64,000 nt of DNA, taken from Xanthostigma xanthostigma. Its lineage: Eukaryota; Arthropoda; Insecta; Raphidioptera; Raphidiidae. The notes below the pieces were generated by a model that was not told where the DNA came from, made no database searches, and saw only the letters and a program-made list of their open reading frames with translations. Both the position numbers and the translations under genes were made by a program. The DNA lies in assembly GCA_963575645.1 (NCBI GenBank), contig OY754466.1, forward strand, positions 11,324,001 to 11,388,000, read 5' to 3'. This document shows, piece by piece, positions 1 to 64,000 of the stretch (the stretch's first letter is position 1; every line of letters starts with the position of its first letter).

Positions 1-411
1 ATATGACCTAACGGACAATTTTTTCAAAAAATGTGCTACCAGCAATTACTCAGTGATAAGCGAAATCGGAAATTATGATAAAGAAGAACTTCCTTACAAC
101 TACAGACATAAACGGATCAAGCACGCCTTGACCCAATAAATAAAACTATAATAATAAATAAACTTACGCTTTTTTTTTAATAATAAGTCTACTACTTTGT
201 TTGGATTTTTTTCCGAATTTTTCCCAAATTGTACAATTATATTATGTTTTTCTCTGTTTATTTTATTTTCTTCTCTTAGATAGCAGCTGTATACGTGGAA
301 CGCTTTTTTTAAATTTTAATTATTGTCTTATGTACATAATTGTATTTTTAGTAAAAAAAATATCTTATCTTATCTTATTTATAACAAATTTAAAATCTCG
401 ATTGTAATTTT
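1..411. other. AT-rich sequence, no gene seen
   Basis: This stretch is AT-rich. It holds a short TTATC microsatellite at about 359-380 and no open frame with recognisable content. Bases 80-140 could encode a few residues resembling the end of a retroelement frame, but this is too short to call. Confidence 0.5.
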
Positions 412-412
412 A

Positions 413-500
413 ACCGAGCGGGTAGCGTAGCGGTGAGAGAACTAGAGTCGCATTCGGGAGGTACCGGGTTCGAATCCCGGCGGTAGCAGATGTGGCTGGA
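413..500 (+). repeat. tRNA-derived SINE head
   Basis: The sequence has a complete internal Pol III promoter. The A box TAGCGTAGCGG (423-433) fits TRGYNNANNGG exactly, and the B box GGTTCGAATCC (467-477) is perfect. The T-arm folds as CCGGG / 7-nt loop / CCCGG. The acceptor arms do not pair well, so this is a tRNA-derived SINE head rather than a working tRNA. A reverse copy lies at 32655-32742. Both copies are followed by non-LTR retrotransposon 3' sequence, suggesting a SINE that borrowed a LINE tail. Function is inferred from the promoter boxes only. Confidence 0.7.
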
Positions 501-679
501 AGTTTTTCATACTGCCTCGCGCCAAAAAACGAATTCTTGTACCGGCCATCTTGTTGAGTTTTCCATGCTTTCCCTCAATAATTCCAGATAAATATCGAGA
601 TGGTTCTTATTCAAGGCCATGGCCGATTACTTGTCAAACTCCTATGCTCAAAACTTGACTACCTTATCCTAATTTCCTA

Positions 680-1402
680 AAAAAAATCCTTCTTTCGGTG
701 CGCATGGTTGGGTAACAAACTCTCCTGGAAACCACATATTGAAGATTTAAACAAAAATTTAAACAAAACTACATATCTTTTACGACAATTAAGAAAAATT
801 GCATCAGAGGAAATAGTTATAAATGCTATTATGCTTTTGCACATTCTCGTTTAAAATACGGAATAATCTTCTGGCGAGTTTCATCACACACCGATCTTAT
901 ACTACGAAAACAAAAACTTATTATTAGAACAATAAAAAACATAAAGCAAAAAGACAGCCGCAAACCACAATTCCGAAATCTAAAAATTTTAATTGTAACA
1001 GGTATCTTCATTCTAGAATGTGTCATGTTTTACAGAAAAAATACAGATCTGTTTACTAACCGAAGTAATATATACATAATTACCCTACACGGAACAAAAA
1101 TAACATTGAAAAAATTCAGACCAATTTGAAGGCAGTAAATAGCGGTTTAAATAATACAATAGCAAACATTTACAACAAACTGCCTAATACTTTAGTAAAA
1201 TTAAATAATAGTAGACTGAAAAATAAATTAAAACAGGAATTGATAAAACTAGCACCATACACTTTGGACGATTTTAATACATTTAACTTCAACATTTAAT
1301 TTAAGTTTTCTGACATGTTTTATACTCACAAGTTAAGTAAATTTTACTATAATGTAAAATTAGATAAAATAAAGAGTATTATTATTATTGTTATTATTAT
1401 TA
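680..1402 (+). pseudogene. non-LTR retrotransposon (CR1/Jockey-like) 3' end, broken
   Basis: Translated in shifting frames, this region gives the C-terminal part of a LINE reverse transcriptase. It includes a stretch like SRLKYGIIFW near 845-880 and a terminal block resembling NIYNKLPNTL then LNFNI-type residues before the stop near 1300. Frameshifts and stops break it throughout. The 3' end runs into an ATT-rich tail (1376-1402), typical of target-primed insertions. Only the last third of the enzyme remains; the catalytic YADD box is absent. It follows the SINE-like head at 413-500 by about 180 bp. Confidence 0.65.
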
Positions 1403-1778
1403 AAAATGAACATACGCCACTTGGTCTTGTGTCCACGCGCGTATATGTAAGGAGAATGTGTTTTCAGAATATTTCAAAAGTATAGGCTTGCGGTATTTTG
1501 AAAGCCAACATCGTTTCCATAAATTAACAAATGAATAACGGTGTCCCTTTTGAACCTTTTCGTTCACTATGAAAATAAATCCACGTAATTATCCCAATAA
1601 ATGTGAGCATCATTTTGGTTTAAATTAACTTGTACATTATTAATTGGTTCTCTTTTGCCGCATCATTCGTTTGGTTTTCTGCCACTAAAGGCTGTTGCAA
1701 AAGCAACGCCATTTTTAAAATAACAATTATTATAATATTACAAATATTAAGAGCACTGTAGTTGAAACAAAAAAAAAA
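1403..1778. other. unassigned sequence
   Basis: No open frame, repeat or RNA signal was recognised here beyond a short poly-A run near 1770. Confidence 0.4.
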
Positions 1779-1953
1779 ATAGAATAGCTGCTTCTTACCA
1801 CAACAGTTTTATTAGCGGATGTACATTTCGGGAGCTATGCTCCCATCTTCAGCAAACACAGTTTAGTGTTAATGTTTGCTGAAGATGAGAGCAGAGCTCC
1901 CGAAATGTACATCCGCCAAAAAGACTGTTGTGGTAAGAAGTAACTATTCTATA
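1779..1953. repeat. snapback element with ribozyme-like motifs (family A)
   Basis: Two arms of about 80 nt (1780-1859 and 1873-1952) are near-perfect inverted copies around a 13-nt spacer. Each arm carries, pointing toward its own outer end, the order CTGAAGA, one base, a 6-bp hairpin stem, GAAA. On the minus strand these are 1852-1846, the stem GGGAGC/GCTCCC at 1844-1830, and GAAA at 1829-1826. On the plus strand CTGAAGA is 1879-1885 and GAAA 1902-1905. The layout resembles a hammerhead-ribozyme core with one extra base. A single-arm copy lies at 54328-54390. Confidence 0.75.
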
Positions 1954-2157
1954 TTTTTTATTGTTATAATATTGTCATTCTGTCTACAAGATAGTTAAAA
2001 ACAGTATCTATAGATACTTAAAAAATTTCTTAGAGACTTTTAAAAATAGAAATATGTCCTTTTAAAAAGCACTAGTGGTCGCCAAGTAGTTGACATTAAA
2101 CCGTAATTGATGTTCTTATATGGATTTCTCCTGAATCGATTTTTCCTGCGTTAATCT

Positions 2158-2364
2158 GTACACATCGTCATGGAACATATACTGTTCCCATCAACTCATT
2201 AATGGTCATTAGTTATTTATTCAGTTATTTTGTTCTTCAGGTAGCTATTCCTCCGAATAAATAGCGATAATTCAATTCAGCAAACATGATTACTTCGAGG
2301 GCATAAATATTTATTTGCCTGATGAAACGAAGAGAACGATATATGTTCCATCACAATGTGTGCG
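2158..2364. mobile_element. short inverted-repeat MITE-like element
   Basis: Arms of about 24 nt containing ATGGAACATATA (2158-2181) and its inverse (2340-2364) bracket roughly 160 bp. The interior shows no coding potential. No target duplication was confirmed, so the superfamily is open. Confidence 0.45.
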
Positions 2365-2566
2365 AATTAATACAGTCAAATCGGTACCACAACTTTTTTT
2401 CCCGTATTTTATATATGATTTCAGGTATTTGAATATACTTTTAAAAAAGTGCCTTAAATATTTCGAAAATATTTTTGATACTTCGGAAGTATCTTCTGAG
2501 ATACCGAACACTTTTGAGCAGTACCTTAGTTACTGAATGCGGATGCGTTCGATAAAGCGTATCTAA

Positions 2567-2985
2567 AGACCGCTGCACACGAGGCTGGATTTGCCGCTAG
2601 ATTTCACCACTAGTTTTCTAGGGCTGGTTTTCTTAACTGCTTTTGGGTGCTCGCTTCACACGAGACGTCTTTTCAAGCTTGCTTTGTGGACAGATCTGGT
2701 GCGCGCGCAGCGACAGTTCAAATATAAACGTATCTGTTGTCTGACTCTGAACAGAATGACGCCATGTTGGTTTGTAGGCGTTTGTTCATGTCTCTCATGT
2801 GACAGGATACTGTTTCTTTATTAGTTCTTGCTCAAAACAAGCACAAGACCTGGCAAGAAAAATAGCCCCTGTTGAAATTTCAAAATCTATCTTGCGAGCT
2901 AGCAGGCGAACGCGTAGTAACGTCATTTCCAGCCTCGTACCCAGCCTGCAAGCCAGCAGAAGTCCAAGCAGTGTTTCCGGCCTAT
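2567..2985. mobile_element. TTAA-type MITE, degenerate copy
   Basis: This is an older relative of the element at 18484-18927. It starts with the same CCGCTGCACACGAGGCTGGA terminus and has the same interior order, but its right end (near 2974-2985) has decayed and the flanking TTAA reads CTAA on the left. Open frames here are shadows of the repeat and not genes. Confidence 0.7.
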
Positions 2986-3683
2986 TATAAATCTAAGATA
3001 CAAAATGTATCTGAGATAGCGCTGCTGACATGTGTAGATTATATTATACAACCGCAACGCGACCACTAATAGACTCTTCTTCATTTGAGTTGCTGGGCAA
3101 AAACCAAAAATACTTCATTATTAACTGTATGCGTTTCATGCAGTTGTGTAAAGATTACTGAAAGAAAGGTAAAATGACAAATTATTCAACAAAATATTAA
3201 ATTGAAAAAAAACGTATCTTTTGACTGTTTAAAAAATGCTTTCTTATTCATTACTTATTTAATTACAAATTCTACTTTGAACAGCAACTTACGCTGTATG
3301 TTAACTTTACATTTTTTTAACAGTTTGAAAATCATAAGTCGACGACCAACAGAATACCACGAATGCAATAAACAGAGGAATAAAAATAGAAAAAAATTAT
3401 AGAGGTCTCTTTTTTAATCATTAAAGCTTTTTTAAGAGCAATTAAATCCGTCAGCTTTCTGTTAAAAGTCAATCCGTATAAAAAAAAATGTCATTACATA
3501 TACGTCCCGTTCTTCCACCACTATACCCGTTACCTACACCACAATCTATCGTCATCTCTTTATTATTTCATTTGTTTTAGCGTTATTTTTTAGGCCGGAC
3601 GAACGTAAATGATAAATTAATCGGCTGATTGAACTATCGGATAGTATTTATGACGATATATAAACTTTAACTAAGTTGACCTA
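2986..3683. other. unassigned AT-rich sequence
   Basis: No gene or clear repeat was seen. A GCCGGACGAA-like patch near 3593 may be a scrap of another MITE family. Confidence 0.35.
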
Positions 3684-3756
3684 AATAAAATCGATCAATT
3701 TTTCAGACAATATATTACGTAACAAAAGTTATACAATTATAATTCAATTGATTAAT
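3684..3756 (-). repeat. 70-bp fragment of ribozyme-motif foldback family C
   Basis: The order AAATAAAAT, CGATCAATTTTTCAGAC and an AT-rich stretch ending near AATTCAAT matches the terminus of the elements at 5673-6053, 34390-34790 and 57680-57805. The copy stops before the ribozyme-like motif, so it shares the same end but is truncated inward. Confidence 0.6.
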
Positions 3757-3896
3757 TAATTGAGCAAAAAAATGCAAAAATATAAAAACTAATTAGTAAT
3801 TATTTTGTAAAAAAACTTTTCAAAAAAAAAGTTGAGATACATTGTAAAACAGGCACTTATGAAAGTGTTCTCAGAAAATTTCAATTACCTTAGGTT

Positions 3897-4475
3897 GTAA
3901 ATATTTCTCCATAATATGAAAAGCATTGTAGAGATTTACACCATTCCTGCACGAAAAATAAGTGATTTCTCAAAACGATATTTTCCTTAAACTGTGCTTA
4001 CATGCATTTAGCATCGTTTTTTATATAGTTTCTACTTTGAAACAACGTTTTTCAACGCATTTTAATCAAAATTTAACTTGAATCGCGATCTTTTCTGTGT
4101 AGAACAATCATTTGTTTTTGAGTGTGTACAATCTACATAGAGATATTAGACTAGAGTGCGCGAGTGAGCCGTAAAAGTGTCTGCAATTCAGATAGAGAAC
4201 AGTTCCTTATCTCTATGGTAACTAATGATACAAAACAATGCTGATTTGAGTAAACCAATATCTGGTTTTCTGGACTTTCCGCAACGTTTTCTCTCTCAAC
4301 TAAAGACACTTACACTTATGGCAAGCATACGAACTAGCGTACTCTAGTATCTTATATCTCTATGGTTCTAGATGACAGTGAGTTTGAATACGAGATTAGA
4401 ATGCTCCTAGTGTATGATCACAATCCAAGGTCATTGTTAAATCAAACTTTCTGGCGATCCTTTCTGTCCCAGGAA
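3897..4475 (-). repeat. dispersed repeat H, copy 1, interrupted by a MITE
   Basis: Read on the minus strand, this matches 49440-50030 block by block: poly-A/AGCATTGTAGAG, a TGTTCTACACAGAAAA block, CAAACTC-CTGTCATC, and GACCTT-GATTGTGATCATA. The two copies act as mutual empty sites. This one carries a MITE (4136-4364) missing from the other, and lacks the 154-bp insertion present at 49806-49959. Confidence 0.7.
4136..4364. mobile_element. MITE with CATAGAGATAT termini
   Basis: The element is 229 bp with inverted termini CATAGAGATAT, each followed by related subterminal blocks (ACTAGAGT-GCG). The matching empty site is visible near 49571-49574 in the other copy of repeat H. The target duplication is not clear, so the superfamily is not assigned. 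No coding capacity. Confidence 0.75.
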
Positions 4476-4875
4476 AAATACAGACAATTATTATTAAGCG
4501 CCAGTTTTTTCATTCATATTATATAGTAATGATAATAAAATAAAGATGCATGATGCGTATATAAAAATGCGCGGTCTTTACGCGTTTCAAAAAACATCAC
4601 CGCTCACCATAACAATTTTATTGCTTCATAAATCAGTTGTAAAACAATCGTAAATTATAATCCAATGATCGCGCGGAAAAATTTATTAGTTTTTGTTTTT
4701 GGAAGCATAAAATGAATATTTGATGCAAGAAAACCGGCCAATTTAAATTTTTGCCGCTATATAATAAAAAAATTTCATTAAGTAAATGTTACAATAACTT
4801 ACTGGCTCAAAATATCTCTCCTTCGATTTTCATCAATTTTTATTTGAACCTTTGGTGTCTTGTGTCCACTCTTTT
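4476..4875. other. unassigned sequence
   Basis: AT-rich, no repeat or coding signal recognised. Confidence 0.35.
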
Positions 4876-5132
4876 ACCCGACTACGGCCAAACCAAAAGG
4901 AAGGTTTAAGTGTTTAGCAGTCATGTATGTTTGTATTTACGGATGTTCCACCGTAGCGCCTTAACTATTCATCCGATTTTGATAAATAAGGTATAAATAA
5001 GGATGGCCGTGGTCGTATGCCATCTCATATATATGAGGCCCCTCTAGATGTACAGCGTGATGAATTTTGCCCTAGAGCTTATGATCGCTTACTAACAATA
5101 TTTTCTTGTTTCATACTTTTTAGTAGTCGGGT
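4876..5132. mobile_element. inverted-repeat element with ACCCGACTAC ends
   Basis: The ends ACCCGACTAC (4876) and GTAGTCGGGT (near 5132) are inverse copies. The interior GTTTAGCAGTCATGTATG and CCGTAGCGCC blocks look familiar from moth genomes, but I cannot name the family. Confidence 0.5.
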
Positions 5133-5672
5133 TTTAGTTTTGAACTTTTCTTTTTTTAAATGTGGTGATGGAATTATCTAATATAATAAATGTAAATATG
5201 CATTGTTCGTCGTAATGTTTTTGAGAGACGTAAGGCAACTATTTTTTAATTTGGTCCGCTTATCGGTTAGCGCTCACAAACCAAACTAAATGATCCACAA
5301 ATATTTTATCGGCCGATTTAACAGTGGGTCGACTAAAAATTGACTGTCACTACTAGGCACTCGCCAAAAAAGTATAGACGAAGTGCGATCTCACTTTTTG
5401 ATTATCTCCTTCTGTCTCCTTTCAATGTCACATGGAAACGGTTGATAAAATTGAAGACAGACTACTGGCTCATCCTTAATTTGCACATAAACTTGGACCG
5501 ATCCATACAAAAAGCAACATTTTGCAGGGTTCATACTCAGGCAGGATTGGTTCGTACGACTCACTATCTTAAAAAAACAAAAAAAAAAATAATGTCAAAA
5601 AACTGTTAATACGTCACAATAATTTTCTTAGATTAAAATTATGAAAAATTTTGGAGTGTTTAATTACTCATC
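5133..5672. other. unassigned sequence with a MITE scrap
   Basis: Bases 5225-5360 (AGCGCTCACA, AACTAAATGAT, GTCGACTAAAAA) resemble 41085-41210, so a decayed shared repeat is likely. The open frame at 5340-5609 has no recognisable content and is not called. Confidence 0.4.
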
Positions 5673-6053
5673 CAAGATTCAAATCTTTGATTAACGTCAG
5701 ATTAGAACTCTTCAATAAATAAAATTATCGACCATATTTTCAGACAAATATATTAACAAAAAAATATAAAAATTAGTACAATGACGTTTCGGTCCATATT
5801 TGGATCTTCTTCAGAAATATGCAATCTAAAAATATAATAAAGAATTAGTACCTATTTTACAATAGAATTAAGACTAAATAATTTAAAAAAATTCAGTTTT
5901 AATTCTATTGTAAAATAAGTAGATACTAATTAATTTTTATATTTTTAGATTGCATATTTCTGAAGAAGGTCCAAATCCGGACCGAAACGTCATTGTATTA
6001 ATTTTTACATTTTTGGTAATATATTTGTCTGAAAAATTGGTCGATAATTTTAT
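5673..6053. repeat. ribozyme-motif foldback family C, full copy 1
   Basis: Arms of about 150 nt mirror each other. Each runs outward as CTGAAGA, A, a GGTCC/GGACC stem, GAAA, CGTCATTG, an AT-rich stretch, TTTGTCTGAAAAAT. Plus-strand motif: CTGAAGA 5960-5966, GAAA 5984-5987. Minus-strand motif: 5814-5808 and 5790-5787. A 9-bp direct repeat TTACTCATC flanks the unit (5664-5672 and 6054-6062), probably the target duplication. The resemblance to hammerhead cores and Penelope-like termini is inference. Confidence 0.75.
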
Positions 6054-6062
6054 TTACTCATC

Positions 6063-6419
6063 TATAAGACTTCGAGTTGGCACTGAATATCTCCAACTTG
6101 TATTTTAATAAAAATATTCAAAATACTAAAATATCGTTATCAAACGAGCATCTAAAAATTAACAATCAACAGGCCATTAAAAAGAAGAAAACAATGTTAT
6201 GATTGGTTGTCATAAAATTCTAATTATTTTTATATTCATAAAATATATACACTACCCGGCCATATTGTTAGACGCAAAGTTTTGTTAATACGTTTCAGTC
6301 GCATGAATCCAATTAACTTTACCGTGCGCAAAAATAGTTCACTTCAAAAAACGCGTATGTGTAGTGTGTACCCTTTATGCGTGGTTGAAGAACTTATCGA
6401 TAAAACTCAAAATTTGTCC
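6063..6419. other. unassigned sequence
   Basis: No gene or RNA recognised. Bases after 6250 lead into a Helitron scrap. Confidence 0.35.
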
Positions 6420-6520
6420 GTCCGACAAAAACTGTTGAACAGTAAATCCGATCACCATGAAATTTGGACACAACATTCATCTCGGTAAACTAAGATGAAC
6501 GTGCGTCCTTCATGACGTAA
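6420..6520 (+). repeat. Helitron fragment
   Basis: The blocks GAACAGTAAATCCGATCA, GAAATTTGGACACAACATTC and CTCGGTAAACTAAGATGAA match the inner 3' half of the Helitron at 42118-42739 (reverse strand there). The terminal hairpin and CTAG end are missing. Confidence 0.65.
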
Positions 6521-6783
6521 TTATCTTGTACGGATATTTATTTTAATTTTATGATGTTAATTTTACTAATTATACTTAAAAAGTAATTAAACATCTTATG
6601 CTAGTGATTACCGTAAAAAATAATTCTTTTTTAATTATTATCCATTTCAATGGACATAGGATTTTCCAAAATTCTGTAAATGTTAAATTTTTCACTGAAT
6701 ATAGCTTAATTACTTACACCCTAAATAAGCCCAACACCTTAAAAATACTTTTTGTTACAAAAATATAAAATTCAGGTCCGAAG
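6521..6783. other. unassigned AT-rich sequence
   Basis: Nothing recognised. Confidence 0.35.
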
Positions 6784-7350
6784 TAGTGATGTGTCGCTCC
6801 TGAGCGAGTCGTTCATAATGAACGACTCCTTTCTCGGACCGGAGCGAGTTGCTCTTTTTTTTGTGAATGACTCACTCCGAGCGCCATTGCTCTGTACTGA
6901 GCTGTTCTGTACTGTTGCATTCGCACATTTGCAGAGCGCACACAGCACAGGGCACAGAGGCACTAGTGACCTTTGCACGTACGGAGTTATCTTTGCTGAG
7001 TCATTTAATGTTGAATGACACACTGTTTACAGTGACTAAAACCATTCACATTGACGTCGTTGACAAAGTTATAATATTGTAACAATAAACATTATTATTG
7101 TTAAGCTTTTATTATACTTTATAGTTTATCCGAAATGCGAATAATATAAGATCAGAATCAGAGCTAAGTGTGTGCATTGTGCTATGCAATGCTACATGAC
7201 TCCTGAGCATGTATGATGACACACCTCTGCAGTCTGCACTCTTGTGTAGTGCGTACTGTCTAGTGTCGCTCCTTTGAACGACTCCCTCTGAGTGACTCTT
7301 TTTGGTGAGCGGAGCGCACGGAGCCAGCTCGCAATGAATAGTCATGTGGA
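6784..7350. mobile_element. hAT-type MITE, right-truncated copy
   Basis: This is colinear with the complete element at 16612-17210: left terminus TAGTGATGTGTCGCTC, then the GAGCGAGTCGTTCATAATGA block, with GAGCGCACGGAGCCAGCTC near the right end. It stops at GTCATGTGGA (7350), lacking the last 10 bp of the right terminus and any target duplication. Open frames on both strands are repeat shadows. Confidence 0.85.
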
Positions 7351-8088
7351 AGGGGTTAAAAAACACAATAATTTGAATATCTTTGTGACCTTGAAGAAAA
7401 AGAAAGACGAAGTAAAACGCCTTAAAATCAAGATGAGTCTAAATAATATTGACGGTGACTGTACAATGACACCAGTAAAATAAATCGTCGTATATTTGAA
7501 TAACAATAAAATGAATTTTCAATTGTGTTCGATGAACAATAAAAATCTAATGAGAAAAGTACGTACTTTGCTCGTTTTTACTTTAATACAGAGCATTGTG
7601 TGACCTGTTACGAGCTTAACCATGATGCAAGCTGTTAAAAAACCGTCACACATTCTACGTCACGACTCACGAACAATACCGCAGGAAAAAAGTAGAATTA
7701 TTTTGTTCTCATTTTAACCTCACAATAATATTAACGATGTTTTCAAACTCATAAAATTAAAATGAATACCAATAATAATACTGTAAAAAGAGACTCTGGG
7801 CGAGTGAGAACTTTTCAATCGCTAATCCGATTTCAATAATATTTGGCACACTTTATATCTTACTTATAAAACCGCATAGATTAAGACTGAATATACGGTA
7901 ATTGTTAAAAAAGTCTCTTGATATAAAAACAAAATTATAATACATTTTAGTTGTAAAAACTATTTTGATTAATTTTTTTCTTCTTGTAAGAAAATAAAAA
8001 TATATCACCAAAATATCTGACTTTTATCCAATATTCAAAATATTGTAATAATGTGCCACAATTCTAGAGGCGCCGTGATAAGTAGTAC
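7351..8088. other. unassigned sequence
   Basis: No gene seen. Bases 7790-7920 (GAGACTCTGGGCGAG ... AAGTCTCTTGATAT) are weakly inverted and may be an old element. Confidence 0.35.
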
Positions 8089-8644
8089 TGTTACACACTC
8101 CCCGTTGAGACGACAAAGAATTTCGATAGACAACATTCGGCTCGTCATTCTAACAATGACACACGGATTGTTGTAGGACAACAATCAGCTTGTTGTTCTA
8201 ACAATGATACACAAATTGTTATGGAGCAACAATCGGCTCGTCGTTCTAACAAAGGCACACGGATTGTTGTGGGATAACAATCGGTTTGATTGTTCAAATA
8301 ATAACAATATGCGTAGGTAGGTAAAAAAAGGCTTTGCTGCCAAATTCCAGACAACAATAAAAGCAAGAAAAAGAAAGAACTATCCAGCGCATATATATAG
8401 GTACCACCACGATAGCTCAGTGGGAGGCATTCATACAATGTGCTTCATCGAGTTAACAATCGACAAATAGTTGTGACATAAATTGAAAGTCAGTACTGAG
8501 GTAACTGCTGAGATAAATAAATAAATGAACTGTATATAGCTAATAAATAGGTGTGCTAAATAAATTTTTAGTTTGTTTATTTTGTTAACGTTTCACTATT
8601 GTAAATAAATATTTTCCACCACGAACAAGAACAGTTTTGTTACA
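8089..8644 (+). mobile_element. solo LTR, Ty3/gypsy-like
   Basis: The 556-bp unit begins TGTTACAC and ends TTACA, as LTRs do (TG...CA). It is flanked by the 4-bp direct repeat GTAC (8085-8088 and 8645-8648), the target-duplication size usual for Ty3/gypsy elements. Inside are a 48-bp tandem repeat (8131-8290), a TATATATA stretch near 8390, and several AATAAA signals near 8510-8575. No internal region is present, so it is a product of LTR-LTR recombination. Superfamily rests on duplication length only. Confidence 0.75.
8131..8290 (+). repeat. 48-bp tandem repeat inside the LTR
   Basis: Units start at 8131, 8179, 8227 and 8275 (partial). Each contains CAACAATCGGCTCGT, TTCTAACAA and GGATTGTTGTGG. 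CAACAAT/ATTGTTG lets each unit form its own hairpin. The repeat sits in the U3-like part of the LTR, upstream of the TATA-like stretch, where enhancer repeats commonly lie. Confidence 0.8.
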
Positions 8645-9250
8645 GTACTAAAAAAACGCAATCATTTCGGTTGAAAAAATAGAAAAAAATATTACTTATA
8701 AAAACCCGAATGTTTTTTTCAATTACAAAACAGTAACGTTAAGAGTTTCTTAAAAAGATATATAGTACAGTGTTTTGAATACAAATAATACAAGACATTT
8801 TCTTTTTCTGATTATTATCCTTTCGGCGTTGACAGTTTTTTGGCGGAGTCAAAGTCCTTTATAACATATCTACGTGTATACGCATACCCTGTCATCTTAT
8901 TGTGGCGTTATCACTCTCCTTTCGCCTTCGGCTGTAAGCTCTGTGCTTTCCGACCGTTTCCACCCACTTAGGAAAGAATATAAAATTTCAGTCTCTTCTT
9001 CTTTTACATATTATGTAAATCTTATGAATAAAATGGATTGCTTCCGGAATTTTCTCACAAACTTTCAATCGTAATACTTTACTCTGCAGACATTAAATAA
9101 TACAACAATTCTTTATAGACAGAATTTTTATAACTGATATTAATGATCCACCGTGTGAGACCCGAAAGCAGAACATCGTTTCTCACACAAGATTCATCAG
9201 TGTCTTCTGGGTTTTGCAGCCAGATGTTCAAAAGCCTCTATACTGCTATC
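8645..9250. other. unassigned sequence
   Basis: Nothing recognised. Confidence 0.35.
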
Positions 9251-9873
9251 AAAGATCGGGAAAAAGACTTAAACACTACGGTGCAGACATAGGTCTGTCT
9301 CATTTATTATACTCTGAGTCTGATGCGCATGTCCGTGAACAGATGCGCGTCAGTTGGCACTTGGAACTAGGTTGTGGAAGGGAGGTGGCTTGCTCTATTC
9401 CACTTACCAATTGCCCCACTACAGACGCGACACTTGCGCACAACGGGTCAAGTAAAAAGAAGTCTCACTTCATGGGCCACGCTTCCACTTACGGCCGCTA
9501 GCAATATAGAAGTTAATAAGTATATGGGTTAAGTCTCTTGTAGTATGACAGTATCATATATTTAATAACTTCTATATTGCTAGCGGCCGTAAGTGGAAGC
9601 GTGGCCCATGAAGTGAAACAGCAAATGACTGTTTTCTATCTCTTTCTTTTTACTTGACCCGTTGTGCGCAAATGTCGCGTCTGTAGTGGGGCAATTAGTA
9701 AGTGGAATAGAGCAAGCCACCTCCCTTTTCAGCTTAGTTCCGTGTGCAAACCGACGCTGCAACTGACGCTCATCCATTCGTGGACATGAGCATGACACTA
9801 ATAGTATAATGAGTGAGACAGACGTATACCTATATGTCTGCACCGTAGTGTTTAAGTCTATCTCCCGATCTTC
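9251..9873. repeat. 620-bp palindromic foldback element
   Basis: The left arm (9251-9511) and right arm (9565-9873) are inverse copies sharing GATCGGGA, CTTAAACACTACGGTGCAGACA, GGAGGTGGCTTGCTCTATTC, TTGACCCGTTGTGCGCAA and CTAGCGGCCGTAAGTGGAAG. The spacer is about 50 bp. The right arm has a 25-bp insertion (near 9618-9645) absent from the left. Long frames on both strands (9214-9501 and 9580-9921) translate to the same protein-like string because of the symmetry and are not genes. Confidence 0.85.
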
Positions 9874-10511
9874 ATCAAAAGCATTATATCCGATTGGGAA
9901 TAAAAATATAAGGGGATTCACGAAATAGCTTTAAAGTCGCAGTGGTTGTGAGGTATCTACTGTCCTATCGTCTCATGTAAATCAAACGTAACCTAGGAGG
10001 AAGAAAGGGTTGAAATAATCCCCGCTTTAATTAAAGTTAAAGAATGATTAAGTAGGAAAGATTTCAATCTTTTCTTTCCATCCGTGCAAAATGTGCCACT
10101 CCAGCCAGTTCAGCAGACATGTTTCTGCAAACTATTTCTGCTCAACAAAAATGCCATGTCCATTCCATCTTTGGTACCGTTTTGTGGAAACCTAGTGAAT
10201 ATGGTTCACAATCCGCCAGTTTGAAAACACTGGACATTGTGAAATAGTTTGGAGCGTGTGAATCTCAATGATATAAAAAAGTCCTTTTGGGTGTCGTTTG
10301 GATGTACAAAGCTTTGTGAAAGCAAGGCGTTAAAACACCCTCGAGCTTGTCTGCGACAAATAAAACAATGTTGAAGACGTTTTACATTATTCTTATCGCA
10401 ACTATGGGCAATGTAACTGTTAGATCAATAATTGATGCTAGATAATGTAATCGCATGTGTTAGATTTAAAATGTGTTTTTGTGAAAAATACTGAACTTTA
10501 GTTTATTATAA
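9874..10511. other. unassigned sequence
   Basis: No coding or repeat signal was recognised. Confidence 0.35.
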
Positions 10512-11188
10512 TGGGTCCGCCAAATAACTTTTTTTTTTTGAAAATGCTATAAAAAAAAACTACTGAATATTTTCTCAAATTTCTTTTTTTATTTGATAGT
10601 ACAATCCTTCCGGTTAATAATGGAAAATAATTTCATTCGAAAATGAGCAAGGAGTGGCCGTTACAGTCAATGGCGATCGTTATCGGGCCATGTTGAACGA
10701 CTTTTTGTTCACAAAAATTGAAGAGGAGGATATTGGCAACATTTGGTTTCAACAGGACGGCGCTACGTGCCACACAGCCGAAGCTACACTCGATGTTTTG
10801 CGCCCTGTTTTTGAAGATCGCATTATCAGCCGCAGAGCTGATGTCGTTTGGCCACCTCGGAGCTGCGATTTGACACCGTTGGACTATTATTTGTGGGGTG
10901 CCGTCAAAAATAAGTGTTACGCCGACAAGCCAGAGACAATTGACGCTTTAAAGGACAATATTCGTGAAGCCATTGGGAAATACAGCTGCACACAATCGAA
11001 AATGTGCTTAAAAATTGGACCGTTCGTGTAGGCTACAGCATGGCCAGCCGAGGCAGCCATTTGAATGAAATTATTTTCCATTATTAACCGGAAGGATTGT
11101 TCTTTTAAATAAAAAAAGAAATTTGAGAAAATATTCAGCAGTTTTTTTTATAGCATTTTCAAAAAAAAAAGTTATTTGGCGGACCCTA
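10512..11188 (+). mobile_element. internally deleted mariner-type transposon
   Basis: Termini GGGTCCGCCAAATAAC (left) and GTTATTTGGCGGACCC (right) are inverse, and the inverted identity continues inward for about 125 bp. The interior keeps only the C-terminal half of a transposase (see 10639-11087). Oddly, the left inverted repeat includes the inverse of the last codons and stop of the gene (GGTTAATAATGGAAAATAAT near 10613-10632), so the left end looks rebuilt from the right end. The expected TA duplication is blurred by mutation. Confidence 0.85.
10639..11087 (+). pseudogene. DD41D mariner transposase, C-terminal half, frameshifted
   Basis: Reading from about 10639, the frame gives a typical Tc1/mariner catalytic core: the second aspartate lies in FQQDGATCHT and the third in CDLTPLDYYLW. 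I count 41 residues between these two aspartates, the spacing of the DD41D (rosa-like) group. The DNA-binding N-terminus and first catalytic aspartate are missing. A single-base deletion near 10977-10980 ends the open frame at 11031. In the next frame the family's normal C-terminus continues (IENVLKNW, then SRGSHLNEIIFHY) to a stop at 11085-11087. The gene is dead; family assignment rests on spacing and flanking motifs. Confidence 0.85.
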
Positions 11189-11239
11189 TAATTTTCGAGA
11201 TGTAATTAACTAAAAAGATCAGTTTTACAACTTCAAAAC

Positions 11240-11736
11240 TCATGTAGCGTTGTTATGTATGCGGATGATACCACTGTCTTGACAAAAAGCAATAATTTAC
11301 CGGAGCTGTACGACATGTCCACCAGGGCCTCAAGCGATATGGTTGAATGGACCATTAATAATAGGCTTCAACTTAATAAGGCCAAGACCAAATATATTTT
11401 CAGCAAAAAATAAATTATTGAATTTCGATGTCCCATTATTTATTGATAATGTCCCCATAGACACAGTTTCCACATTTAATTTTCTTGGCATCACCATGGA
11501 TAGCCTTCTCACATGGAAGCAACACGTAGCCAATGTTTGTTCCAAATTATCGAGACTTAAGTACTTATTTTTTCGTCTCCCCAATATTTGCGACATTTCT
11601 AACTGTTTAACGGCATACTATGCATACGTTTATCCACTGCTCAACTACAGTATTTTGTGTTGGGGTAAATCCACCGCTATTACAAGCGCGTTTATACTGC
11701 AAAAAAAAAGACGGGTTGCACTCTGGGAGTGCCGGC
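11240..11736 (+). pseudogene. non-LTR reverse transcriptase fragment, part 1
   Basis: The frame from about 11240 carries the catalytic reverse transcriptase motif VMYADDTTVL (YADD at 11258-11269), followed by the thumb-like region ending INNRLQLNKAKTKYIFS. A frameshift near 11400 moves the reading frame. After it, NFLGITMDSLLTWKQHV and YPLLNYSILCWG are the usual downstream motifs of CR1/Jockey-type enzymes. The fragment is interrupted at 11737 by an inverted-repeat element and resumes at about 12950. The N-terminal endonuclease is absent. Confidence 0.85.
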
Positions 11737-12907
11737 TGAAGTGAAAACCTAGATGTTCTTAAACTAAATTTCGCTAGTAGCAATATAAGTTACATGCATT
11801 GACAAAACATTAAGAGATGTCGCTATGCATCCAGGTTTCGTAAAACTACACATTTATAAAATTACATGCAGCCAGTCACTGGATGTAATTTTTTAAATTT
11901 GTAGTTTTACGAAACCTGAGTACATGGAGACATCTCTTAAGGAATTTTTGACGTGATAACGTCTTATAAATTGATGAATCACCAATATTATAAATTGATA
12001 AAACACCGGCTGCATGTTCGAAAAAGTGTAACGTAACGTTCCTAACGTTCCTAACGTTCCGCCTGACCCTGTGCGTGCTTTTTGCTAATTTCTCGCTCAA
12101 TTTAAATCAGATCGGTTTGAAACCAGTCTTAAACGAAAGAGGAGAACATTTTACATAGATTTCGTATAACAGAATTTGCCTAAACAGTTTTTTTATACAA
12201 ATTTATATAGAAAATATTTTATACAAATTTATATAGAAAAATAGCTGTATAAATGCAATGTTGTTTAATGCATGGCGCGACGCGGTCGGTTGTCTTTGTT
12301 TGCCGTACATGGAAATTAGAAGCAAACGTATGTCTTGTCTTAACATGAAAACAGCTGCATTTCTAATGTTTAATTCAATTTTTTGACATTAGTATATTGT
12401 GAAATGCAAAGCCTGCTAAGTTAAGTATTGGAATAACTAATTATTATTAGAACATATAATACTTTGTAAGTTGCAAACGTCACTTTTGACATTTCTTATC
12501 ATTCCGACACCAAGGATAAGCGGATTGAAACCAAATTTTGGGAGGTTTAGGTTATGTATTACGGAATACGTTATCACGTAAAACTATCGTCCGTAAACCG
12601 ACTTTACAGACAACCATTTTTTTTTGCACTGCATGTAACTTATATTGCTACTGACATCTAGCGAATTTTAGTATATGTACTGCCGAAGCAAGTACGGTAG
12701 ACCGTCTCAACAACTCGTCAGGGTCACGTGACCCTGACGCGTCAGATCTGACGCGAGTTTAACAGTTTTTACCCATTGGCCATTACAAAAAATTAGAGAG
12801 TTTTCTCGCTCACCCAGTTCTTACTTTACCTGACGCCTGACGCGAGTTATCATTTTTTACCCATTACAAAAAAAGTGTACAACGCCGCTAAAGAAGTTTT
12901 CACTTCA
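11737..12907. mobile_element. TIR element TGAAGTGAAAAC, inserted in the LINE
   Basis: Left end TGAAGTGAAAACCT (11737) and right end AAGTTTTCACTTCA (to 12907) are inverse. The right end is preceded by GCCGCTAAAG, as at the element 59590-59984, which shares the terminal motif. Bases 12690-12900 contain TGACGCGAGTT twice and a GGGTCACGTGACCC palindrome (12721-12734). It splits the LINE reading frame. Another element (11763-12672) is nested inside. No target duplication was found. Confidence 0.6.
11763..12672 (+). mobile_element. inverted-repeat element with GTGATAACGT motif
   Basis: Termini contain CTAAATTTCGCTAG plus TAGCAATATAAGTTACATGC (11763-11800) and their inverse (12620-12672). Internal marks are a CGTAACGTTCC cluster (12035-12062) and GTGATAACGTCTTATAAATT. 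Relatives occur at 22245-22826 (reverse) and, for the 12080-12245 part, 28490-28620. The 5' part holds its own hairpin (about 11805-11935). The minus-strand frame 11876-12100 is not a gene. Superfamily unknown. Confidence 0.65.
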
Positions 12908-12949
12908 AAAAAATATTAAGAATTATATTCCATCTCAAGTTTGCTGAGT

Positions 12950-13356
12950 CATGTAAGCCAGCTTTCATCAGGAACAGAATTTTGACAATATACGCCATTT
13001 ACATACTAAGGTCTGTTTGCTTTCTTTATAAAAACAAGCATTTATTTTACCAGCATTTGCCGGATCATGATTATAATACACGGGAACGTCTTAATCACGG
13101 TGTACCGGAGCATCGCCTCACCCTGTATACCAAAGGACCTCGTTACTCTGCCATGAAATTTTACGAAATTCTTCCACCAGAGGTTACGATCGTGGAAAGT
13201 TTCAATCTATTTAAGAAAAAGTTACAGTGTATTTAATAGAAAAATGCCCGTATGACCTTTCCTGTACTTAATTATTGTACTGTAATTTACTGACGCTTTC
13301 TTTGCCATAATGGCAATCTTGAATAAAGAATTATTATTATTATTATTATTATTATT
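12950..13356 (+). pseudogene. non-LTR reverse transcriptase fragment, part 2, with tail
   Basis: The LINE of 11240-11736 continues here with PAFIRNRILTIYAIYILRSV, then a C-terminal block DHDYNTRERLNHG, YSAMKFYEILP and FNLFKKKLQ, and a stop at 13234-13236. The 3' untranslated part ends in AATAAAGAATT and an ATT microsatellite (13331-13356), the expected LINE tail. With part 1 it represents roughly the C-terminal 40% of the enzyme. Confidence 0.8.
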
Positions 13357-13449
13357 GTTAAAATGGTTGGATTTGCAACTATATTAAAATAGTGAGAGCT
13401 AAGTTAGTAAGCAATATTTAAATAAAAGTATAAAAAACTTACACGTCTA

Positions 13450-13540
13450 GAAATAGTTATTGGCGTAACTAGTAGTCTAAGTCATTCATGGCGCTGACAG
13501 GTCATGACTTAGCCTACAAGTTACGCCCATAATTCTATTC
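13450..13540. repeat. small foldback element
   Basis: Arms of about 40 nt (TTATTGGCGTAACT ... CTAAGTCAT and their inverse) flank a 10-nt loop. Likely a tiny MITE or remnant. Confidence 0.6.
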
Positions 13541-14690
13541 AACAATTGCGCGTTATTCATGTTTTATTTATTGTTATTAATGAGATGTTGTAAATATCTA
13601 TTTATTTCTTTATAAAAAAAACTGTCAATACTATAACAGCACCAAACAGCACGATTCAATGTTTTGGTTTGAGGTTAGCCGGTTATGAATAAACTCCATG
13701 TCGAAAACATTCGGCCTCTCAATTTTAGCCTCAATGGGTAACAACGGAGTTGTTGTTACCGACTATTTCGTTACGACTCAGAAAATAGTTACGTTTATTT
13801 TCATTACTCCACAATGGCCGAGCTAGTAGGAATCTTCATTGATTTATGACAAGTAATTGTCACCAGTCGGTAAATGGCTATTTAGGGTTCGGTTTTTAGG
13901 CTTGATAAAACATGAATAACGCGCATGAGTTGAATAAACAAACTTACAATATGAAAAGTCGTAGGATAAAAAGATCAGTGTTACGAGATAGGCGTATAAT
14001 TTCCGCTAGATTGAAAACAAATTTAGATTGGAGATATAATCTGCGTTTCAAAATTTTCCCCCAAAAATGTGCATACTGTCGTATTGAATATAAAATGTAT
14101 TATTCTTTTAAAAAATATTTGCTAGAGAATGTATTTTTTCTGGACGAACCAGCATAAAAAGGAAATAATAAAGATGTCAACCTTCTTGGCTATCGATTAC
14201 GATAAATTTTGCATTCTCATTCACTATATTTAACTGTCAACTTAAATTAACTAAAACTAAAAGATCTCCTAAACGAATCTCTCAAATAAAAGCATTTTCT
14301 GTTTTCCTACTAGGTCTTATTGAATTCACTAAATTAAGGGGAAAATTTCCTAATTTTGTAACACTCAAAAAGATTTCAGTTTTTACATTGGAAGCTTGTT
14401 TTCTACTAATCAGGCTTTAACTAATAGCTTATTAGGGAAGAAGTAGATTTCTATGAAATATTTTTTTCAGATTAGCGGGGACACATATTATACACCACAA
14501 ATAAATGCTACATCATATATATTAATACGCTAGGTTTAAGATGTTTGCCTCCCTTTTTAGAAAAAAACACACAATTTCTTCACATAAATTATATATCATT
14601 TTACAGATAATTGCTTGCTCTACTGACATCGACAACTAAAAAATTTATTATTGCTATTGCTTTTGTAAATTAATTAAATTAATTAAACTC
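13541..14690. other. unassigned sequence with one unexplained 81-codon frame
   Basis: A GGTAACAAC/GTTGTTACC hairpin lies at 13737-13760. The plus-strand frame 13912-14157 encodes a basic peptide containing KIFPQKCAYCRIEYK; I do not recognise it, no CxxC partner is visible, and no splice context is evident. It may be chance. Confidence 0.3.
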
Positions 14691-14694
14691 TGAA

Positions 14695-14800
14695 CAACGT
14701 CTGCCATCTGACGGCGTAACGTTAACACTTCGATCTGTCATCTGACCTTCATATTGTAAATACTGCATACTGCCATCTGACGGGCAACGCTGAACAACGC
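14695..14800. repeat. three spaced copies of CTGCCATCTGAC
   Basis: CTGYCATCTGAC occurs at 14701, 14735 and 14770, i.e. every 34-35 bp. GAACAACG sits at both outer edges. The spacers differ, so only the 12-13-bp core is conserved. Confidence 0.6.
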
Positions 14801-14830
14801 TTTTGCTACTTGCGCCTCTATATGGCAATT

Positions 14831-16128
14831 TTAGTAAAATATTTCTTTTACAACAAAAAGAAGAACGTTATAAGCAGTGTGCAAAATTAGAAACGAATTG
14901 AATACCTGCAATCATATTTAAAAAATAATTTTGTAAAGTGATAATTATTATACTTATTTAGTGCGAATAATTCGCACAGGTCACGCTAGTATTTATATAT
15001 TGAATACAGTTAAAAATGACCTGATTTTTTAATCGTGTCTATTGACACTTATCTACAGTTTACACTCATATTGCAATTGAAAGCGTACACGTATAAATAA
15101 AATCTGAACAGTGATTTTCAGTTTATGATGGGGGTTTGAAAGCGGCAATTGAACTGGGGGACCGATCCCCCTATTCAAATATGTTATTGTTCAAACGTGG
15201 GCCACGTGTGCATTGAATTTCTAAATTTGACAGCAGTGTGACTATGTTCAGAGAAGTGGGTGTTTGCAATACATGCATTTTTCTCTTTCTCTCGTGCACC
15301 AAAAATAAAGAGAGAACTATATACACTAGACATTATTAATTAGACTAATCACCATATTCACCGAACACTATTAAAGATAGAGGTTAATAACTTCGTTAGA
15401 ATAAAATTTACTTTCAATTCACCAAGCAAAATATCAGGTTGAAAAGTTAGTGAAAGAATAAATGTACACTGCACTATACTCCATGCTCTATTTGTTGAAT
15501 ATTTTGACGTTCACCCAAAAATCCAACCAATGGCGTTAGTGTAGACGTCAAAAATAAATCACAAAATAATAATGTTAAATCTTAACCCAATTGCACACTA
15601 AAATTCCTCTAACTTTAATGTTTTACAACTATGTACACTTCACAAAAGGTTAATAATCAATACATAAATAAATTCATAACAGCAAACACTAGATATAATA
15701 CTCCACGTTTATAGGTTAGGTATTATGATCTATAAGGCGGCCATTATTATTTTATTAAGAAAATAAATATTTATACCTTCGAAGTAAGACAGCATTGATT
15801 TATGCCTGCAATAAATATAATTATGGTTGGTGAATTAAATTATCGTTATTTATTCGGAGGAATAGTTACCTGAAAAACAAATGAACCGAATAAGCGAGCG
15901 AAGCGAGTAGACCCCAACATTAACGTGAATTGACGAGCGAATTGAACGAAAACACTGACTATATACCGCCTTCTCATCACACGACGGCCGTTTCGCTGTT
16001 TTGCTCTTTTGCATGGTTGACGTTTAGTATTCGCTGTGTGCAACAACAAAGTCGCGACATCTAGCGCCATTGTCCGACAAACCCACTGCCACTTTAATAT
16101 ATTATGTAAAAAGTGAATTAAAATTAAT
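14831..16128. other. unassigned sequence
   Basis: A GTGCGAA/TTCGCAC palindrome lies at 14961-14977. A minus-strand frame of 129 codons (15846-16235) starts inside the neighbouring MITE, is rich in arginine, and has no motif I recognise. I do not call it a gene. Confidence 0.3.
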
Positions 16129-16320
16129 AGTGCTAACAGACGCTCGAACTTGGTCCGGTCCGACAACGGACATGGTACGGCGGATCTTGCAACAGACGAC
16201 CGAATCTGTTCCCATCGAACCGGGCGGACACGCAAACTACTCTACAGACGAACAGATTTGGTACGGAGCGGACCAGATCCGCTGTCCGCTTCGAACCAAG
16301 TACGACCGTCTGTTAGTACT
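16129..16320. mobile_element. 192-bp MITE with AGTRCTAACAGACG ends
   Basis: The left terminus AGTGCTAACAGACGCTCG and right terminus (inverse AGTACTAACAGACGGTCG) match at 16 of 18 positions. The subterminal ACTTGGT and GGTCCG/CGGACC blocks are inverted too. Its unusually GC-rich interior generates spurious frames. Target duplication not resolved. Confidence 0.7.
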
Positions 16321-16603
16321 ATAATGTGCAACATCAAAGTTTCAAACCAAATGTGAAAAAAGAAAAGTTACGGTTTATAAAAATTGTGATCAAATAGATT
16401 AATAATATATTAGTATTGAGTACGTAAGTATATTATATTATATATTAAATTACTGTTATATTTTATTCTAGAAAGATTCAGAAAATTAAAAACAGTTATG
16501 TAAAAAAAGTTTTTATGTGCCGTAAAAATGCCAGTTTTCGCCGCTTAGAGCGCACGGTCGATCAGTGTCTCCCTTCCAAGCAGCTGCACATAGCGAATAG
16601 AGC

Positions 16604-17218
16604 GTAGCAAGTAGTGATGTGTCGCTTCTGAGCGAGTCGGTCATAATGAACGACTCCTTTCTCAGAGCGGAGCGAGTCGCTCTTTTTTTGTGAATGACTC
16701 ACTCCGAGCGCCATTGCTCTGTGCTGAGCTATTCTGTACTGTTACATTCGCACATTTGCAGAGCGCACACAGCACAGAGCACAGATGCACTAGTGAACTT
16801 TGCACGTACGGAGTTATCTTTGCTGATTCGTTTAATGTTGAATGACACACTGTTTACAATGACTTAAACCATTCACATTGACGTCGTTAACAAAGATATA
16901 TTATTGTAACAATAAACATTATTATTGTTAAACTGTATTATTATACTTTATAGTTTATTCGAAATGCGAATTATATAAGATCAGAATCATATGAAAATGA
17001 GCTCAAAGCTGCGTGTGTGTATTGTGCTGTGCAATGCTAAGTGACTCCTGAGCATGTATTATGACAGTTCACACCTCTGCAGTCTGCACTCTTGTGTTGT
17101 GTGTACTGTCTAGTGTCGCTCCTTTGAGCTACTCGCTCTGAGCAACTCTTTTTAGTGAGCGGAGCGCACGGAGCCAGCTCCCAATAAAGAGTCATGTGGA
17201 CACATCACTAGTAGCAAG
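16604..17218. mobile_element. complete hAT-type MITE with 8-bp duplication
   Basis: The element occupies 16612-17210 (599 bp) with inverted ends TAGTGATGTGTC and GACACATCACTA. It is flanked by the perfect 8-bp direct repeat GTAGCAAG (16604-16611 and 17211-17218), the hAT hallmark. There is no transposase. A truncated sister lies at 6784-7350. Confidence 0.93.
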
Positions 17219-17861
17219 CATCTCGATTATGAAAATTAATAGATTTTAGTCTATGTGCATTTATTCAAGTATACCCAAAAGTTACTTTACCAAAAGTGAA
17301 AAGTTCGATTGTAAAACATTGTAATTAAAGGAGACGGATTACAATTAGGTGCGGTACGAGCGACTATTAAAATTGGACTTTGTTTACTTATGCTGGTCGA
17401 GCAATTACACGACCCTCCATTAAAAGCGAATCGATTAAGGCAGGGCACCAATGAATCAACTATTTCAGCTTTTCATTACCCGCAGGTCGACCTATCACAT
17501 ATGATTATTAACTTTCTATACTCTATTCCACAAGGGCGTAGGCAGGGGGTGGGGGTTCACCCCCCCCTAAATGCTCTAGTCATACTGCTAAAATATTTTC
17601 GACTCTTTTTTCGGATCTGTGGATTCCACGTTTTGGCATCCATCTGAAATGTAACAATGAAGGACGAGTGAGAAATGCTCCATCTCTCTTACTCATCTTT
17701 TATTGTTACATTTCATGCCGTTTTGTTTGATAAACTTGTCAAATCAAACAAGTTTTGAAGGGGGGCGAAGTGGTCAAAAATAGTTGCTACGGAATGCTCT
17801 TCTACACCACTAGAAGCGCTGGACAGCTGTAACGCAGTTATGTTTCCCAAAGAAATTTGAA
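17219..17861. other. unassigned sequence with a hairpin
   Basis: The sequence 17646-17715 folds into a hairpin with arms around GAAATGTAACAAT and its inverse. No gene recognised. Confidence 0.4.
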
Positions 17862-18215
17862 ATGTTTAATACAGTTCTGGACAAAATTAAGGTACCAATC
17901 GATTTTTCTGTTATCTTTGTTAATATTCAAGGCGCCATTGGACTTGGAAGCATATTTTGTGTTCTGAAATCATCAGGTGATCGTGAACGAGTAAGTCTGG
18001 AGAAAGATTTGCTGCCTGCGATATATATCCACAATGGAACCATCGATGTGGGTCGAGAATATTCTCGAAAAGAATTTGGTTCATCAATCTGTCGAGATAT
18101 TAAAGACATCGAGTCTTTCTCCAGGTCTTCGCCAAGACGTTTCACAATAACGTTGACAAGCTTTTCAATTTTCTTCAGAATTTTATTGAAAACTTTCAAC
18201 CTTAATTTATCATGA
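17862..18215. other. region open on both strands, origin unknown
   Basis: A 117-codon plus frame (17862-18215) and a 90-codon minus frame (17927-18199) overlap here. Base composition is more even than the surroundings. The minus product starts with a lysine-rich amphipathic stretch (KVFNKILKKIEKLVNVIVKR). I recognise neither. It could be a decayed transposon exon. Confidence 0.25.
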
Positions 18216-18479
18216 GATCTGATTCAAAAACTCAAAGCTTTTATACCAAAGCGTACAAAGTTGCGTAATTAAAAAGGGAGAAGAAACCAGAAACATTTCT
18301 CGTATTCAAATTGAACATTTAAAAAAATACTGTCTCACATAATTAAAAAAATCTTTCATGGACTGTGTGCCTTCTCAAGTATGCTCAGGACTGTTCGATT
18401 TGTTGAGGAAGCACAAAGGGCCTTTGTAGAGCTAAGTACCTACAGTTAAAAAAATCGCCACAGAAGCAGTTTGACTATC

Positions 18480-18931
18480 TTAAAGGCCGCTGCACACGAG
18501 GCTGGATTTGCCGCTAGATTTCTTGCTACATTTGACTACTAGTTTTCTAGCGCCGGTTTTCTTAATTACTTCACACGAGATGTATTTTCAAGCTTGTTCT
18601 GTGGATAGATCTAGTGCCCGCGCAGTGTCAGTTCAAATTTAAAACACAGAGCAAAACGTATTTGTTGTCTGATTCTGAACAGAATGACGCCACGTTGGTT
18701 TGTGGGCGCTTGTTCATGTCACCCACTTGACAAGATACTGTTTCCTGATTGGTTCTTGCTCAGAGCAAGCAGAGGACCTAGCAAGAAAAAATAGCCCCTG
18801 TTCTAATTTTAAAATCCATCTTGTGAGCTAGCTGGCGAGCCCGCAGTGATGTCATTTCCAGTCTCGTACCCAGCCTACCGGCCAGCAGAAGTACAAGCAG
18901 TGTTTCCAGCCTCGTGTGCAGCGGCCCTTAA
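18480..18931. mobile_element. TTAA-flanked (piggyBac-type) MITE
   Basis: Element 18484-18927 (444 bp) has inverted ends RGGCCGCTGCACACGAGGCT and is flanked by TTAA at 18480-18483 and 18928-18931. TTAA target use points to the piggyBac superfamily, although PIF-like elements share some terminal features. No coding capacity. A decayed sister is at 2567-2985. Confidence 0.85.
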
Positions 18932-19253
18932 CATAATCTTTTAATTTTATCGGTACATTTTCGTGAATCAATGTGAATAAAGCAGTCACGTAAAACTTTG
19001 ACGGAAAATACCTGATGTTAAATTGCTGCCGTGACTATCTAATAACATCAAACGTGACTGGAATACAACACTACGTTACAACTGTCTCCAACTTCAGCCG
19101 ACTGAACGCGGAATAAGATCACAAAAACACTGTAAACAATTCTATGGCCCGTTGTTAGTAGAACTTTTCGGAAAAACAAACGAAATTATATCATTCTAAT
19201 TTGTAACGAGTTGTTTGAATTCCAAAGTCGAATAATATGATGCTATACGATAT
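18932..19253. other. unassigned sequence
   Basis: Nothing recognised. Confidence 0.35.
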
Positions 19254-19445
19254 ATACAGGGTGACCGGTAATTGCTCGTATTCCTCTCGGGAGAAAAAAC
19301 TATGACTAATTTATTTGAAATGATTTAACCTCTTGGAGAGCGGAAATGCGTCATTTTCGAGAAAATCTATTTCGGTTTTCTTTTCATAATAATCCGAATT
19401 TCGGGAGTTAAACATTGAAAAAAATTCTCACTATTTGGCCTGAAT
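19254..19445 (+). repeat. one-ended repeat starting TACAGGGTG
   Basis: The sequence TATACAGGGTGACCGGTAAT resembles the terminus of the element at 33253-34021 and many insect MITEs, but no opposite end is found. Likely a truncated element. Confidence 0.45.
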
Positions 19446-19585
19446 TTATTCCATGATCTGATAGATTACTAATTGGCAACCTTCCTAAAGCTAACAAGAA
19501 CGAAACTTACTGTTATATTTAGTTATGTGTTAAAACTTACAATAAATAAAAAAAGTAAAATAATAATTTTTCACAGAAAAAAAAA

Positions 19586-19918
19586 TATTTTAAAACAAGC
19601 TTTTATTTAAAAGCTCTAAAAAGAAGAAAATAAACTTTAAATTAAATCAAACCCAACCATTCATTACATTATATAAATTATACAAAAAAGCTTGTCACGA
19701 GATTTTTCTGTGTAAATTTTTTTTATAAAATACATACTTTTTTCTTAGAATTGCTTGTGTCAAGATCAAGTTACATATAGTATTGTTGTTTATTTACACA
19801 GGCAAATCTCACGACAAGCTTTTCCATATAAATTGTATAATGTAATGAATGATTGGGTTTGATTTAATTTAAAGTTTATTTTCTTGTCTTTAGAGCAGTT
19901 TAGGTAAATAAAACTTGT
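19586..19918. repeat. 330-bp foldback
   Basis: The arms share AACTTTAAATTAAATCAAAC, CATTCATTACATTATA and AAGCTTGTC-GAGATTT, inverted around a spacer centred near 19755. No coding content. Confidence 0.8.
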
Positions 19919-20039
19919 TTTTAGAAATGTTTTTTTTACTATAAATTTTATTTTTAATATATAGGTATATCTATATATAGATAATATATATTAGATATCG
20001 TATCCATCGAGATAATAATTAATCAGAAAAATCGCAGGA

Positions 20040-20118
20040 TTGTGGATAAAAGTTAGATTTATTAGTGTACAAAGGTTTCGTCTATAGATTTAGACCTTTT
20101 CAAGTACAATATGAAAAT
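20040..20118 (-). repeat. ribozyme-like motif, degenerate
   Basis: On the minus strand, CTTGAAAAGGTCTA, a GTCT/AGAC stem and GAAAC (20079-20075) follow the layout seen in families A-C, but the CTGAAGA part is altered. A self-complementary GTAC lies just beyond. Confidence 0.4.
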
Positions 20119-20536
20119 TCAAAACAATTATTATGAAAATAAACATTAATTACTAACAATAGCAATTAACATAAGTTAAGGTACATAAGACAAAAACATG
20201 GCAACAAGTTTATGTATAAATTTTAAACAATAAAAATAATAAATAAAAATTCGAAAGTTAGTTCAATTTCATAACATAGTTGTACTGACTACTTAACTTT
20301 TGAGTGTTTGTTCTATAATTAATAGAATTGTTTTTTCTAATAAAACACATTTCACTGATATTTCGTTTCCTCCAATTTGACTCTTTATCTAATATTTGAA
20401 CTTAATTAAATAGTAATTTATGCCTAGTGTCAAAATGATGAGATGACAACGCGGTCTTAATTATCACTTAATAAATTTATGTTTCTTTTTGTCCACAATC
20501 TTGCGATTTTTCTTATTAATTTATTTTTAAGTTTTA
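20119..20536. other. unassigned AT-rich sequence
   Basis: Nothing recognised. Confidence 0.35.
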
Positions 20537-20755
20537 GTGCGCTTTGTTAAAAGTGCAATTTGCATCCGGACGAAAGCCGCAGCGGTCAGTTAGTTATTAT
20601 AACATTGTATTGTCATTGAAACTACATATTATGTATGCAAAATTTCAGCTCAATCGGAAACCGGGAAGTGGGTCAAATTTAACTTGCAAGATTTCAGACA
20701 GACAGACGAACAGGTGAAACTAAATAAAGGCTTGTAAAAACATCAAACTGAACAA
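20537..20755 (+). repeat. dispersed retroelement 3' tail, copy 1
   Basis: Blocks AAAAGTGCAATTTGCATCCG, GACGAAAGC, GCAAAATTTCAGCTCAATCG and CAGACAGACGAACAGGTGAA, then AAATAAAGGCTTGTAA, match a tail I recall as widespread in moth genomes (RTE-like LINE/SINE 3' end). A sister lies at 22058-22225. Confidence 0.6.
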
Positions 20756-21174
20756 TAAAGCAGTAGTATTCAATATTTCTCTTAATGCAATAGAATTGAA
20801 TTTATCTTCCAACTGAGAGCACTTATAGTCGGTACAAATTATATTTGTTAGAGAATCCTCCTTAGAATTCCATATAATGACGTACCTAAAGTTCGGCTGA
20901 ATATAATTAAAATCCTTAATATTATATTATGTTCGCGGTAATCCAGTTAACGACACTTTACTGTATGTATTATATTTGCATGTGACGTATTCTTTATGAT
21001 GAATTTATACTATTAATGTCTTTTTCATGTTTGCCTGTTTCCAACTGTCCGCCTTTTTAACACAGGGCTCGCTCTAGTGAGAGAAGCGTAGGTATAACGA
21101 AATTTAAATATACAAACTCTACAGTCTGAATTCAAAAGACTAAATAAAATGAGGCATAAAAAAATAAAATAAAA
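20756..21174. other. unassigned sequence
   Basis: Nothing recognised. Confidence 0.35.
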
Positions 21175-21736
21175 TAGGGGTCTAATTCGATAACTCGATG
21201 TGGTCAAATTTTAACTTTTTTTTTTAAGTCTTAGAAACCACTAAATTTTGACGTCCAAAAAAAAAAAAATAAAGTTTGCGGATTATTCACATATTTCCTC
21301 AAAAATACATAAAAACTTTTCGTTTTAGAAACTAAACAATCAGAAATCACATATACACGTCATAACAACTGGTGTAGAATTACGGTATTACTATCTCACT
21401 TTGTATACACAACCTCGTAATTTTTTTTAAAGAACACCTCCCAAACTCCCTCCCCTTTTCAGTGCGCAAAATAAAAAGAAAAAAATGTCATCGCATCGAC
21501 ACGACCCCATAATTGTCTTTTAAAGAACTCCGCCCGAACGCACTCCCCTTTTCACTGCGCAAAAAAAATGCTATCGAATCGACATGACTCCGTAATTGTT
21601 TTTTAAAGAACTCCCCCAAACTTCTTCACCTTTTCACTGCGCATTTAAAACGGCTAATAACACTGTTATATGTTGTAAAAAATAATAAATGAGTATTTCC
21701 AATGGATATTTTGCACATCGAGTTATCCGTACTCTA
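21175..21736 (+). mobile_element. TIR element with internal tandem repeat, copy 1
   Basis: Left end TAGGGGTCTAATTCGATAAC and the inverse of the right end TAGAGTACGGATAACTCGAT share a terminal pattern ending ATAACTCGATGTG. Inside, a unit of about 85-89 bp (start TAATTGTTTTTTAAAGAACT, end CCTTTTCACTGCGCA) repeats three times from about 21414 to 21645. Copy 2 (26681-27089, reverse) has only one unit. Confidence 0.75.
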
Positions 21737-21762
21737 ACTATAAAATAGATAAAAAAATTTTA

Positions 21763-22016
21763 AGTTAAACGGTTTTATTGTACAATCGATAATGTACTAC
21801 AAACTAGAAAATAATTATGAATCAACAAAAATAAAATCATTATGGTCGAAGTAAACAGTCGAAAGCTAAATATGATTTCCAATCTCAAACAAATGAAAGT
21901 CTTCTACTAAATGCACCCACGATTTTATTTTAGTATAATTAAAGCTCCCTATGGTGACTCTAAATTATTTTCTAGTTTTTAGTACATTATTAATTGTACA
22001 ATAAAACCGTTTAACT
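21763..22016. mobile_element. 254-bp MITE with 55-bp inverted ends
   Basis: AGTTAAACGGTTTTATTGTA begins the left end and its inverse closes the right. Identity extends about 55 bp with few mismatches. The interior is AT-rich and non-coding. Target duplication not obvious. Confidence 0.85.
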
Positions 22017-22057
22017 AAAAAAGCCTCTTTAACTGTTTTCTTTTAAAGTTTTTAGTA

Positions 22058-22225
22058 TGCTTTTATTAAAAGTGCAATTTGCATCCGGACGAAAGCTGAA
22101 TCGGCAGTTAGTTATGCAAAATGTCAACTAAATCGGATAACGAGAAGTAGTTGAAAAAGCTGTCGACGATTGAAACAAAAATAAACAAATATATACGACG
22201 TCAAGCTAAATAAAACAGCTCAGAA
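22058..22225 (+). repeat. dispersed retroelement 3' tail, copy 2
   Basis: Shares AAAAGTGCAATTTGCATCCG and GACGAAAGC with 20537-20755, then diverges and is shorter. Confidence 0.6.
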
Positions 22226-22244
22226 ACAACTGTTATTAAAAAAT

Positions 22245-22826
22245 TGGTTGTCTGTAAAGTCGGTTTACGGACGATAGTTTTACGTGATAACGTATTCCGT
22301 AATACATAACCTAAATTTATATAATAATTATAATAATTCGAATCTATGATATTGCATCTTTCGCTTCAAATTTAGGTTAATTTTATTTATTTAAATTACT
22401 CACCACCTATAATATAATTGTTTTTTTTTAACTTTCTTTCTTTCGTATTTATTTTAAGTCTCAAAGATTAGCTGTCATAATATTTTGAAAACAATTGTTT
22501 CACTGTTTATATAAAAGTCCAAAACCTACTTACAATATTTAAGTATTTTCATACGTCAAAAAATTGATTTTTATAATGATAAAATTTGTATAAAAACGAT
22601 TTTTTCGAGAGATGAGACCTAGCTAAAACGATTTTTTGCCCCCCAAAATCTCTTTTCAGTAAATTTCATCCAAATCGTTAGGGCCGTTTTCGAGAAAAGC
22701 ACGCACAGGGTCAGGCGGAACGTTACGAACGTTAGGAACGTTACACTTTTTCGTGCATGCAGCCGGTGTTTTATCAATTTATAAGATTGGTGATTCATCA
22801 ATTTATAAGACGTTATCACGTCAAAA
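22245..22826 (-). mobile_element. GTGATAACGT element, reverse copy
   Basis: The reverse of the element at 11763-12672: TCTGTAAAGTCGGTTTACGG (22254) at one end and the CGTTACGAACGTTAGGAACG cluster plus ATAAGACGTTATCACGTCAA at the other. The very ends are missing and the middle differs. Confidence 0.7.
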
Positions 22827-23759
22827 AATAATTAAAAAAGTAAGAATTAATTAAATTCAGCTATATCTGGATCAACACACCGAGTGCTTCTTTATTTCGA
22901 TAAAATTAATTTTTAATATACAATTGCGTCGAGGACCGCTGAGACAAGTTTGTCACTATAGAGTGGTTTTCGAATTAAATATTTCATCTATATGAAAATA
23001 ACAGTCGGTGCAAGAATAGGTATAGTAGAAATTAATTATTTTTTAAAAGTTTGCATTATTGTGTTGAGGTTTTTTAAAAATTTTAATTAAATTTCTATTT
23101 CATAGTTTAACTAACAAAAAATTGAATATTGAGTTCAAACTTTTCCAGCTGTAACAGTGGTCGAGATTTCTGCATAACAGGAGTCCAGAAATACCATTTA
23201 AAATTCTACAATGTTTTTCTTATGGAGAAAACTGTGTGGTCACAGTTACCCCCTTACAACCCTTCCAGTCTCCTAACAGAGAACTCGAGGATCGTAACCG
23301 ACCCATCGGTATGAACATGATGGTAATAAGACTTCGTGGTAGATACTATTCACATCTCTAACTGGCAACCCTAGATTATTATTTGTTTTTCTGCATCGGC
23401 GCACCTAATTATATTGTTCGCTAAGACACATAATATGACCGTAGAACTGCCTCCAAGGGAATGCTGGAACTAGCATAATGCTAATGGTGTTAGTACACCA
23501 CGTACAGAAGTCATTACGCATTAATAAGAGATTTTATATACTATACTCTCATTGTAACAACACAGTGCTTTCAGCAAAGTTTGCTAACGTCTTCACAACT
23601 CCACATCTTCGAGAATACTTCATTTGTAGAGTTACTTGATCTACAGGATGACTCGAGTACATAGTCATACATAGGATGAATGGTTTACGCTGCAACACCT
23701 GTAAATAACATCAATATAGTGTCTCTTTTGATAGCGTTTCCATCAAGCAAAAGGCTATA
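22827..23759. other. unassigned sequence
   Basis: No recognised gene or repeat. Confidence 0.35.
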
Positions 23760-24125
23760 GTGCATACCCCGTTATCGTTCACCCCGGAATTGTTTTTTAA
23801 AAACTCCACATTTGCCCCTTCCCGTTTCACTGCGAGACAATTCGCATACCTCTTTATCAAAAAAAGCGGTGGTTTTCAATCTTCATGAAAATGTGAGTTT
23901 TAAGTTGTAGTCTCAAAGTGAAAAAAAAAAAATAAAAAGTAAAAACAAAAGAAGATATCTGCTTCAAAATTACCGAAGGCATTCTAGTCGCTCACTTAGT
24001 AATTTAGTCGCTCATTTAGTAATTTAGTCACCCAACTATTATTTTAATATCTCAAGTTATTAAAACAGTATTTCATCATCAGTCACCAAATTTTTCTTTT
24101 ATTCGACCGTTTTATAATTCCCTAC
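23760..24125 (-). repeat. minisatellite-carrying repeat, copy without the array
   Basis: In reverse, this matches both flanks of the 29040-31345 unit: GAATTATAAAACGGTCGAAT, three GTGAGCGACTAAATTACTAA-like units, GCCTTCGGTAATTTTGAAGC, then GGTATGCGAATTGTCTCGCA and GGAGTTTTTAAAAAACAATT. Here no 120-bp units lie between them. Confidence 0.75.
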
Positions 24126-24234
24126 TTAAATAGTAGACAATCATGTAGGGATATCTTTCCGCGAGAAAAGATTATGACAGCTCCATGTATCTTTGACTTT
24201 TGCTTGTTGCTTTTCGCTCATAAAAATTATGGTA

Positions 24235-24570
24235 AGATAAGCCTTGGTGGAGGATGGGCATGGTCATAATACTCGATGTAAGAAAGCAATAAAACTACCG
24301 TTGGCAACAAAAGATATTTATAAATATTGTCCAGAAAATTATTCAGCCTATATTTATAATAAATTACCTGAAAGTCTAGAAACAATACCTTTTCATTTTT
24401 TAAGAAAAATATTAAACATTTTTCAGTAGAACGGGCCTTTTATAGTATTAATGAATTTTTATGTTGCTGATAGCTTTATAATTTTATCTTGTATTTTGTT
24501 GACGTATCAAATAGATGTATGTCTCAACTGACCAAATAAATATCTATCTATCTATCTATCTATCTATGTG
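24235..24570 (+). pseudogene. non-LTR retrotransposon 3' end with ATCT tail
   Basis: The frame at about 24244-24429 resembles LINE C-termini: HGHNTRCKKAIKLPL, then YSAYIYNKLPESLETIPFHF and a stop. About 110 bp further the sequence ends in AATAAA and an ATCT microsatellite (24537-24567), the 3' tail. Only the last 60 codons remain. Confidence 0.7.
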
Positions 24571-24905
24571 ATTTAAAATCATGCAAAAGTAATGCTCTAC
24601 AAGGCTTTTACTTGGAAAATCAAGACATTAAACTATACCTACCAACATTTATATACATTCAGTTCAGAGAAAAGCGTTTTTAATGTTAAAATTATACCCA
24701 ACACAGTGTCATTAGTCATTTACCTTAGTGCTATATAACCACACACGCCACACAATAACACACAAATCACAGAAATCTCACAATGAAAAACATTCAAAAC
24801 AATCCGATCATAACTGTGAATGTATCTATACTAAAGAGAATTATGTTTATAGTTATAGTAGTATATTGACCATTACGTAAGTATTATTTTATTAATTACA
24901 TTATT
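24571..24905. other. unassigned sequence
   Basis: Nothing recognised. Confidence 0.35.
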
Positions 24906-24934
24906 GCACATACCGCTAAACTAGCGGTATGTGC
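24906..24934. repeat. perfect 13-bp palindrome GCACATACCGCTA
   Basis: GCACATACCGCTA, AAC, TAGCGGTATGTGC forms a perfect stem. The same motif with a shorter stem (ACCGCTA-GTG-TAGCGGT) recurs at 25695-25711, so the pair brackets the first tRNA-like cassette and its AT-rich tail. Confidence 0.8.
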
Positions 24935-25143
24935 TTTATTATCGCTTTGTGCATCAGAGCTGACTTTCGTTCAGATAAGAAGTTATATCTAAGTTAATTT
25001 CACACGAAATCCATTCAAAATGAAACTTTTTGAAAAGAGGAGATTCTGATCTATAAAACAGAACCATTTTTAAATCAATTCGAGTTCATAAATACTATTA
25101 AAATTGTAATTGAAAATCACAAACAGCAGTTGTCGGTTGGTCT

Positions 25144-25193
25144 GTACGTATGTACGTACGTACGTACGTACGTACGTACGTATGTACGTACGT
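25144..25193. repeat. TACG microsatellite
   Basis: About twelve TACG units with two TATG interruptions. The frame across it is an artefact. Confidence 0.95.
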
Positions 25194-25334
25194 CACGACT
25201 CTACAGATCGCAATTTTGGTCGGATCCCCTTGGGTTATATTTTATTCACTTTGTTTACTATCAGACCAGAACCCTATTTAAATTCACTAAAATGTGTTCA
25301 GTAGTTTAATTTTTATAAACAGTTTTTTTTTTTA

Positions 25335-25685
25335 TTATTTTTGACAGCTAATTAAAATAAAAAAACAAAAAACATAATAAATATACTCAATTAATGTAGT
25401 ATGATACGTAAAATAACTGCTACACTTCTATACCATAATAACAAAGGCGTTGTACGGCATCGGTGTGGCCGAACGGTTAAAGCGTAAGTCCTGTAATCCC
25501 AAGGTGCCGGGTTCGATTCCCGCTGACATAAGAATTTTTTTTTTTTATATTCCATTTTATTCCACTTAATTCCACTTAATATTTATATATTATATATAAT
25601 ATATTTCTCATATATTTTTTTTATTATTATTTTTTTTTTCATTTTATTTTTTTCATTTTAATTTTTTAATTGTTTTTTTTAATCT
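25335..25685 (+). repeat. tRNA-like Pol III cassette A
   Basis: Conserved leader TTTTTGACAGCTAAT and CTACACTTCTATACC, then a tRNA-like body (25457-25530) and a T-run plus TTCCATTTTATTCCACTTAA and a long AT-rich tail. A box TGGCCGAACGG (25466-25476) and B box GGTTCGATTCC (25510-25520) both match the Pol III consensus; the T-run at about 25534 could terminate transcription. The body resembles Leu/Ser-type tRNA but the acceptor stem fails. Sisters: 25965-26385 and 38590-38960. Confidence 0.7.
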
Positions 25686-25711
25686 ATTGCACATACCGCT
25701 AGTGTAGCGGT

Positions 25712-25964
25712 GGGATATTCTTGAAAAATAGTGTTTTGGGATATTGTGTCTATAAAATGCGTTCTTCGATAAACTAGAAAGTCAATAAACTAGGACAAGA
25801 AACTCAAAAAATCGGGATTTTTGAGAGCAAAACCCGTGCATAATTGCTAAAAAAAATTTCTTATTTTACTAATGAAATTAAATAATAGGTACCTTGTTAT
25901 AATTTGATATATTTATTAATATAATTAACTACTACATTACAAATTATATTATTACAGAATTAGT
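25712..25964. other. unassigned AT-rich sequence
   Basis: Nothing recognised beyond the palindrome at its left edge. Confidence 0.35.
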
Positions 25965-26385
25965 ATTGTTATTTTTGACAGCTAATAGTTTAAAAAAACA
26001 AAATATAATAATTACTGTGTAAATATAATGTAATCCATAAAACAAGTGCTACACTTCTATACCGTGATAACACCACTACATGTATTAGGCCGCCGTGGCG
26101 TAATGGTTATGCCGTTGGATCCCCAAGGGCAATGTCCTGGGTTCGATTCCTTACGAGATCATTGATTTTTTTCTTTTTTTTTCTTTTTATTTTGTTTTAT
26201 TTTATTCCACTTGATATTAATTATATATTATATTATGTATAGTTCTTAATTTTTTTTATTTTTGCAAACTTAAAAAAAATATTTTTTCAATTTTTAATTA
26301 TTTATTTCTTTAAATTTTTAAATCTTTTTAAATTTATTAAAAATATTTTTTAATTGTTATTTTTTTATCATACAGTGGAAAACTT
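25965..26385 (+). repeat. tRNA-like Pol III cassette B
   Basis: Same leader (TTTTTGACAGCTAAT, CTACACTTCTATACC-TGATAAC) and same tail (T-runs, TTTTATTCCACTTGATATTA) as cassette A, but a different tRNA-like body (26088-26160). A box TGGCGTAATGG (26096-26106), B box GGTTCGATTCC (26140-26150). The A-to-B spacing is 44 nt in both A and B. Confidence 0.7.
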
Positions 26386-26680
26386 GCGGGATGTGCACTT
26401 TTGGTTTTGCCAACTATTTATTAATATCATAAACGTTGTTACGCCAATTAGTTACTTTGTAGATTTGAAACATCATAAAATATGTACCATATATTAAGGT
26501 GGACGCTTTTTTTCTAATCATCATAGGCTATTATTCAACTAGCTAAAAAAAATAATAGATATCGAAAATACTCGACGAAAGATCGATATCTATACTAATA
26601 TTACAAAAAAGATACATCTTTTTTACGTAGTTACCATAAATTAACGAATTTTCACATTATAATCTATTCTAATATTTGGT
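26386..26680. other. unassigned sequence
   Basis: Nothing recognised. Confidence 0.35.
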
Positions 26681-27089
26681 TAGAGTACGATAACTCGATG
26701 TGCAAAATATCTATTGAAAATACACAATTATTATTTTCTATACATAACATACCTACTATCACAGATTTTAAGTAAAGAAAATTGTTTTTTATAATTTTTT
26801 TTGCGCAGTAAAAAGAGGAGGGCGTATAAGGGAAGTTCTTTAAAAAACAATTATGGGGTCGTATATACAAAGTGAGATAGCAATACAGTAATTCTATACC
26901 GGTTGTTTATGACGTGATTTCTGATTGGTTAGATTAAAAAAATGACAGTAAAAGACGAAAAGTAATTCTATTTTTTTACGTATTTTTGAGGAAATTTGTG
27001 AATAATCCGCAAAGTTTTTTTTAGAACGTTAAAATTCAGCGTTTTCTAAAAGTCAAAATTTGGGCACAAGTTATCGTATTGGACCCCTA
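26681..27089 (-). mobile_element. TIR element, copy 2 (single internal unit)
   Basis: Reverse relative of 21175-21736: TAGAGTACGATAACTCGATG at the left and the inverse of TAGGGGTC at the right. Only one GCGCAGTAAAAAGAGGAG / TTCTTTAAAAAACAATTATG unit is present, against three in copy 1. Confidence 0.75.
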
Positions 27090-27330
27090 ATATTATAAAG
27101 GGGTAAAGTTTGTAAGTTTGGATGTAGGAGATAATCTCCCAAAACTACTCATTCGATTTCAAAAATGTTTTCACCAATATTTAGAATAAACCTTCCGGAT
27201 GGACACAGACTATATATTATCGCGTTAAAATAAAATCGCTTTTGTGGACACCAATTTTGCAACGTAAGTCGACGAAAAAACGGTGGCCATCTACAAATTC
27301 GAGCGAAGCCGACCCAAGCCACCGTAAGAT
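27090..27330 (+). mobile_element. Helitron-like fragment, copy 1
   Basis: Opens TAATATTATAAAGGGG, contains GTTTGTAAGTTTGGATGTAG, ACTATATATTATCGCGTTAA and AACGTAAGTCGACGAAAAAA, and ends near ATTCGAGCGAAGCCG. A close relative is at 58705-58955, where the end reads GGTCGCTCG. The GAGCGAAGCCGG 3' region is typical of insect Helitrons; a CTAG end is not preserved. Confidence 0.6.
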
Positions 27331-27816
27331 ATAATATATTTACATTCGCATAAAAGCGTACACAACGAATAATTGAGAACGTCTTTTTTTGAAGTCGGTA
27401 AAAAACAGAAGTTTAACTTTCTGCATAAAAAGTAGATCTTTCTCACTTTTAATCGCGTCCTTTCTATGTTTTATTAGATTATGCAAATATAAACTGTAAA
27501 ATGTTAATGTCGCCATTACAATTCCGTGAATTGATGGTTTTCTGTCATTTTATAGTGTCGTACTCGTACACTATGTGAACTCAAGCCAGGTTTTATAACA
27601 GTTACATATATAGGTATGATATATTATGTAAATGTAAATATTGCAAGAAATTTTAGGTCGCTAACGTTGTCTGTACTCTGTATCGAAGGAGAGTGCATTA
27701 AAGCTCGCTGCCCATTACGTTATTAATGAGAGTCTGTTTCCGCTACCAGCGATTTCGCAAGTAATTATAAAGCTTTTTCTCGTTGCAGTTTAATTTTGCA
27801 AATATAATACCTATAT
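27331..27816. other. unassigned sequence
   Basis: Nothing recognised. Confidence 0.35.
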
Positions 27817-28035
27817 CTTCAGTATAAAGTAGTGTTGATCCAATAGAATGTTAAGATGAAGGAAGGTTTTGATTGAGGATCATAAAATAAGGTTTACCAA
27901 TGTTTCGCTAGTGGCCAGCGTTTCGAAAAATTTATTTTCATCTTCAGGGCCTCAAGTTGGTCAAGTGATGGTAAATTGTTCTAACAGTATAAATGATCAT
28001 AATTATTATGAGTTATAGTATAATTTTAAACAACT

Positions 28036-28251
28036 TATTATAAAAAATTAATTAAAAAATTTATTCAATTTTATAAAACTGTCAAGAGGTGAAAAAATTA
28101 AAATATTTATCTAAGAATTAAATATAACCAAATTTGAGAACTTTCTGTGTACTTTAATTTGATACTGTATCCAGAAAGTTCTCAAATTTAGTTATATTGA
28201 CATTATAGTGACAGTTTTATAAAATTGAATAAATTTTTTTATTAATTTTTA
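28036..28251. repeat. nested 215-bp foldback
   Basis: Arms pair AAAATTTATTCAATTTTATAAAACTGTCA with its inverse, and AAATTTGAGAACTTTCTG with its inverse, around a 20-nt loop. It lies just inside the left end of the 3.8-kb foldback. Confidence 0.8.
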
Positions 28252-29035
28252 GGCGCGAATAGCGTAAGCTAAAGCGCCTATATGTACTCGCTTTGTCTGT
28301 GAATCTGTGAATCTGTGAATCTGTATGTCACGCTTTTTTGTGGATTGTGTACAGCTCAAACGCCTTAACCGATTTTAAAAAACTTTTTTTTGTTCGATTC
28401 GTCTCCGGGTAACTTAGATCCTAACGTCGCCCGATTTTTGAATTTTTGCTCCAGAGGGGAGCAATTTAGAAAAAACGAAGTTTTTCGCTTATAACTCGCT
28501 CAATTTAAATCAGATCGGTTCGAAACCTGTCTTAAACGAAAGAGGAGAAAATTTTACATAAATTTCGTACAACAGAATTTGCCCAATTAGTTTTTTTATA
28601 CACATTTATATAGAAATAAATTCAATCTGATATAACCGATGGCAAACATCTTTCGGTTATCTCTCTCTGTTGCACGGTTTAACATGGCAATTTAAAAATT
28701 ACGTATGTTCTGTCTTCAAATAAAATTGGTCGATAATATTATTTATTACAATAATGAAATTAAAAGATAGCATTTGTTCAAAAACGGATGCCGTTTCGAA
28801 TATTTGTAAAATGCAACGCCTTCTGGGTTAACAATTTGAATAACTAATTATTAGAACATAATACTGTGACAGATGCAAACGTCACTTTTGACATTTCTTA
28901 CTATTCCGACACCACGGACGAGCGGATTGAAACCAAATTTTGGGAGGATGTTTGATATGCAAATATGAAGTGGCCTATTGTTTTTTGGGAACATCGGCAC
29001 ATGCGTAAAAGAATATATCTCTTATAATGTTGTTT
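28252..29035. repeat. scraps of the GTGATAACGT element and others
   Basis: Bases 28490-28620 match 12080-12245 (CGCTCAATTTAAATCAGATC, AACGAAAGAGGAGAA). Bases 28880-28960 match 12480-12540 (CGTCACTTTTGACATTTCTT, GCGGATTGAAACCAAATTTT). A 25-bp piece of the family C terminus (AAAATTGGTCGATAAT) sits at 28727-28752. A GGCGC/GCGCC hairpin begins the segment. Confidence 0.6.
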
Positions 29036-29039
29036 TATA

Positions 29040-31345
29040 TAATAATAATTGGGGAATTATAAAACGGTCGAATAAAAAAAAAACTTGGTGATGAGATACT
29101 GTTTTAATAACTTGAATATTAAAATAACAGTTGTGTGACTAAATTAATAAGTGAGCGACTAAATTACTAAGTGAGCGACTGAATTACTAAGTGAGCGACA
29201 AGAATGCCTTCGGTAATTTTGAAGCAAATATCTTCAACCGATTGAGATGAAAATTTGTATACACGTTAAGTTTGGATAACAATGCATGGTTAGCTATGTG
29301 ACGTCACTCTAAATCCAATATGGCGAACTTCTAAATATGGCGGACTAATTTTATTATGCTTTCCTACAATATGGGTATCAAATGAAAGGGCTTGCTGAGA
29401 ATAACTCGAAAAATAAAGTGACGTCACTCTAAATCCAATATGGCGGACTTCTAAAAATGGCGTACTAATTTTATTATGCTTTCCTACAATATGGGTATCA
29501 AATGAAAGGGCTTGCTGAGAATAACTCGAAAAATAAAGTGACGTTACTCTAAATCCAATATGGCAGACTTCTAATGATGGCGGACTAAGTTTTTTATGCT
29601 TTCCTACAATATGGGTATCAAATGAAAGGGCTTGCTGTAAATAACTCGAAACATAAAGTGACGTCACTCTAAATCCAATATGGCGGACTTCTAAAGATGG
29701 CGGACTAATTTGATTATGCTTTCCTACAATATGGGTATCAAATGAAAGGGCTTGCTGTAAATAACTCGAAAAATAAAGTGACGTCACTGAAATCCAATAT
29801 GGCGGACTTCTAAAGATGGCGGACTAATATTATTATGCTTTCCTACAATATGGGTATCAAATGAAAGGGCTTGCTGAGAATAACTCGAAAAATAAAGTAC
29901 GTAACTCTGAATCCAACATGGCGTACTTCTAAAGATGGCAGACTAAGTTTTTTATGCTTTCCTACAATATAGGTATCAAATGAAAGGGCTTACTGAAAAT
30001 AAGTCGAAAAATAAAGTGACGTACTCTAAATCCAATATGGCGGATTTCTAAAAATGGCGGACTAATTTTATTATGCTTTCCTACAATATGGGTATCAAAT
30101 GAAAGGGCTTGCTGAGAATAACTCGAAAAATAAAGTGACATCACTCTAAATCCAATATGGCGGACTTCTAAAGATGGCGGACTAAGTTTATTATGCTTTC
30201 CTACAATATGGGTATCAAATGGGCTTGCTGAGAGTAACTCGAAAAATAAAGTGACGTCAGTCTAAATCTAATATGGCGGATTTCTAATGATGGTGGACTA
30301 AGTTTTTTATGCTTTCCTACAATATAAGTATCAAATGAAAGGGCTTGCTGAGAATAACTCGAAACATAAAGTGACGTCACTCTAAATCCAATATGGCGGA
30401 CTTCTAAAGATGGCGGACTAATTTTATTTTGCTTTCCTACAATATGGGTATCAAATGAAAGGGCTTGCTGAAAATACCTCGAAAAATAAAGTGACATCAC
30501 TCGAAATCCAATATGGCGGATTTCTAAAGATGGCGGACTAAGTTTATTATGCTTTCCTACAATATAAGTATCAAATGAAAGGGCTTGCTGAGAATAACTC
30601 GAAAAATAAAGTGACGTCACTCTAAAACCAATATGACGAAATTCTAAAGATGGCGGACTAAGTTTTTTATGCTTTCCTACAATATGGGTATCAAATGAAA
30701 GGGCTTGCTGTAAATAACTCGAAAAATAAAGTGAGGTCACTCTAAATCCAATATGGCGGACTTCTAAAGATGGCGGACTAATTTTATTATGCTTTCCTAC
30801 AATATGGGTATCAAATGAAAGGGCTTGCTGAGAATAACTCGAAAAATAAAGTGACGTCACTCTGAATCCAATGTGGCGGACTTCTAAAATGGCGGACTAA
30901 TTTTATTTTGCTTTCCTTCAATATGGGTATCAAATGAAAGGGCTTGCTGAAAATACCTCGAAAAATAAAGTGACATCACTCTAAATCCAATATGGCGGAT
31001 TTCTAAAGATGGCGGACTAAGTTTTTTATGCTTTCCTACAATATGGGTATCAAATGAAAGGGCTTGCTGAGAATAACTCGAAAGATAAAGTGACGTTACT
31101 CTAAATTCAATATGGCGGACTAAGCTTTTTTTGATAAAGGGGTATGCGAATTGTCTCGCAGTGAAACGCGATGGGGCAGAGGTGGAGTTTTTAAAAAAAT
31201 AATTTCGGGGTTAACGATAAACGGGTATGCGAATTGTAATTCCGGGGTGAACGATAAAGGGGTATGCGAATTGTCTCTCAGTGAAACGGGAAGCGGCAAA
31301 TGTGGAGTTTTAAAAAAAAAAAATCCGGGCTGAACGATAAATATA
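29040..31345 (+). repeat. minisatellite-carrying repeat, copy with expanded array
   Basis: Left flank 29040-29240 (AAAACGGTCGAAT, three GTGAGCGACT units, GCCTTCGGTAATTTTGAAGC) and right flank 31131-31345 (GATAAAGGGGTATGCGAATT twice, GGAGTTTTTAAAAAA) match the compact reverse copy at 23760-24125. Between them is the 120-bp array. Confidence 0.75.
29287..31125. repeat. 120-bp tandem array, about 15 units
   Basis: Each unit has GTGACGTCACTCTAAATCCA, ATATGGCGGACTTCTAAA, GATGGCGGACTAA, TTATGCTTTCCTACAATATG and GGTATCAAATGAAAGGGCTT. Unit starts fall at about 29298, 29418, 29538, 29658, 29778, 29897 and so on, with occasional 1-5-bp losses. The palindrome TGACGTCA opens most units. The 165- and 219-codon minus frames across it are only open because 120 is divisible by three; repeats of TSLYFSSYSQQALSFDTHI are not a real protein. 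Confidence 0.95.
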
Positions 31346-31630
31346 CACCAATTTTCAAACAAAACACCAGGGTATATGATGTAAAATTTCGCGCCTTGTA
31401 ATTCTTGAATTACTTGGGCATATACTCCCACTGGTTTATTATAAGATGTTTAAAACTATACTAACTCATAATAATTATGATCATGTATACCTACTGTTAC
31501 AACAATTTACCATCACTTGACCAGCTTGAGGTCCTGAAGATGAAAATAAATTTTTCGAAACGTTGGCCACTAGCGAAACATTGGTAAAGCTTATTTTATG
31601 ATCCTCTATCAAAACCTTCCTTCATCATAA

Positions 31631-31867
31631 TACTTATAATTTTTAAATCTTATATTATTTTAAACTATTATTTAAAACTTGAAGATCGTTCGGTTATCGG
31701 AAGAATCTTCGCTTCCTATTGTCGAGCGGCTTCACTGCATTAAAGTCTTGTCTCGCGGAACTATGCCCCGCCCGCCATCAACAACAGTTCCTTCGACTCT
31801 ACCGTATTATAAGTGATAACAGTTAACCAAGCCTGACATGCAGTAAATACTATGTTATTCTTTTAAA
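31631..31867. other. unassigned sequence
   Basis: Nothing recognised. Confidence 0.35.
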
Positions 31868-32335
31868 TCTATTTTTTACCATTCCAACCCACAAGTGGGG
31901 AACGGTACTAGTTTAGATCAAAAATCACTTTTCAAGATTTTACAATATCTTTTCGTTTTGAAGTCCCCCGAATCCAAAAAACATATTTTTGGAAAAATTA
32001 TGTGCGTCTGTTAGTCTGTGAGCACGATACAGGTCAAACGGATAAGCGTATTGTAACCAAACTTTGGGAGGATGTTTGGTATGCAAATATGAAGAGCCCC
32101 ATTGTTTTTTGGAGAAAATCGGCGCATGCGCAGAAGAGATATATTCCATAACGGTTTTTTTACGTAATAATGGTATAGGTACTTTTCTAAACTTCATAGT
32201 TTCAGAAATAATTTGAAAATATAAAAAATCAACTGTTCTTTGTTTTGTAGGTCTGTCAGAAATAAACTAGTTAAGCACGCTTTGATTAATTTTTACATGA
32301 CGTGGAACATATTATGTAGGTATAACCATGGCAAG
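31868..32335 (+). repeat. dispersed repeat P, copy 1
   Basis: It starts with ACCATTCCAACCCACAAGTG, which hairpins with GGGGAACGGT. Then AATCACTTTTCAA, CATATTTTTGGA, TCTGTTAGTCTGTG and CGATACAGGTCAAACGGAT follow, ending TTATGTAGG-AACCATGGCAA and AATAGCAAATATTATTGAAT. Copies: 55508-55990 (+) and 62186-62757 (-). The terminal hairpin suggests a Helitron or similar; the family is not named. Confidence 0.7.
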
Positions 32336-32339
32336 GAAT

Positions 32340-32650
32340 AGCAAATATTATTGAATAATAATAATATATTTCGTTACAATTGACAATAAGTTTGTAAAAT
32401 TGTAACATATCTTTTACAATTGTTTACACTATAAAATCATTTAATTTATAAAATTCTTTGTTTACCGGTTCATTCCCCAGAAATTCCTTGACACGAGGCA
32501 GGGACTCAATGTTCTTTATTTTAGGTGGTAGATTGTTGTAAAACTTTAAACAGTTACAAAGTGCATCTCCCTCAAAGGAAGTTAAGGAATGAGCTGGTAA
32601 ACGACAATCATTTGCTACCCTACTATTTAGATTACGGTTTAATCTGTATT
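32340..32650 (-). pseudogene. non-LTR retrotransposon 3' end, reverse
   Basis: On the minus strand the sequence encodes a LINE-like C-terminus: residues resembling CLKFYNNLPPKIKNIESLP, then an EFL block and stop, followed by an AT-rich tail with ATTATT (near 32355). It lies directly downstream of the tRNA-like head at 32742-32655 on the same strand, as in the plus-strand pair at 413/680. Confidence 0.6.
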
Positions 32651-32654
32651 ACCA

Positions 32655-32742
32655 GCCACGTCTGACCCCGCCGGGATTCGAATCCGGTACCTCCCGAATG
32701 CGAGTCTAGTGCTCTCACCGCTACGTCACCCCGCTCGGTGAT
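32655..32742 (-). repeat. tRNA-derived SINE head, reverse copy
   Basis: Minus-strand sister of 413-500, with one mismatch in each Pol III box (A box TGACGTAGCGG, B box GATTCGAATCC). A TAGA microsatellite follows at 32755-32773. Confidence 0.7.
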
Positions 32743-32773
32743 TTTATTAATATAGATAGATAGATAGATAGTT

Positions 32774-33250
32774 ATTTTATTTGTATAAAAAATGCTATAA
32801 ATGCTATAAATATGGATAAATACGGATCGATTGTCGAGGATATAATCAGGAAACAATTCGCAATTCAACAGTTCTATTTTGACACGAAAATTAACCCCCT
32901 ACAGCTTATGGTAAGCTGCACATAATAATATATCGCCGTATAACCTCTGTACATCACTGTTACAAACTTCAATATTTGTCGGAAAACTTTACCTAAAATA
33001 AATATTTATATGAGCATAAGGAAAGGCGAAGTTTAACGAAAAAGTTTGTTTTATTCACCAAACTTGTTTACTACTCCATCATGGAAACTTGTATTCATAC
33101 AAATGAAAACCTGTGGGTTAAGATGTGATACTTAGAAAACGATACTTCGAAAGTGATAAACTGTATGTAGTACCTACAGTCGATAGCTCTTGCGTTTGTT
33201 TCCGGTGAACTCTATTGTCAAGGTTTCCAGTATATACCATGTGTTGCTTA
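32774..33250. other. unassigned sequence
   Basis: Nothing recognised. Confidence 0.35.
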
Positions 33251-34023
33251 TACAGGGTGTCCCATTAAGAATGGGACATAGAACAACCGCAGATTCTCCA
33301 ATTCAAAATAAAACGATTAAGCGAAATATGCTTAGATAAAATGTTACTCGTTTCCGAAATACGGGGTGTTGAAGTTGAAAAATGAAAAATTATTAATGTC
33401 CATAATTTTTTTAATACAACGTATAATTTTACTCAAATCGGTACACTTGTTAAATATCATAAAATGCACCTAACAATAAAAAAATTAGTTCAGTACGCTC
33501 TACCAGTGGCGTACGGCAGGAGTAAGTAATGCTTGTACCCCTTCTAAATGTTACGCCGCTGTCTAAATTTTAATTTTGACTATAATTTTAATTTTTTTGA
33601 TATTTTCTAAGTCAATAATTAATGTATACTTGTTAGTTTGTTGTAAAGTCATTGGTTTTCGAGATATTCGCAGTTTTTTTAAGACAAAATTGTAAAAATG
33701 AATATTATTAATAATAATACAAATAAAAAGTACATGTCTATCTATCTTTAACTGCGAATATCTCGAAAACCAATGACTTTACAACAAACTAACAAGTGTA
33801 CATTATTGACTTAGAAAATATCAAAAAAATTAAAATTATAGTCAAAATTAAAATTCAGACAGCGGCGTAACATTTAGAAGGGGTACAAGCATTACTTACT
33901 CCTGCCGTACGCCACTGGTAGAGCGAGTAACATTTTATCTAAGCATATTTCGCTTAATCGTTTTATTCTGAATTGGAGAATCTGCGGTTGTTCTATGTCC
34001 CATTCTTAATGGGACACCCTGTA
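33251..34023. mobile_element. 769-bp foldback MITE, CAGGGTGTCCC ends
   Basis: The ends CAGGGTGTCCCATTAAGAAT and their inverse are perfect, and TA flanks both sides. The inverted identity runs most of the length (CCAATGACTTTACAACAAAC, GGGGTACAAGCATTACTTAC, GGCGTACGG), closing at about 33705. The left arm has about 150 bp (near 33340-33490) absent from the right. The terminus also hairpins on itself (GTCCCATT-AAG-AATGGGAC). Confidence 0.9.
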
Positions 34024-34389
34024 TACAGTGAATTTCAGTTAAAACGCAACATAAGCGGGTGTTGTTCACAGGGTCGGTCTGGAAAAATTGTCAAACAATT
34101 GTTCGAAATAAAGCAAATGAACTAATCCGCTCCGTGACCATAGTAACTAGGAAAAAGATCCAGACCACGGAGGACTAGCGGCCCACCGGAAAAAGTCCCG
34201 GTATTCCCTGAGGTCAGACCGACGCTGGTTGTTCGTTTGGTATAGCTATGCAGTAATCATTAATGGATTAAAAATCGTTCCACTTAAAATGCGACATATA
34301 CCGAAAAAGAACGTGTTTGACAAATAAAAATTTAATTAAAAAAATGAATTCAAGGATATCACCAGTAACGGCTAAACAGTATTCTAAGC
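34024..34389. other. unassigned sequence
   Basis: Nothing recognised. Confidence 0.35.
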
Positions 34390-34790
34390 AAATCTTTGAT
34401 TAACGTCTGATAATCTTCAATAAATGAAATTATAGACCAATTTTTTTCAGACTATATATTGACAAAAAAATAATAAAATTATAAATCAATATTTCACTAG
34501 ATGACGTTTTGATCCGGGTTTGAACTTCTTCAGAAATAATCTAAAAAGAAAAAAATATTTAGCATATATCTACTTATATTTTCTAATTGAATGGAGTTAG
34601 AATTATTCAAACTCCATTTTATTAGAAAATATAAGTAGATATAATATACTAATTAATTTTTATATTTTTTAGATTATTTCTGAAGAAGAACCAAACCCGG
34701 ATCAAAACGTCATCTAGTACAATATTGATAAATAATTTTATTATTTTTTTGTCGATATACAGCTTGAAAAAAATTGGTCGATAATTTTAA
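34390..34790. repeat. ribozyme-motif foldback family C, full copy 2
   Basis: Same architecture as 5673-6053. Plus-strand CTGAAGA at 34680-34686; minus-strand copy at 34533-34527. Here the conserved GAAA has become AAAA (34704-34707) and the stem is weaker, so this copy looks inactivated. The outer edge again reads GGTCGATAATTTTA. Confidence 0.75.
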
Positions 34791-35626
34791 CTATTAACTA
34801 TTGCCTTTGTTGCTTTCTGCTTGATCGGTTCAAGAAGTTTCACTTTTAAAAATGAACTGTAACCAAAAACTAAAAATGAATGCTCAAATGTTGAGTTTTT
34901 TACGCGTTTTTTGTGATAGAAAGTAATTGAAATTGAGAAATATTTGCGGGAAAAGATATTAAAAATATTTTTATTAAATATTTTAATAACGCAGCCACTA
35001 ATTAAAATTCGTATTTGAAAATATACATATAAACAACGTGAAATAAGTTATTTTTGCGTTCATTACAAAATTCAATAGCACAGCAGATGTTTTATTCTGA
35101 AATTCCGCAATTATTTGAATAACAGAAAAAGTTTATGTAGTTGCACTGCTTGAAACTTTTTAGCAGTTTTGATCACCAGACGATCTCGCATACAGTTAAT
35201 TAAATTTAAAGCTTAACTTTGCTTCAAAAACAACTTAACAGAAACTTAAGCCGCTTGTGTTGGAATCCAAGTCAATGGCTCTATACACATGTGTAATGTG
35301 TTTCTAAGAAATTCGCATTTCTTGAAGATTACACTTAATGACTAAAATACGAGAAAGTAAGATGAGTTTTACTTGAAAATAAATACAAGAAGTGCTTTAT
35401 TATACAGGTGATTCTAATTTCGTATCTATCAATAGATCATAGATACCCGAGAGCATAACGTACAGGATTTCGATCTCTGCAGGTGTTGACCGTCTATAAT
35501 GTCAAATCTCTCTCTCTCTCCGATAAACTTTTTTGTAAGAACGATTAATAATTCAAAATCTCAGAATATAAAAACATAATTGTTAGTAGAAGTTTTGTTC
35601 CAAAAAACTGTATTGAAGGAGATTTA
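34791..35626. other. unassigned sequence
   Basis: A short TC run lies at 35506-35519. No gene recognised. Confidence 0.35.
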
Positions 35627-35773
35627 TTTAAAAGAATATCAAGTGCTCAGTGTTTGAATTTAAAATCGATATTTTCAGAACGAATAGTAGGAACTGAAAC
35701 ATTCTATTCCTACTATTCGTTCTGAAAATATCGATTTTAAATTCAAACACTGAGCAATTGATATTCTTTTAAA
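35627..35773. repeat. near-perfect 67-bp hairpin
   Basis: Arms 35627-35693 and 35707-35773 differ at one or two positions over 67 bp, around a 13-nt loop. One mismatch is AAG/AAT near 35642. Contains GTGTTTGAATTTAAAATCGA and ACGAATAGTAGGAA. A transcript would form a long double-stranded RNA. Confidence 0.9.
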
Positions 35774-36707
35774 GGCTTCAAACCTCTGACTGACGATGTT
35801 TCCCCCGTCGGGAAAGTGACTGACGAGTATTTTCACGTATAATCATCAATTATTTACAACCTAACAAATTTTCATCAGCAGATTTATCACTTTTTTTCAT
35901 AGTTTTTCCGACGAGTTTCACAGCCTCCCACACCCACACCCACCGCGGGAGCGCTGACTGACTTTCGATTTAGAACAGAGTAATGGTTAAACTCTTCAAT
36001 CAATTACATTTGAGTCAGAGATAAATCACTGATAAATTTTGACACCACCTCCCGGACTATTATGTATATAAACCAGTAAACCAAGAAGATTTGACGTCAA
36101 GTGCAACAATTTATTAAAGTTGATGTGCTAATAGCTAGATGTGATATCATTCAGTTTTGTTGATATTTGGATTCCTCTTCCATTATTCTATAGTTATTGC
36201 TAATAAAATCAACAAAGCACGTTGCACGTCACATATTGTTTAAAATGCACATTGACTTTAATAAATTGTATCCAGGATTTTAGAGTTTTGTTTAAATTGG
36301 CGTACATTTTCGTTCTGCATAATAAAAATGCAATGAAAAATCCCCACACGTAGGTATGTACCCGGTTGTAGATTAAAACAATGCAGTACACCTTTTTAAA
36401 AATTGATATATAATTTCATACTTTTAGGTTACGAGATACTAAAATTATTATTGCCACTTCACAAAATCAGTTATGAATTTTTCAGTTGAATTGAAACACC
36501 TGTTTACAGATTGCAACAAAAATTTCGAAACAGGGTATTTTGCACCATGTAAGAAAAAATCTAAAAACACATATTCTTGATAGATTTTAACAATGCCCCA
36601 AAAATTTTAAAATTCAATTTTAAGAATTGTATTTTTTAATCTGATTTAGCTAGACAACCCATGTGTGATATATCCAATGTAATATTCTCTAACACATGAT
36701 CTTTGTC
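35774..36707. other. unassigned sequence
   Basis: Nothing recognised. Confidence 0.35.
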
Positions 36708-36790
36708 ATCATCAAATAACAGATGACTCATCTGTTATTTGATGATTAGAAATATATACCCTCATCTGAGATGAGGTTATATATTTCTAA
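36708..36790. repeat. two adjacent hairpins
   Basis: First: ATCATCAAATAACAGATGA, one base, and its exact inverse (36708-36746, 19/19). Second: TTAGAAATATATA-CCTCATC with its inverse (36746-36790), about 20 of 22. They abut without spacer. Confidence 0.9.
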
Positions 36791-37285
36791 TACCGGATCT
36801 TGCACTATCACGGAACATGGAAGTAAAACAGTCGCTATGGCATTAAATCATTTTTTTTTGTTCGGCCATAATAAAACTAGCCGCTAGGGACATATAACAA
36901 AGTTTCAGTAATAAAACTTACAGAAATATAGTGGAAATATATTTTAAATGAAACAACTTTGAATACAGAATCGACACAAAGTATTTTATACTGTATTATA
37001 TTGTGTAAAATATATACTGAATTCACAATACGGATAAGAAAGGATGGGTAAACTTATTAGAATGCAAGAGTCGTGTTTTTGGGTCACGTCTTTTGAGAGC
37101 GAATAAAGTTGTTTATTGACTAATGAACTGTCAAACTGTAAATAACTAAATCAGCATCCATTTACATTTTCATTCTGCAAACTCTTTCTCCTTTACATCC
37201 TTGTTGAGATTTCAACAAGATGTTTTAGTTTTTCTTCGACTGTCTCGCTACATATATATTATTTACCTATATATAAATATCATAT
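36791..37285. other. unassigned sequence
   Basis: Nothing recognised. Confidence 0.35.
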
Positions 37286-37740
37286 TGTTGCGTGCCTCCT
37301 GTTGGGACGACTATGGCTTCTGTAGAATCTTCTAGTAACAACAACAATGGAAAACAGGTAGTTAAGAAAACCCGACCTTCATACACAATGGCCTGGAGAA
37401 TACAATGCATGTAAAAAAGGTGGAGATGGTTCCAGAACATTCGATGTTGTGGGAATCGAAGCTATAAAAGGCGAGCGGGTCGTTGGCAGGGTCAGTCAGT
37501 CAGTTGTTCGTGAATTGTCAATGCGTTGAAACAAGTGCTCTGGCGTTGCGACATAAATCATACTGTGAAGATAAATAAACTTTAGTGTGTGTAAACCATT
37601 AAGTGCAATTATATAAATCTGGTTCTACATAAATAGCTTCTGTAGTGTAAATAATCGTGTGGATATAGTTAAAAAGTGTGCTACAAAACTTTAGTGTGTT
37701 CCTGATTGTAAATATTTTGTGCCTCGTTAACAAAAACGTA
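37286..37740 (+). promoter_or_regulatory. heat-shock-like core promoter, possibly a solo LTR
   Basis: Three elements line up. A perfect heat-shock element TTCCAGAACATTC (37430-37442) shows three alternating 5-bp units. The TATA box TATAAAA (37463-37469) is followed by the arthropod initiator TCAGT (37492-37496, A at 37494), placing the TATA box at about -31. A second heat-shock-like site GAATCTTC lies at 37325-37332. AATAAA follows at about 37575. No frame of note lies downstream. The order enhancer, TATA, initiator, poly-A signal within 450 bp and TG near the left end fit an LTR, but I found no target duplication. Confidence 0.6.
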
Positions 37741-38589
37741 TGCGTTACCAAAAATTTATTTTATTTATTATAGCTTAACGCAGACAAAAGAATACAAAGT
37801 GGCCTCACCTTTGAATTAAGTAACCCTAAACACTTGACTGAACTTGCCCCGGTAAAGAACCTGCCCCACCCTCTCCTAAAATCTAAAAAAATCAGTAGAG
37901 CATAAAATTAAAGCACACACTTGATTTTCCATTACAAACAATAGAATATACATATACATGTGTGCAAATATTACACACATTACGTAACTTGCGCAAGTAT
38001 ATAATATAAAACTTTTACAACCGTCAAACGTTTCCACTTCGCTTTTCCACTTCCTGCCACCGCGTGCTGCGAATGTTCCCAGGGAATACCTACTATATTA
38101 TTATATTATGCTATTTTGTACTTTGTAATCATAATATAATGGATATTAGACACAATTTTTCATATAACACGTTTTACCTAAGATATTGAAATAAAATTTA
38201 TTTTTTTCAACAAACAAATTTTGTTGCTTTGTTGGAATTATGGAACTGTCACTATTTTGTTTTGATTTTTGAAGATATGCTTCTTCGCGGCGCAGATGGC
38301 GGACGCAAGCTACGGATGGGCGGTCAACTGGAAAAAAATGGGCGTCAAGTTACGGGCTTTCACGACTTCACGGCGCATATATTATACGTATTTGTTGTTC
38401 AGATCATAGCTTGGACAAAATGTAGGTAATCGAAGAATCTCGTAAGAGATTCTTTTCTGTGCTAAATGCCGACGTATCTCTAACGTATTCTTATACATTG
38501 ATTTTGCCTAGCTCCCATATAACGCCGTGTATATGAGACGAGTTTCCAAGTTTTATAGTTCTGTGACCACGTGACTTTCATAGGACCGA
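37741..38589. other. unassigned sequence
   Basis: Contains an ACTTGCGCAAGT palindrome (about 37988) and an AAGAATCTC/GAGATTCTT hairpin (about 38433-38454). The frame 38229-38429 has no recognised content. Confidence 0.35.
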
Positions 38590-38990
38590 TTTTTCGTATC
38601 ACCCATATATACTTCTGTACCACAATAACAGCGTAGACTGCGAGGGTGCCCGTGGACGAGTGGTTACGACGTTAGACTAGTAATAACACTAATAACAGGG
38701 TCTCGGGTTCGATTCCCAGCAGCATCATTGGAAAAGTTTTTTTTTTTCTACTCCATTTTATTTCCACTTGATATTTATATATAATCATATATTTTTTTTT
38801 TTTAATTTTTAATTTTTTTTTAAATTTTAATTTTTTTTTAATTTTTAATTTTTTTTTAATTTTTAATTTTTTTTACATTTTTAATTGTTTTTTTTATTTT
38901 TAATTTATTTTCTCAATTTTTTTCTCATATACCTACATATTTTTATTTCTTTTTTAATTTTTAATTTTTTATTTTCTTGTTTTTTGAAAA
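38590..38990 (+). repeat. tRNA-like Pol III cassette C with AT-rich tail
   Basis: The leader ATACTTCTGTACCACAATAAC and the tail TCCATTTTATTTCCACTTGA match cassettes A and B, but the body (38645-38727) differs again. B box GGTTCGATTCC (38706-38716) is perfect; A box TGGACGAGTGG (38653-38663) has one mismatch; spacing is 53 nt. The tail becomes a TTTTTAATTTTTAA low-complexity run to about 38990. Confidence 0.65.
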
Positions 38991-39340
38991 ATACACTTTC
39001 GTCAAATTTTTTATTAAAAAATAACAAAATATATGATTGAAGTTAGATTTAAATAATTTAATTTATTAAAAAACATATTTATCATATAAAGTGCAACAAA
39101 AATTAAAAAGTGGAAAGTTTTAAAAGTGAAACTTCTTTTTTTAATGCAAAATAAGTATTTTACAAATGATATGAAAAAAATTTTGTATTTTTAATGGTTG
39201 GCCTTGTTCATTGATTTTTTTCATGCGTTCAAAACTGGCCTTCATGGAATCTGTGGCCTCTTAATTCTAAAAATGCACATATGTTTATTTTTTGGAGAAA
39301 AAATAAAAATAATGTCTCACACTTTGGAAAAAGACGTGAA
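38991..39340. other. unassigned AT-rich sequence
   Basis: Nothing recognised. Confidence 0.35.
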
Positions 39341-39901
39341 ATCTTAAAAAAAAAAACTTCGGAGAAGTAAAAACTTCGTTCTGTGCTAAATTCAAAAACT
39401 TGAGGCGACTGAATCTCAGAATTATAACTTAAAAAAAAAAGAATTTCGAGGCAGACAAGAAATTGAAATCAAGCTCGAAATTCTGTGCCTAAGACGTCGA
39501 AAAAAAAATGAATTTCGAGGCAGACAAGGAATTGAAATCCAACTTCGAAATTCTGTGCTTATAAAAGCTACAAGAGCAACAGCAAAAAAAAGTGCACAGA
39601 CGGCGTTTTTTTAGTGGTAACTAAAGGAGCTATGCGAACACCGTCTTTGCATTTTTTTTGCTGTTACTCTTGTAGCTTTTATAAGCACAGAATTTCGAAG
39701 TTGGATTTCAATTCCTTGTCTGCCTCGAAATTCATTTTTTTTTCGACGTCTTAGGCACAGAATTTCGAGCTTGATTTCAATTTCTTGTCTGCCTCGAAAT
39801 TCTTTTTTTTTTAAGTTATAATTCTGAGATTCAGTCGCCTCAAGTTTTTGAATTTAGCACAGAACGAAGTTTTTACTTCTCCGAAGTTTTTTTTTTAAGA
39901 T
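39341..39901. repeat. 561-bp near-perfect palindrome
   Basis: The left arm (39341-39612) and right arm (about 39641-39901) are almost identical inverted copies around a spacer of about 30-40 nt. Each arm contains two related units, GAATTTCGAGGCAGACAAG...GAAATTGAAATC and its variant ending CTTCGAAATTCTGTGC, each able to form a small hairpin. Differences between the arms are limited to poly-A length and a handful of bases, so the structure is recent or kept homogeneous by conversion. No coding content. Confidence 0.93.
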
Positions 39902-40049
39902 ACTGTTATATTATTGAGTATAATACCACAGCATAGAAGCGTTTCGTGATTACAGTAACGGCACTTGGTGTCGGCGAATTTGATGACTTGTTATCAAGGT
40001 CGATTTTTTATAAAGTCAATCGGGCATAATATGTGCAAAAAATAAATTA
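39902..40049. other. unassigned sequence
   Basis: Nothing recognised. Confidence 0.35.
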
Positions 40050-40755
40050 CAGTGTACACTCTATTTAACGTCACTCGATATAACGACAAACTCCTTAAAA
40101 CGTCGAAATTACTTAACTCTATAAGTTGGTTTACCTTCCTGCTCATACAATGATACACTCTAAATCAGCGGTCGCCAAACTTTTTGACCTCACGGACCAG
40201 TTAATTCATAATTTAAATCCCGCGGACCACTAATAAGATTTTTTAAGTGTTAAATATATTTATAAAAAAAATTGTGATCAAAGAACACATAAAATGTACC
40301 TAGTTAATAAAATGAAACTATTAATAGTAACCAAGTTATGAAAGCTTTATTAATAAACCATAATAAAATAAAACAGAAGTTTTTATAACTTGTCACGTAT
40401 TGTTATGAATTGAATCATGTTTTAATGCATCTTAAAACATAACTTATCATGATGAGTAAGTATATTCCACATTTTCTGCGGACCAGCGAAATTTTCTCGC
40501 GGACCACTAGTGTTCCGCGGACCACCACTTTGGCAACCGCTGCTCTAAATAACGACACACCGACTCTAAATAACAATACGTCATCATTAAGCAATAAACA
40601 GTACTTGTTTGTTATTTTGTTGCTTTGTTGTCGGCATCATGCGTACCGAAGATTCTAAGAAATTCGTTCTTTTGTTTGTTGGGATTATCTTTCATATGTT
40701 TAGCTCAGCTGTAATTTGTGATAGTATGAATGTTTGTTGGTCAGTTGCAAATTTT
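40050..40755 (+). mobile_element. pogo-like MITE, copy 1, right-truncated
   Basis: Starts CAGTGTACACTCTATTTAAC after TA and shares ACGACAAACTCC, TGATACACTCTAAAT and GCATCATGCGTACCGAAGAT with copy 2 at 54588-55030. The right terminus is lost. A hAT element (40166-40542) sits inside it. Confidence 0.8.
40158..40550. mobile_element. hAT-type element inside the pogo-like MITE
   Basis: Element 40166-40542 (377 bp) has ends CAGCGGTCGCCAAACTTT and (inverse) CAGCGGTTGCCAAAGT. The flanking 8-bp duplication CTCTAAAT (40158-40165 and 40543-40550) is perfect. The empty site, a single CTCTAAAT, is visible in the other pogo-like copy near 54690. Non-coding. Confidence 0.95.
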
Positions 40756-41560
40756 TTAGATAGCTGACAAGCATACTTTGGTTAAATTTTAAATGTGAGA
40801 CCATATTATGTAGTATTTTTATATTTCTTATTAACAAATACAAAATGTAATAATTTTTTTTTGTGTATACGCAAATTTTAAAACGTTAATATAAAATACG
40901 TAAGGAACGTAGCTTTCGTCATGTGTTCACGAGCTTATGCACTTCTTCTCGGACTTTAGTTTCTTGCTTATGAGATACAAAATGAAAGCTTTTAACATGC
41001 AAACTTTCATAAAGCGTTCTGGAGTCCAGCGCTGACAGGAAATTATTAATTGCGCAATTATTCGGTCGGATGAGCAACGGTCAGCGCTCACAGATTCAAC
41101 TAAATGATTCACAAACTATTTAAACGATCGTTTTAGCATGGTCATAAGTTTTGGTAGTCACTCAAATAAATAATCAGCCGACTAAAAACTGCCTGTCCAT
41201 GCCTTATGGAAGATATTTTCTTCATACTTCGATCGAAAGTACATACTTTCGGCATCAATTGTATAAAGCAGAAAGTCTAACATTTACGCATAGATGGGAT
41301 TACACGCACTGATGCGGGAAGTACGTATGTTCGAGCAGCAGTAAAGAGAAATAACCTATCGACTGTTGTCGTTTCCATAGCAGTCCTATTACATTTTAGC
41401 TAATAGTCGCAAATAGCTTTCATTGGTGTTTTACGTATAACCTCAGAGCTGCTTGTTTGGAATTTATCTGTGTTTTTATTTAATAAATAAGTAATTAATT
41501 GATTAATGTATTTAATAAGCGTAGTTACGACCGAGGTATGAAGAAAATAGTATCCACCAC
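40756..41560. other. unassigned sequence with a MITE scrap
   Basis: Bases 41085-41210 resemble 5225-5360. Nothing else recognised. Confidence 0.35.
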
Positions 41561-41667
41561 ACTGGCCGAAAGTTTGATATCTTGCACTGCGCGTCATGAT
41601 GCCCTCGACCGCCTCGGGCATCATGGCGCGCATTGCAAGATATCAAACTTTCAGCCCTTGTAGTGTA
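41561..41667. repeat. 107-bp foldback
   Basis: Arms of about 45 nt share GAAAGTTTGATATCTTGCA and GCGCG-CATGATGCCC, around a CGACCGCC loop. The minus frame across it is an artefact. Confidence 0.85.
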
Positions 41668-42117
41668 ATATAATTTTATATGAAGTCGCAAAATTAGTCA
41701 AACCATGTGTGTTTTTCTTTAAAACTTGATTTACATTTAGGTATACATTTCTATCTTTGTATCCTTACCAATGAACACGGTTAGTACTCTAAAAATAACC
41801 GAAAGGACCGTAAATATGGAAAATTTACACGTGCCTCTATTTGTTGTCTCTTTCATGTCACATCAATCATTCTGCCAAAATTACTGAAATATCAAGAAAA
41901 AATATAGATACCTGCAAGATTAATCTATATACAACACAATCCGTCTTCTTTCGACACTCCGCCAGCGGTTCCTACACCCAAGCGATTTTCATTTTTTTTT
42001 TTGTTTTTTGAAATAAAACTTTGTCAGACGCGTTTTGTGAATTTGCGTTACGAAAATCTTGTGACGTTTTTAGGCAGCCAACTAAACTACTGACTTAAAA
42101 ATTCTCTATATATAATA
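41668..42117. other. unassigned sequence
   Basis: Nothing recognised. Confidence 0.35.
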
Positions 42118-42739
42118 CTAGCGGTTCCGCCCGGTTTCACCCGGGTGCAAAAGAACGAATGGAGAAGGGAGGGACATGAGTACGCACATTCATCTTAGTT
42201 TGCCGAGATGAATGTTGTGTCCAAATTTCATGATGATCGGAGTTACCGTTCAAAAGTTTTTGTCGATAAAGAGCAGTATTTAAACTTTTTTTAACTAATA
42301 TTTTTTTTAAATGAATTAAATATAATTGAAATAAATTTAAATGTAAGCCTCAGAAGAAAGCAATGTAAAAAATAAAAAAAAATAAATAAAAATATATTCA
42401 CCCAACGTGGGGCTCGAACCCACGACCCTGATATTGGCAGTCGTATGCGCTACCGATTGATCTACCTGAGGTTGGGTTCTTTCATCACTAATTTGAGTAT
42501 ATCTAGTTAGTGCATTTTACATGAATAGAAGCTTATTTTTAAGATACTTTTTGCAACATTTTTCATTAAAGCTCCATTCCTAATGATCGTAGCGTAATAT
42601 TATATAGCCTATAGCCTTCCTCGGTAAATGGGCTATCCAACAAAAAAAAAAATTATTCAATTTGAACCAGTAGTTCCTGAGATTAGCGCGTTCAAACAAA
42701 CAAACAAACAAACTCTTCAGCTTTATATATTAGTATAGA
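42118..42739 (-). mobile_element. complete non-autonomous Helitron
   Basis: On the minus strand it starts TCTATACTAATATATAAAG (from 42739) and ends with the hairpin CCCGG-GTGAAA-CCGGG followed by CGGAACCGCTAG (42118). It is inserted exactly between A and T, as Helitrons do, without duplication. A GTTTGTTTGTTTG stretch and GCGCTAATCTCAGGAACTAC follow the 5' end, which I recall from moth Helitrons. No Rep/helicase. It carries a tRNA-like body at 42400-42477. Confidence 0.92.
42400..42477 (-). tRNA. tRNA-like sequence inside the Helitron
   Basis: The acceptor arms ACCCAAC/GTTGGGT pair perfectly (7 bp) and the T-arm GTGGG-TTCGAGC-CCCAC is perfect (5 bp, 7-nt loop). The D-arm is enlarged (CTCAGGTAGATCAATCGGTA) and the anticodon stem does not pair well; the loop CTGCCAA would give anticodon GCC. 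The B box GGTTCGAGCCC deviates from consensus. It is either a pseudo-tRNA or a tRNA-derived SINE carried by the Helitron. Confidence 0.5.
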
Positions 42740-42790
42740 TATTGAATGAATACAAATAAATAAGATCGTAACGTAGTTTGTAAGTGTACA

Positions 42791-43218
42791 GTTTTAAATA
42801 GTGTTGAGCATAATCGTATAAGCGAAAAATCCAAATATCGATTATGAATTATGTGCTTACTTTGCAATTTAGATTTGTTGATATTACTTAACACAATATT
42901 AATAATGGAATCACTGGTATGATCGAATAGAAATATATTTATTTCTTTAGTCTAATATCTTGATAGTTTCTATGGTCAGGATTATGAATATCATTTACTT
43001 TAGTGTGTATGCATTAATGTGCCTTTTTATTTGCAAAATACAGTCCATCATATAAATAATAGTGCATGTAGCTGCAGAAACCGAATTATATATAGTACTG
43101 TTTCAGAATCGATTCAAGCGAATGATATCTCGGTTGCCATAATCGAATGATTGATTATTCGGCCATAATCGAAATATTTCGATTATGTCATTCATAATCG
43201 CCCAACACTAGTTTTTAA
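42791..43218. mobile_element. hAT-type element, 412 bp
   Basis: Element 42799-43210 starts TAGTGTTGAGCATAATCG and ends with the inverse of TAGTGTTGGGCGATTATG. It is flanked by GTTTTAAA (42791-42798) and GTTTTTAA (43211-43218), an 8-bp duplication with one change. The interior repeats CATAATCGA several times and folds extensively. Confidence 0.82.
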
Positions 43219-44200
43219 GAGTCCTAGAGCGTATTTTGTGTTCGTCATTTTTGCCTGTTTATCTGTACCTACAGTATACATATAAAAACCGGTAAACCTA
43301 ATGTATTGTTTACATGTTTTACTTCACTGTCGATCAACTGGTTGAAGAACTCGGTTTGTTAAAGAGCCATGCGAATAAGTATAACACGAAGATCGCGAAT
43401 TGGATTTACAGAATTTATTGTTTTACGTTGTCTCTCTCTCTCTCTCATACACTCTCTTTTTCTCACATTACGTTAAACGTTAGTCTTTACTTCAAAGAAT
43501 AATTTTCTTCATGTTCTTATAATAATATTTTGTTCAATAAATTCATTAAAAAACGGTCATTTCAATACAAACATTTTATAAAAAAATCCCGTTCCTAAGG
43601 TCGTGAATCCGAATCCCGAAAAAAACGGGGTTATCGTGTTTGAAGATATCAGAAACGATAGAAGTACGTCGTAAACATGGTACTTTGCACAGCATTTATG
43701 ATGTGTACATTTCAACCCATCACTTTTGAATGCGTGTGTGTAACGGGCTTAAGTAATGAAGAGAAGTTTGCAATCTACCTTATCTCTATCTGCTATCATC
43801 GTTTCGCAAAATGTGGGCGGTCGGGTATCATCGGAAGACCTTCACAACTCGTGTATCTCATCAGTCATCAGACGGGGTGTTGTCTATTTATAACTATATC
43901 TACGGCTACAATGAAAAAACACTCATGTCAAAATTTTGGTATTTTTTTCAAATATCTTATATTGTGGATTATATTTTATTGGCAAGTCAATTTCTTATAG
44001 AAAAAAAATGTTAACATTAATTCAACCATGAAACACAGTCATAATTAATAGCTGATAACATTTCAGTGATTGTTCGTGCCAAATTAGACTTTTTTGCAAT
44101 TAAAATTAACACTTTTAACATTTTAAACTAAAACTTCAATTTTTTTAAAACGACTCAGGAAGTATATTTTGTTATTGAAGCAAGTTAACAAAAAACAAGC
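43219..44200. other. unassigned sequence with a TC microsatellite
   Basis: A TC run lies at about 43430-43446. The overlapping plus frames at 43677-44014 have no recognisable motif and I do not call them. Confidence 0.35.
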
Positions 44201-44870
44201 CGCGAATATAGAATATCTCGGCAATATATTTTGTCAGTGTAACAATTGGCCCTACGTTGGGCGCCAATTTTATAATGTTTTCTTTGGCCAGGTTTTAATT
44301 TATATTTTGTTACGCAGCGGGTAGGGAAATTAACAGTGACAATTTAGTGAAACAAGTCGGCAAAAAACAGGCATCAAGTCATGCCTTCTTGGTATACGCT
44401 GCTTAAGCCGTTTAAGATAAATGCATACAATATACGTAAGATTTGTTGGTGTAACAATTGGCCCCACGTTGGGCGCCAATTTTACATGTTAGATATATTT
44501 ACATTTACATTTTATATTTTGTTACGCTATGGCAATTAACAGTGACAATTTAGTGAAACAAGTCGGCAAAAAACAGACACCGAGTCGAGCCTTCTTGGTA
44601 CACGTCACATAAACCGTTTAAGATAAATTAATACAATGTATGGAAGATTTGTTGGTGTGACAATTAGCCCCACGTTGGGCGCCACAAATAACACACGTTA
44701 TTTGGTCAGGTTTTAGTCTACATTTTGTTATTATGGAAGATTTGTCGATGTGACAATTGGCCCCACGTTGGGCACTATAAATAACACATGTTGTTTGATC
44801 ATGTTTTGGTATTTTGTTATGCCAGAGAATTAGCAGTAACAACTTTACAGAAGCACGTCCACAAAAAACA
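44201..44870 (-). repeat. tandem array of LTR-retroelement primer-binding-site units
   Basis: Four units start at about 44241, 44453, 44659 and 44752 (spacings 212, 206 and 93 bp). Each holds an 18-nt stretch close to GCCCCACGTTGGGCGCCA; the second unit (44461-44478) is exact. On the minus strand this is the primer-binding site complementary to the 3' end of tRNA-Lys1,2, and it directly follows an LTR-edge-like TAAAAT. Shared leader blocks include CAGTGACAATTTAGTGAAAC and AAGTCGGCAAAAAACAG. The minus frame 44618-44842 is an artefact. Confidence 0.75.
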
Positions 44871-45357
44871 AGCCGTGAGTAGACGTTGCCTAGACTATTA
44901 GAAATATATCAAATCAATATTTGTTCGGTACCTACAATATATCTCCAATCCCGGACGAAGCCGGACCGAACTGGTAGGTATTCAAATATATGAGGTAAAC
45001 CGTCAAGTGTGACTGTTTTGTATCAGCATACAGTGACGATTGTAGCTATTAATAACACATTTTACTGTCTATTTAGGATATAATTACATTCTATTAATGA
45101 CATAATAAGTTCATTAGCGGTTCTATTTATAATTTACGCACGCACAAGTCATTGAAGAAGAAGGTGGAGCGAAGGTACTTCACTGTATACTTCCGTCGAC
45201 TTTGTATCCGCTTATTAAAAGTTAGATAATATCTGACAATATAATTTTGTATGTATACAACAAAAATAAAAGCTCATAAAAATAGAATTTTTGTAATAGG
45301 TGCATTCCAATTGCAACATTACATAATATAATACAGGGAATAGAGACATGTCATAAT
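44871..45357. other. unassigned sequence
   Basis: Nothing recognised. Confidence 0.35.
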
Positions 45358-45793
45358 AGAAAAATTAGAGGAAAGCTAAATTTTTCATGAACCACCTTTC
45401 GTGGTTCTAAACATTATACCAAAAGTCCCCACCGATACATGTGCCGCTAAAAATGTTCACAAAAAACGTTTTTTCGCGAAAATCTCGTCAACGGTGAGTT
45501 TTATGAAAAAACAGTGGTTATCAAATTTGTAGCTTAGAAAATTGCCTACAAAAAACATAGTATTACTTTTTTTCGTAAGACTTACGGTTTTCGATAAAAG
45601 ATTTAAAAAGTTGTAACATTTATATTTATAATGTCATTTTGATTCCTTTGATGCGGTTATATTAACGAATACAATGCATCATACAACATACATCATGCGT
45701 GAACTGGAGCGGTATTGGTGGGGACTTTTGGGGTATTATTTAGAATCACAAAAGGAAGGTTCATACGAAAATCTAGATTCCCCTAATTTTTTC
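45358..45793. mobile_element. TIR element with 80-bp inverted ends
   Basis: Ends AAAAATTAGAGGAA and the inverse of CCCCTAATTTTTT, continuing through ATGAACC, GTGGTTCTAAA and CAAAAGTCCCCACC on both sides. Interior non-coding. Target duplication not resolved. Confidence 0.75.
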
Positions 45794-46374
45794 AAAGTTT
45801 GACTTATTTTTTGTCTTTAGTCCCTGAACTAACAGACTTCTTTTCGGGAACGAAAGTTAGATTTTTCATGCCAATCACATAAAATAAAAGTCCATTTACA
45901 TTATTTATAAAAAAGTGAAAGTAAGAACCGTACAAATAATAATGAGTTCTCAAACTTGGAGTTTGCCTCAAAATTTACAACCTTGTTTTTTTACAGTCAA
46001 ATAAAAAGATTTTGTCACTTCTTATGCATTTATGTATTCATATTATATTTAACTACATACAAAGAGACATTTTAATTATACTAAACGTTTGTTCCCTATT
46101 TATTGTACATTAACCCTGATTACAATGTAGACATTGCATGTCTCCAGGTGATTGAAATCAGCAAATTTTACTTCATTGTGTAATTTGGATACAGTTTTAT
46201 GGCCATTCATTTTAAATTATAAATGTCTATTTCGCTAAATGTCACTTTTATTAATCGTTCTTCCTTTTATTCAGTCATATAGATTTAAATATTAGTTGAA
46301 TTTAGAACAGAGCCGGATTAATCCCACAATCTATCAACTCTTAAAATATATCCCTTTCTTCGTGAACACACTGC
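45794..46374. other. unassigned sequence
   Basis: Nothing recognised. Confidence 0.35.
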
Positions 46375-47200
46375 TAAAAAAAAAAACTCGCGTCGCAGTG
46401 CCAAATCTAGCCGACAATATAGCATATTAAAAATACAGGTATTGTGGCTTTATTACGTGAACTTAAGTTACTCATTAGATAAAACAAAGAAAGTTTACCC
46501 TTAAAACTTAACCAAACCTTTAATAAGCAACGTCCGCACTCAATTAAATACATTATTCAGTATGTAAATCCATAGCATTTTCATAAAATTTCTAAGTCCG
46601 GTTCTGTCGGGGTGGTTTTATTAAAATTTTACTAGTACATTTTAATAATTATTAGAGAATTAAATTTCAAATTTGAAAAAATTCTGAACATTTTTTCAGT
46701 ATTTTTGGGCCCAATAACTTTTTCAACCCCTAAATACAACCCTTATAATGATCCGATTGAGTCCATTTCAAACAAGCTTCGTACGGTGATGAATTCCAAC
46801 ATGTAGACCAAATTTCGTTTAAATCGATTAAGTCTGTAGATAGTTATCATACTCACACATTTATACAGGAGAGTCTCACTAATCCGCCACTTCAGTAGTC
46901 CCGTACGTCTAATAATCCGGCACCCTCCGCTCACGCCTCCCTCATCCCTCTACTGTTATCTTTTTATAAAATGTTTTATTTTATTTACATATTATGAACT
47001 TTTATATACAATCCAATAATTCAAACATTTCAATAATCTGGAACCCCCTAGTTTTTAATAGTGCCGGATTAGTGGGACTCTACTGTATACATATATGTAT
47101 ACACATTTCCAAAAAATGGTATTAAACTATTCAGAAATTTTGGTCCGACCCTTAGATCCGGCCTTATGGCAAATACACTAATAACTATGCCAAATTTGAA
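46375..47200 (+). repeat. dispersed repeat Q, copy 1, interrupted by a MITE
   Basis: Opens after poly-A with ACTCGCGTCGCAGTG, then TGTGGCTTTATTACGTGAAC, TTCTGTCGGGGTGGTTTTA and CCGATTGAGTCCATTTCAAA. After the MITE at 46866-47085 it resumes with GAAATTTTGGTCCGACCC. Copy 2 is 47675-48200, same strand; a 25-bp piece is at 54303-54327. Confidence 0.75.
46864..47087. mobile_element. pogo/Tigger-like MITE, 220 bp
   Basis: Element 46866-47085 has ends CAGGAGAGTCTCACTAATCC and (inverse) CAGTAGAGTCCCACTAATCC, flanked by TA on both sides. It interrupts repeat Q. The CAGTAGAGTC-type end with TA target is typical of pogo/Tigger elements. Confidence 0.9.
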
Positions 47201-47674
47201 ATCTCTGAATACCGTTTGTGTCTGGGCCAGACAGGCTATGTGTTCCGTTTTTCCAATTTTGGTACAGATCGAGTTCTAAAAAATAAAGAAATGAAAGAAT
47301 CATCTGACGTACCTTTGCGACGCTGTTGCCATGATCTTATGAACGATTGCCATTCACAAAACTGTGAACTTTCAGATCCGAGCATTTAAATATAAGTGGA
47401 AGTCATCGAAAGTTCAATTCGAATTTTAAGAAGAATTTTAAACAAAATTTGCATTTTTAATGCCTGTAAACAGTATACGTTATTTACAAAATATGTAATT
47501 GAAATATAAAAAAAAACAGGCATTTGTTTACTTTCATTGAGCGGTGGATATAATTTACATACTTTTAAACCAAACATTGCAGATAAATTTATAAGCACAA
47601 CAATTACGGGTTGGACACAGAAACAATATACCTATTGCAAACAAAGCGAAAATATGTAGTTACACTTTACATAG
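47201..47674. other. unassigned sequence
   Basis: Nothing recognised. Confidence 0.35.
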
Positions 47675-48200
47675 TAAAAAACTCGGGTCGCAGTGCGAAA
47701 CTCTGCTGAAAATATAGTTTATTTGCTAATACAGGCAGTGTGGCTTTATTTTGTGAACTTAACTCTTTTGTTTTTTGACTAAATAAAAAATTTAACCCCT
47801 TAATATATCCCTTAAAATATTTTTTTTTCTTAATTTTAATATTATTATCAATTTACCAAATTAAATCCACCCTTCCCTAAGTAAATCCATATCTACAAAC
47901 TAATGTTATCATAAAATTTTTAAGTGCGGTCCTGTCGGGCCGATTTTAATAAAATTTTGGCAGCACATTTTCATCTTTACTAATGGGTTAAATATCAATT
48001 TTTAAACGATTCGGAGATTTTTTTCCGTATTTTAGGGCCCTATTTTCAACCCCTAAAAACCACCCTTAAAGTGGCCCGATTGGGTCCATTTTAAATAAGC
48101 TTCGTGCGGTAATGGATCTCAATATGTCTTGAAATTTTGGTCCGACCCCTAGGTCCCGCCATCCGACCGACGCAAATAGTGTAAGTGCCTTATGGCAAAT
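47675..48200 (+). repeat. dispersed repeat Q, copy 2
   Basis: Colinear with 46375-47200 (ACTCGGGTCGCAGTG ... GTCCTGTCGGGCCGATTTTA ... TTGGTCCGACCCCTAGGTCC) but without the pogo-like insertion. Confidence 0.75.
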
Positions 48201-48680
48201 ACACCAAAAATACTTTATAATACCAGAATGTTACTAAAAAATGAGTACCACTCTCAAAATAAAATTTCAGTCAATTGGACAACGGGACGCTTCCAACAAA
48301 AAAATACTGTCATTTAACTAAATTATACTCAACTAATGCAACTAGAAGGCAGACATTGTTGTGCCACAGACCTCGCTAGTTTAATAAGTCATGAATATAA
48401 AAAAAAATATTAAATTCAAAAAAAATATTGAGAGGCGTTGGGAGGCTGAACATTTGGGATTATATGTTTTTTTCCGAAAAAATATTTTAAAAAATTAGTC
48501 AGAAAATTAAAAAAAAAATGTCTGCATCTCGACAACAGCCCCGCCTACCGAGTCCAACTACAGCTAAGAACCATCCAAGTGACCCTATAAGTACAAAAAA
48601 AATCATCAAAATCGGTCAAGCCGTTTAGGAGTAGAAGAATTACGAACATCCCCACAAAGGAATTTTATATATATAGATAA
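48201..48680 (-). mobile_element. Helitron 5' part, reverse
   Basis: On the minus strand it starts TCTATATATATAAAATTCC (48679) and continues CTTTGTGGGGATGTTCGTAA and AAACGGCTTGACCGATTTTG, the usual order at insect Helitron 5' ends. Its own 3' end is not clear. Confidence 0.6.
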
Positions 48681-48724
48681 AATAAAGTTTCTGTTAACGC
48701 CTGCGATGACGCAGGTAACGGCTA
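48681..48724 (+). mobile_element. Helitron 3' terminus
   Basis: Hairpin CCTGCG-AT-GACGCAGG, then TAACGGCTAG followed by T. It abuts the 5' end of the reverse Helitron just upstream. Related ends: 55993-56040 (reverse) and 62125-62182. Confidence 0.75.
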
Positions 48725-49439
48725 GTAATAATTAAACAAGGCATGTATGCCAACTAACTCATTTATATTTGACAGATCATTTCCCATTCTCCACTTGTGA
48801 AGAGTTAAAATGATGAAAATATAGCACTTAGAATATTTTATGTAATATTAATGACCACAGTTGTTGAGCGTCTATAATATTTAAATTATATCTCTTTTTT
48901 GTCATTTGTGACACATTTTTATAAAATAGTTAGCATTTTATGAAATTAAAAGCATGCCATGGCAATTAGAGTACATGGTGGGAGTTACGGGTAGGTATGG
49001 TGGAGGGTCGGGTATATATTGCTGAAAAAGCGTATTGAATGATGTATAATAACAATAATATGATTTTTCATGAACATAATTATTTTTACTGTTTAATTCG
49101 ATTGAAACGTATAGCCTATAAGAGTAGTATTAGAATCTTGATAGATAAATTATCAATAAAAATACTATTTATTTAACCCCGAATTATCTATTACGCGATG
49201 TATAGAAAAATGCGTATCAATTTCATCTTTGACTGCCAATAACTTCTCTATTTTTAAAGATATTGATACGAAACAAAAGCCACGATTTAGGTCGATTATA
49301 CCTTTATGAACATGTGTATTTTCAATTTAAGATTCGATAAAGAAAATAATAAATAAAGCTGTTGAAAATGCCATTGCCTTTTTGTCATCGGTTTTTAAGT
49401 TATCAAAAATCCCGCAACTGTAGAAGCCTTTTTCTGGCC
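48725..49439. other. unassigned sequence
   Basis: Nothing recognised. Confidence 0.35.
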
Positions 49440-50030
49440 ATACCTTTGCAGAAAGGATTGTCAAAATAATTTGACTTGACAATGACCTTAGATTGTGATC
49501 ATATAATAATTACAGTTTTCATATATCAGGAACAGTCTAATGTCGTATTCAAACTCTCTGTCATCCAGAACATTAGATTGTACTCACACAAAAACAAATT
49601 ATTGTTCTACACAGAAAAAAATCGCTTCTCAAGCTAAATTTTTATCAAATTGCGTAAAAAAACGTTACTTCGAAGTGGAAACTGTACAAAAAAAAACTGA
49701 ACTGAATGAATACACAGTTTAGTAAAAATATCGCTTCCTTCGATCAATTATTTTTCGAGCAGGATCGATTAGAAACTCTACAATGCTTTTTATTTTGAGA
49801 AATATCTTCAGTATATAGTAGTGTTGATCCAATAGAATGCCACGATGAAAAAAGTTTTGGTTGAGGTCCTGAAGATGAAAATACATTTTTCGAAAAGTTG
49901 GCCACTAGCTTAACATTGATAAAGTTTATTTCTGATCCTCAACCAAACCTTCCTTCAATGAGAAATATGTATGTTCACAATATAAGATCATTGTCAAATC
50001 AGATTTTCTGACAATGCTTTCTGCAACTGA
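49440..50030 (+). repeat. dispersed repeat H, copy 2, with a 154-bp insertion
   Basis: Plus-strand counterpart of 3897-4475. It lacks the MITE found there and carries family B at 49806-49959. The frame 49540-49722 crosses the repeat and is not called. Confidence 0.7.
49797..49968 (+). repeat. compact ribozyme-motif element (family B) with 9-bp duplication
   Basis: Element 49806-49959 is flanked by GAGAAATAT (49797-49805 and 49960-49968). The unoccupied GAGAAATAT is seen once in repeat H copy 1 (3901-3909, reverse). Inside: an outer stem GGTTGAGG/CCTCAACC, CTGAAGA 49869-49875, a GAAAA/TTTTTC stem and GAAA 49892-49895. A hammerhead-like three-way fold can be drawn with the outer stem as stem I; the third stem would be short. 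Confidence 0.8.
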
Positions 50031-50058
50031 GGATATGCGTAGCCATCTAGCTTTGTTA

Positions 50059-50601
50059 TAAAGCGGCCCATAGACGATCAATATTATTGCGCAATATTTG
50101 GGTTTGTGCAATATAATTGACGAGATTAGAAGGCGCAATATATTGTATGATTTTCAAAATCTTGAAAATATATAGCACAAACGAGGAAATAATGTGCCGT
50201 CTGTTGTCAAGATTGCGCAATATCCCGTCAGTTGATCTCATGTAGCGGTCGTTTCAACAAGTCGTCTCAACTACGCCTCATCATAGGTGACAAGAAAGCC
50301 GAAAGACAATTTATTGTTGAATTTATCGAGGTGTATCGTGGTCTTCCGGCTCTATGAAATCCAAAGACTAGTAATCGTGACAACATGATGACTGAAGCTC
50401 CGGTGGAGACTGTTTGCACAATGTGGCTGTACCGTCTGTGCTCGCAATTGAGCAATATATTGCACAACCTTCAATATCGTCTCCATACAGTACATTTTTT
50501 TGCACAAACCAAAATATTGTACAATAATATTGACCATCTAGGGGCCGCCGTCAAAATATTTTGCAATTGCACAATAATACTGAGCGTCTATAGCCGCTTA
50601 A
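50059..50601. mobile_element. PIF/Harbinger-like element with MADF remnant
   Basis: Element 50062-50598 has ends AGCGGCCCATAGACG and (inverse) AGCGGCTATAGACG, flanked by the 3-bp duplication TAA. Subterminal AATATTATTG-GCAATAT blocks are inverted. Bases 50307-50396 encode QFIVEFIEVYRGLPAL, a stop at the place of a tryptophan (50355-50357), then NPKTSNRD, which resembles the MADF domain of the DNA-binding protein that accompanies Harbinger transposases. The frame is dead. MADF assignment is from memory of the E-x-YR-x-LPALW pattern. Confidence 0.75.
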
Positions 50602-51238
50602 AAGTACGCATTCGTTACAGATCGGGAATCATCGGCGTAGCTGCGTATCGTCACACCCACAGCCACAGAGGAAGGCAAATGCCTCCACAGGCACCTTGCT
50701 CCCTCATCACCTCTATTTATTTTCTACCTACAATCTACATTATCTATGCACATTATAAGACCATGTCTTACCTCTAACATATACAAGCTGTTCCCTACTC
50801 ATGTTCCCGTAAACACATCAAGCACGTGTTGGACACACACAGAGTTCCTTAGTGTTCGTATGACGTATTTATGGGTCGCAATCGTTGCTTGACAAATATC
50901 ATACCCCAACCTACAAATTGGTCGTTGAAATATATTGATGCTGTTTGGTTATAGATTATTATTTTCAAAGAAGTCGAGTATGCATGAGTCATTATTCGCA
51001 CTATTAAAATCAATTTGGGGCATTCCACAAACTAAGTAGTTCTAATAAATATTGACACGTACAATAGCGACACCGGGCGGCTTTTTTTTGATAGTTGATA
51101 TAGTCGTGGTTCTTGTCTCCACTATATAATAGAAATATGACAATTGTCGTTCCTGATGAGATAGAGACTTGAAGTTTTTAAAATATCTCAGAATTAGATG
51201 ACAATACAAGATGTAGGAAAATAATAAAAGAAATAATA
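50602..51238. other. unassigned sequence
   Basis: Nothing recognised. The frame 50385-50777 starts in the element above and is not a gene. Confidence 0.35.
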
Positions 51239-51692
51239 TTTTTTTAATATACCACGTTTTTAAAACGAACTAAAAAGTAAAATATAATTTAGTCGATACA
51301 TATAATTAATTGTTACTTCTTTACCGTTGTAAAGCACCGATGAGTAGCCGGCCCATTAGCTCCGTTGATTAGGGAGTCGTGCTAATAACGAGAAGGTCGC
51401 GGGTTCGATCCCGCATCGGCCATGAAATATTTTTATTTTTTCACGGTGTATTTTACCAAGTAATTAAATGACAACACAAGTAAATACTAAAAAGTATAAA
51501 ATAATTTCTTTACAGCCAGATTTTTAACTTGTAGGATTTGAAACGAAAAACGTGGGGCGCATCTATTTATGAGATAAAACGAATAATGCGTCCCACGTTT
51601 TTCGTTTCAAATCCTACAAGTTAGAAATATGTCTGTAAAGAAATTATTTTATACTTTTAAGTGCGTTTCAAAAACGTGGTATAAATAAAAAA
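51239..51692. repeat. nested foldback carrying a tRNA-Ile-like body
   Basis: The outer arms (51239-51284 and 51647-51692) share ATACCACGTTTTT and AAAGTA-AAAATA. An inner pair (about 51490-51560 and 51586-51655) shares ATAATTTCTTTACAG, AACTTGTAGGATTTGAAACG and AAAAACGTGGG. The tRNA-like body lies between the outer left arm and the inner foldback. Confidence 0.8.
51350..51422 (+). tRNA. tRNA-Ile(AAT)-like, probably a pseudogene
   Basis: 73 nt starting GGCCCATTAGCTC and ending in a genomic CCA-like GGCCA; the anticodon loop reads CTAATAA with AAT. The acceptor has one mismatch (GGCCCAT/ATCGGCC), the D-arm is altered, the anticodon stem has one mismatch, and the T-loop lacks one C (GGGTTCGATCCCGC). 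It is very close to the eukaryotic tRNA-Ile consensus but too damaged to be confidently functional. Confidence 0.6.
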
Positions 51693-51802
51693 TGCACTTC
51701 TTTCGTTTTTCTAAATACAGCGGGGGCCAATCTAGGTTGCACAGCGGGTGCCTCATGTTCTTTTCAATACAGCTCAAGGCAGAATACGTTACGGGGCTCG
51801 TG

Positions 51803-52285
51803 CTTACAGACAGTGTTGCCAGAACTTTTTTGTTTTGCATACTAGATCAGGGTTGAAAAAAAGTAGAAAAAAGTACTAGAATTTTTTTAAGATTTGCCAA
51901 CCACAAATGACCTTTTTTTTAACAACCTGGCTTAAATAATTTTGTTGTTGTGTGCACAATTGGAGAGCAAAAAAAAATTAAAAAATTTAAAAGAAAACGA
52001 ATGACCTTTTTTTTTAACAACCTAATTTCACAAATTTTATAAATTTTATCGTATATGGGCACAATGTCACAATGTAGGAGAGCGAAAAAAAAAGATCCTT
52101 TCATTTCCACAATAAAAAAAAGTCTTTTTTTGGTAATTTCCATTTTTTCGTTTGTTGTGGTGGGTGTGTGGACATTGGGTATTAAAAAGTACTAGATTTT
52201 TGCTTCAACGTACTAGCGTACAGAAAATGCCAAAAAAGTACTAGATCTAGTACAATTGTACTAGACTGGCAACACTGCTTACAGA
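51803..52285. mobile_element. hAT-type element, 467 bp
   Basis: Element 51811-52277 has perfect ends CAGTGTTGCCAG / CTGGCAACACTG and the perfect 8-bp duplication CTTACAGA (51803-51810 and 52278-52285). AGTACTAGA motifs repeat near both ends. The minus frame 51919-52143 is a repeat shadow. Confidence 0.95.
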
Positions 52286-53290
52286 TACCTAGATATATAC
52301 AAGCCATTGACACTAGAATTATACGCAAGGGTAACTTAAATAGGATTATTATGTTATTTACTCAGTTAAGACCACCAATTCTGTTCCTGTATTGACAATG
52401 TCAACGATATTAAAGGTCTTTGTTTTATTCCCATCGTACTAATACAATGTACACACATTATTTGTAGTAGGAAAGTTCGAGAGAGTCGTGAGCAAATATA
52501 TTTTTACGTGATGCTATTTAACCTCGTTAAAAGTACGTTTTCACGTGATAGTAAAAGTCCTGACTTTTGTCGTGTGATAACTTTTGGTAATGTTTTCGAA
52601 TAATTTAATGTTTTGACAATAAACATGACGCCACGTGAAGTAGTTTTAATAGATGTCCGTGTTGGCGAAATTATAAAGTTTGAAAACAAATCTATCTCTA
52701 TATATACAGTACCTATATGTAAACACGTAAGGTGCACATAGGGAAATTAGCAATGGGAAAAAATACTTGGATCAGAGTTAGCCATGACTGCATTAATTGT
52801 TATTTCTATTGAATTATGGTGGTACTCTTGAGGATTTCTATTTTAATTTGATTTATTTTTATTTTACTTGTTTTTTTTAATAATAAAAAGCTTTTATAAA
52901 TCATTATTCTATTTTTTTTGTACAAAAATAATACAAAAAAACAAGTCCATCTGTTTGGAAACATTTCATTCAAAAATTGTCTGACTGGTATGACGTATGT
53001 GTGTTGGTAAATTAGTGACCCAATGTCTTTAGGTTCTATACGAATAGGCGGAGATATTTGATTTCGCACCATATTTAAGTATTTTTGGGAATTTAATGTC
53101 CCATTAATAAAAAAGTCCGATTATGTTGTAATCATTTGAATATTTTCTTCGGTAGTAGGTATACACATTCATTTTGCAAAAGAATATTATCTGTCAAATT
53201 GAAAAACAAGATTTCAAGGCTCAGTCTGATCCAGTCATTTTTCCCAATGTTAATTTCCTTATGTGCACCTTACGTGTTTACATACTGTAT
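52286..53290. other. unassigned sequence
   Basis: No gene recognised. Several short frames overlap but none has a motif I know. Confidence 0.35.
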
Positions 53291-53500
53291 ATTAAAATCT
53301 CGTGTCACAGTGTTTGTTATCAAACTCCTCCGAAACGGCTTGACCGATTTTTATGAACTTTTTGTGTATACTTGTTAGGTCTGAGAATAGGTCGTAGGCT
53401 ATTTTTTATACCCCTAGGTGACAAGGGTAGCCCCCTCCAGAATTTTTTTTATTTATTTTTTGAACAAAAATTTATTATTATTTTTTTATGATCTGCCATT
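53291..53500 (+). repeat. retroelement/Helitron-like segment
   Basis: TTAAAATCTCGTGTCACAGT, AACGGCTTGACCGATTTTTA and GGTCGTAGGCTATTTTTTAT occur in the order I recall for insect Helitron 5' regions. No terminus found. Confidence 0.45.
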
Positions 53501-54301
53501 AAAAAATACTTATAGCCCTAAATTTTCACCGTTCTACCACCAACCCCTATTTTAAATGACGATATTAGTATTTTTCTAAATTTGAAATGAATGACTTACT
53601 TTTACCTAAAATATTCGTTTTGAGAAGAACATTCAGTAAGCGAAAAAGCTCGATTTTGAACCTTAAAGCCCCTTTGTAGGGCCCCTAAAAAGGTCTAAAA
53701 GGGTTCAGAGTTGAATATATCATAATTTTAATTCGGTTACTTAATATTATCTTAAATACTTTTTTCGGGATGAAATACTGCTCATGCCTGTATAACTACT
53801 GTAATTTTATGATCGCAATTTAAAGTCATTGTCAACTCTATTTTTTTGACAATAATTTCTGTAATAGCTATCATAAATATATAAGTAGAAACAAACATAT
53901 TTTTACCCGAATAAATTTTTCATTTATGAAGCTTGTTTTGTAATTTTTGGTAGTATATTCGAGTTTTAATATTTTCGTATCTCATTTTTAATTAAAAATG
54001 TTTGAGAAAGTTGATACATTTTGTCAATAATTGATAATATGTACATTAAATATATAATATATTCAGTTATTTGCTTTATATACTCAACGGGGAAAAACCA
54101 ATTAGAGAACAGAGCACACTGAAAAGGTAGAATAATAACAAATGATGAAGTAAGGTATAACATACAATATGTAAGTAAACAGGGAAACTAATTTTGTGGT
54201 CACATGGCACATTGGCTTATGTCAATTTTTTGACAAAATACAGGAAATGCAAATTTTATTCTCCAGTACACCTACTTATCAAATTGCACGAAATACAAAA
54301 A
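53501..54301. other. unassigned sequence
   Basis: Nothing recognised. Confidence 0.35.
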
Positions 54302-54400
54302 AAAAAAAAAAAAAACTCGGGTCGCAGTGTTTGCTGAAGATGAGAGCATAGCTCCCGAAATGTACATCCGCTAATAAAACTGTTGTGTAACTATTCTATA
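54302..54400 (+). repeat. junction of repeat Q start and ribozyme-motif family A arm
   Basis: Poly-A and ACTCGGGTCGCAGTG (start of repeat Q) run directly into TTTGCTGAAGATGAGAGCAT-AGCTCCCGAAA, one arm of the 1779-1953 element, followed by ACATCCGCTAATAAAACTGT. CTGAAGA 54334-54340, GAAA 54357-54360. Confidence 0.75.
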
Positions 54401-54585
54401 TTTATTATTTTTGATAGAAGGAGTTCGCGTACAATGAATACGAATGGGCGTGTCGAGAAAATTTCTTCCTACACTACTCTAACAGCCAACCAATCGGCTC
54501 TTCATTTGTAACTCGTTCCCCCCACTTCGGACGGTGTCGTTTTTCGTTACGCTGTTTAAATGGTTTCGTGTGAAAAAGGCACAAT

Positions 54586-55032
54586 ATAGTGTAAACTCTA
54601 TTTAACATCACTCGATATAACGACAAACTCCTTAAAACGTCGAAATTACTTAACTCTAGTTGGTTTACCTTGTTGCTTATACAATGATACACTCTAAATA
54701 ACGACAGCGATACGTCATCATTAAGCAATAAACAGCACTTGTTTGTTATTTGTCTGAAAAATTAGTCGGTAAATTTTTTTATTGTTTGTTATTTTGTTGC
54801 TTTGTTGTCGGCATCATGCGTACCGAAGATTCTAAGAAATTCGAATTTTTGTTTGTTTGAGATAGTATGAATGTTTGTTGGTCAGTTGTAAATTCTATAT
54901 ATTATGAGTAAATACATGTTATAGTAAAAAAATATTTTGGATTATTTCTTCTCTCCGTTTAACGACAACTCTCAATAACGCCACAAAGTGCGCAGTCCCT
55001 TGAGTGTCGCTATATATAGAGTTTACACTGTA
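54586..55032 (+). mobile_element. pogo-like MITE, copy 2, full length
   Basis: Element 54588-55030 has ends TAGTGTAAACTCTATTTAAC and (inverse) CAGTGTAAACTCTATATATA with TA on both sides. ACGACAAACTCC and GTCGTTAAACGG-type blocks recur. It is the unoccupied counterpart of the hAT site at 40158 and carries a 30-bp insertion at 54752-54781. Confidence 0.88.
54739..54794 (+). repeat. 30-bp insertion with 13-bp target duplication
   Basis: TTGTTTGTTATTT (54739-54751) is repeated at 54782-54794 around 30 bp reading GTCTGAAAAATTAGTCGGTA then AATTTTTTTA. That is the terminus of family C. Copy 1 of the host element (near 40600) has TTGTTTGTTATTT once, with no insert. Confidence 0.88.
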
Positions 55033-55507
55033 TTTAACTTGTTCTGTTGGATTGTTTAATTTCGAGCAGACCACTAAATCACGCGCAATTCAATTATCCC
55101 GTTTCTCAAAAAACACCAAGTATGTGAGCATTTGACGTGATCCCTTTAGCCCGGTACACCTGCATTAATATTCTACTCGGCTAACGACGTACTTTGCATT
55201 GACTGACGTCCCCAAGCCTTCTACCTATAAATGTATGTATGCAGCACAGTGTGATCCGTAAATCCACAGAGAATACGCCAAACTTAATACAGGAAATTGG
55301 TTCCCCATAATCCTTTATTAATTGTACACTGCAGTCATGCCCTACGTAATTGTATTGTCAAGAAGAAAATGTGCATAATTACATAAATAACTAATGTCTA
55401 CACTAAACTTTACAGAACGTGGTTCTCCTTAACTCTTTAATAAATACTAAATACGTTGAGGTTAATAATATTGCTAGAAACTAAAATATACGTTAGCTAA
55501 TTTTACT
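55033..55507. other. unassigned sequence
   Basis: Nothing recognised. Confidence 0.35.
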
Positions 55508-55992
55508 ATTCCAACCCACAAGTGGGGAATGGTACTACTTTAGGTCAAAAATCACTTTTCAAAAATTTTACAATATCTTTCCGTTTTGAGGTCCCTCGAA
55601 TCCAAAAAACATATTTTTGGAAATACTCTGTGCGTCTGTTAGTCTGTTTGTCTGTCAGTCTGTGAACACGATACAGGTCAAACGGATGAGCGGATTGAAA
55701 CGCAGAAGAGATATACGAGTATATGCTATAACGGTGTTTTTTATATAATAATGGTATACTTTTCATAACAGCTTATTATTCTATTTATTTTTTCAAGAAA
55801 GTTTAGTTAAAAAAATTTTTTTCTTAACTTTATAGTTTCGGAAATATTTTGAAAATAAAAAATCAGCTACTCTTTTGTTTTATGGAACTGTCAGAAATAA
55901 ACTAGTTCGGCATGCTTTGATTAATTTTCACATGACGTGGAACATATTATGTAGGTAACCATGGCAACGAATAGCAAATATCATATTGAATA
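55508..55992 (+). repeat. dispersed repeat P, copy 2
   Basis: As 31868-32335, with the hairpin ACCCACAAGTGGGGAATGGT region at the start and AATAGCAAATATCATATTGA at the end. About 60 bp near 55700 are missing relative to copy 1. Confidence 0.75.
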
Positions 55993-56040
55993 CTAGCCAT
56001 TACCCGCATCACCTCACGCGATATTTTATTTTCTTTATTA
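55993..56040 (-). mobile_element. Helitron 3' terminus, reverse
   Basis: On the minus strand: TATCGCGTGAGGTGATGCGG, GTAATGGCTAG, then T. It directly abuts repeat P, as does the related end at 62125-62182. Confidence 0.65.
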
Positions 56041-57679
56041 TAATCAAATGTCAACATTTTTTAAGTTGGAATGGTCCCGTCACCCAATTGGCTGGAATTT
56101 TTTTATTATTTCATTGCATCTATTTCAAGGAAAATATAAAAAGCGTTACTGGATAATGCATTGTATATTGTTAAAGAATTTTTAGATAACTTTAAATAAT
56201 TTTATTAATACTTATGGACGCTATTGTGGAAATTTACGTGCCATAAGGGCCTTTGTTAACGACCGTTTTAGTCAACGGGTAACGGGCCGACGCAAAACGG
56301 TTACCTTTGTACACGATTCGCATATACCTACGTGAGCGCGTCCATTGTTATCGATATCAGTTCTATACTTGAAGGGCGAAGAAGTGCAAATACGTAATGT
56401 CTTGCTTGTTTATTTTTGTTATTTTCTAAAGTTTTGTCCCAACACTGGCCTATTATGAACAAGGCTAATTAATAAATCCATATCAATATCAATTTTAAAC
56501 TCTATAATCCATATTCACAATGAGCAGAACAAGGTAGATATAGGTACAGTGACTTCACTGTAGATATAGGTAAAAACGTGCGCATAAATTTAAAAAAAAA
56601 TTTTAACGGAACTTTATTCTTTCAAGTGTTAAGATGACTATTGAAATTTTTAGATTGTTATTTAATACTATAAAAAAATTATTTTATGTGTTGTACTCTC
56701 TCAACAAGGCGTTGCGCTCGGAACCCTATTTTCAAGGTTAAATTAAAACTATAAATAATAGAAATAGAGTTCCGGAAGTGGGACTTTTTTATTTGAAATT
56801 TTCTCCTCTTTAAGAATCCTTTTTTTCTATTTCCGCAATCACTTATAGTTTTTGAGTAGTTTCCAAAATTCTGAGGCTTTTTTTTCTTTTCCTTTTTGTT
56901 TATAACAAATGCAATTTTTGTCGGCGAAAAAAATAAAAAAAAAACGTCTTTTTCGGAATATTTTTCCGAACGAATATATTTTTTGAATACTTGGATCCAT
57001 TTTTGTCATGAAAATTAATTATTGACTAGGCTAACTATTGAATTCAGTTTATAACATTTATAAATTAATTATATATCAAATGTTAGTAATTCGTGTACAA
57101 CTGCATAATATATAAATATATTTCTGCTGTATGTAAACAAGCAATGAAACCGAAAAACATTAAAATAAATAAATAATAAAACCTTATGCGTTACTTTGAT
57201 CCAAACGATACAAAAAGACTATAAAATAACGCTAATGTCCTCAGTTGTAGAACGTCTGTAATCTAGAATATTTCTCTATCCCACTCATATTCAATATTTA
57301 AAAATCATCTAAACAAACGTTTGTTTTTTACGTTCTCCTTTTTATGAGAACGTCATTAGTCATTATTATTATTTTGCATCAATTAGTACCAACACGACCC
57401 CGTATATTTTTTGTTCACTAAAAAGTTTTAATTACAAATATTATGCAACTGTAAAAACAAGAAAAATATAAAATCGTACTCAATGTAAAACTGCTTAATT
57501 AATTTTGAAGCTGCTACAAATTTCAATTTTCCTGGAAGCGTCATTTTGATTATTTGATTAACGTTTGAAGTAATATTCATTTTGCATGCTTTATTTATAA
57601 AGTGTAAGTAAACACTATACGTAGAATGAAAAAAACATACAAGATATAGGTACAAATTATGTGTTCACTACTTAAATCA
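56041..57679. other. unassigned sequence
   Basis: No gene recognised. Bases 56740-56960 (GTTCCGGAAGTGGGACTT and a poly-T/A interior) resemble parts of the 57913-58615 foldback. Confidence 0.35.
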
Positions 57680-57805
57680 TGTTTTCAAATAAATAAAATT
57701 ATCGACCAATTTTTTCAGACTGTATATTGACAACAAATTATAAAATTATAATTCAATATCTCAATAAATGACGTTTTGGTCCGGATTTGGACCTTCTTCT
57801 GTGGA
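57680..57805 (-). repeat. ribozyme-motif family C, half copy
   Basis: AAATAAAATTATCGACCAATTT... to CCTTCTTCTG (57800) is one arm of the 5673-6053 element. The motif on the minus strand reads CAGAAGA, A, GGTCC/GGACC, AAAA, so CTGA and GAAA are each altered by one base. Confidence 0.7.
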
Positions 57806-57912
57806 AAACATATTTTTAAGGACGCTAAGTAAAAATTGTAATATACAGTTAGTATACGCACTCATCAAAATAAACATAAATGTAAAAAAAATATTAGTAA
57901 CAAAAACTGTTT

Positions 57913-58615
57913 AAATAGTCTAGTTCACGTGTCCCTTTTTGATGAATTTCAGTCCTCCTTCACCAAAAATTATGATCAAAATTATGATCATGATGTCATT
58001 CGATTCGGAATGACATCTAGAAATTTTTTGAAAAAATTGAAGTGGAATACGAAAAAATTGCAGAAGTTGTAAACATTTTAGTAAAAAAAGAGAGGTTTGG
58101 ATTTTGCGAATATCTCAAAAACTATTGAAGATATCTGAAATCACAAAAAATATTTCCTACAAAAAAGTACCACCTCCCGGAATTTTAATTTAGAGGTGGA
58201 AATAGGACTGCATTTTTTTAATGTTTTATACAAGCTAAAAAAACACGAAAATATTGAAAATTATATAAAAAATAGAAAAAAAATGTTAAGCCCTATTTTC
58301 ACCTCTAAAATTAAAATTAGAAATATTGGTGGTAGAGTTCCTGTAGGTGGGATTTTTTGTAGGAAATTTCCTGCTCTTTCAGAATCTTTTTTGTGATCAC
58401 AGATATTTGCAATAGTTTTTAGATACTTATTCGCAAAAAACCAAACCCCTCTCTTTTACTAAAATGTTTACGTGTGCAATTTTTTCGTCCCCCACTTTAA
58501 TTTTTTCAAAAGGTTTCTAGATGTCATTCTGAATCGAATGACACCATGATCATAATTTTTGGAGAAGGAGGACTGGAATTCATCAAAAGTGACATGCAAA
58601 CTAGACTAAAAGACA
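57913..58615. repeat. 700-bp foldback
   Basis: Arms of about 320 nt share AGTCTAGTT, TTTTGATGAATT-CAGTCCTC, AAAAATTATGATCA, ATTCGATTC-GAATGACATC, GAGAGGTTTGG and a TTTCCTACAAAAAA / CCACCT block, centred near 58240. The frame 58196-58396 crosses the centre and is not called. Confidence 0.85.
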
Positions 58616-58704
58616 AGCTGCTGTTGATAACAATCTACAAAAAAAAATAACAAAAAATGGAATATACTGGACAAGGAGCTGTAGACAGCCTTGCCTTTAG
58701 CATA

Positions 58705-58955
58705 TGCTCAGTTTGTAAGTTTGGATGTAAGAGGTAATCTCCGAAACTACTCAACCGATTACAAAATTTTTTTCACCAATATTTACAATGGACCTTCAGG
58801 ATGGACATGAACTATATATTATCGCGTTAAAATAAAAGCGCTTTTCGTGGAGACCAATATTTTCCAACGTAAGTCGACGAAAAAACGGTGGCAATCTCCA
58901 AATTCGAGCGAAGCCGGACCGGGTCGCTCGTAGGTTGATAAAAGTATCAACGGTT
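58705..58955 (+). mobile_element. Helitron-like fragment, copy 2
   Basis: Relative of 27090-27330, ending ATTCGAGCGAAGCCGGACC, GGGTCGCTCG. The last bases are CTCG rather than CTAG, so the 3' terminus is mutated or incomplete. Confidence 0.6.
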
Positions 58956-59429
58956 CGCCATCTGACGTCACTCCCGCGCTTACGTTGGTTGGTCAGATAG
59001 AACGAGGCAACCTCTGTAACTATAACCTTGTACGTTATGTGTTACCGATCTAGTCATCAAATAGAGTGTTCGGTGGCATATTCATCTGAATCTCTAAACT
59101 TATCTAACGTGCTACGTAACAAGCCGCGGCCCACAGTGCAAGCGAGGCAGATGTTAAGAAGTAATTACTTCTCGACAAAGTTTTCCAGTCTTGAACAGAT
59201 AATTAGATATTGCTTCTATTTTAACCGCGGGCGCTGCACTGTCGAGTGTAAAAGTTTGTTTTCAACTAAGCAACGTTACAGAATTAACTTCGCAATGTTA
59301 TATTATGAGAATCAGAAAACACGTCAACTTTCAGAATGAAATCAGCAGTTTTGTTTAAAGCCAACGAATAATTAATTTTCATATGAAGAAACGTAAGTGG
59401 GAAGTTCAGATTCCGTTTTGAAATCCATA
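58956..59429. other. unassigned sequence with an unexplained 103-codon frame
   Basis: The plus frame 59028-59339 is the most protein-like single stretch outside recognised repeats: mixed composition, cysteines, no low complexity. I recognise no domain, and no splice or promoter context is visible. It may be a decayed transposon piece. Confidence 0.3.
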
Positions 59430-59589
59430 ATAATATTATAAATGCGAAAGTAACTCTGGCTGTCTATCTGTCAGTCTGTTACGCTATCACAGCCAAACTA
59501 ACTAACTAGATAACTACTGGGTTGATTGCGATGAAATTTTATATGGAGATAGTTTGAAGCCTGATGAAAGACATAGGCTAGTTTTTTTT
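59430..59589 (+). repeat. Helitron/retroelement-like 5' segment
   Basis: TAATATTATAAATGCGAAAG, CTGTCTATCTGTCAGTCTGT and ATGAAATTTTATATGGAGAT occur in the order common at the start of many moth repeats. Bases 60050-60190 repeat parts of it. Confidence 0.5.
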
Positions 59590-59984
59590 AAGTAAAACTT
59601 CTTTACGCACGCTTGACTTGGGGAGTAAGCTGGTGAATGCGTGACGAGAAATTTACGGAAGTGTGATCGGACGAGGCGAACGGAAGTCGAGAGGGGAGAT
59701 ATAAGTTAGTGAAGATAGAAAGAGAGAGAGAGAGAGTTACGTTTCGTATATTACTGTAGGGGCAGGAAAGAGAAGTGCGTTTCTTTCTCTCTTCCTCTCA
59801 CAACCAGTCTAAGACACAGTGCAGACCTATTGTCTGTATCACACTGTAGAAGCAAGAGGGAGCAGTGCGCGCGCACATTTTCTTTCTCTCTTCCTCTCAC
59901 AGCCTTCCTCTCATATCTCAGTCAGTAGTTCGTTTGCGAGTTTGCTAGCGTTACGCGAACGGTGCTAAAGAAGTTTTACTTCAG
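59590..59984. mobile_element. TIR element, CTGAAGTAAAACTTCTTTA ends
   Basis: Left AAGTAAAACTTCTTTACGCA and right GCTAAAGAAGTTTTACTT are inverse. The interior has a GA run (59721-59736) and two CTTTCTCTCTTCCTCTCACA blocks. The terminal motif matches the element at 11737-12907. Confidence 0.6.
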
Positions 59985-60727
59985 TCGTGTGGTCTAAAGC
60001 ACACTCGTTATTTTTTTTTTTAATTTAACCTCTATGGGGATGAGGTGGAGGTTGTAATATTATATAAAGTTACGCTTTCACGGCCAGACCGCTGGGCCAT
60101 TTGTGATGAAATTGATTATGGAGATAATTTAAACTCTGGGAGAGGACATAAACTATTTATTTCTCAGAAATTAAGGTGTACCGGTACTTTTTATGCGAAA
60201 TCTTGATGCGCCCAAATTGCGACATGGCAGGAGGCTTCCTTCATTTAGAAGTTTCACTTCAAAGACGCGTAACGACCACGCACCAAAATTGCCTCTCCTT
60301 TATATCTTACCCTCTTTGACTCGCACACGCAAATGTATACCACACAGCAGTCATAGAACGTATCATTTGATGATAATTTCGTAGTTAACACGGATTGTGT
60401 GCTTTAGGATTTGATGATATCAACCAACAAGTTTCAGTGTATTGCGTACTTGCATTATATACCATATCTATGGTCAAAAGGCTAAGCGGTTATGTCATGT
60501 TTTCATTTACCTAATCAGACAGTAATATCATTTTCGCTGCATTAAAAACTGGCAATCAGCACCAGCTTTATCAAATACCTGTATCGGGATTTGACATATA
60601 GGCAGAGTTTATAGGACAAATGTAATGTCGAATAATTTAATAATATTAACTGCATGTATAATGTAATGTGTTTATGGTTTAAATTTCTATCACCAGATGT
60701 CGCATAGTTTTATGTCAAATCACCATA
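59985..60727. other. unassigned sequence with repeat scraps
   Basis: Bases 60050-60190 resemble 59430-59589. The frame 60193-60384 reads through this scrap and has no independent support. Confidence 0.35.
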
Positions 60728-61353
60728 CGTTAGACCAGCGACAAGCAAGGGCCACATAGTAGCAAATTGAAATAAAGGCGGGCCGAACTTGTTCATAATT
60801 TTAATAATAGGTATTTGTGATATTAAAAATTCGGAAACATTTCAATTGAATTTAATTAAAAATTTAACTGAGAGCTTCAAAATAGAACTGTTCCTTTACA
60901 AAAATTAGTGTGACGTTTGAGATTGTATTTGAGCGGTTATTTGTTGTATGTTAGCTTCCAGGTTTGTAGTTGCAATTCGTAGAATAGCTCTCAAATGCTC
61001 ATCTGTAATTGAGAATCAAAAAGGTTTCTTCGCATAAGTAAGTACTACCAAAAATTGTAATTAATTGCAGAGCAAACCTTTTCAATTCGTCAAAATTAGA
61101 TGACAAACTGACATAAAATTATACAAAATCTTTGATTTCAAAGAAAGAGTTCTTGAGAATATCATTAGATTGGAGATCAATCACGTTCATTTGTAAATAA
61201 CTAAGTTCATCCTCAATATCATAAGAAAAAGGATTTGTGAAAATTAATTTAATTATTTATTTATGTAGGTATATAAGACTTTTATTTATAAAACAGTCAC
61301 GGGCCACAAGGCATAGGCTCGCGGTGCGCGGGCTACCGACCCCTGCGTTAGAC
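60728..61353. mobile_element. hAT-type element, 610 bp
   Basis: Element 60736-61345 starts CAGCGACAAGCAAGGGCCAC and ends GGGCTACCGACCCCTG, with the perfect 8-bp duplication CGTTAGAC (60728-60735 and 61346-61353). The termini pair only loosely, but CGGGCC blocks recur near both ends. Non-coding. Confidence 0.88.
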
Positions 61354-62124
61354 GGCAACTTTTTGCGAGGGGTAATGTTCGTCAGTAAAAAGCGTGAGAT
61401 ACAGATTTACAGACAAAGCGAATATATATATGCGCTTCCAGCTATTGGATGGGTCGCGCCTAAAACTTGGACCAAATAAAAAATAACAACTGATCAAAGA
61501 AGACAGAATAAATCTGCCAGTAGTTTTGCGTCGAGGTTTTAGATACAAAGGTTATTTTAGGAAACTCCATGCAGAAATTCAACGTTTGGAAGACTAAATA
61601 GGCAAACCATGGATTTTATACAAAAAACGTAGACGATATGAATTTATACGAAATGTACTGATTTTGATGAAATTTATGTAGTGTCAACTGGCCAACGTTA
61701 AGTATAAAGTTTTTCTAGGCTCTCCTCGAGCTGAAATCAATGTGAGCGAATCTGTAGGGTAAAATGAACATTCACGCTACATAAGCCGAAGGCAAAAGCT
61801 AGTGTATCATAATATTGCATAATTTAAATCAACAATGTATACATTAATAATTAATTAATTTATTATTTATGTGCCAACAAACACAAACAACACAATGTTT
61901 ACATGCATTCAATATCAAATAGTGCACCGGTAAAGCCATAGTTTCCCAAAATAGCAGTACCGTAATATAACGGCCGTAATATGACGTTGAATGACGTCAC
62001 ATAAAAGGTGTGCATATAATTAATTGGACGTGGTTAGCGGCAACACAATCGTAACGTAAAAAATTCCCTAGCCAATTATGTGACAGGGCCATTTTAAACT
62101 TCAAAAATTTTGATTTTAACATAT
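61354..62124. other. unassigned sequence
   Basis: Nothing recognised. Confidence 0.35.
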
Positions 62125-62182
62125 TGTAATAAATAAAATAAAATTGCTGTTAGCGCGTGCGATAACGCGGGTAACGATTAGT
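62125..62182 (+). mobile_element. Helitron 3' terminus, mutated
   Basis: GTTAGCGCGTGCGATAACGC, GGGTAACGATTAG then T: the hairpin CGCG-TGCGATAA-CGCG and an end of TTAG instead of CTAG. Confidence 0.6.
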
Positions 62183-62185
62183 AAT

Positions 62186-62757
62186 AAATATTTGCTATTC
62201 GTTTGCATGGTTACATAATATGGTTTAACAAGTGTGTTTGTCGGCTGACTAATCTTTTTGACAGCTCTTCTGAACAAAAGTACAGCTGATTTTTTTACAT
62301 TCAAAATATTTCTTAAACTAATCGCCTCGCAGTCGAAGCACATACTTTTTTATGTTTATTGTACATTTGATTTTTTCTGTAAATAAAAAAAAAAGAAGTG
62401 AATCTTTTTTACAAAGCATTCTTGGAAAAATAAAAAGAATAATAATCCGTTATGAAAGGTATAACATTATCTAATAAAAAAAATAACGTTATAGCAAACA
62501 TTTTCTCTGCGCACGCGTCGATTTTCTTTAATAATAACAGGACTTTTTATATTTGCATATCAAACATTCTCTTAAAATTTGGTTTCAATCCGCTCATCCG
62601 TGTGGCCTGTATCGTGTTCACAGGCAAACAGACTTTTTTCCAAAAATATGTTTTTTGGACTCAAGAGATCTTAAAAAGTAAAAATATCGTAAAATTTTAA
62701 ATGTGACTTTTGGTCTAAATTAGTACCATTCCCCACTTGCGGTGTTGGATTGGTAAA
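62186..62757 (-). repeat. dispersed repeat P, copy 3
   Basis: Reverse of 31868-32335 and 55508-55992: GAACACGATACAGGCCACAC, CCAAAAAACATATTTTTGGA and a diverged hairpin CCATTCCCCACTTG-CGG near the right end. The frame 62452-62700 is a shadow. Confidence 0.7.
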
Positions 62758-62772
62758 AGCGCTTTTCATGTA

Positions 62773-63825
62773 CCCAATTCCAGTGCCGGATTAACCTATA
62801 CGCTAATTAAACAATTTCTTAGGGCATCACGTCTCAGGGGGTACCAAGAAGCACCACTCAGAAATGAAAAGTACCTCACTAAACCGTGTCACCAATTTTT
62901 TATTCTTTTTGTCATGTTCTCAAAAAATTTATCTATATACTGGTATGTCTTTAGAAGTATAAAAGTTAAAAATAAATCATAATTTATTTTTGAAAATGAA
63001 AACGAAAAAAAAATTATTTATTAAGGGTCAATTTTTCTAATTTTAAAGTTTTGAAATTTTTTTTCTATTAATTGCATAAAAATGCCTAAGGTCTAATTTT
63101 ATAGATAGCTAAAATTTCAATGATTGGTTGTAAAATTGAATTTTTTTCCTAAAAATCTATCCTTTTTAACTTTTTTCTATCAATTTGAATTTTTTTTTAT
63201 AAACGGAACATATTAGAGCTAGGGCTCATAAGCAAGAAATGCTTAGGGCAGTGATTCCCAAAGTGGTCTATATCGACGCCCAGGGGTCGACAACAACTTG
63301 CAAGGGGTCCATGTCAGCAGGAAAAAAAATTGGGGGTCCTTGAAATGAAAATGGGGGTCAACGATAGTGAATCTCCTAGCAAAAAAAGAAAAAAACTGGA
63401 CATCGTTAACCGAGGAGATTTAAGATTAAATCTAACTAAATTGATGCCAAATGTTCAAAATTTATTATTAAAGCATCAGGTTCATCCCTCACACTAAAAG
63501 CATTTATTTTTAGCTTAGTTATTTTATGTACCAGAAAGTAAATTTTAATTTGATTCGTTTAATTTGAATCTAATTAATAAATGTAGAAAACTAAACATTT
63601 CACACTACATTTCACTACCGCTATAAATTTAAATCGTTCAAAGTGAGTAGCACTATACCGGTTGTCAAAAATACATTTGAAATTAATGAATTTGCTAAAA
63701 ATCAATATCAGATAAGCAGGGGGTCTACTCAAAACCGAAAAACATGGCAAGTGGTCTACGAGACAAAAGTTTGGGGACCTCTGACTTAGGGCATCAAGGA
63801 GTCTTAATCCGGCACTGCCCATCTC
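62773..63825. mobile_element. outer hAT-type element, about 1.04 kb including its insertion
   Basis: Element 62781-63817 has ends CAGTGCCGGATTAA / TTAATCCGGCACTG and imperfect 8-bp flanks CCCAATTC and CCCATCTC (6 of 8), consistent with age. A second hAT (63249-63783) is inserted within it; without that insertion it is about 490 bp. Confidence 0.85.
63241..63791. mobile_element. inner hAT-type element, 535 bp
   Basis: Element 63249-63783 has ends CAGTGATTCCCAAAGT and (inverse) CAGAGGTCCCCAAACT. Flanks GCTTAGGG and ACTTAGGG match at 7 of 8 positions. GGGGTCYAC motifs recur near both ends. The minus frame 63574-63822 is not a gene. Confidence 0.88.
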
Positions 63826-64000
63826 TCTTCAACGTGACTAACCGATTGCAACCAGCTCTGATTGCAACATCAACATAAAACAGAATATAACACACTATAA
63901 ATGTATGCTGGGGCCGTTGTGGGGAATGTAGGGTAAATGCGTGATTTATTTTACAGTTTAAAAGCCCCATTAATGGAAAATGTTCAAAGCCATATTTAGC
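63826..64000. other. unassigned sequence to the window end
   Basis: Nothing recognised. Confidence 0.35.

Follow-up and report, generated by a model that had tools for sequence, protein, structure and literature searches.

The DNA analysed here (the window) comprises 64,000 nt of the forward strand of Xanthostigma xanthostigma (assembly GCA_963575645.1, contig OY754466.1, positions 11,324,001 to 11,388,000). It contains short, mostly decayed insertion products and not autonomous elements; a RT plus GIY-YIG frame is absent within the window, as no open frame of at least 150 aa is found outside a satellite. The insertion products share a repeated motif (Table 1) with a genuine fold of the hammerhead, a type of self-cleaving RNA; it is located at the ends of Penelope-like elements (PLEs) and present in thousands of copies. 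The initial annotation had listed twelve places with CTGAAGA, or one change of it, followed by a hairpin. Ten of them indeed carry CTGAAGA, and in five of these ten (1852, 5960, 27947, 31534, and 49869) the first five stem II pairs are all formed. The other two do not fit the description: the place at 20105 reads TTGAAAA with positions 3 and 8 both changed, and near 57800 the core is damaged (CAGAAGA). In addition, the GAAA reported for 34533, 34680, and ~57800 reads AAAA.

Table 1. Elements and hammerhead cores in the window, with the matches of the covariance model R1 (see text).
Feature	Position	Strand	R1 match (E value)	Remarks
Element A	1719..1967	.		head-to-head fragments of F4 pseudo-terminal repeats (pLTRs), left arm tailed, ends approximate; inverted repeat I10
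F4 core and stem II	1826..1852	-	1820-1854 (0.28)	stem III ATGTACAT; predicted cleavage after AUC; stem I poor
F4 core	1879..1905	+	1877-1911 (3.3)	one A·C mismatch in stem II
Element B	5673..6053	.		head-to-head F1 pair, left arm tailed
F1 core	5787..5814	-	5775-5822 (8e-6)	one stem II A·C mismatch
F1 core	5960..5987	+	5952-5999 (2e-7)	intact stem II; weak stem I with one adjacent pair
U3/A8-class hammerhead-like core	20075..20105	-	20063-20111 (0.094)	TTGAAAA; E value no better than a chance site
Element D	27815..31631	.		inverted F2 arms 3.5 kb apart, left tailed; ends approximate; I2
F2 core	27921..27947	-	27909-27955 (1e-9)	U16.1 changed (GAAACGC)
F2 core	31534..31560	+	31526-31572 (7e-11)	4 stem I pairs, one G·U
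Element C	34412..34802	.	34672-34719 (0.003); 34495-34541 (0.005)	head-to-head F1 pair; I5
Element E	49800..49960	.		F2 copy; left arm reduced to outer end and tail (by eye)
Element E core	49869-49895	+	49861-49907 (8e-8)	C15.2 changed; stem II intact
F4 copy	54334..54390	+	54332-54366 (1.2)	core 54334-54360, one stem II A·C mismatch
Decayed F1 copy	57770..57799	-	57770-57799 (0.016)	core CAGAAGA, G12 to A (AAAA)

The fold follows the scheme C3UGANGA9, an extra A or T (position 9.1), stem II, GAA, a short stem III, H17, and stem I, which is the order of a type I hammerhead. Stem III is self-complementary and mostly ACGU; the variants are ACGT, ATGTACAT, ACATATGT, ACTAGT, ACATGT, ACGTGTACATGT (with G·U), and ACGATCGT. 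An intramolecular stem III was not found in the family representatives, as ACGU has no loop. The core C3U4G5A6N7G8A9 … G12A13A14 with A15.1–U16.1 and H17 is present in the family representatives and in the window copy at 31534; since the representatives were picked by their core letters, only A15.1–U16.1 and H17 are independent here. A descriptor that demands the core, stem II, H17, a stem III complementary to itself, and one or more pairs in stem I is matched by three window sites (5960 with 1, 31534 with 4, and 1852 with 2 stem I pairs), whereas 40 Markov-1 sequences, each 64 kb long, gave no match. Only the copy at 31534 passes with at least three stem I pairs. Most window copies are damaged, several at essential positions. 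In element C both cores (34533 minus and 34680 plus) have G12 changed to A, with 2 and 1 stem II mismatches, respectively. The core at 20075..20105 has by eye the stem II GTCTA/TAGAC and the stem I GTACA/TGTAC.

The window has six matches to the pattern CTGAAGA-N16-GAAA, where 0.08 would be expected, and four to CTGANGA-N12-24-GAAAC, where 0.25 would be expected, numbers which were reached in none of 100 shuffles each. In the 623-Mb genome of the same organism CTGAAGA…CGAAACG is found at 14,860 places, a C3/G8 figure that counts N7 = A only, and the reversed pattern at 8; by eye family F1 is the commonest among the matches listed. The CTGATGA form adds 2,905 places (control 151). The core pair C3–G8 is exchanged for U3–A8 in 5,724 copies (control 300), while the single changes amount to 1,096 for U3/G8 (control 81) and 689 for C3/A8 (control 84). 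Together, the three ribozyme patterns account for ~23,000 exact places, and their reversed forms for ~460. The additional base that follows CTGAAGA, which the initial annotation had regarded as a departure from the textbook core, turned out to be a conserved feature of the group, with C or G in only 265 of the 14,860 copies. A viral-contig scan gave at least 120 stretches and was not drawn on.

No window copy went into the covariance model R1, for which 16 representatives with ACGT were used; F4, F7, F8, F12, F16, F17, F20, and L182 were left out. Eight of the twelve places are matched with an E value below 0.02, five of them between 7e-11 and 8e-6; a custom model had been among the checks proposed earlier. 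Three of the weaker matches (1820-1854, 54332-54366, and 1877-1911) belong to a family with a stem III of 8 nt instead of 4 nt, which lies outside R1. The model also matches a previously unlisted place at 18141-18186 with an E value of 0.073, better than the place at 20105. As this site has no clean stem it was taken as a chance match, and accordingly an E value of 0.09 is weak. The Rfam hammerhead models, the other search that had been proposed, gave no match in the window either at the gathering score or up to E = 10. In 12 tested loci of the genome they found only the canonical copies of locus L182 (Hammerhead_1, 35.7 bits, gathering score 34) and missed the PLE-type motifs. Rfam microRNA matches in these 12 loci were below the gathering scores and were taken as long inverted repeats.

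Covariation of the stem beside a constant core had been named as a check and was indeed found. Over 16 family representatives stem II is paired in 96.8% and stem I in 85.9% of the cells, and the covariation score is 0.951 compared to 0.211±0.045 after shuffling (reached in 0 of 500) and 0.08–0.17 with slid partners. Stem I had been overlooked in the initial annotation. Its pairing scheme differs by family: 73 contiguous pairs are formed over 22 representatives and 20.0±5.2 with swapped arms, a sum reached in none of 20,000 permutations. The pair 1.1–2.1 forms in all 22 scored representatives, and 17 of the 22 have at least three contiguous pairs; stem I is weak in F1 and F7 (one adjacent pair each) and in F4, F18a, and F19 (two each). 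Only in 12 of 18 families do the 16-nt arms form a best duplex that exceeds the median swapped one, although the sum was reached by 1 of 20,000 permutations. The first scoring used 17 of 24 representatives, leaving out the canonical L182, the redundant F6b, F6c, F10, and F18a, and, for want of a readable palindrome, F8 and F17, with the better of the two F18 copies used. The repeat with 22 representatives omitted L182 and F17, which has no readable cleavage site, and the F8 cut was placed by analogy with L161; the repeat with 18 took one per group and the poorer F18 copy.

The carriers of the motif are Penelope-like elements, as frames with RT and GIY-YIG domains bear the same ribozyme. The frames of L205 (family F4) and L199 (F12) match RVT_1 with E values of 1.8e-11 and 3.6e-11 and GIY-YIG with 1.1e-5 and 1e-5, respectively; searching the PDB with the sequence of the L205 frame yielded no match. 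Among 30 loci with GIY-YIG matches, R1 has a match at E ≤ 0.5 in 25, on the strand of the frame in 23 of these, and none in the other 5. In this count some of the loci overlap, and L201–L218 mostly represent a single family (F4, E 0.056). The frame of L190 and its ribozyme match are on opposite strands. The loci contain F4, F5, F9, F12, F13, and the U3/A8 group (L190, L191, and L194). The window core at 1826..1852 has the same type of stems II and III as L201-L218, and families F1, F2, and F3 are tied to PLEs only through the shared ribozyme and the insertion anatomy. Thus, the covariation, the R1 matches, and the PLE frames support the earlier suggestion that terminal repeats of Penelope-like elements contain a hammerhead core, while the lack of Rfam matches in the window and the window copies mutated at essential positions speak against it.

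Adjacent pairs of ribozyme copies within 600 bp are in the order minus-then-plus in 27 of 30 cases and never plus-then-minus (first 100 places listed for each of the C3/G8 and U3/A8 patterns). The same holds for 21 of 26 neighbouring GIY-YIG pairs, chosen by eye from the places listed as those with a near neighbour and a few without, again with none plus-then-minus. In 19 of 21 pairs one arm carries a tail of ~35 bp and the other does not; two pairs have no tail, two more are borderline, and no pair has two. The arm ends fall at two positions ~35 bp apart. For this test the probes came from arms known to be long and no arm was scored with a probe from its own locus; L206/L207 and L215/L216 are two pairs split over loci that were rejoined by coordinates, and L030, with arms 800 bp apart and a borderline right arm, may be two insertions. 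A looser alignment of the arm ends over-extended in AT-rich DNA, and the tail-probe test was used instead. Direct repeats of 8–13 bp surround 10 of 15 pairs, the other 5 having 0–7 bp. In the window a one-arm tail is clear in three pairs and weak in a fourth: in element A the left arm scores 22/34 (13 shuffled) and the right arm 9 (15 shuffled), and in element C the scores are 17/34 (14 shuffled) on the left and 10 on the right. Element B is flanked by a 9-bp target duplication TTACTCATC at 5664-5672 and 6054-6062. In element D, which has a 120-bp satellite between its arms, the flanking repeat is just 7 bp and 6 of 60 controls reach as much; in element A the flank comparison gave no target duplication above chance. 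The structures formerly described as snapbacks are head-to-head insertions of pLTRs with a ~35-bp tail on one arm.

Considering only the window copies, which are non-coding inverted repeats, some with flanking direct repeats, one could think of a MITE-like DNA transposon with a hairpin in its inverted repeats that binds a protein and resembles a hammerhead only through a convergence of letters. We regard such a DNA-level element as highly improbable. Three features are specific to hammerheads, namely the stem I paired across the core, the replacement of C3–G8 by U3–A8, and a stem III complementary to itself, the motif occurs in loci with RT and GIY-YIG frames, and arm ends at two positions ~35 bp apart fit two starts of reverse transcription.

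Taken together, we are confident, with a probability of roughly 0.9, that these motifs represent minimal hammerheads of type I within the pLTRs of PLEs and that two 5′-truncated cDNAs joined head to head make up a snapback. The RNA of the element would form the fold, and the missing stem III might be completed by two copies (ACGU with ACGU) or by the element protein, whereupon the RNA would be cut after H17 (GUH). The protein would nick AT-rich DNA and start reverse transcription on both strands, at two sites close to each other, and the two truncated cDNAs, one of them tailed, would then be joined head to head. A read-through transcript of head-to-head copies could pair sense with antisense and thereby hide the core. 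Concerning the origin of the palindromes, Arkhipova et al. (2013; PMC3846280) have proposed self-priming with antisense RNA as the template. This is a possible if less probable route than extension from both nicked strands, and it is compatible with the main explanation. The junction palindromes and the head-to-head order described in that paper would agree with it, as does a palindrome centre in or next to the core in L013, L152, and L156. On the contrary, the anole element is reported to cut and extend both strands in vitro (PMC11167929), and one tailed and one untailed arm fit two separate starts.

It might also be that the ribozyme is a relic, its fold having been selected in an ancestral Penelope and the present copies spreading without cleavage. 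This is rather unlikely in our view but has several points in its favor. Ribozyme-dead mutants of the anole Penelope are described as still inserting in vitro, and its RNA as not being cut in absence of protein (Frangieh et al., PMC11167929); stem I is poor in F1; and G12 is changed to A on both arms in the window pair 34533/34680 and in one genome pair (C1:3231744/3231830) among the matches listed. The core letters are no evidence against a relic, since the copies were found by these letters. Nevertheless, stem pairing is maintained across families with differing stem letters, and only 661 copies (control 28) have G12 changed to A, compared to 14,860 intact ones. An amplified ribozyme-dead subfamily, to which the copies at 34533/34680 and 57799 could have belonged, was set aside as the less likely reading, since decay fits most G12-to-A copies; among the matches listed, C1:4373738 and C1:6439887 have an intact partner arm.

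The A or U at 9.1 and the loop-less stem III could also mean that the Penelope hammerhead is deliberately weakened here, such that it needs a second RNA copy or a protein, with the U3–A8 class still spreading. This we consider doubtful. If true, the ribozyme would act as a sensor by which element RNA is cut only when it is tandem or bound to protein. The presence of a tail on just one arm would then mark two RT start sites, one per DNA strand.

Minimal hammerheads in Penelope terminal repeats as well as this geometry of insertion have already been published, and our finding is a good confirmation and not a new system. The minimal type I hammerheads of PLE pLTRs (Cervera & de la Peña 2014; Lünse et al. 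2017), as described in PMC7761336 and PMC7229834, share with the present motifs the type I order, a diminished stem III, and thousands of dispersed metazoan copies, and action as dimers has been suggested for them. The loop-less stem III agrees with published minimal variants (PMC7761336). Despite ~23,000 exact places in this genome, the ribozymes of the window and of the tested loci escape the Rfam models. The set offers many natural families that differ in their stems, a core pair that has been exchanged, and an insertion signature that can be counted. These could help to test the role of the ribozyme in Penelope mobility, the importance of which is called still a mystery in a review (PMC7761336).

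The Anolis Poseidon/Penelope element PAc (Frangieh et al. 2024, PMC11167929) resembles families F2, F3, and F4, which like PAc read CTGAAGATG. The idea that T9.1 is kept as part of a frame-starting ATG is not general here: unlike what is described for PAc, the ATG frame ends after 4–26 codons in all 7 T9.1 loci read, and in 11 of 23 representatives position 9.1 is an A, which leaves no ATG there. The Penelope elements of Adineta vaga (Arkhipova et al. 2013, PMC3846280) likewise have head-to-head inverted pLTRs with palindromic junctions, and a 31-bp tail on one pLTR, target duplications of 8–10 bp, and unrelated DNA captured between solo pLTRs are described for them; unlike for the elements here, the word ribozyme is absent from the searched text of that paper. 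Animal retrozymes have canonical type I hammerheads (PMC7229834), and locus L182 of this genome carries canonical copies, whereas the window families have no stem III loop and no Rfam score. Finally, the same compensated core pair is known from the U3–A8-exchanged hammerheads of Perreault et al. (2011; PMC3088659), for which several natural examples are given, whereas here it defines a high-copy class (5,724) in loci with GIY-YIG matches.

The motifs of the window are hammerhead folds of Penelope-like elements (PLEs), with cleaving activity only predicted from the sequence, and most of the window copies are damaged. The ribozyme type is already known for Penelope elements, so that we describe here one more instance. 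According to PMC7761336, PMC7229834 and PMC6155905, the pseudo-terminal repeats (pLTRs) of Penelope elements harbor minimal type I hammerheads that lack a proper helix III, are dispersed in thousands of copies and have been suggested to act as dimers; PMC11167929 describes an anole Penelope ribozyme which cuts only with the element protein.

The initial annotation had placed CTGAAGA or a one-change variant, one base, a hairpin and GAAA or GAAAC at twelve places. CTGAAGA with this arrangement is present at ten of them, with GAAA or AAAA as the 3′ part; the hairpin is perfect over five pairs in five of the ten CTGAAGA places. In its fixed-length form the motif occurs six times in the window versus 0.08 by chance. 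In the whole genome (623 Mb, 28 contigs, window included) CTGAAGA…CGAAACG has 14,860 exact places versus 8 for the backward-read pattern, and CTGATGA…CGAAAC 2,905 versus 151.

Whereas the initial annotation saw the core and stem II, we found stem III, the predicted cleavage site H17 and a stem I strand 3′ of GAA. In 21 of 23 representatives (none in family F17) GAA is followed by a self-complementary segment spanning A15.1 to U16.1; it is mostly ACGT but also ATGTACAT, ACATATGT, ACTAGT, ACATGT or ACGTGTACATGT, and ACGATCGT in another F8 copy. After stem III come H17 and a strand complementary to the bases immediately 5′ of the core: GGCC with GGCC (F2), GCAA with TTGC (F5), GACT with AGTC (F6), GACC with GGTC (F6b), AGAT with ATCT (F11), GCCA with TGGC (F16) and TATAT with ATATA (F9); the adjacent pairs number just one in F1 and F7, and two in F4, F18a and F19. 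Summed over 22 representatives there are 73 contiguous stem I pairs versus 20.0±5.2 after redistribution of the upstream strands among families (0 of 20,000 reach 73), and the sum falls to 6–28 if the strand is shifted by −3 to +5 bases. If each group is reduced to a single row and F18 is represented by its poorer copy, the pairs sum to 55 versus 15.6±4.3 (0/20,000). By a looser and weaker measure, the best duplex of 16-nt arms, 12 of 18 families have own arms that exceed the swapped median, and the sum is reached by 1 of 20,000 permutations.

The stems also covary beside the constant core, as had been anticipated. In an alignment of 16 representatives, all from outside the window, the score is 0.951 versus 0.211±0.045 after shuffling (0/500) and 0.08–0.17 with slid partners; 91.3% of the cells are paired versus 53.9% shuffled, and 52 cells are changed on both sides versus 16. 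The number of pairs with changes on both sides (7 of 8) is not in excess of the shuffles (179/500 match), because shuffled columns get there too. The covariance model R1, built from this alignment of copies outside the window, finds 8 of the 12 places at E < 0.02 and the remaining ones more weakly.

Position 9.1, which separates A9 from stem II, holds A or T except in 265 of the 14,860 copies; a viroid hammerhead core with an extra base was reportedly described by De la Peña and Flores in 2001, going by the title. In a second core class, position 3 is T and position 8 is A. This class was first met in the GIY-YIG-hit loci L190, L191 and L194, occurs with a further change in the GIY-YIG hit L193, and includes the window place 20105 (minus; stem I GTACA with TGTAC). 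Positions 3 and 8 pair in hammerheads, and both are changed in 5,724 genome copies (reversed control 300), 3 alone in 1,096 (81) and 8 alone in 689 (84), counts which are not independent events because the copies are related. In the sequences that were read, this double change accompanies two or three types of stem II. The C3–G8 to U3–A8 exchange is known in nature, as stated by Perreault et al. (PMC3088659).

The proposed link to PLEs is upheld by loci coding for reverse transcriptase (RT) and GIY-YIG, found by a GIY-YIG search of the genome in which 150 of 521 candidates were scored. RVT_1 and GIY-YIG domains share one frame in L199 (578 aa) and in L205 (605 aa, running off the locus edge) and lie in two overlapping frames in L195. 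R1 matches (E ≤ 0.5) occur in 25 of 30 fetched GIY-YIG loci, which are mostly of family F4 and partly overlap; L192, L193, L197, L204 and L208 have none, and L193 was matched in a smaller search (E 0.36). The match is on the frame strand in 23 of the 25, mostly a few hundred bases downstream; L190 and L212 are matched only on the opposite strand, although separate reading of L212 gives a same-strand copy. The F4 loci share stem II and stem III type with the window copies 1852 (minus), 1879 (plus) and 54334 (plus).

The insertion anatomy is likewise that of Penelope. Among the first 100 places listed for each of the CTGAAGA…CGAAACG and T3/A8 patterns, 27 of 30 adjacent ribozyme pairs ≤600 bp apart have the order minus-then-plus and none plus-then-minus; hand-picked neighboring GIY-YIG hits no more than 6 kb apart show the first order in 21 of 26 cases and are otherwise tandem. 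Two end points, some 35 bp from each other, are seen among the arms. Exactly one arm bears the longer conserved tail in 19 of 21 head-to-head pairs from six families, both arms in 0/21 and neither in two (L162, L172), window arm 34533 (minus) scoring only weakly and the tail-less arm of L030 being borderline. Of 15 pairs tested, 10 lie between direct repeats of 8–13 bp (9 bp at window element B), and the other five, including window elements A and D, have repeats only 0–7 bp long. This anatomy is that of the Adineta vaga Penelope elements, which, according to PMC3846280, are arranged head-to-head, have palindromic junctions and 8–10-bp duplications, and bear a 31-bp tail on one of the inverted pLTRs; they likewise capture foreign DNA between solo pLTRs, comparable to the satellite in element D. 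According to Frangieh et al. (PMC11167929), both strands are cut and extended and the tail is accounted for by two internal RT start sites; since start sites in their assay showed no difference between the strands, it does not explain our one-tail rule.

Inverted-arm insertions and other repeats or RNA matches
Feature	Position	Description
Element A	1719..1967	flanking repeats within 0–7 bp
Element B	5673..6053	flanking repeat 9 bp
Element D	27815..31631	flanking repeats within 0–7 bp
Satellite array	29298-31121	120 bp, 15.3 copies, between inverted F2 arms of element D
Inverted repeat	39347-39896	arms 245 bp, 100% complementary, 60-base centre
Tandem repeats	44230-44807	206 and 93 bp, overlapping
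tRNA match	51350-51422	Rfam, 33.3 bits (gathering 29)
Type I hammerheads	L182:1200-1560	canonical, without 9.1 base; one per strand, outward-pointing; Rfam Hammerhead_1 35.7 bits

The long inverted repeat has no R1 match up to E 10. The tRNA match, which ARAGORN does not call, is perhaps a tRNA-derived repeat. The outward orientation of the L182 hammerheads on opposite strands hints that retrozyme-like repeats of this genome use the Penelope insertion route.
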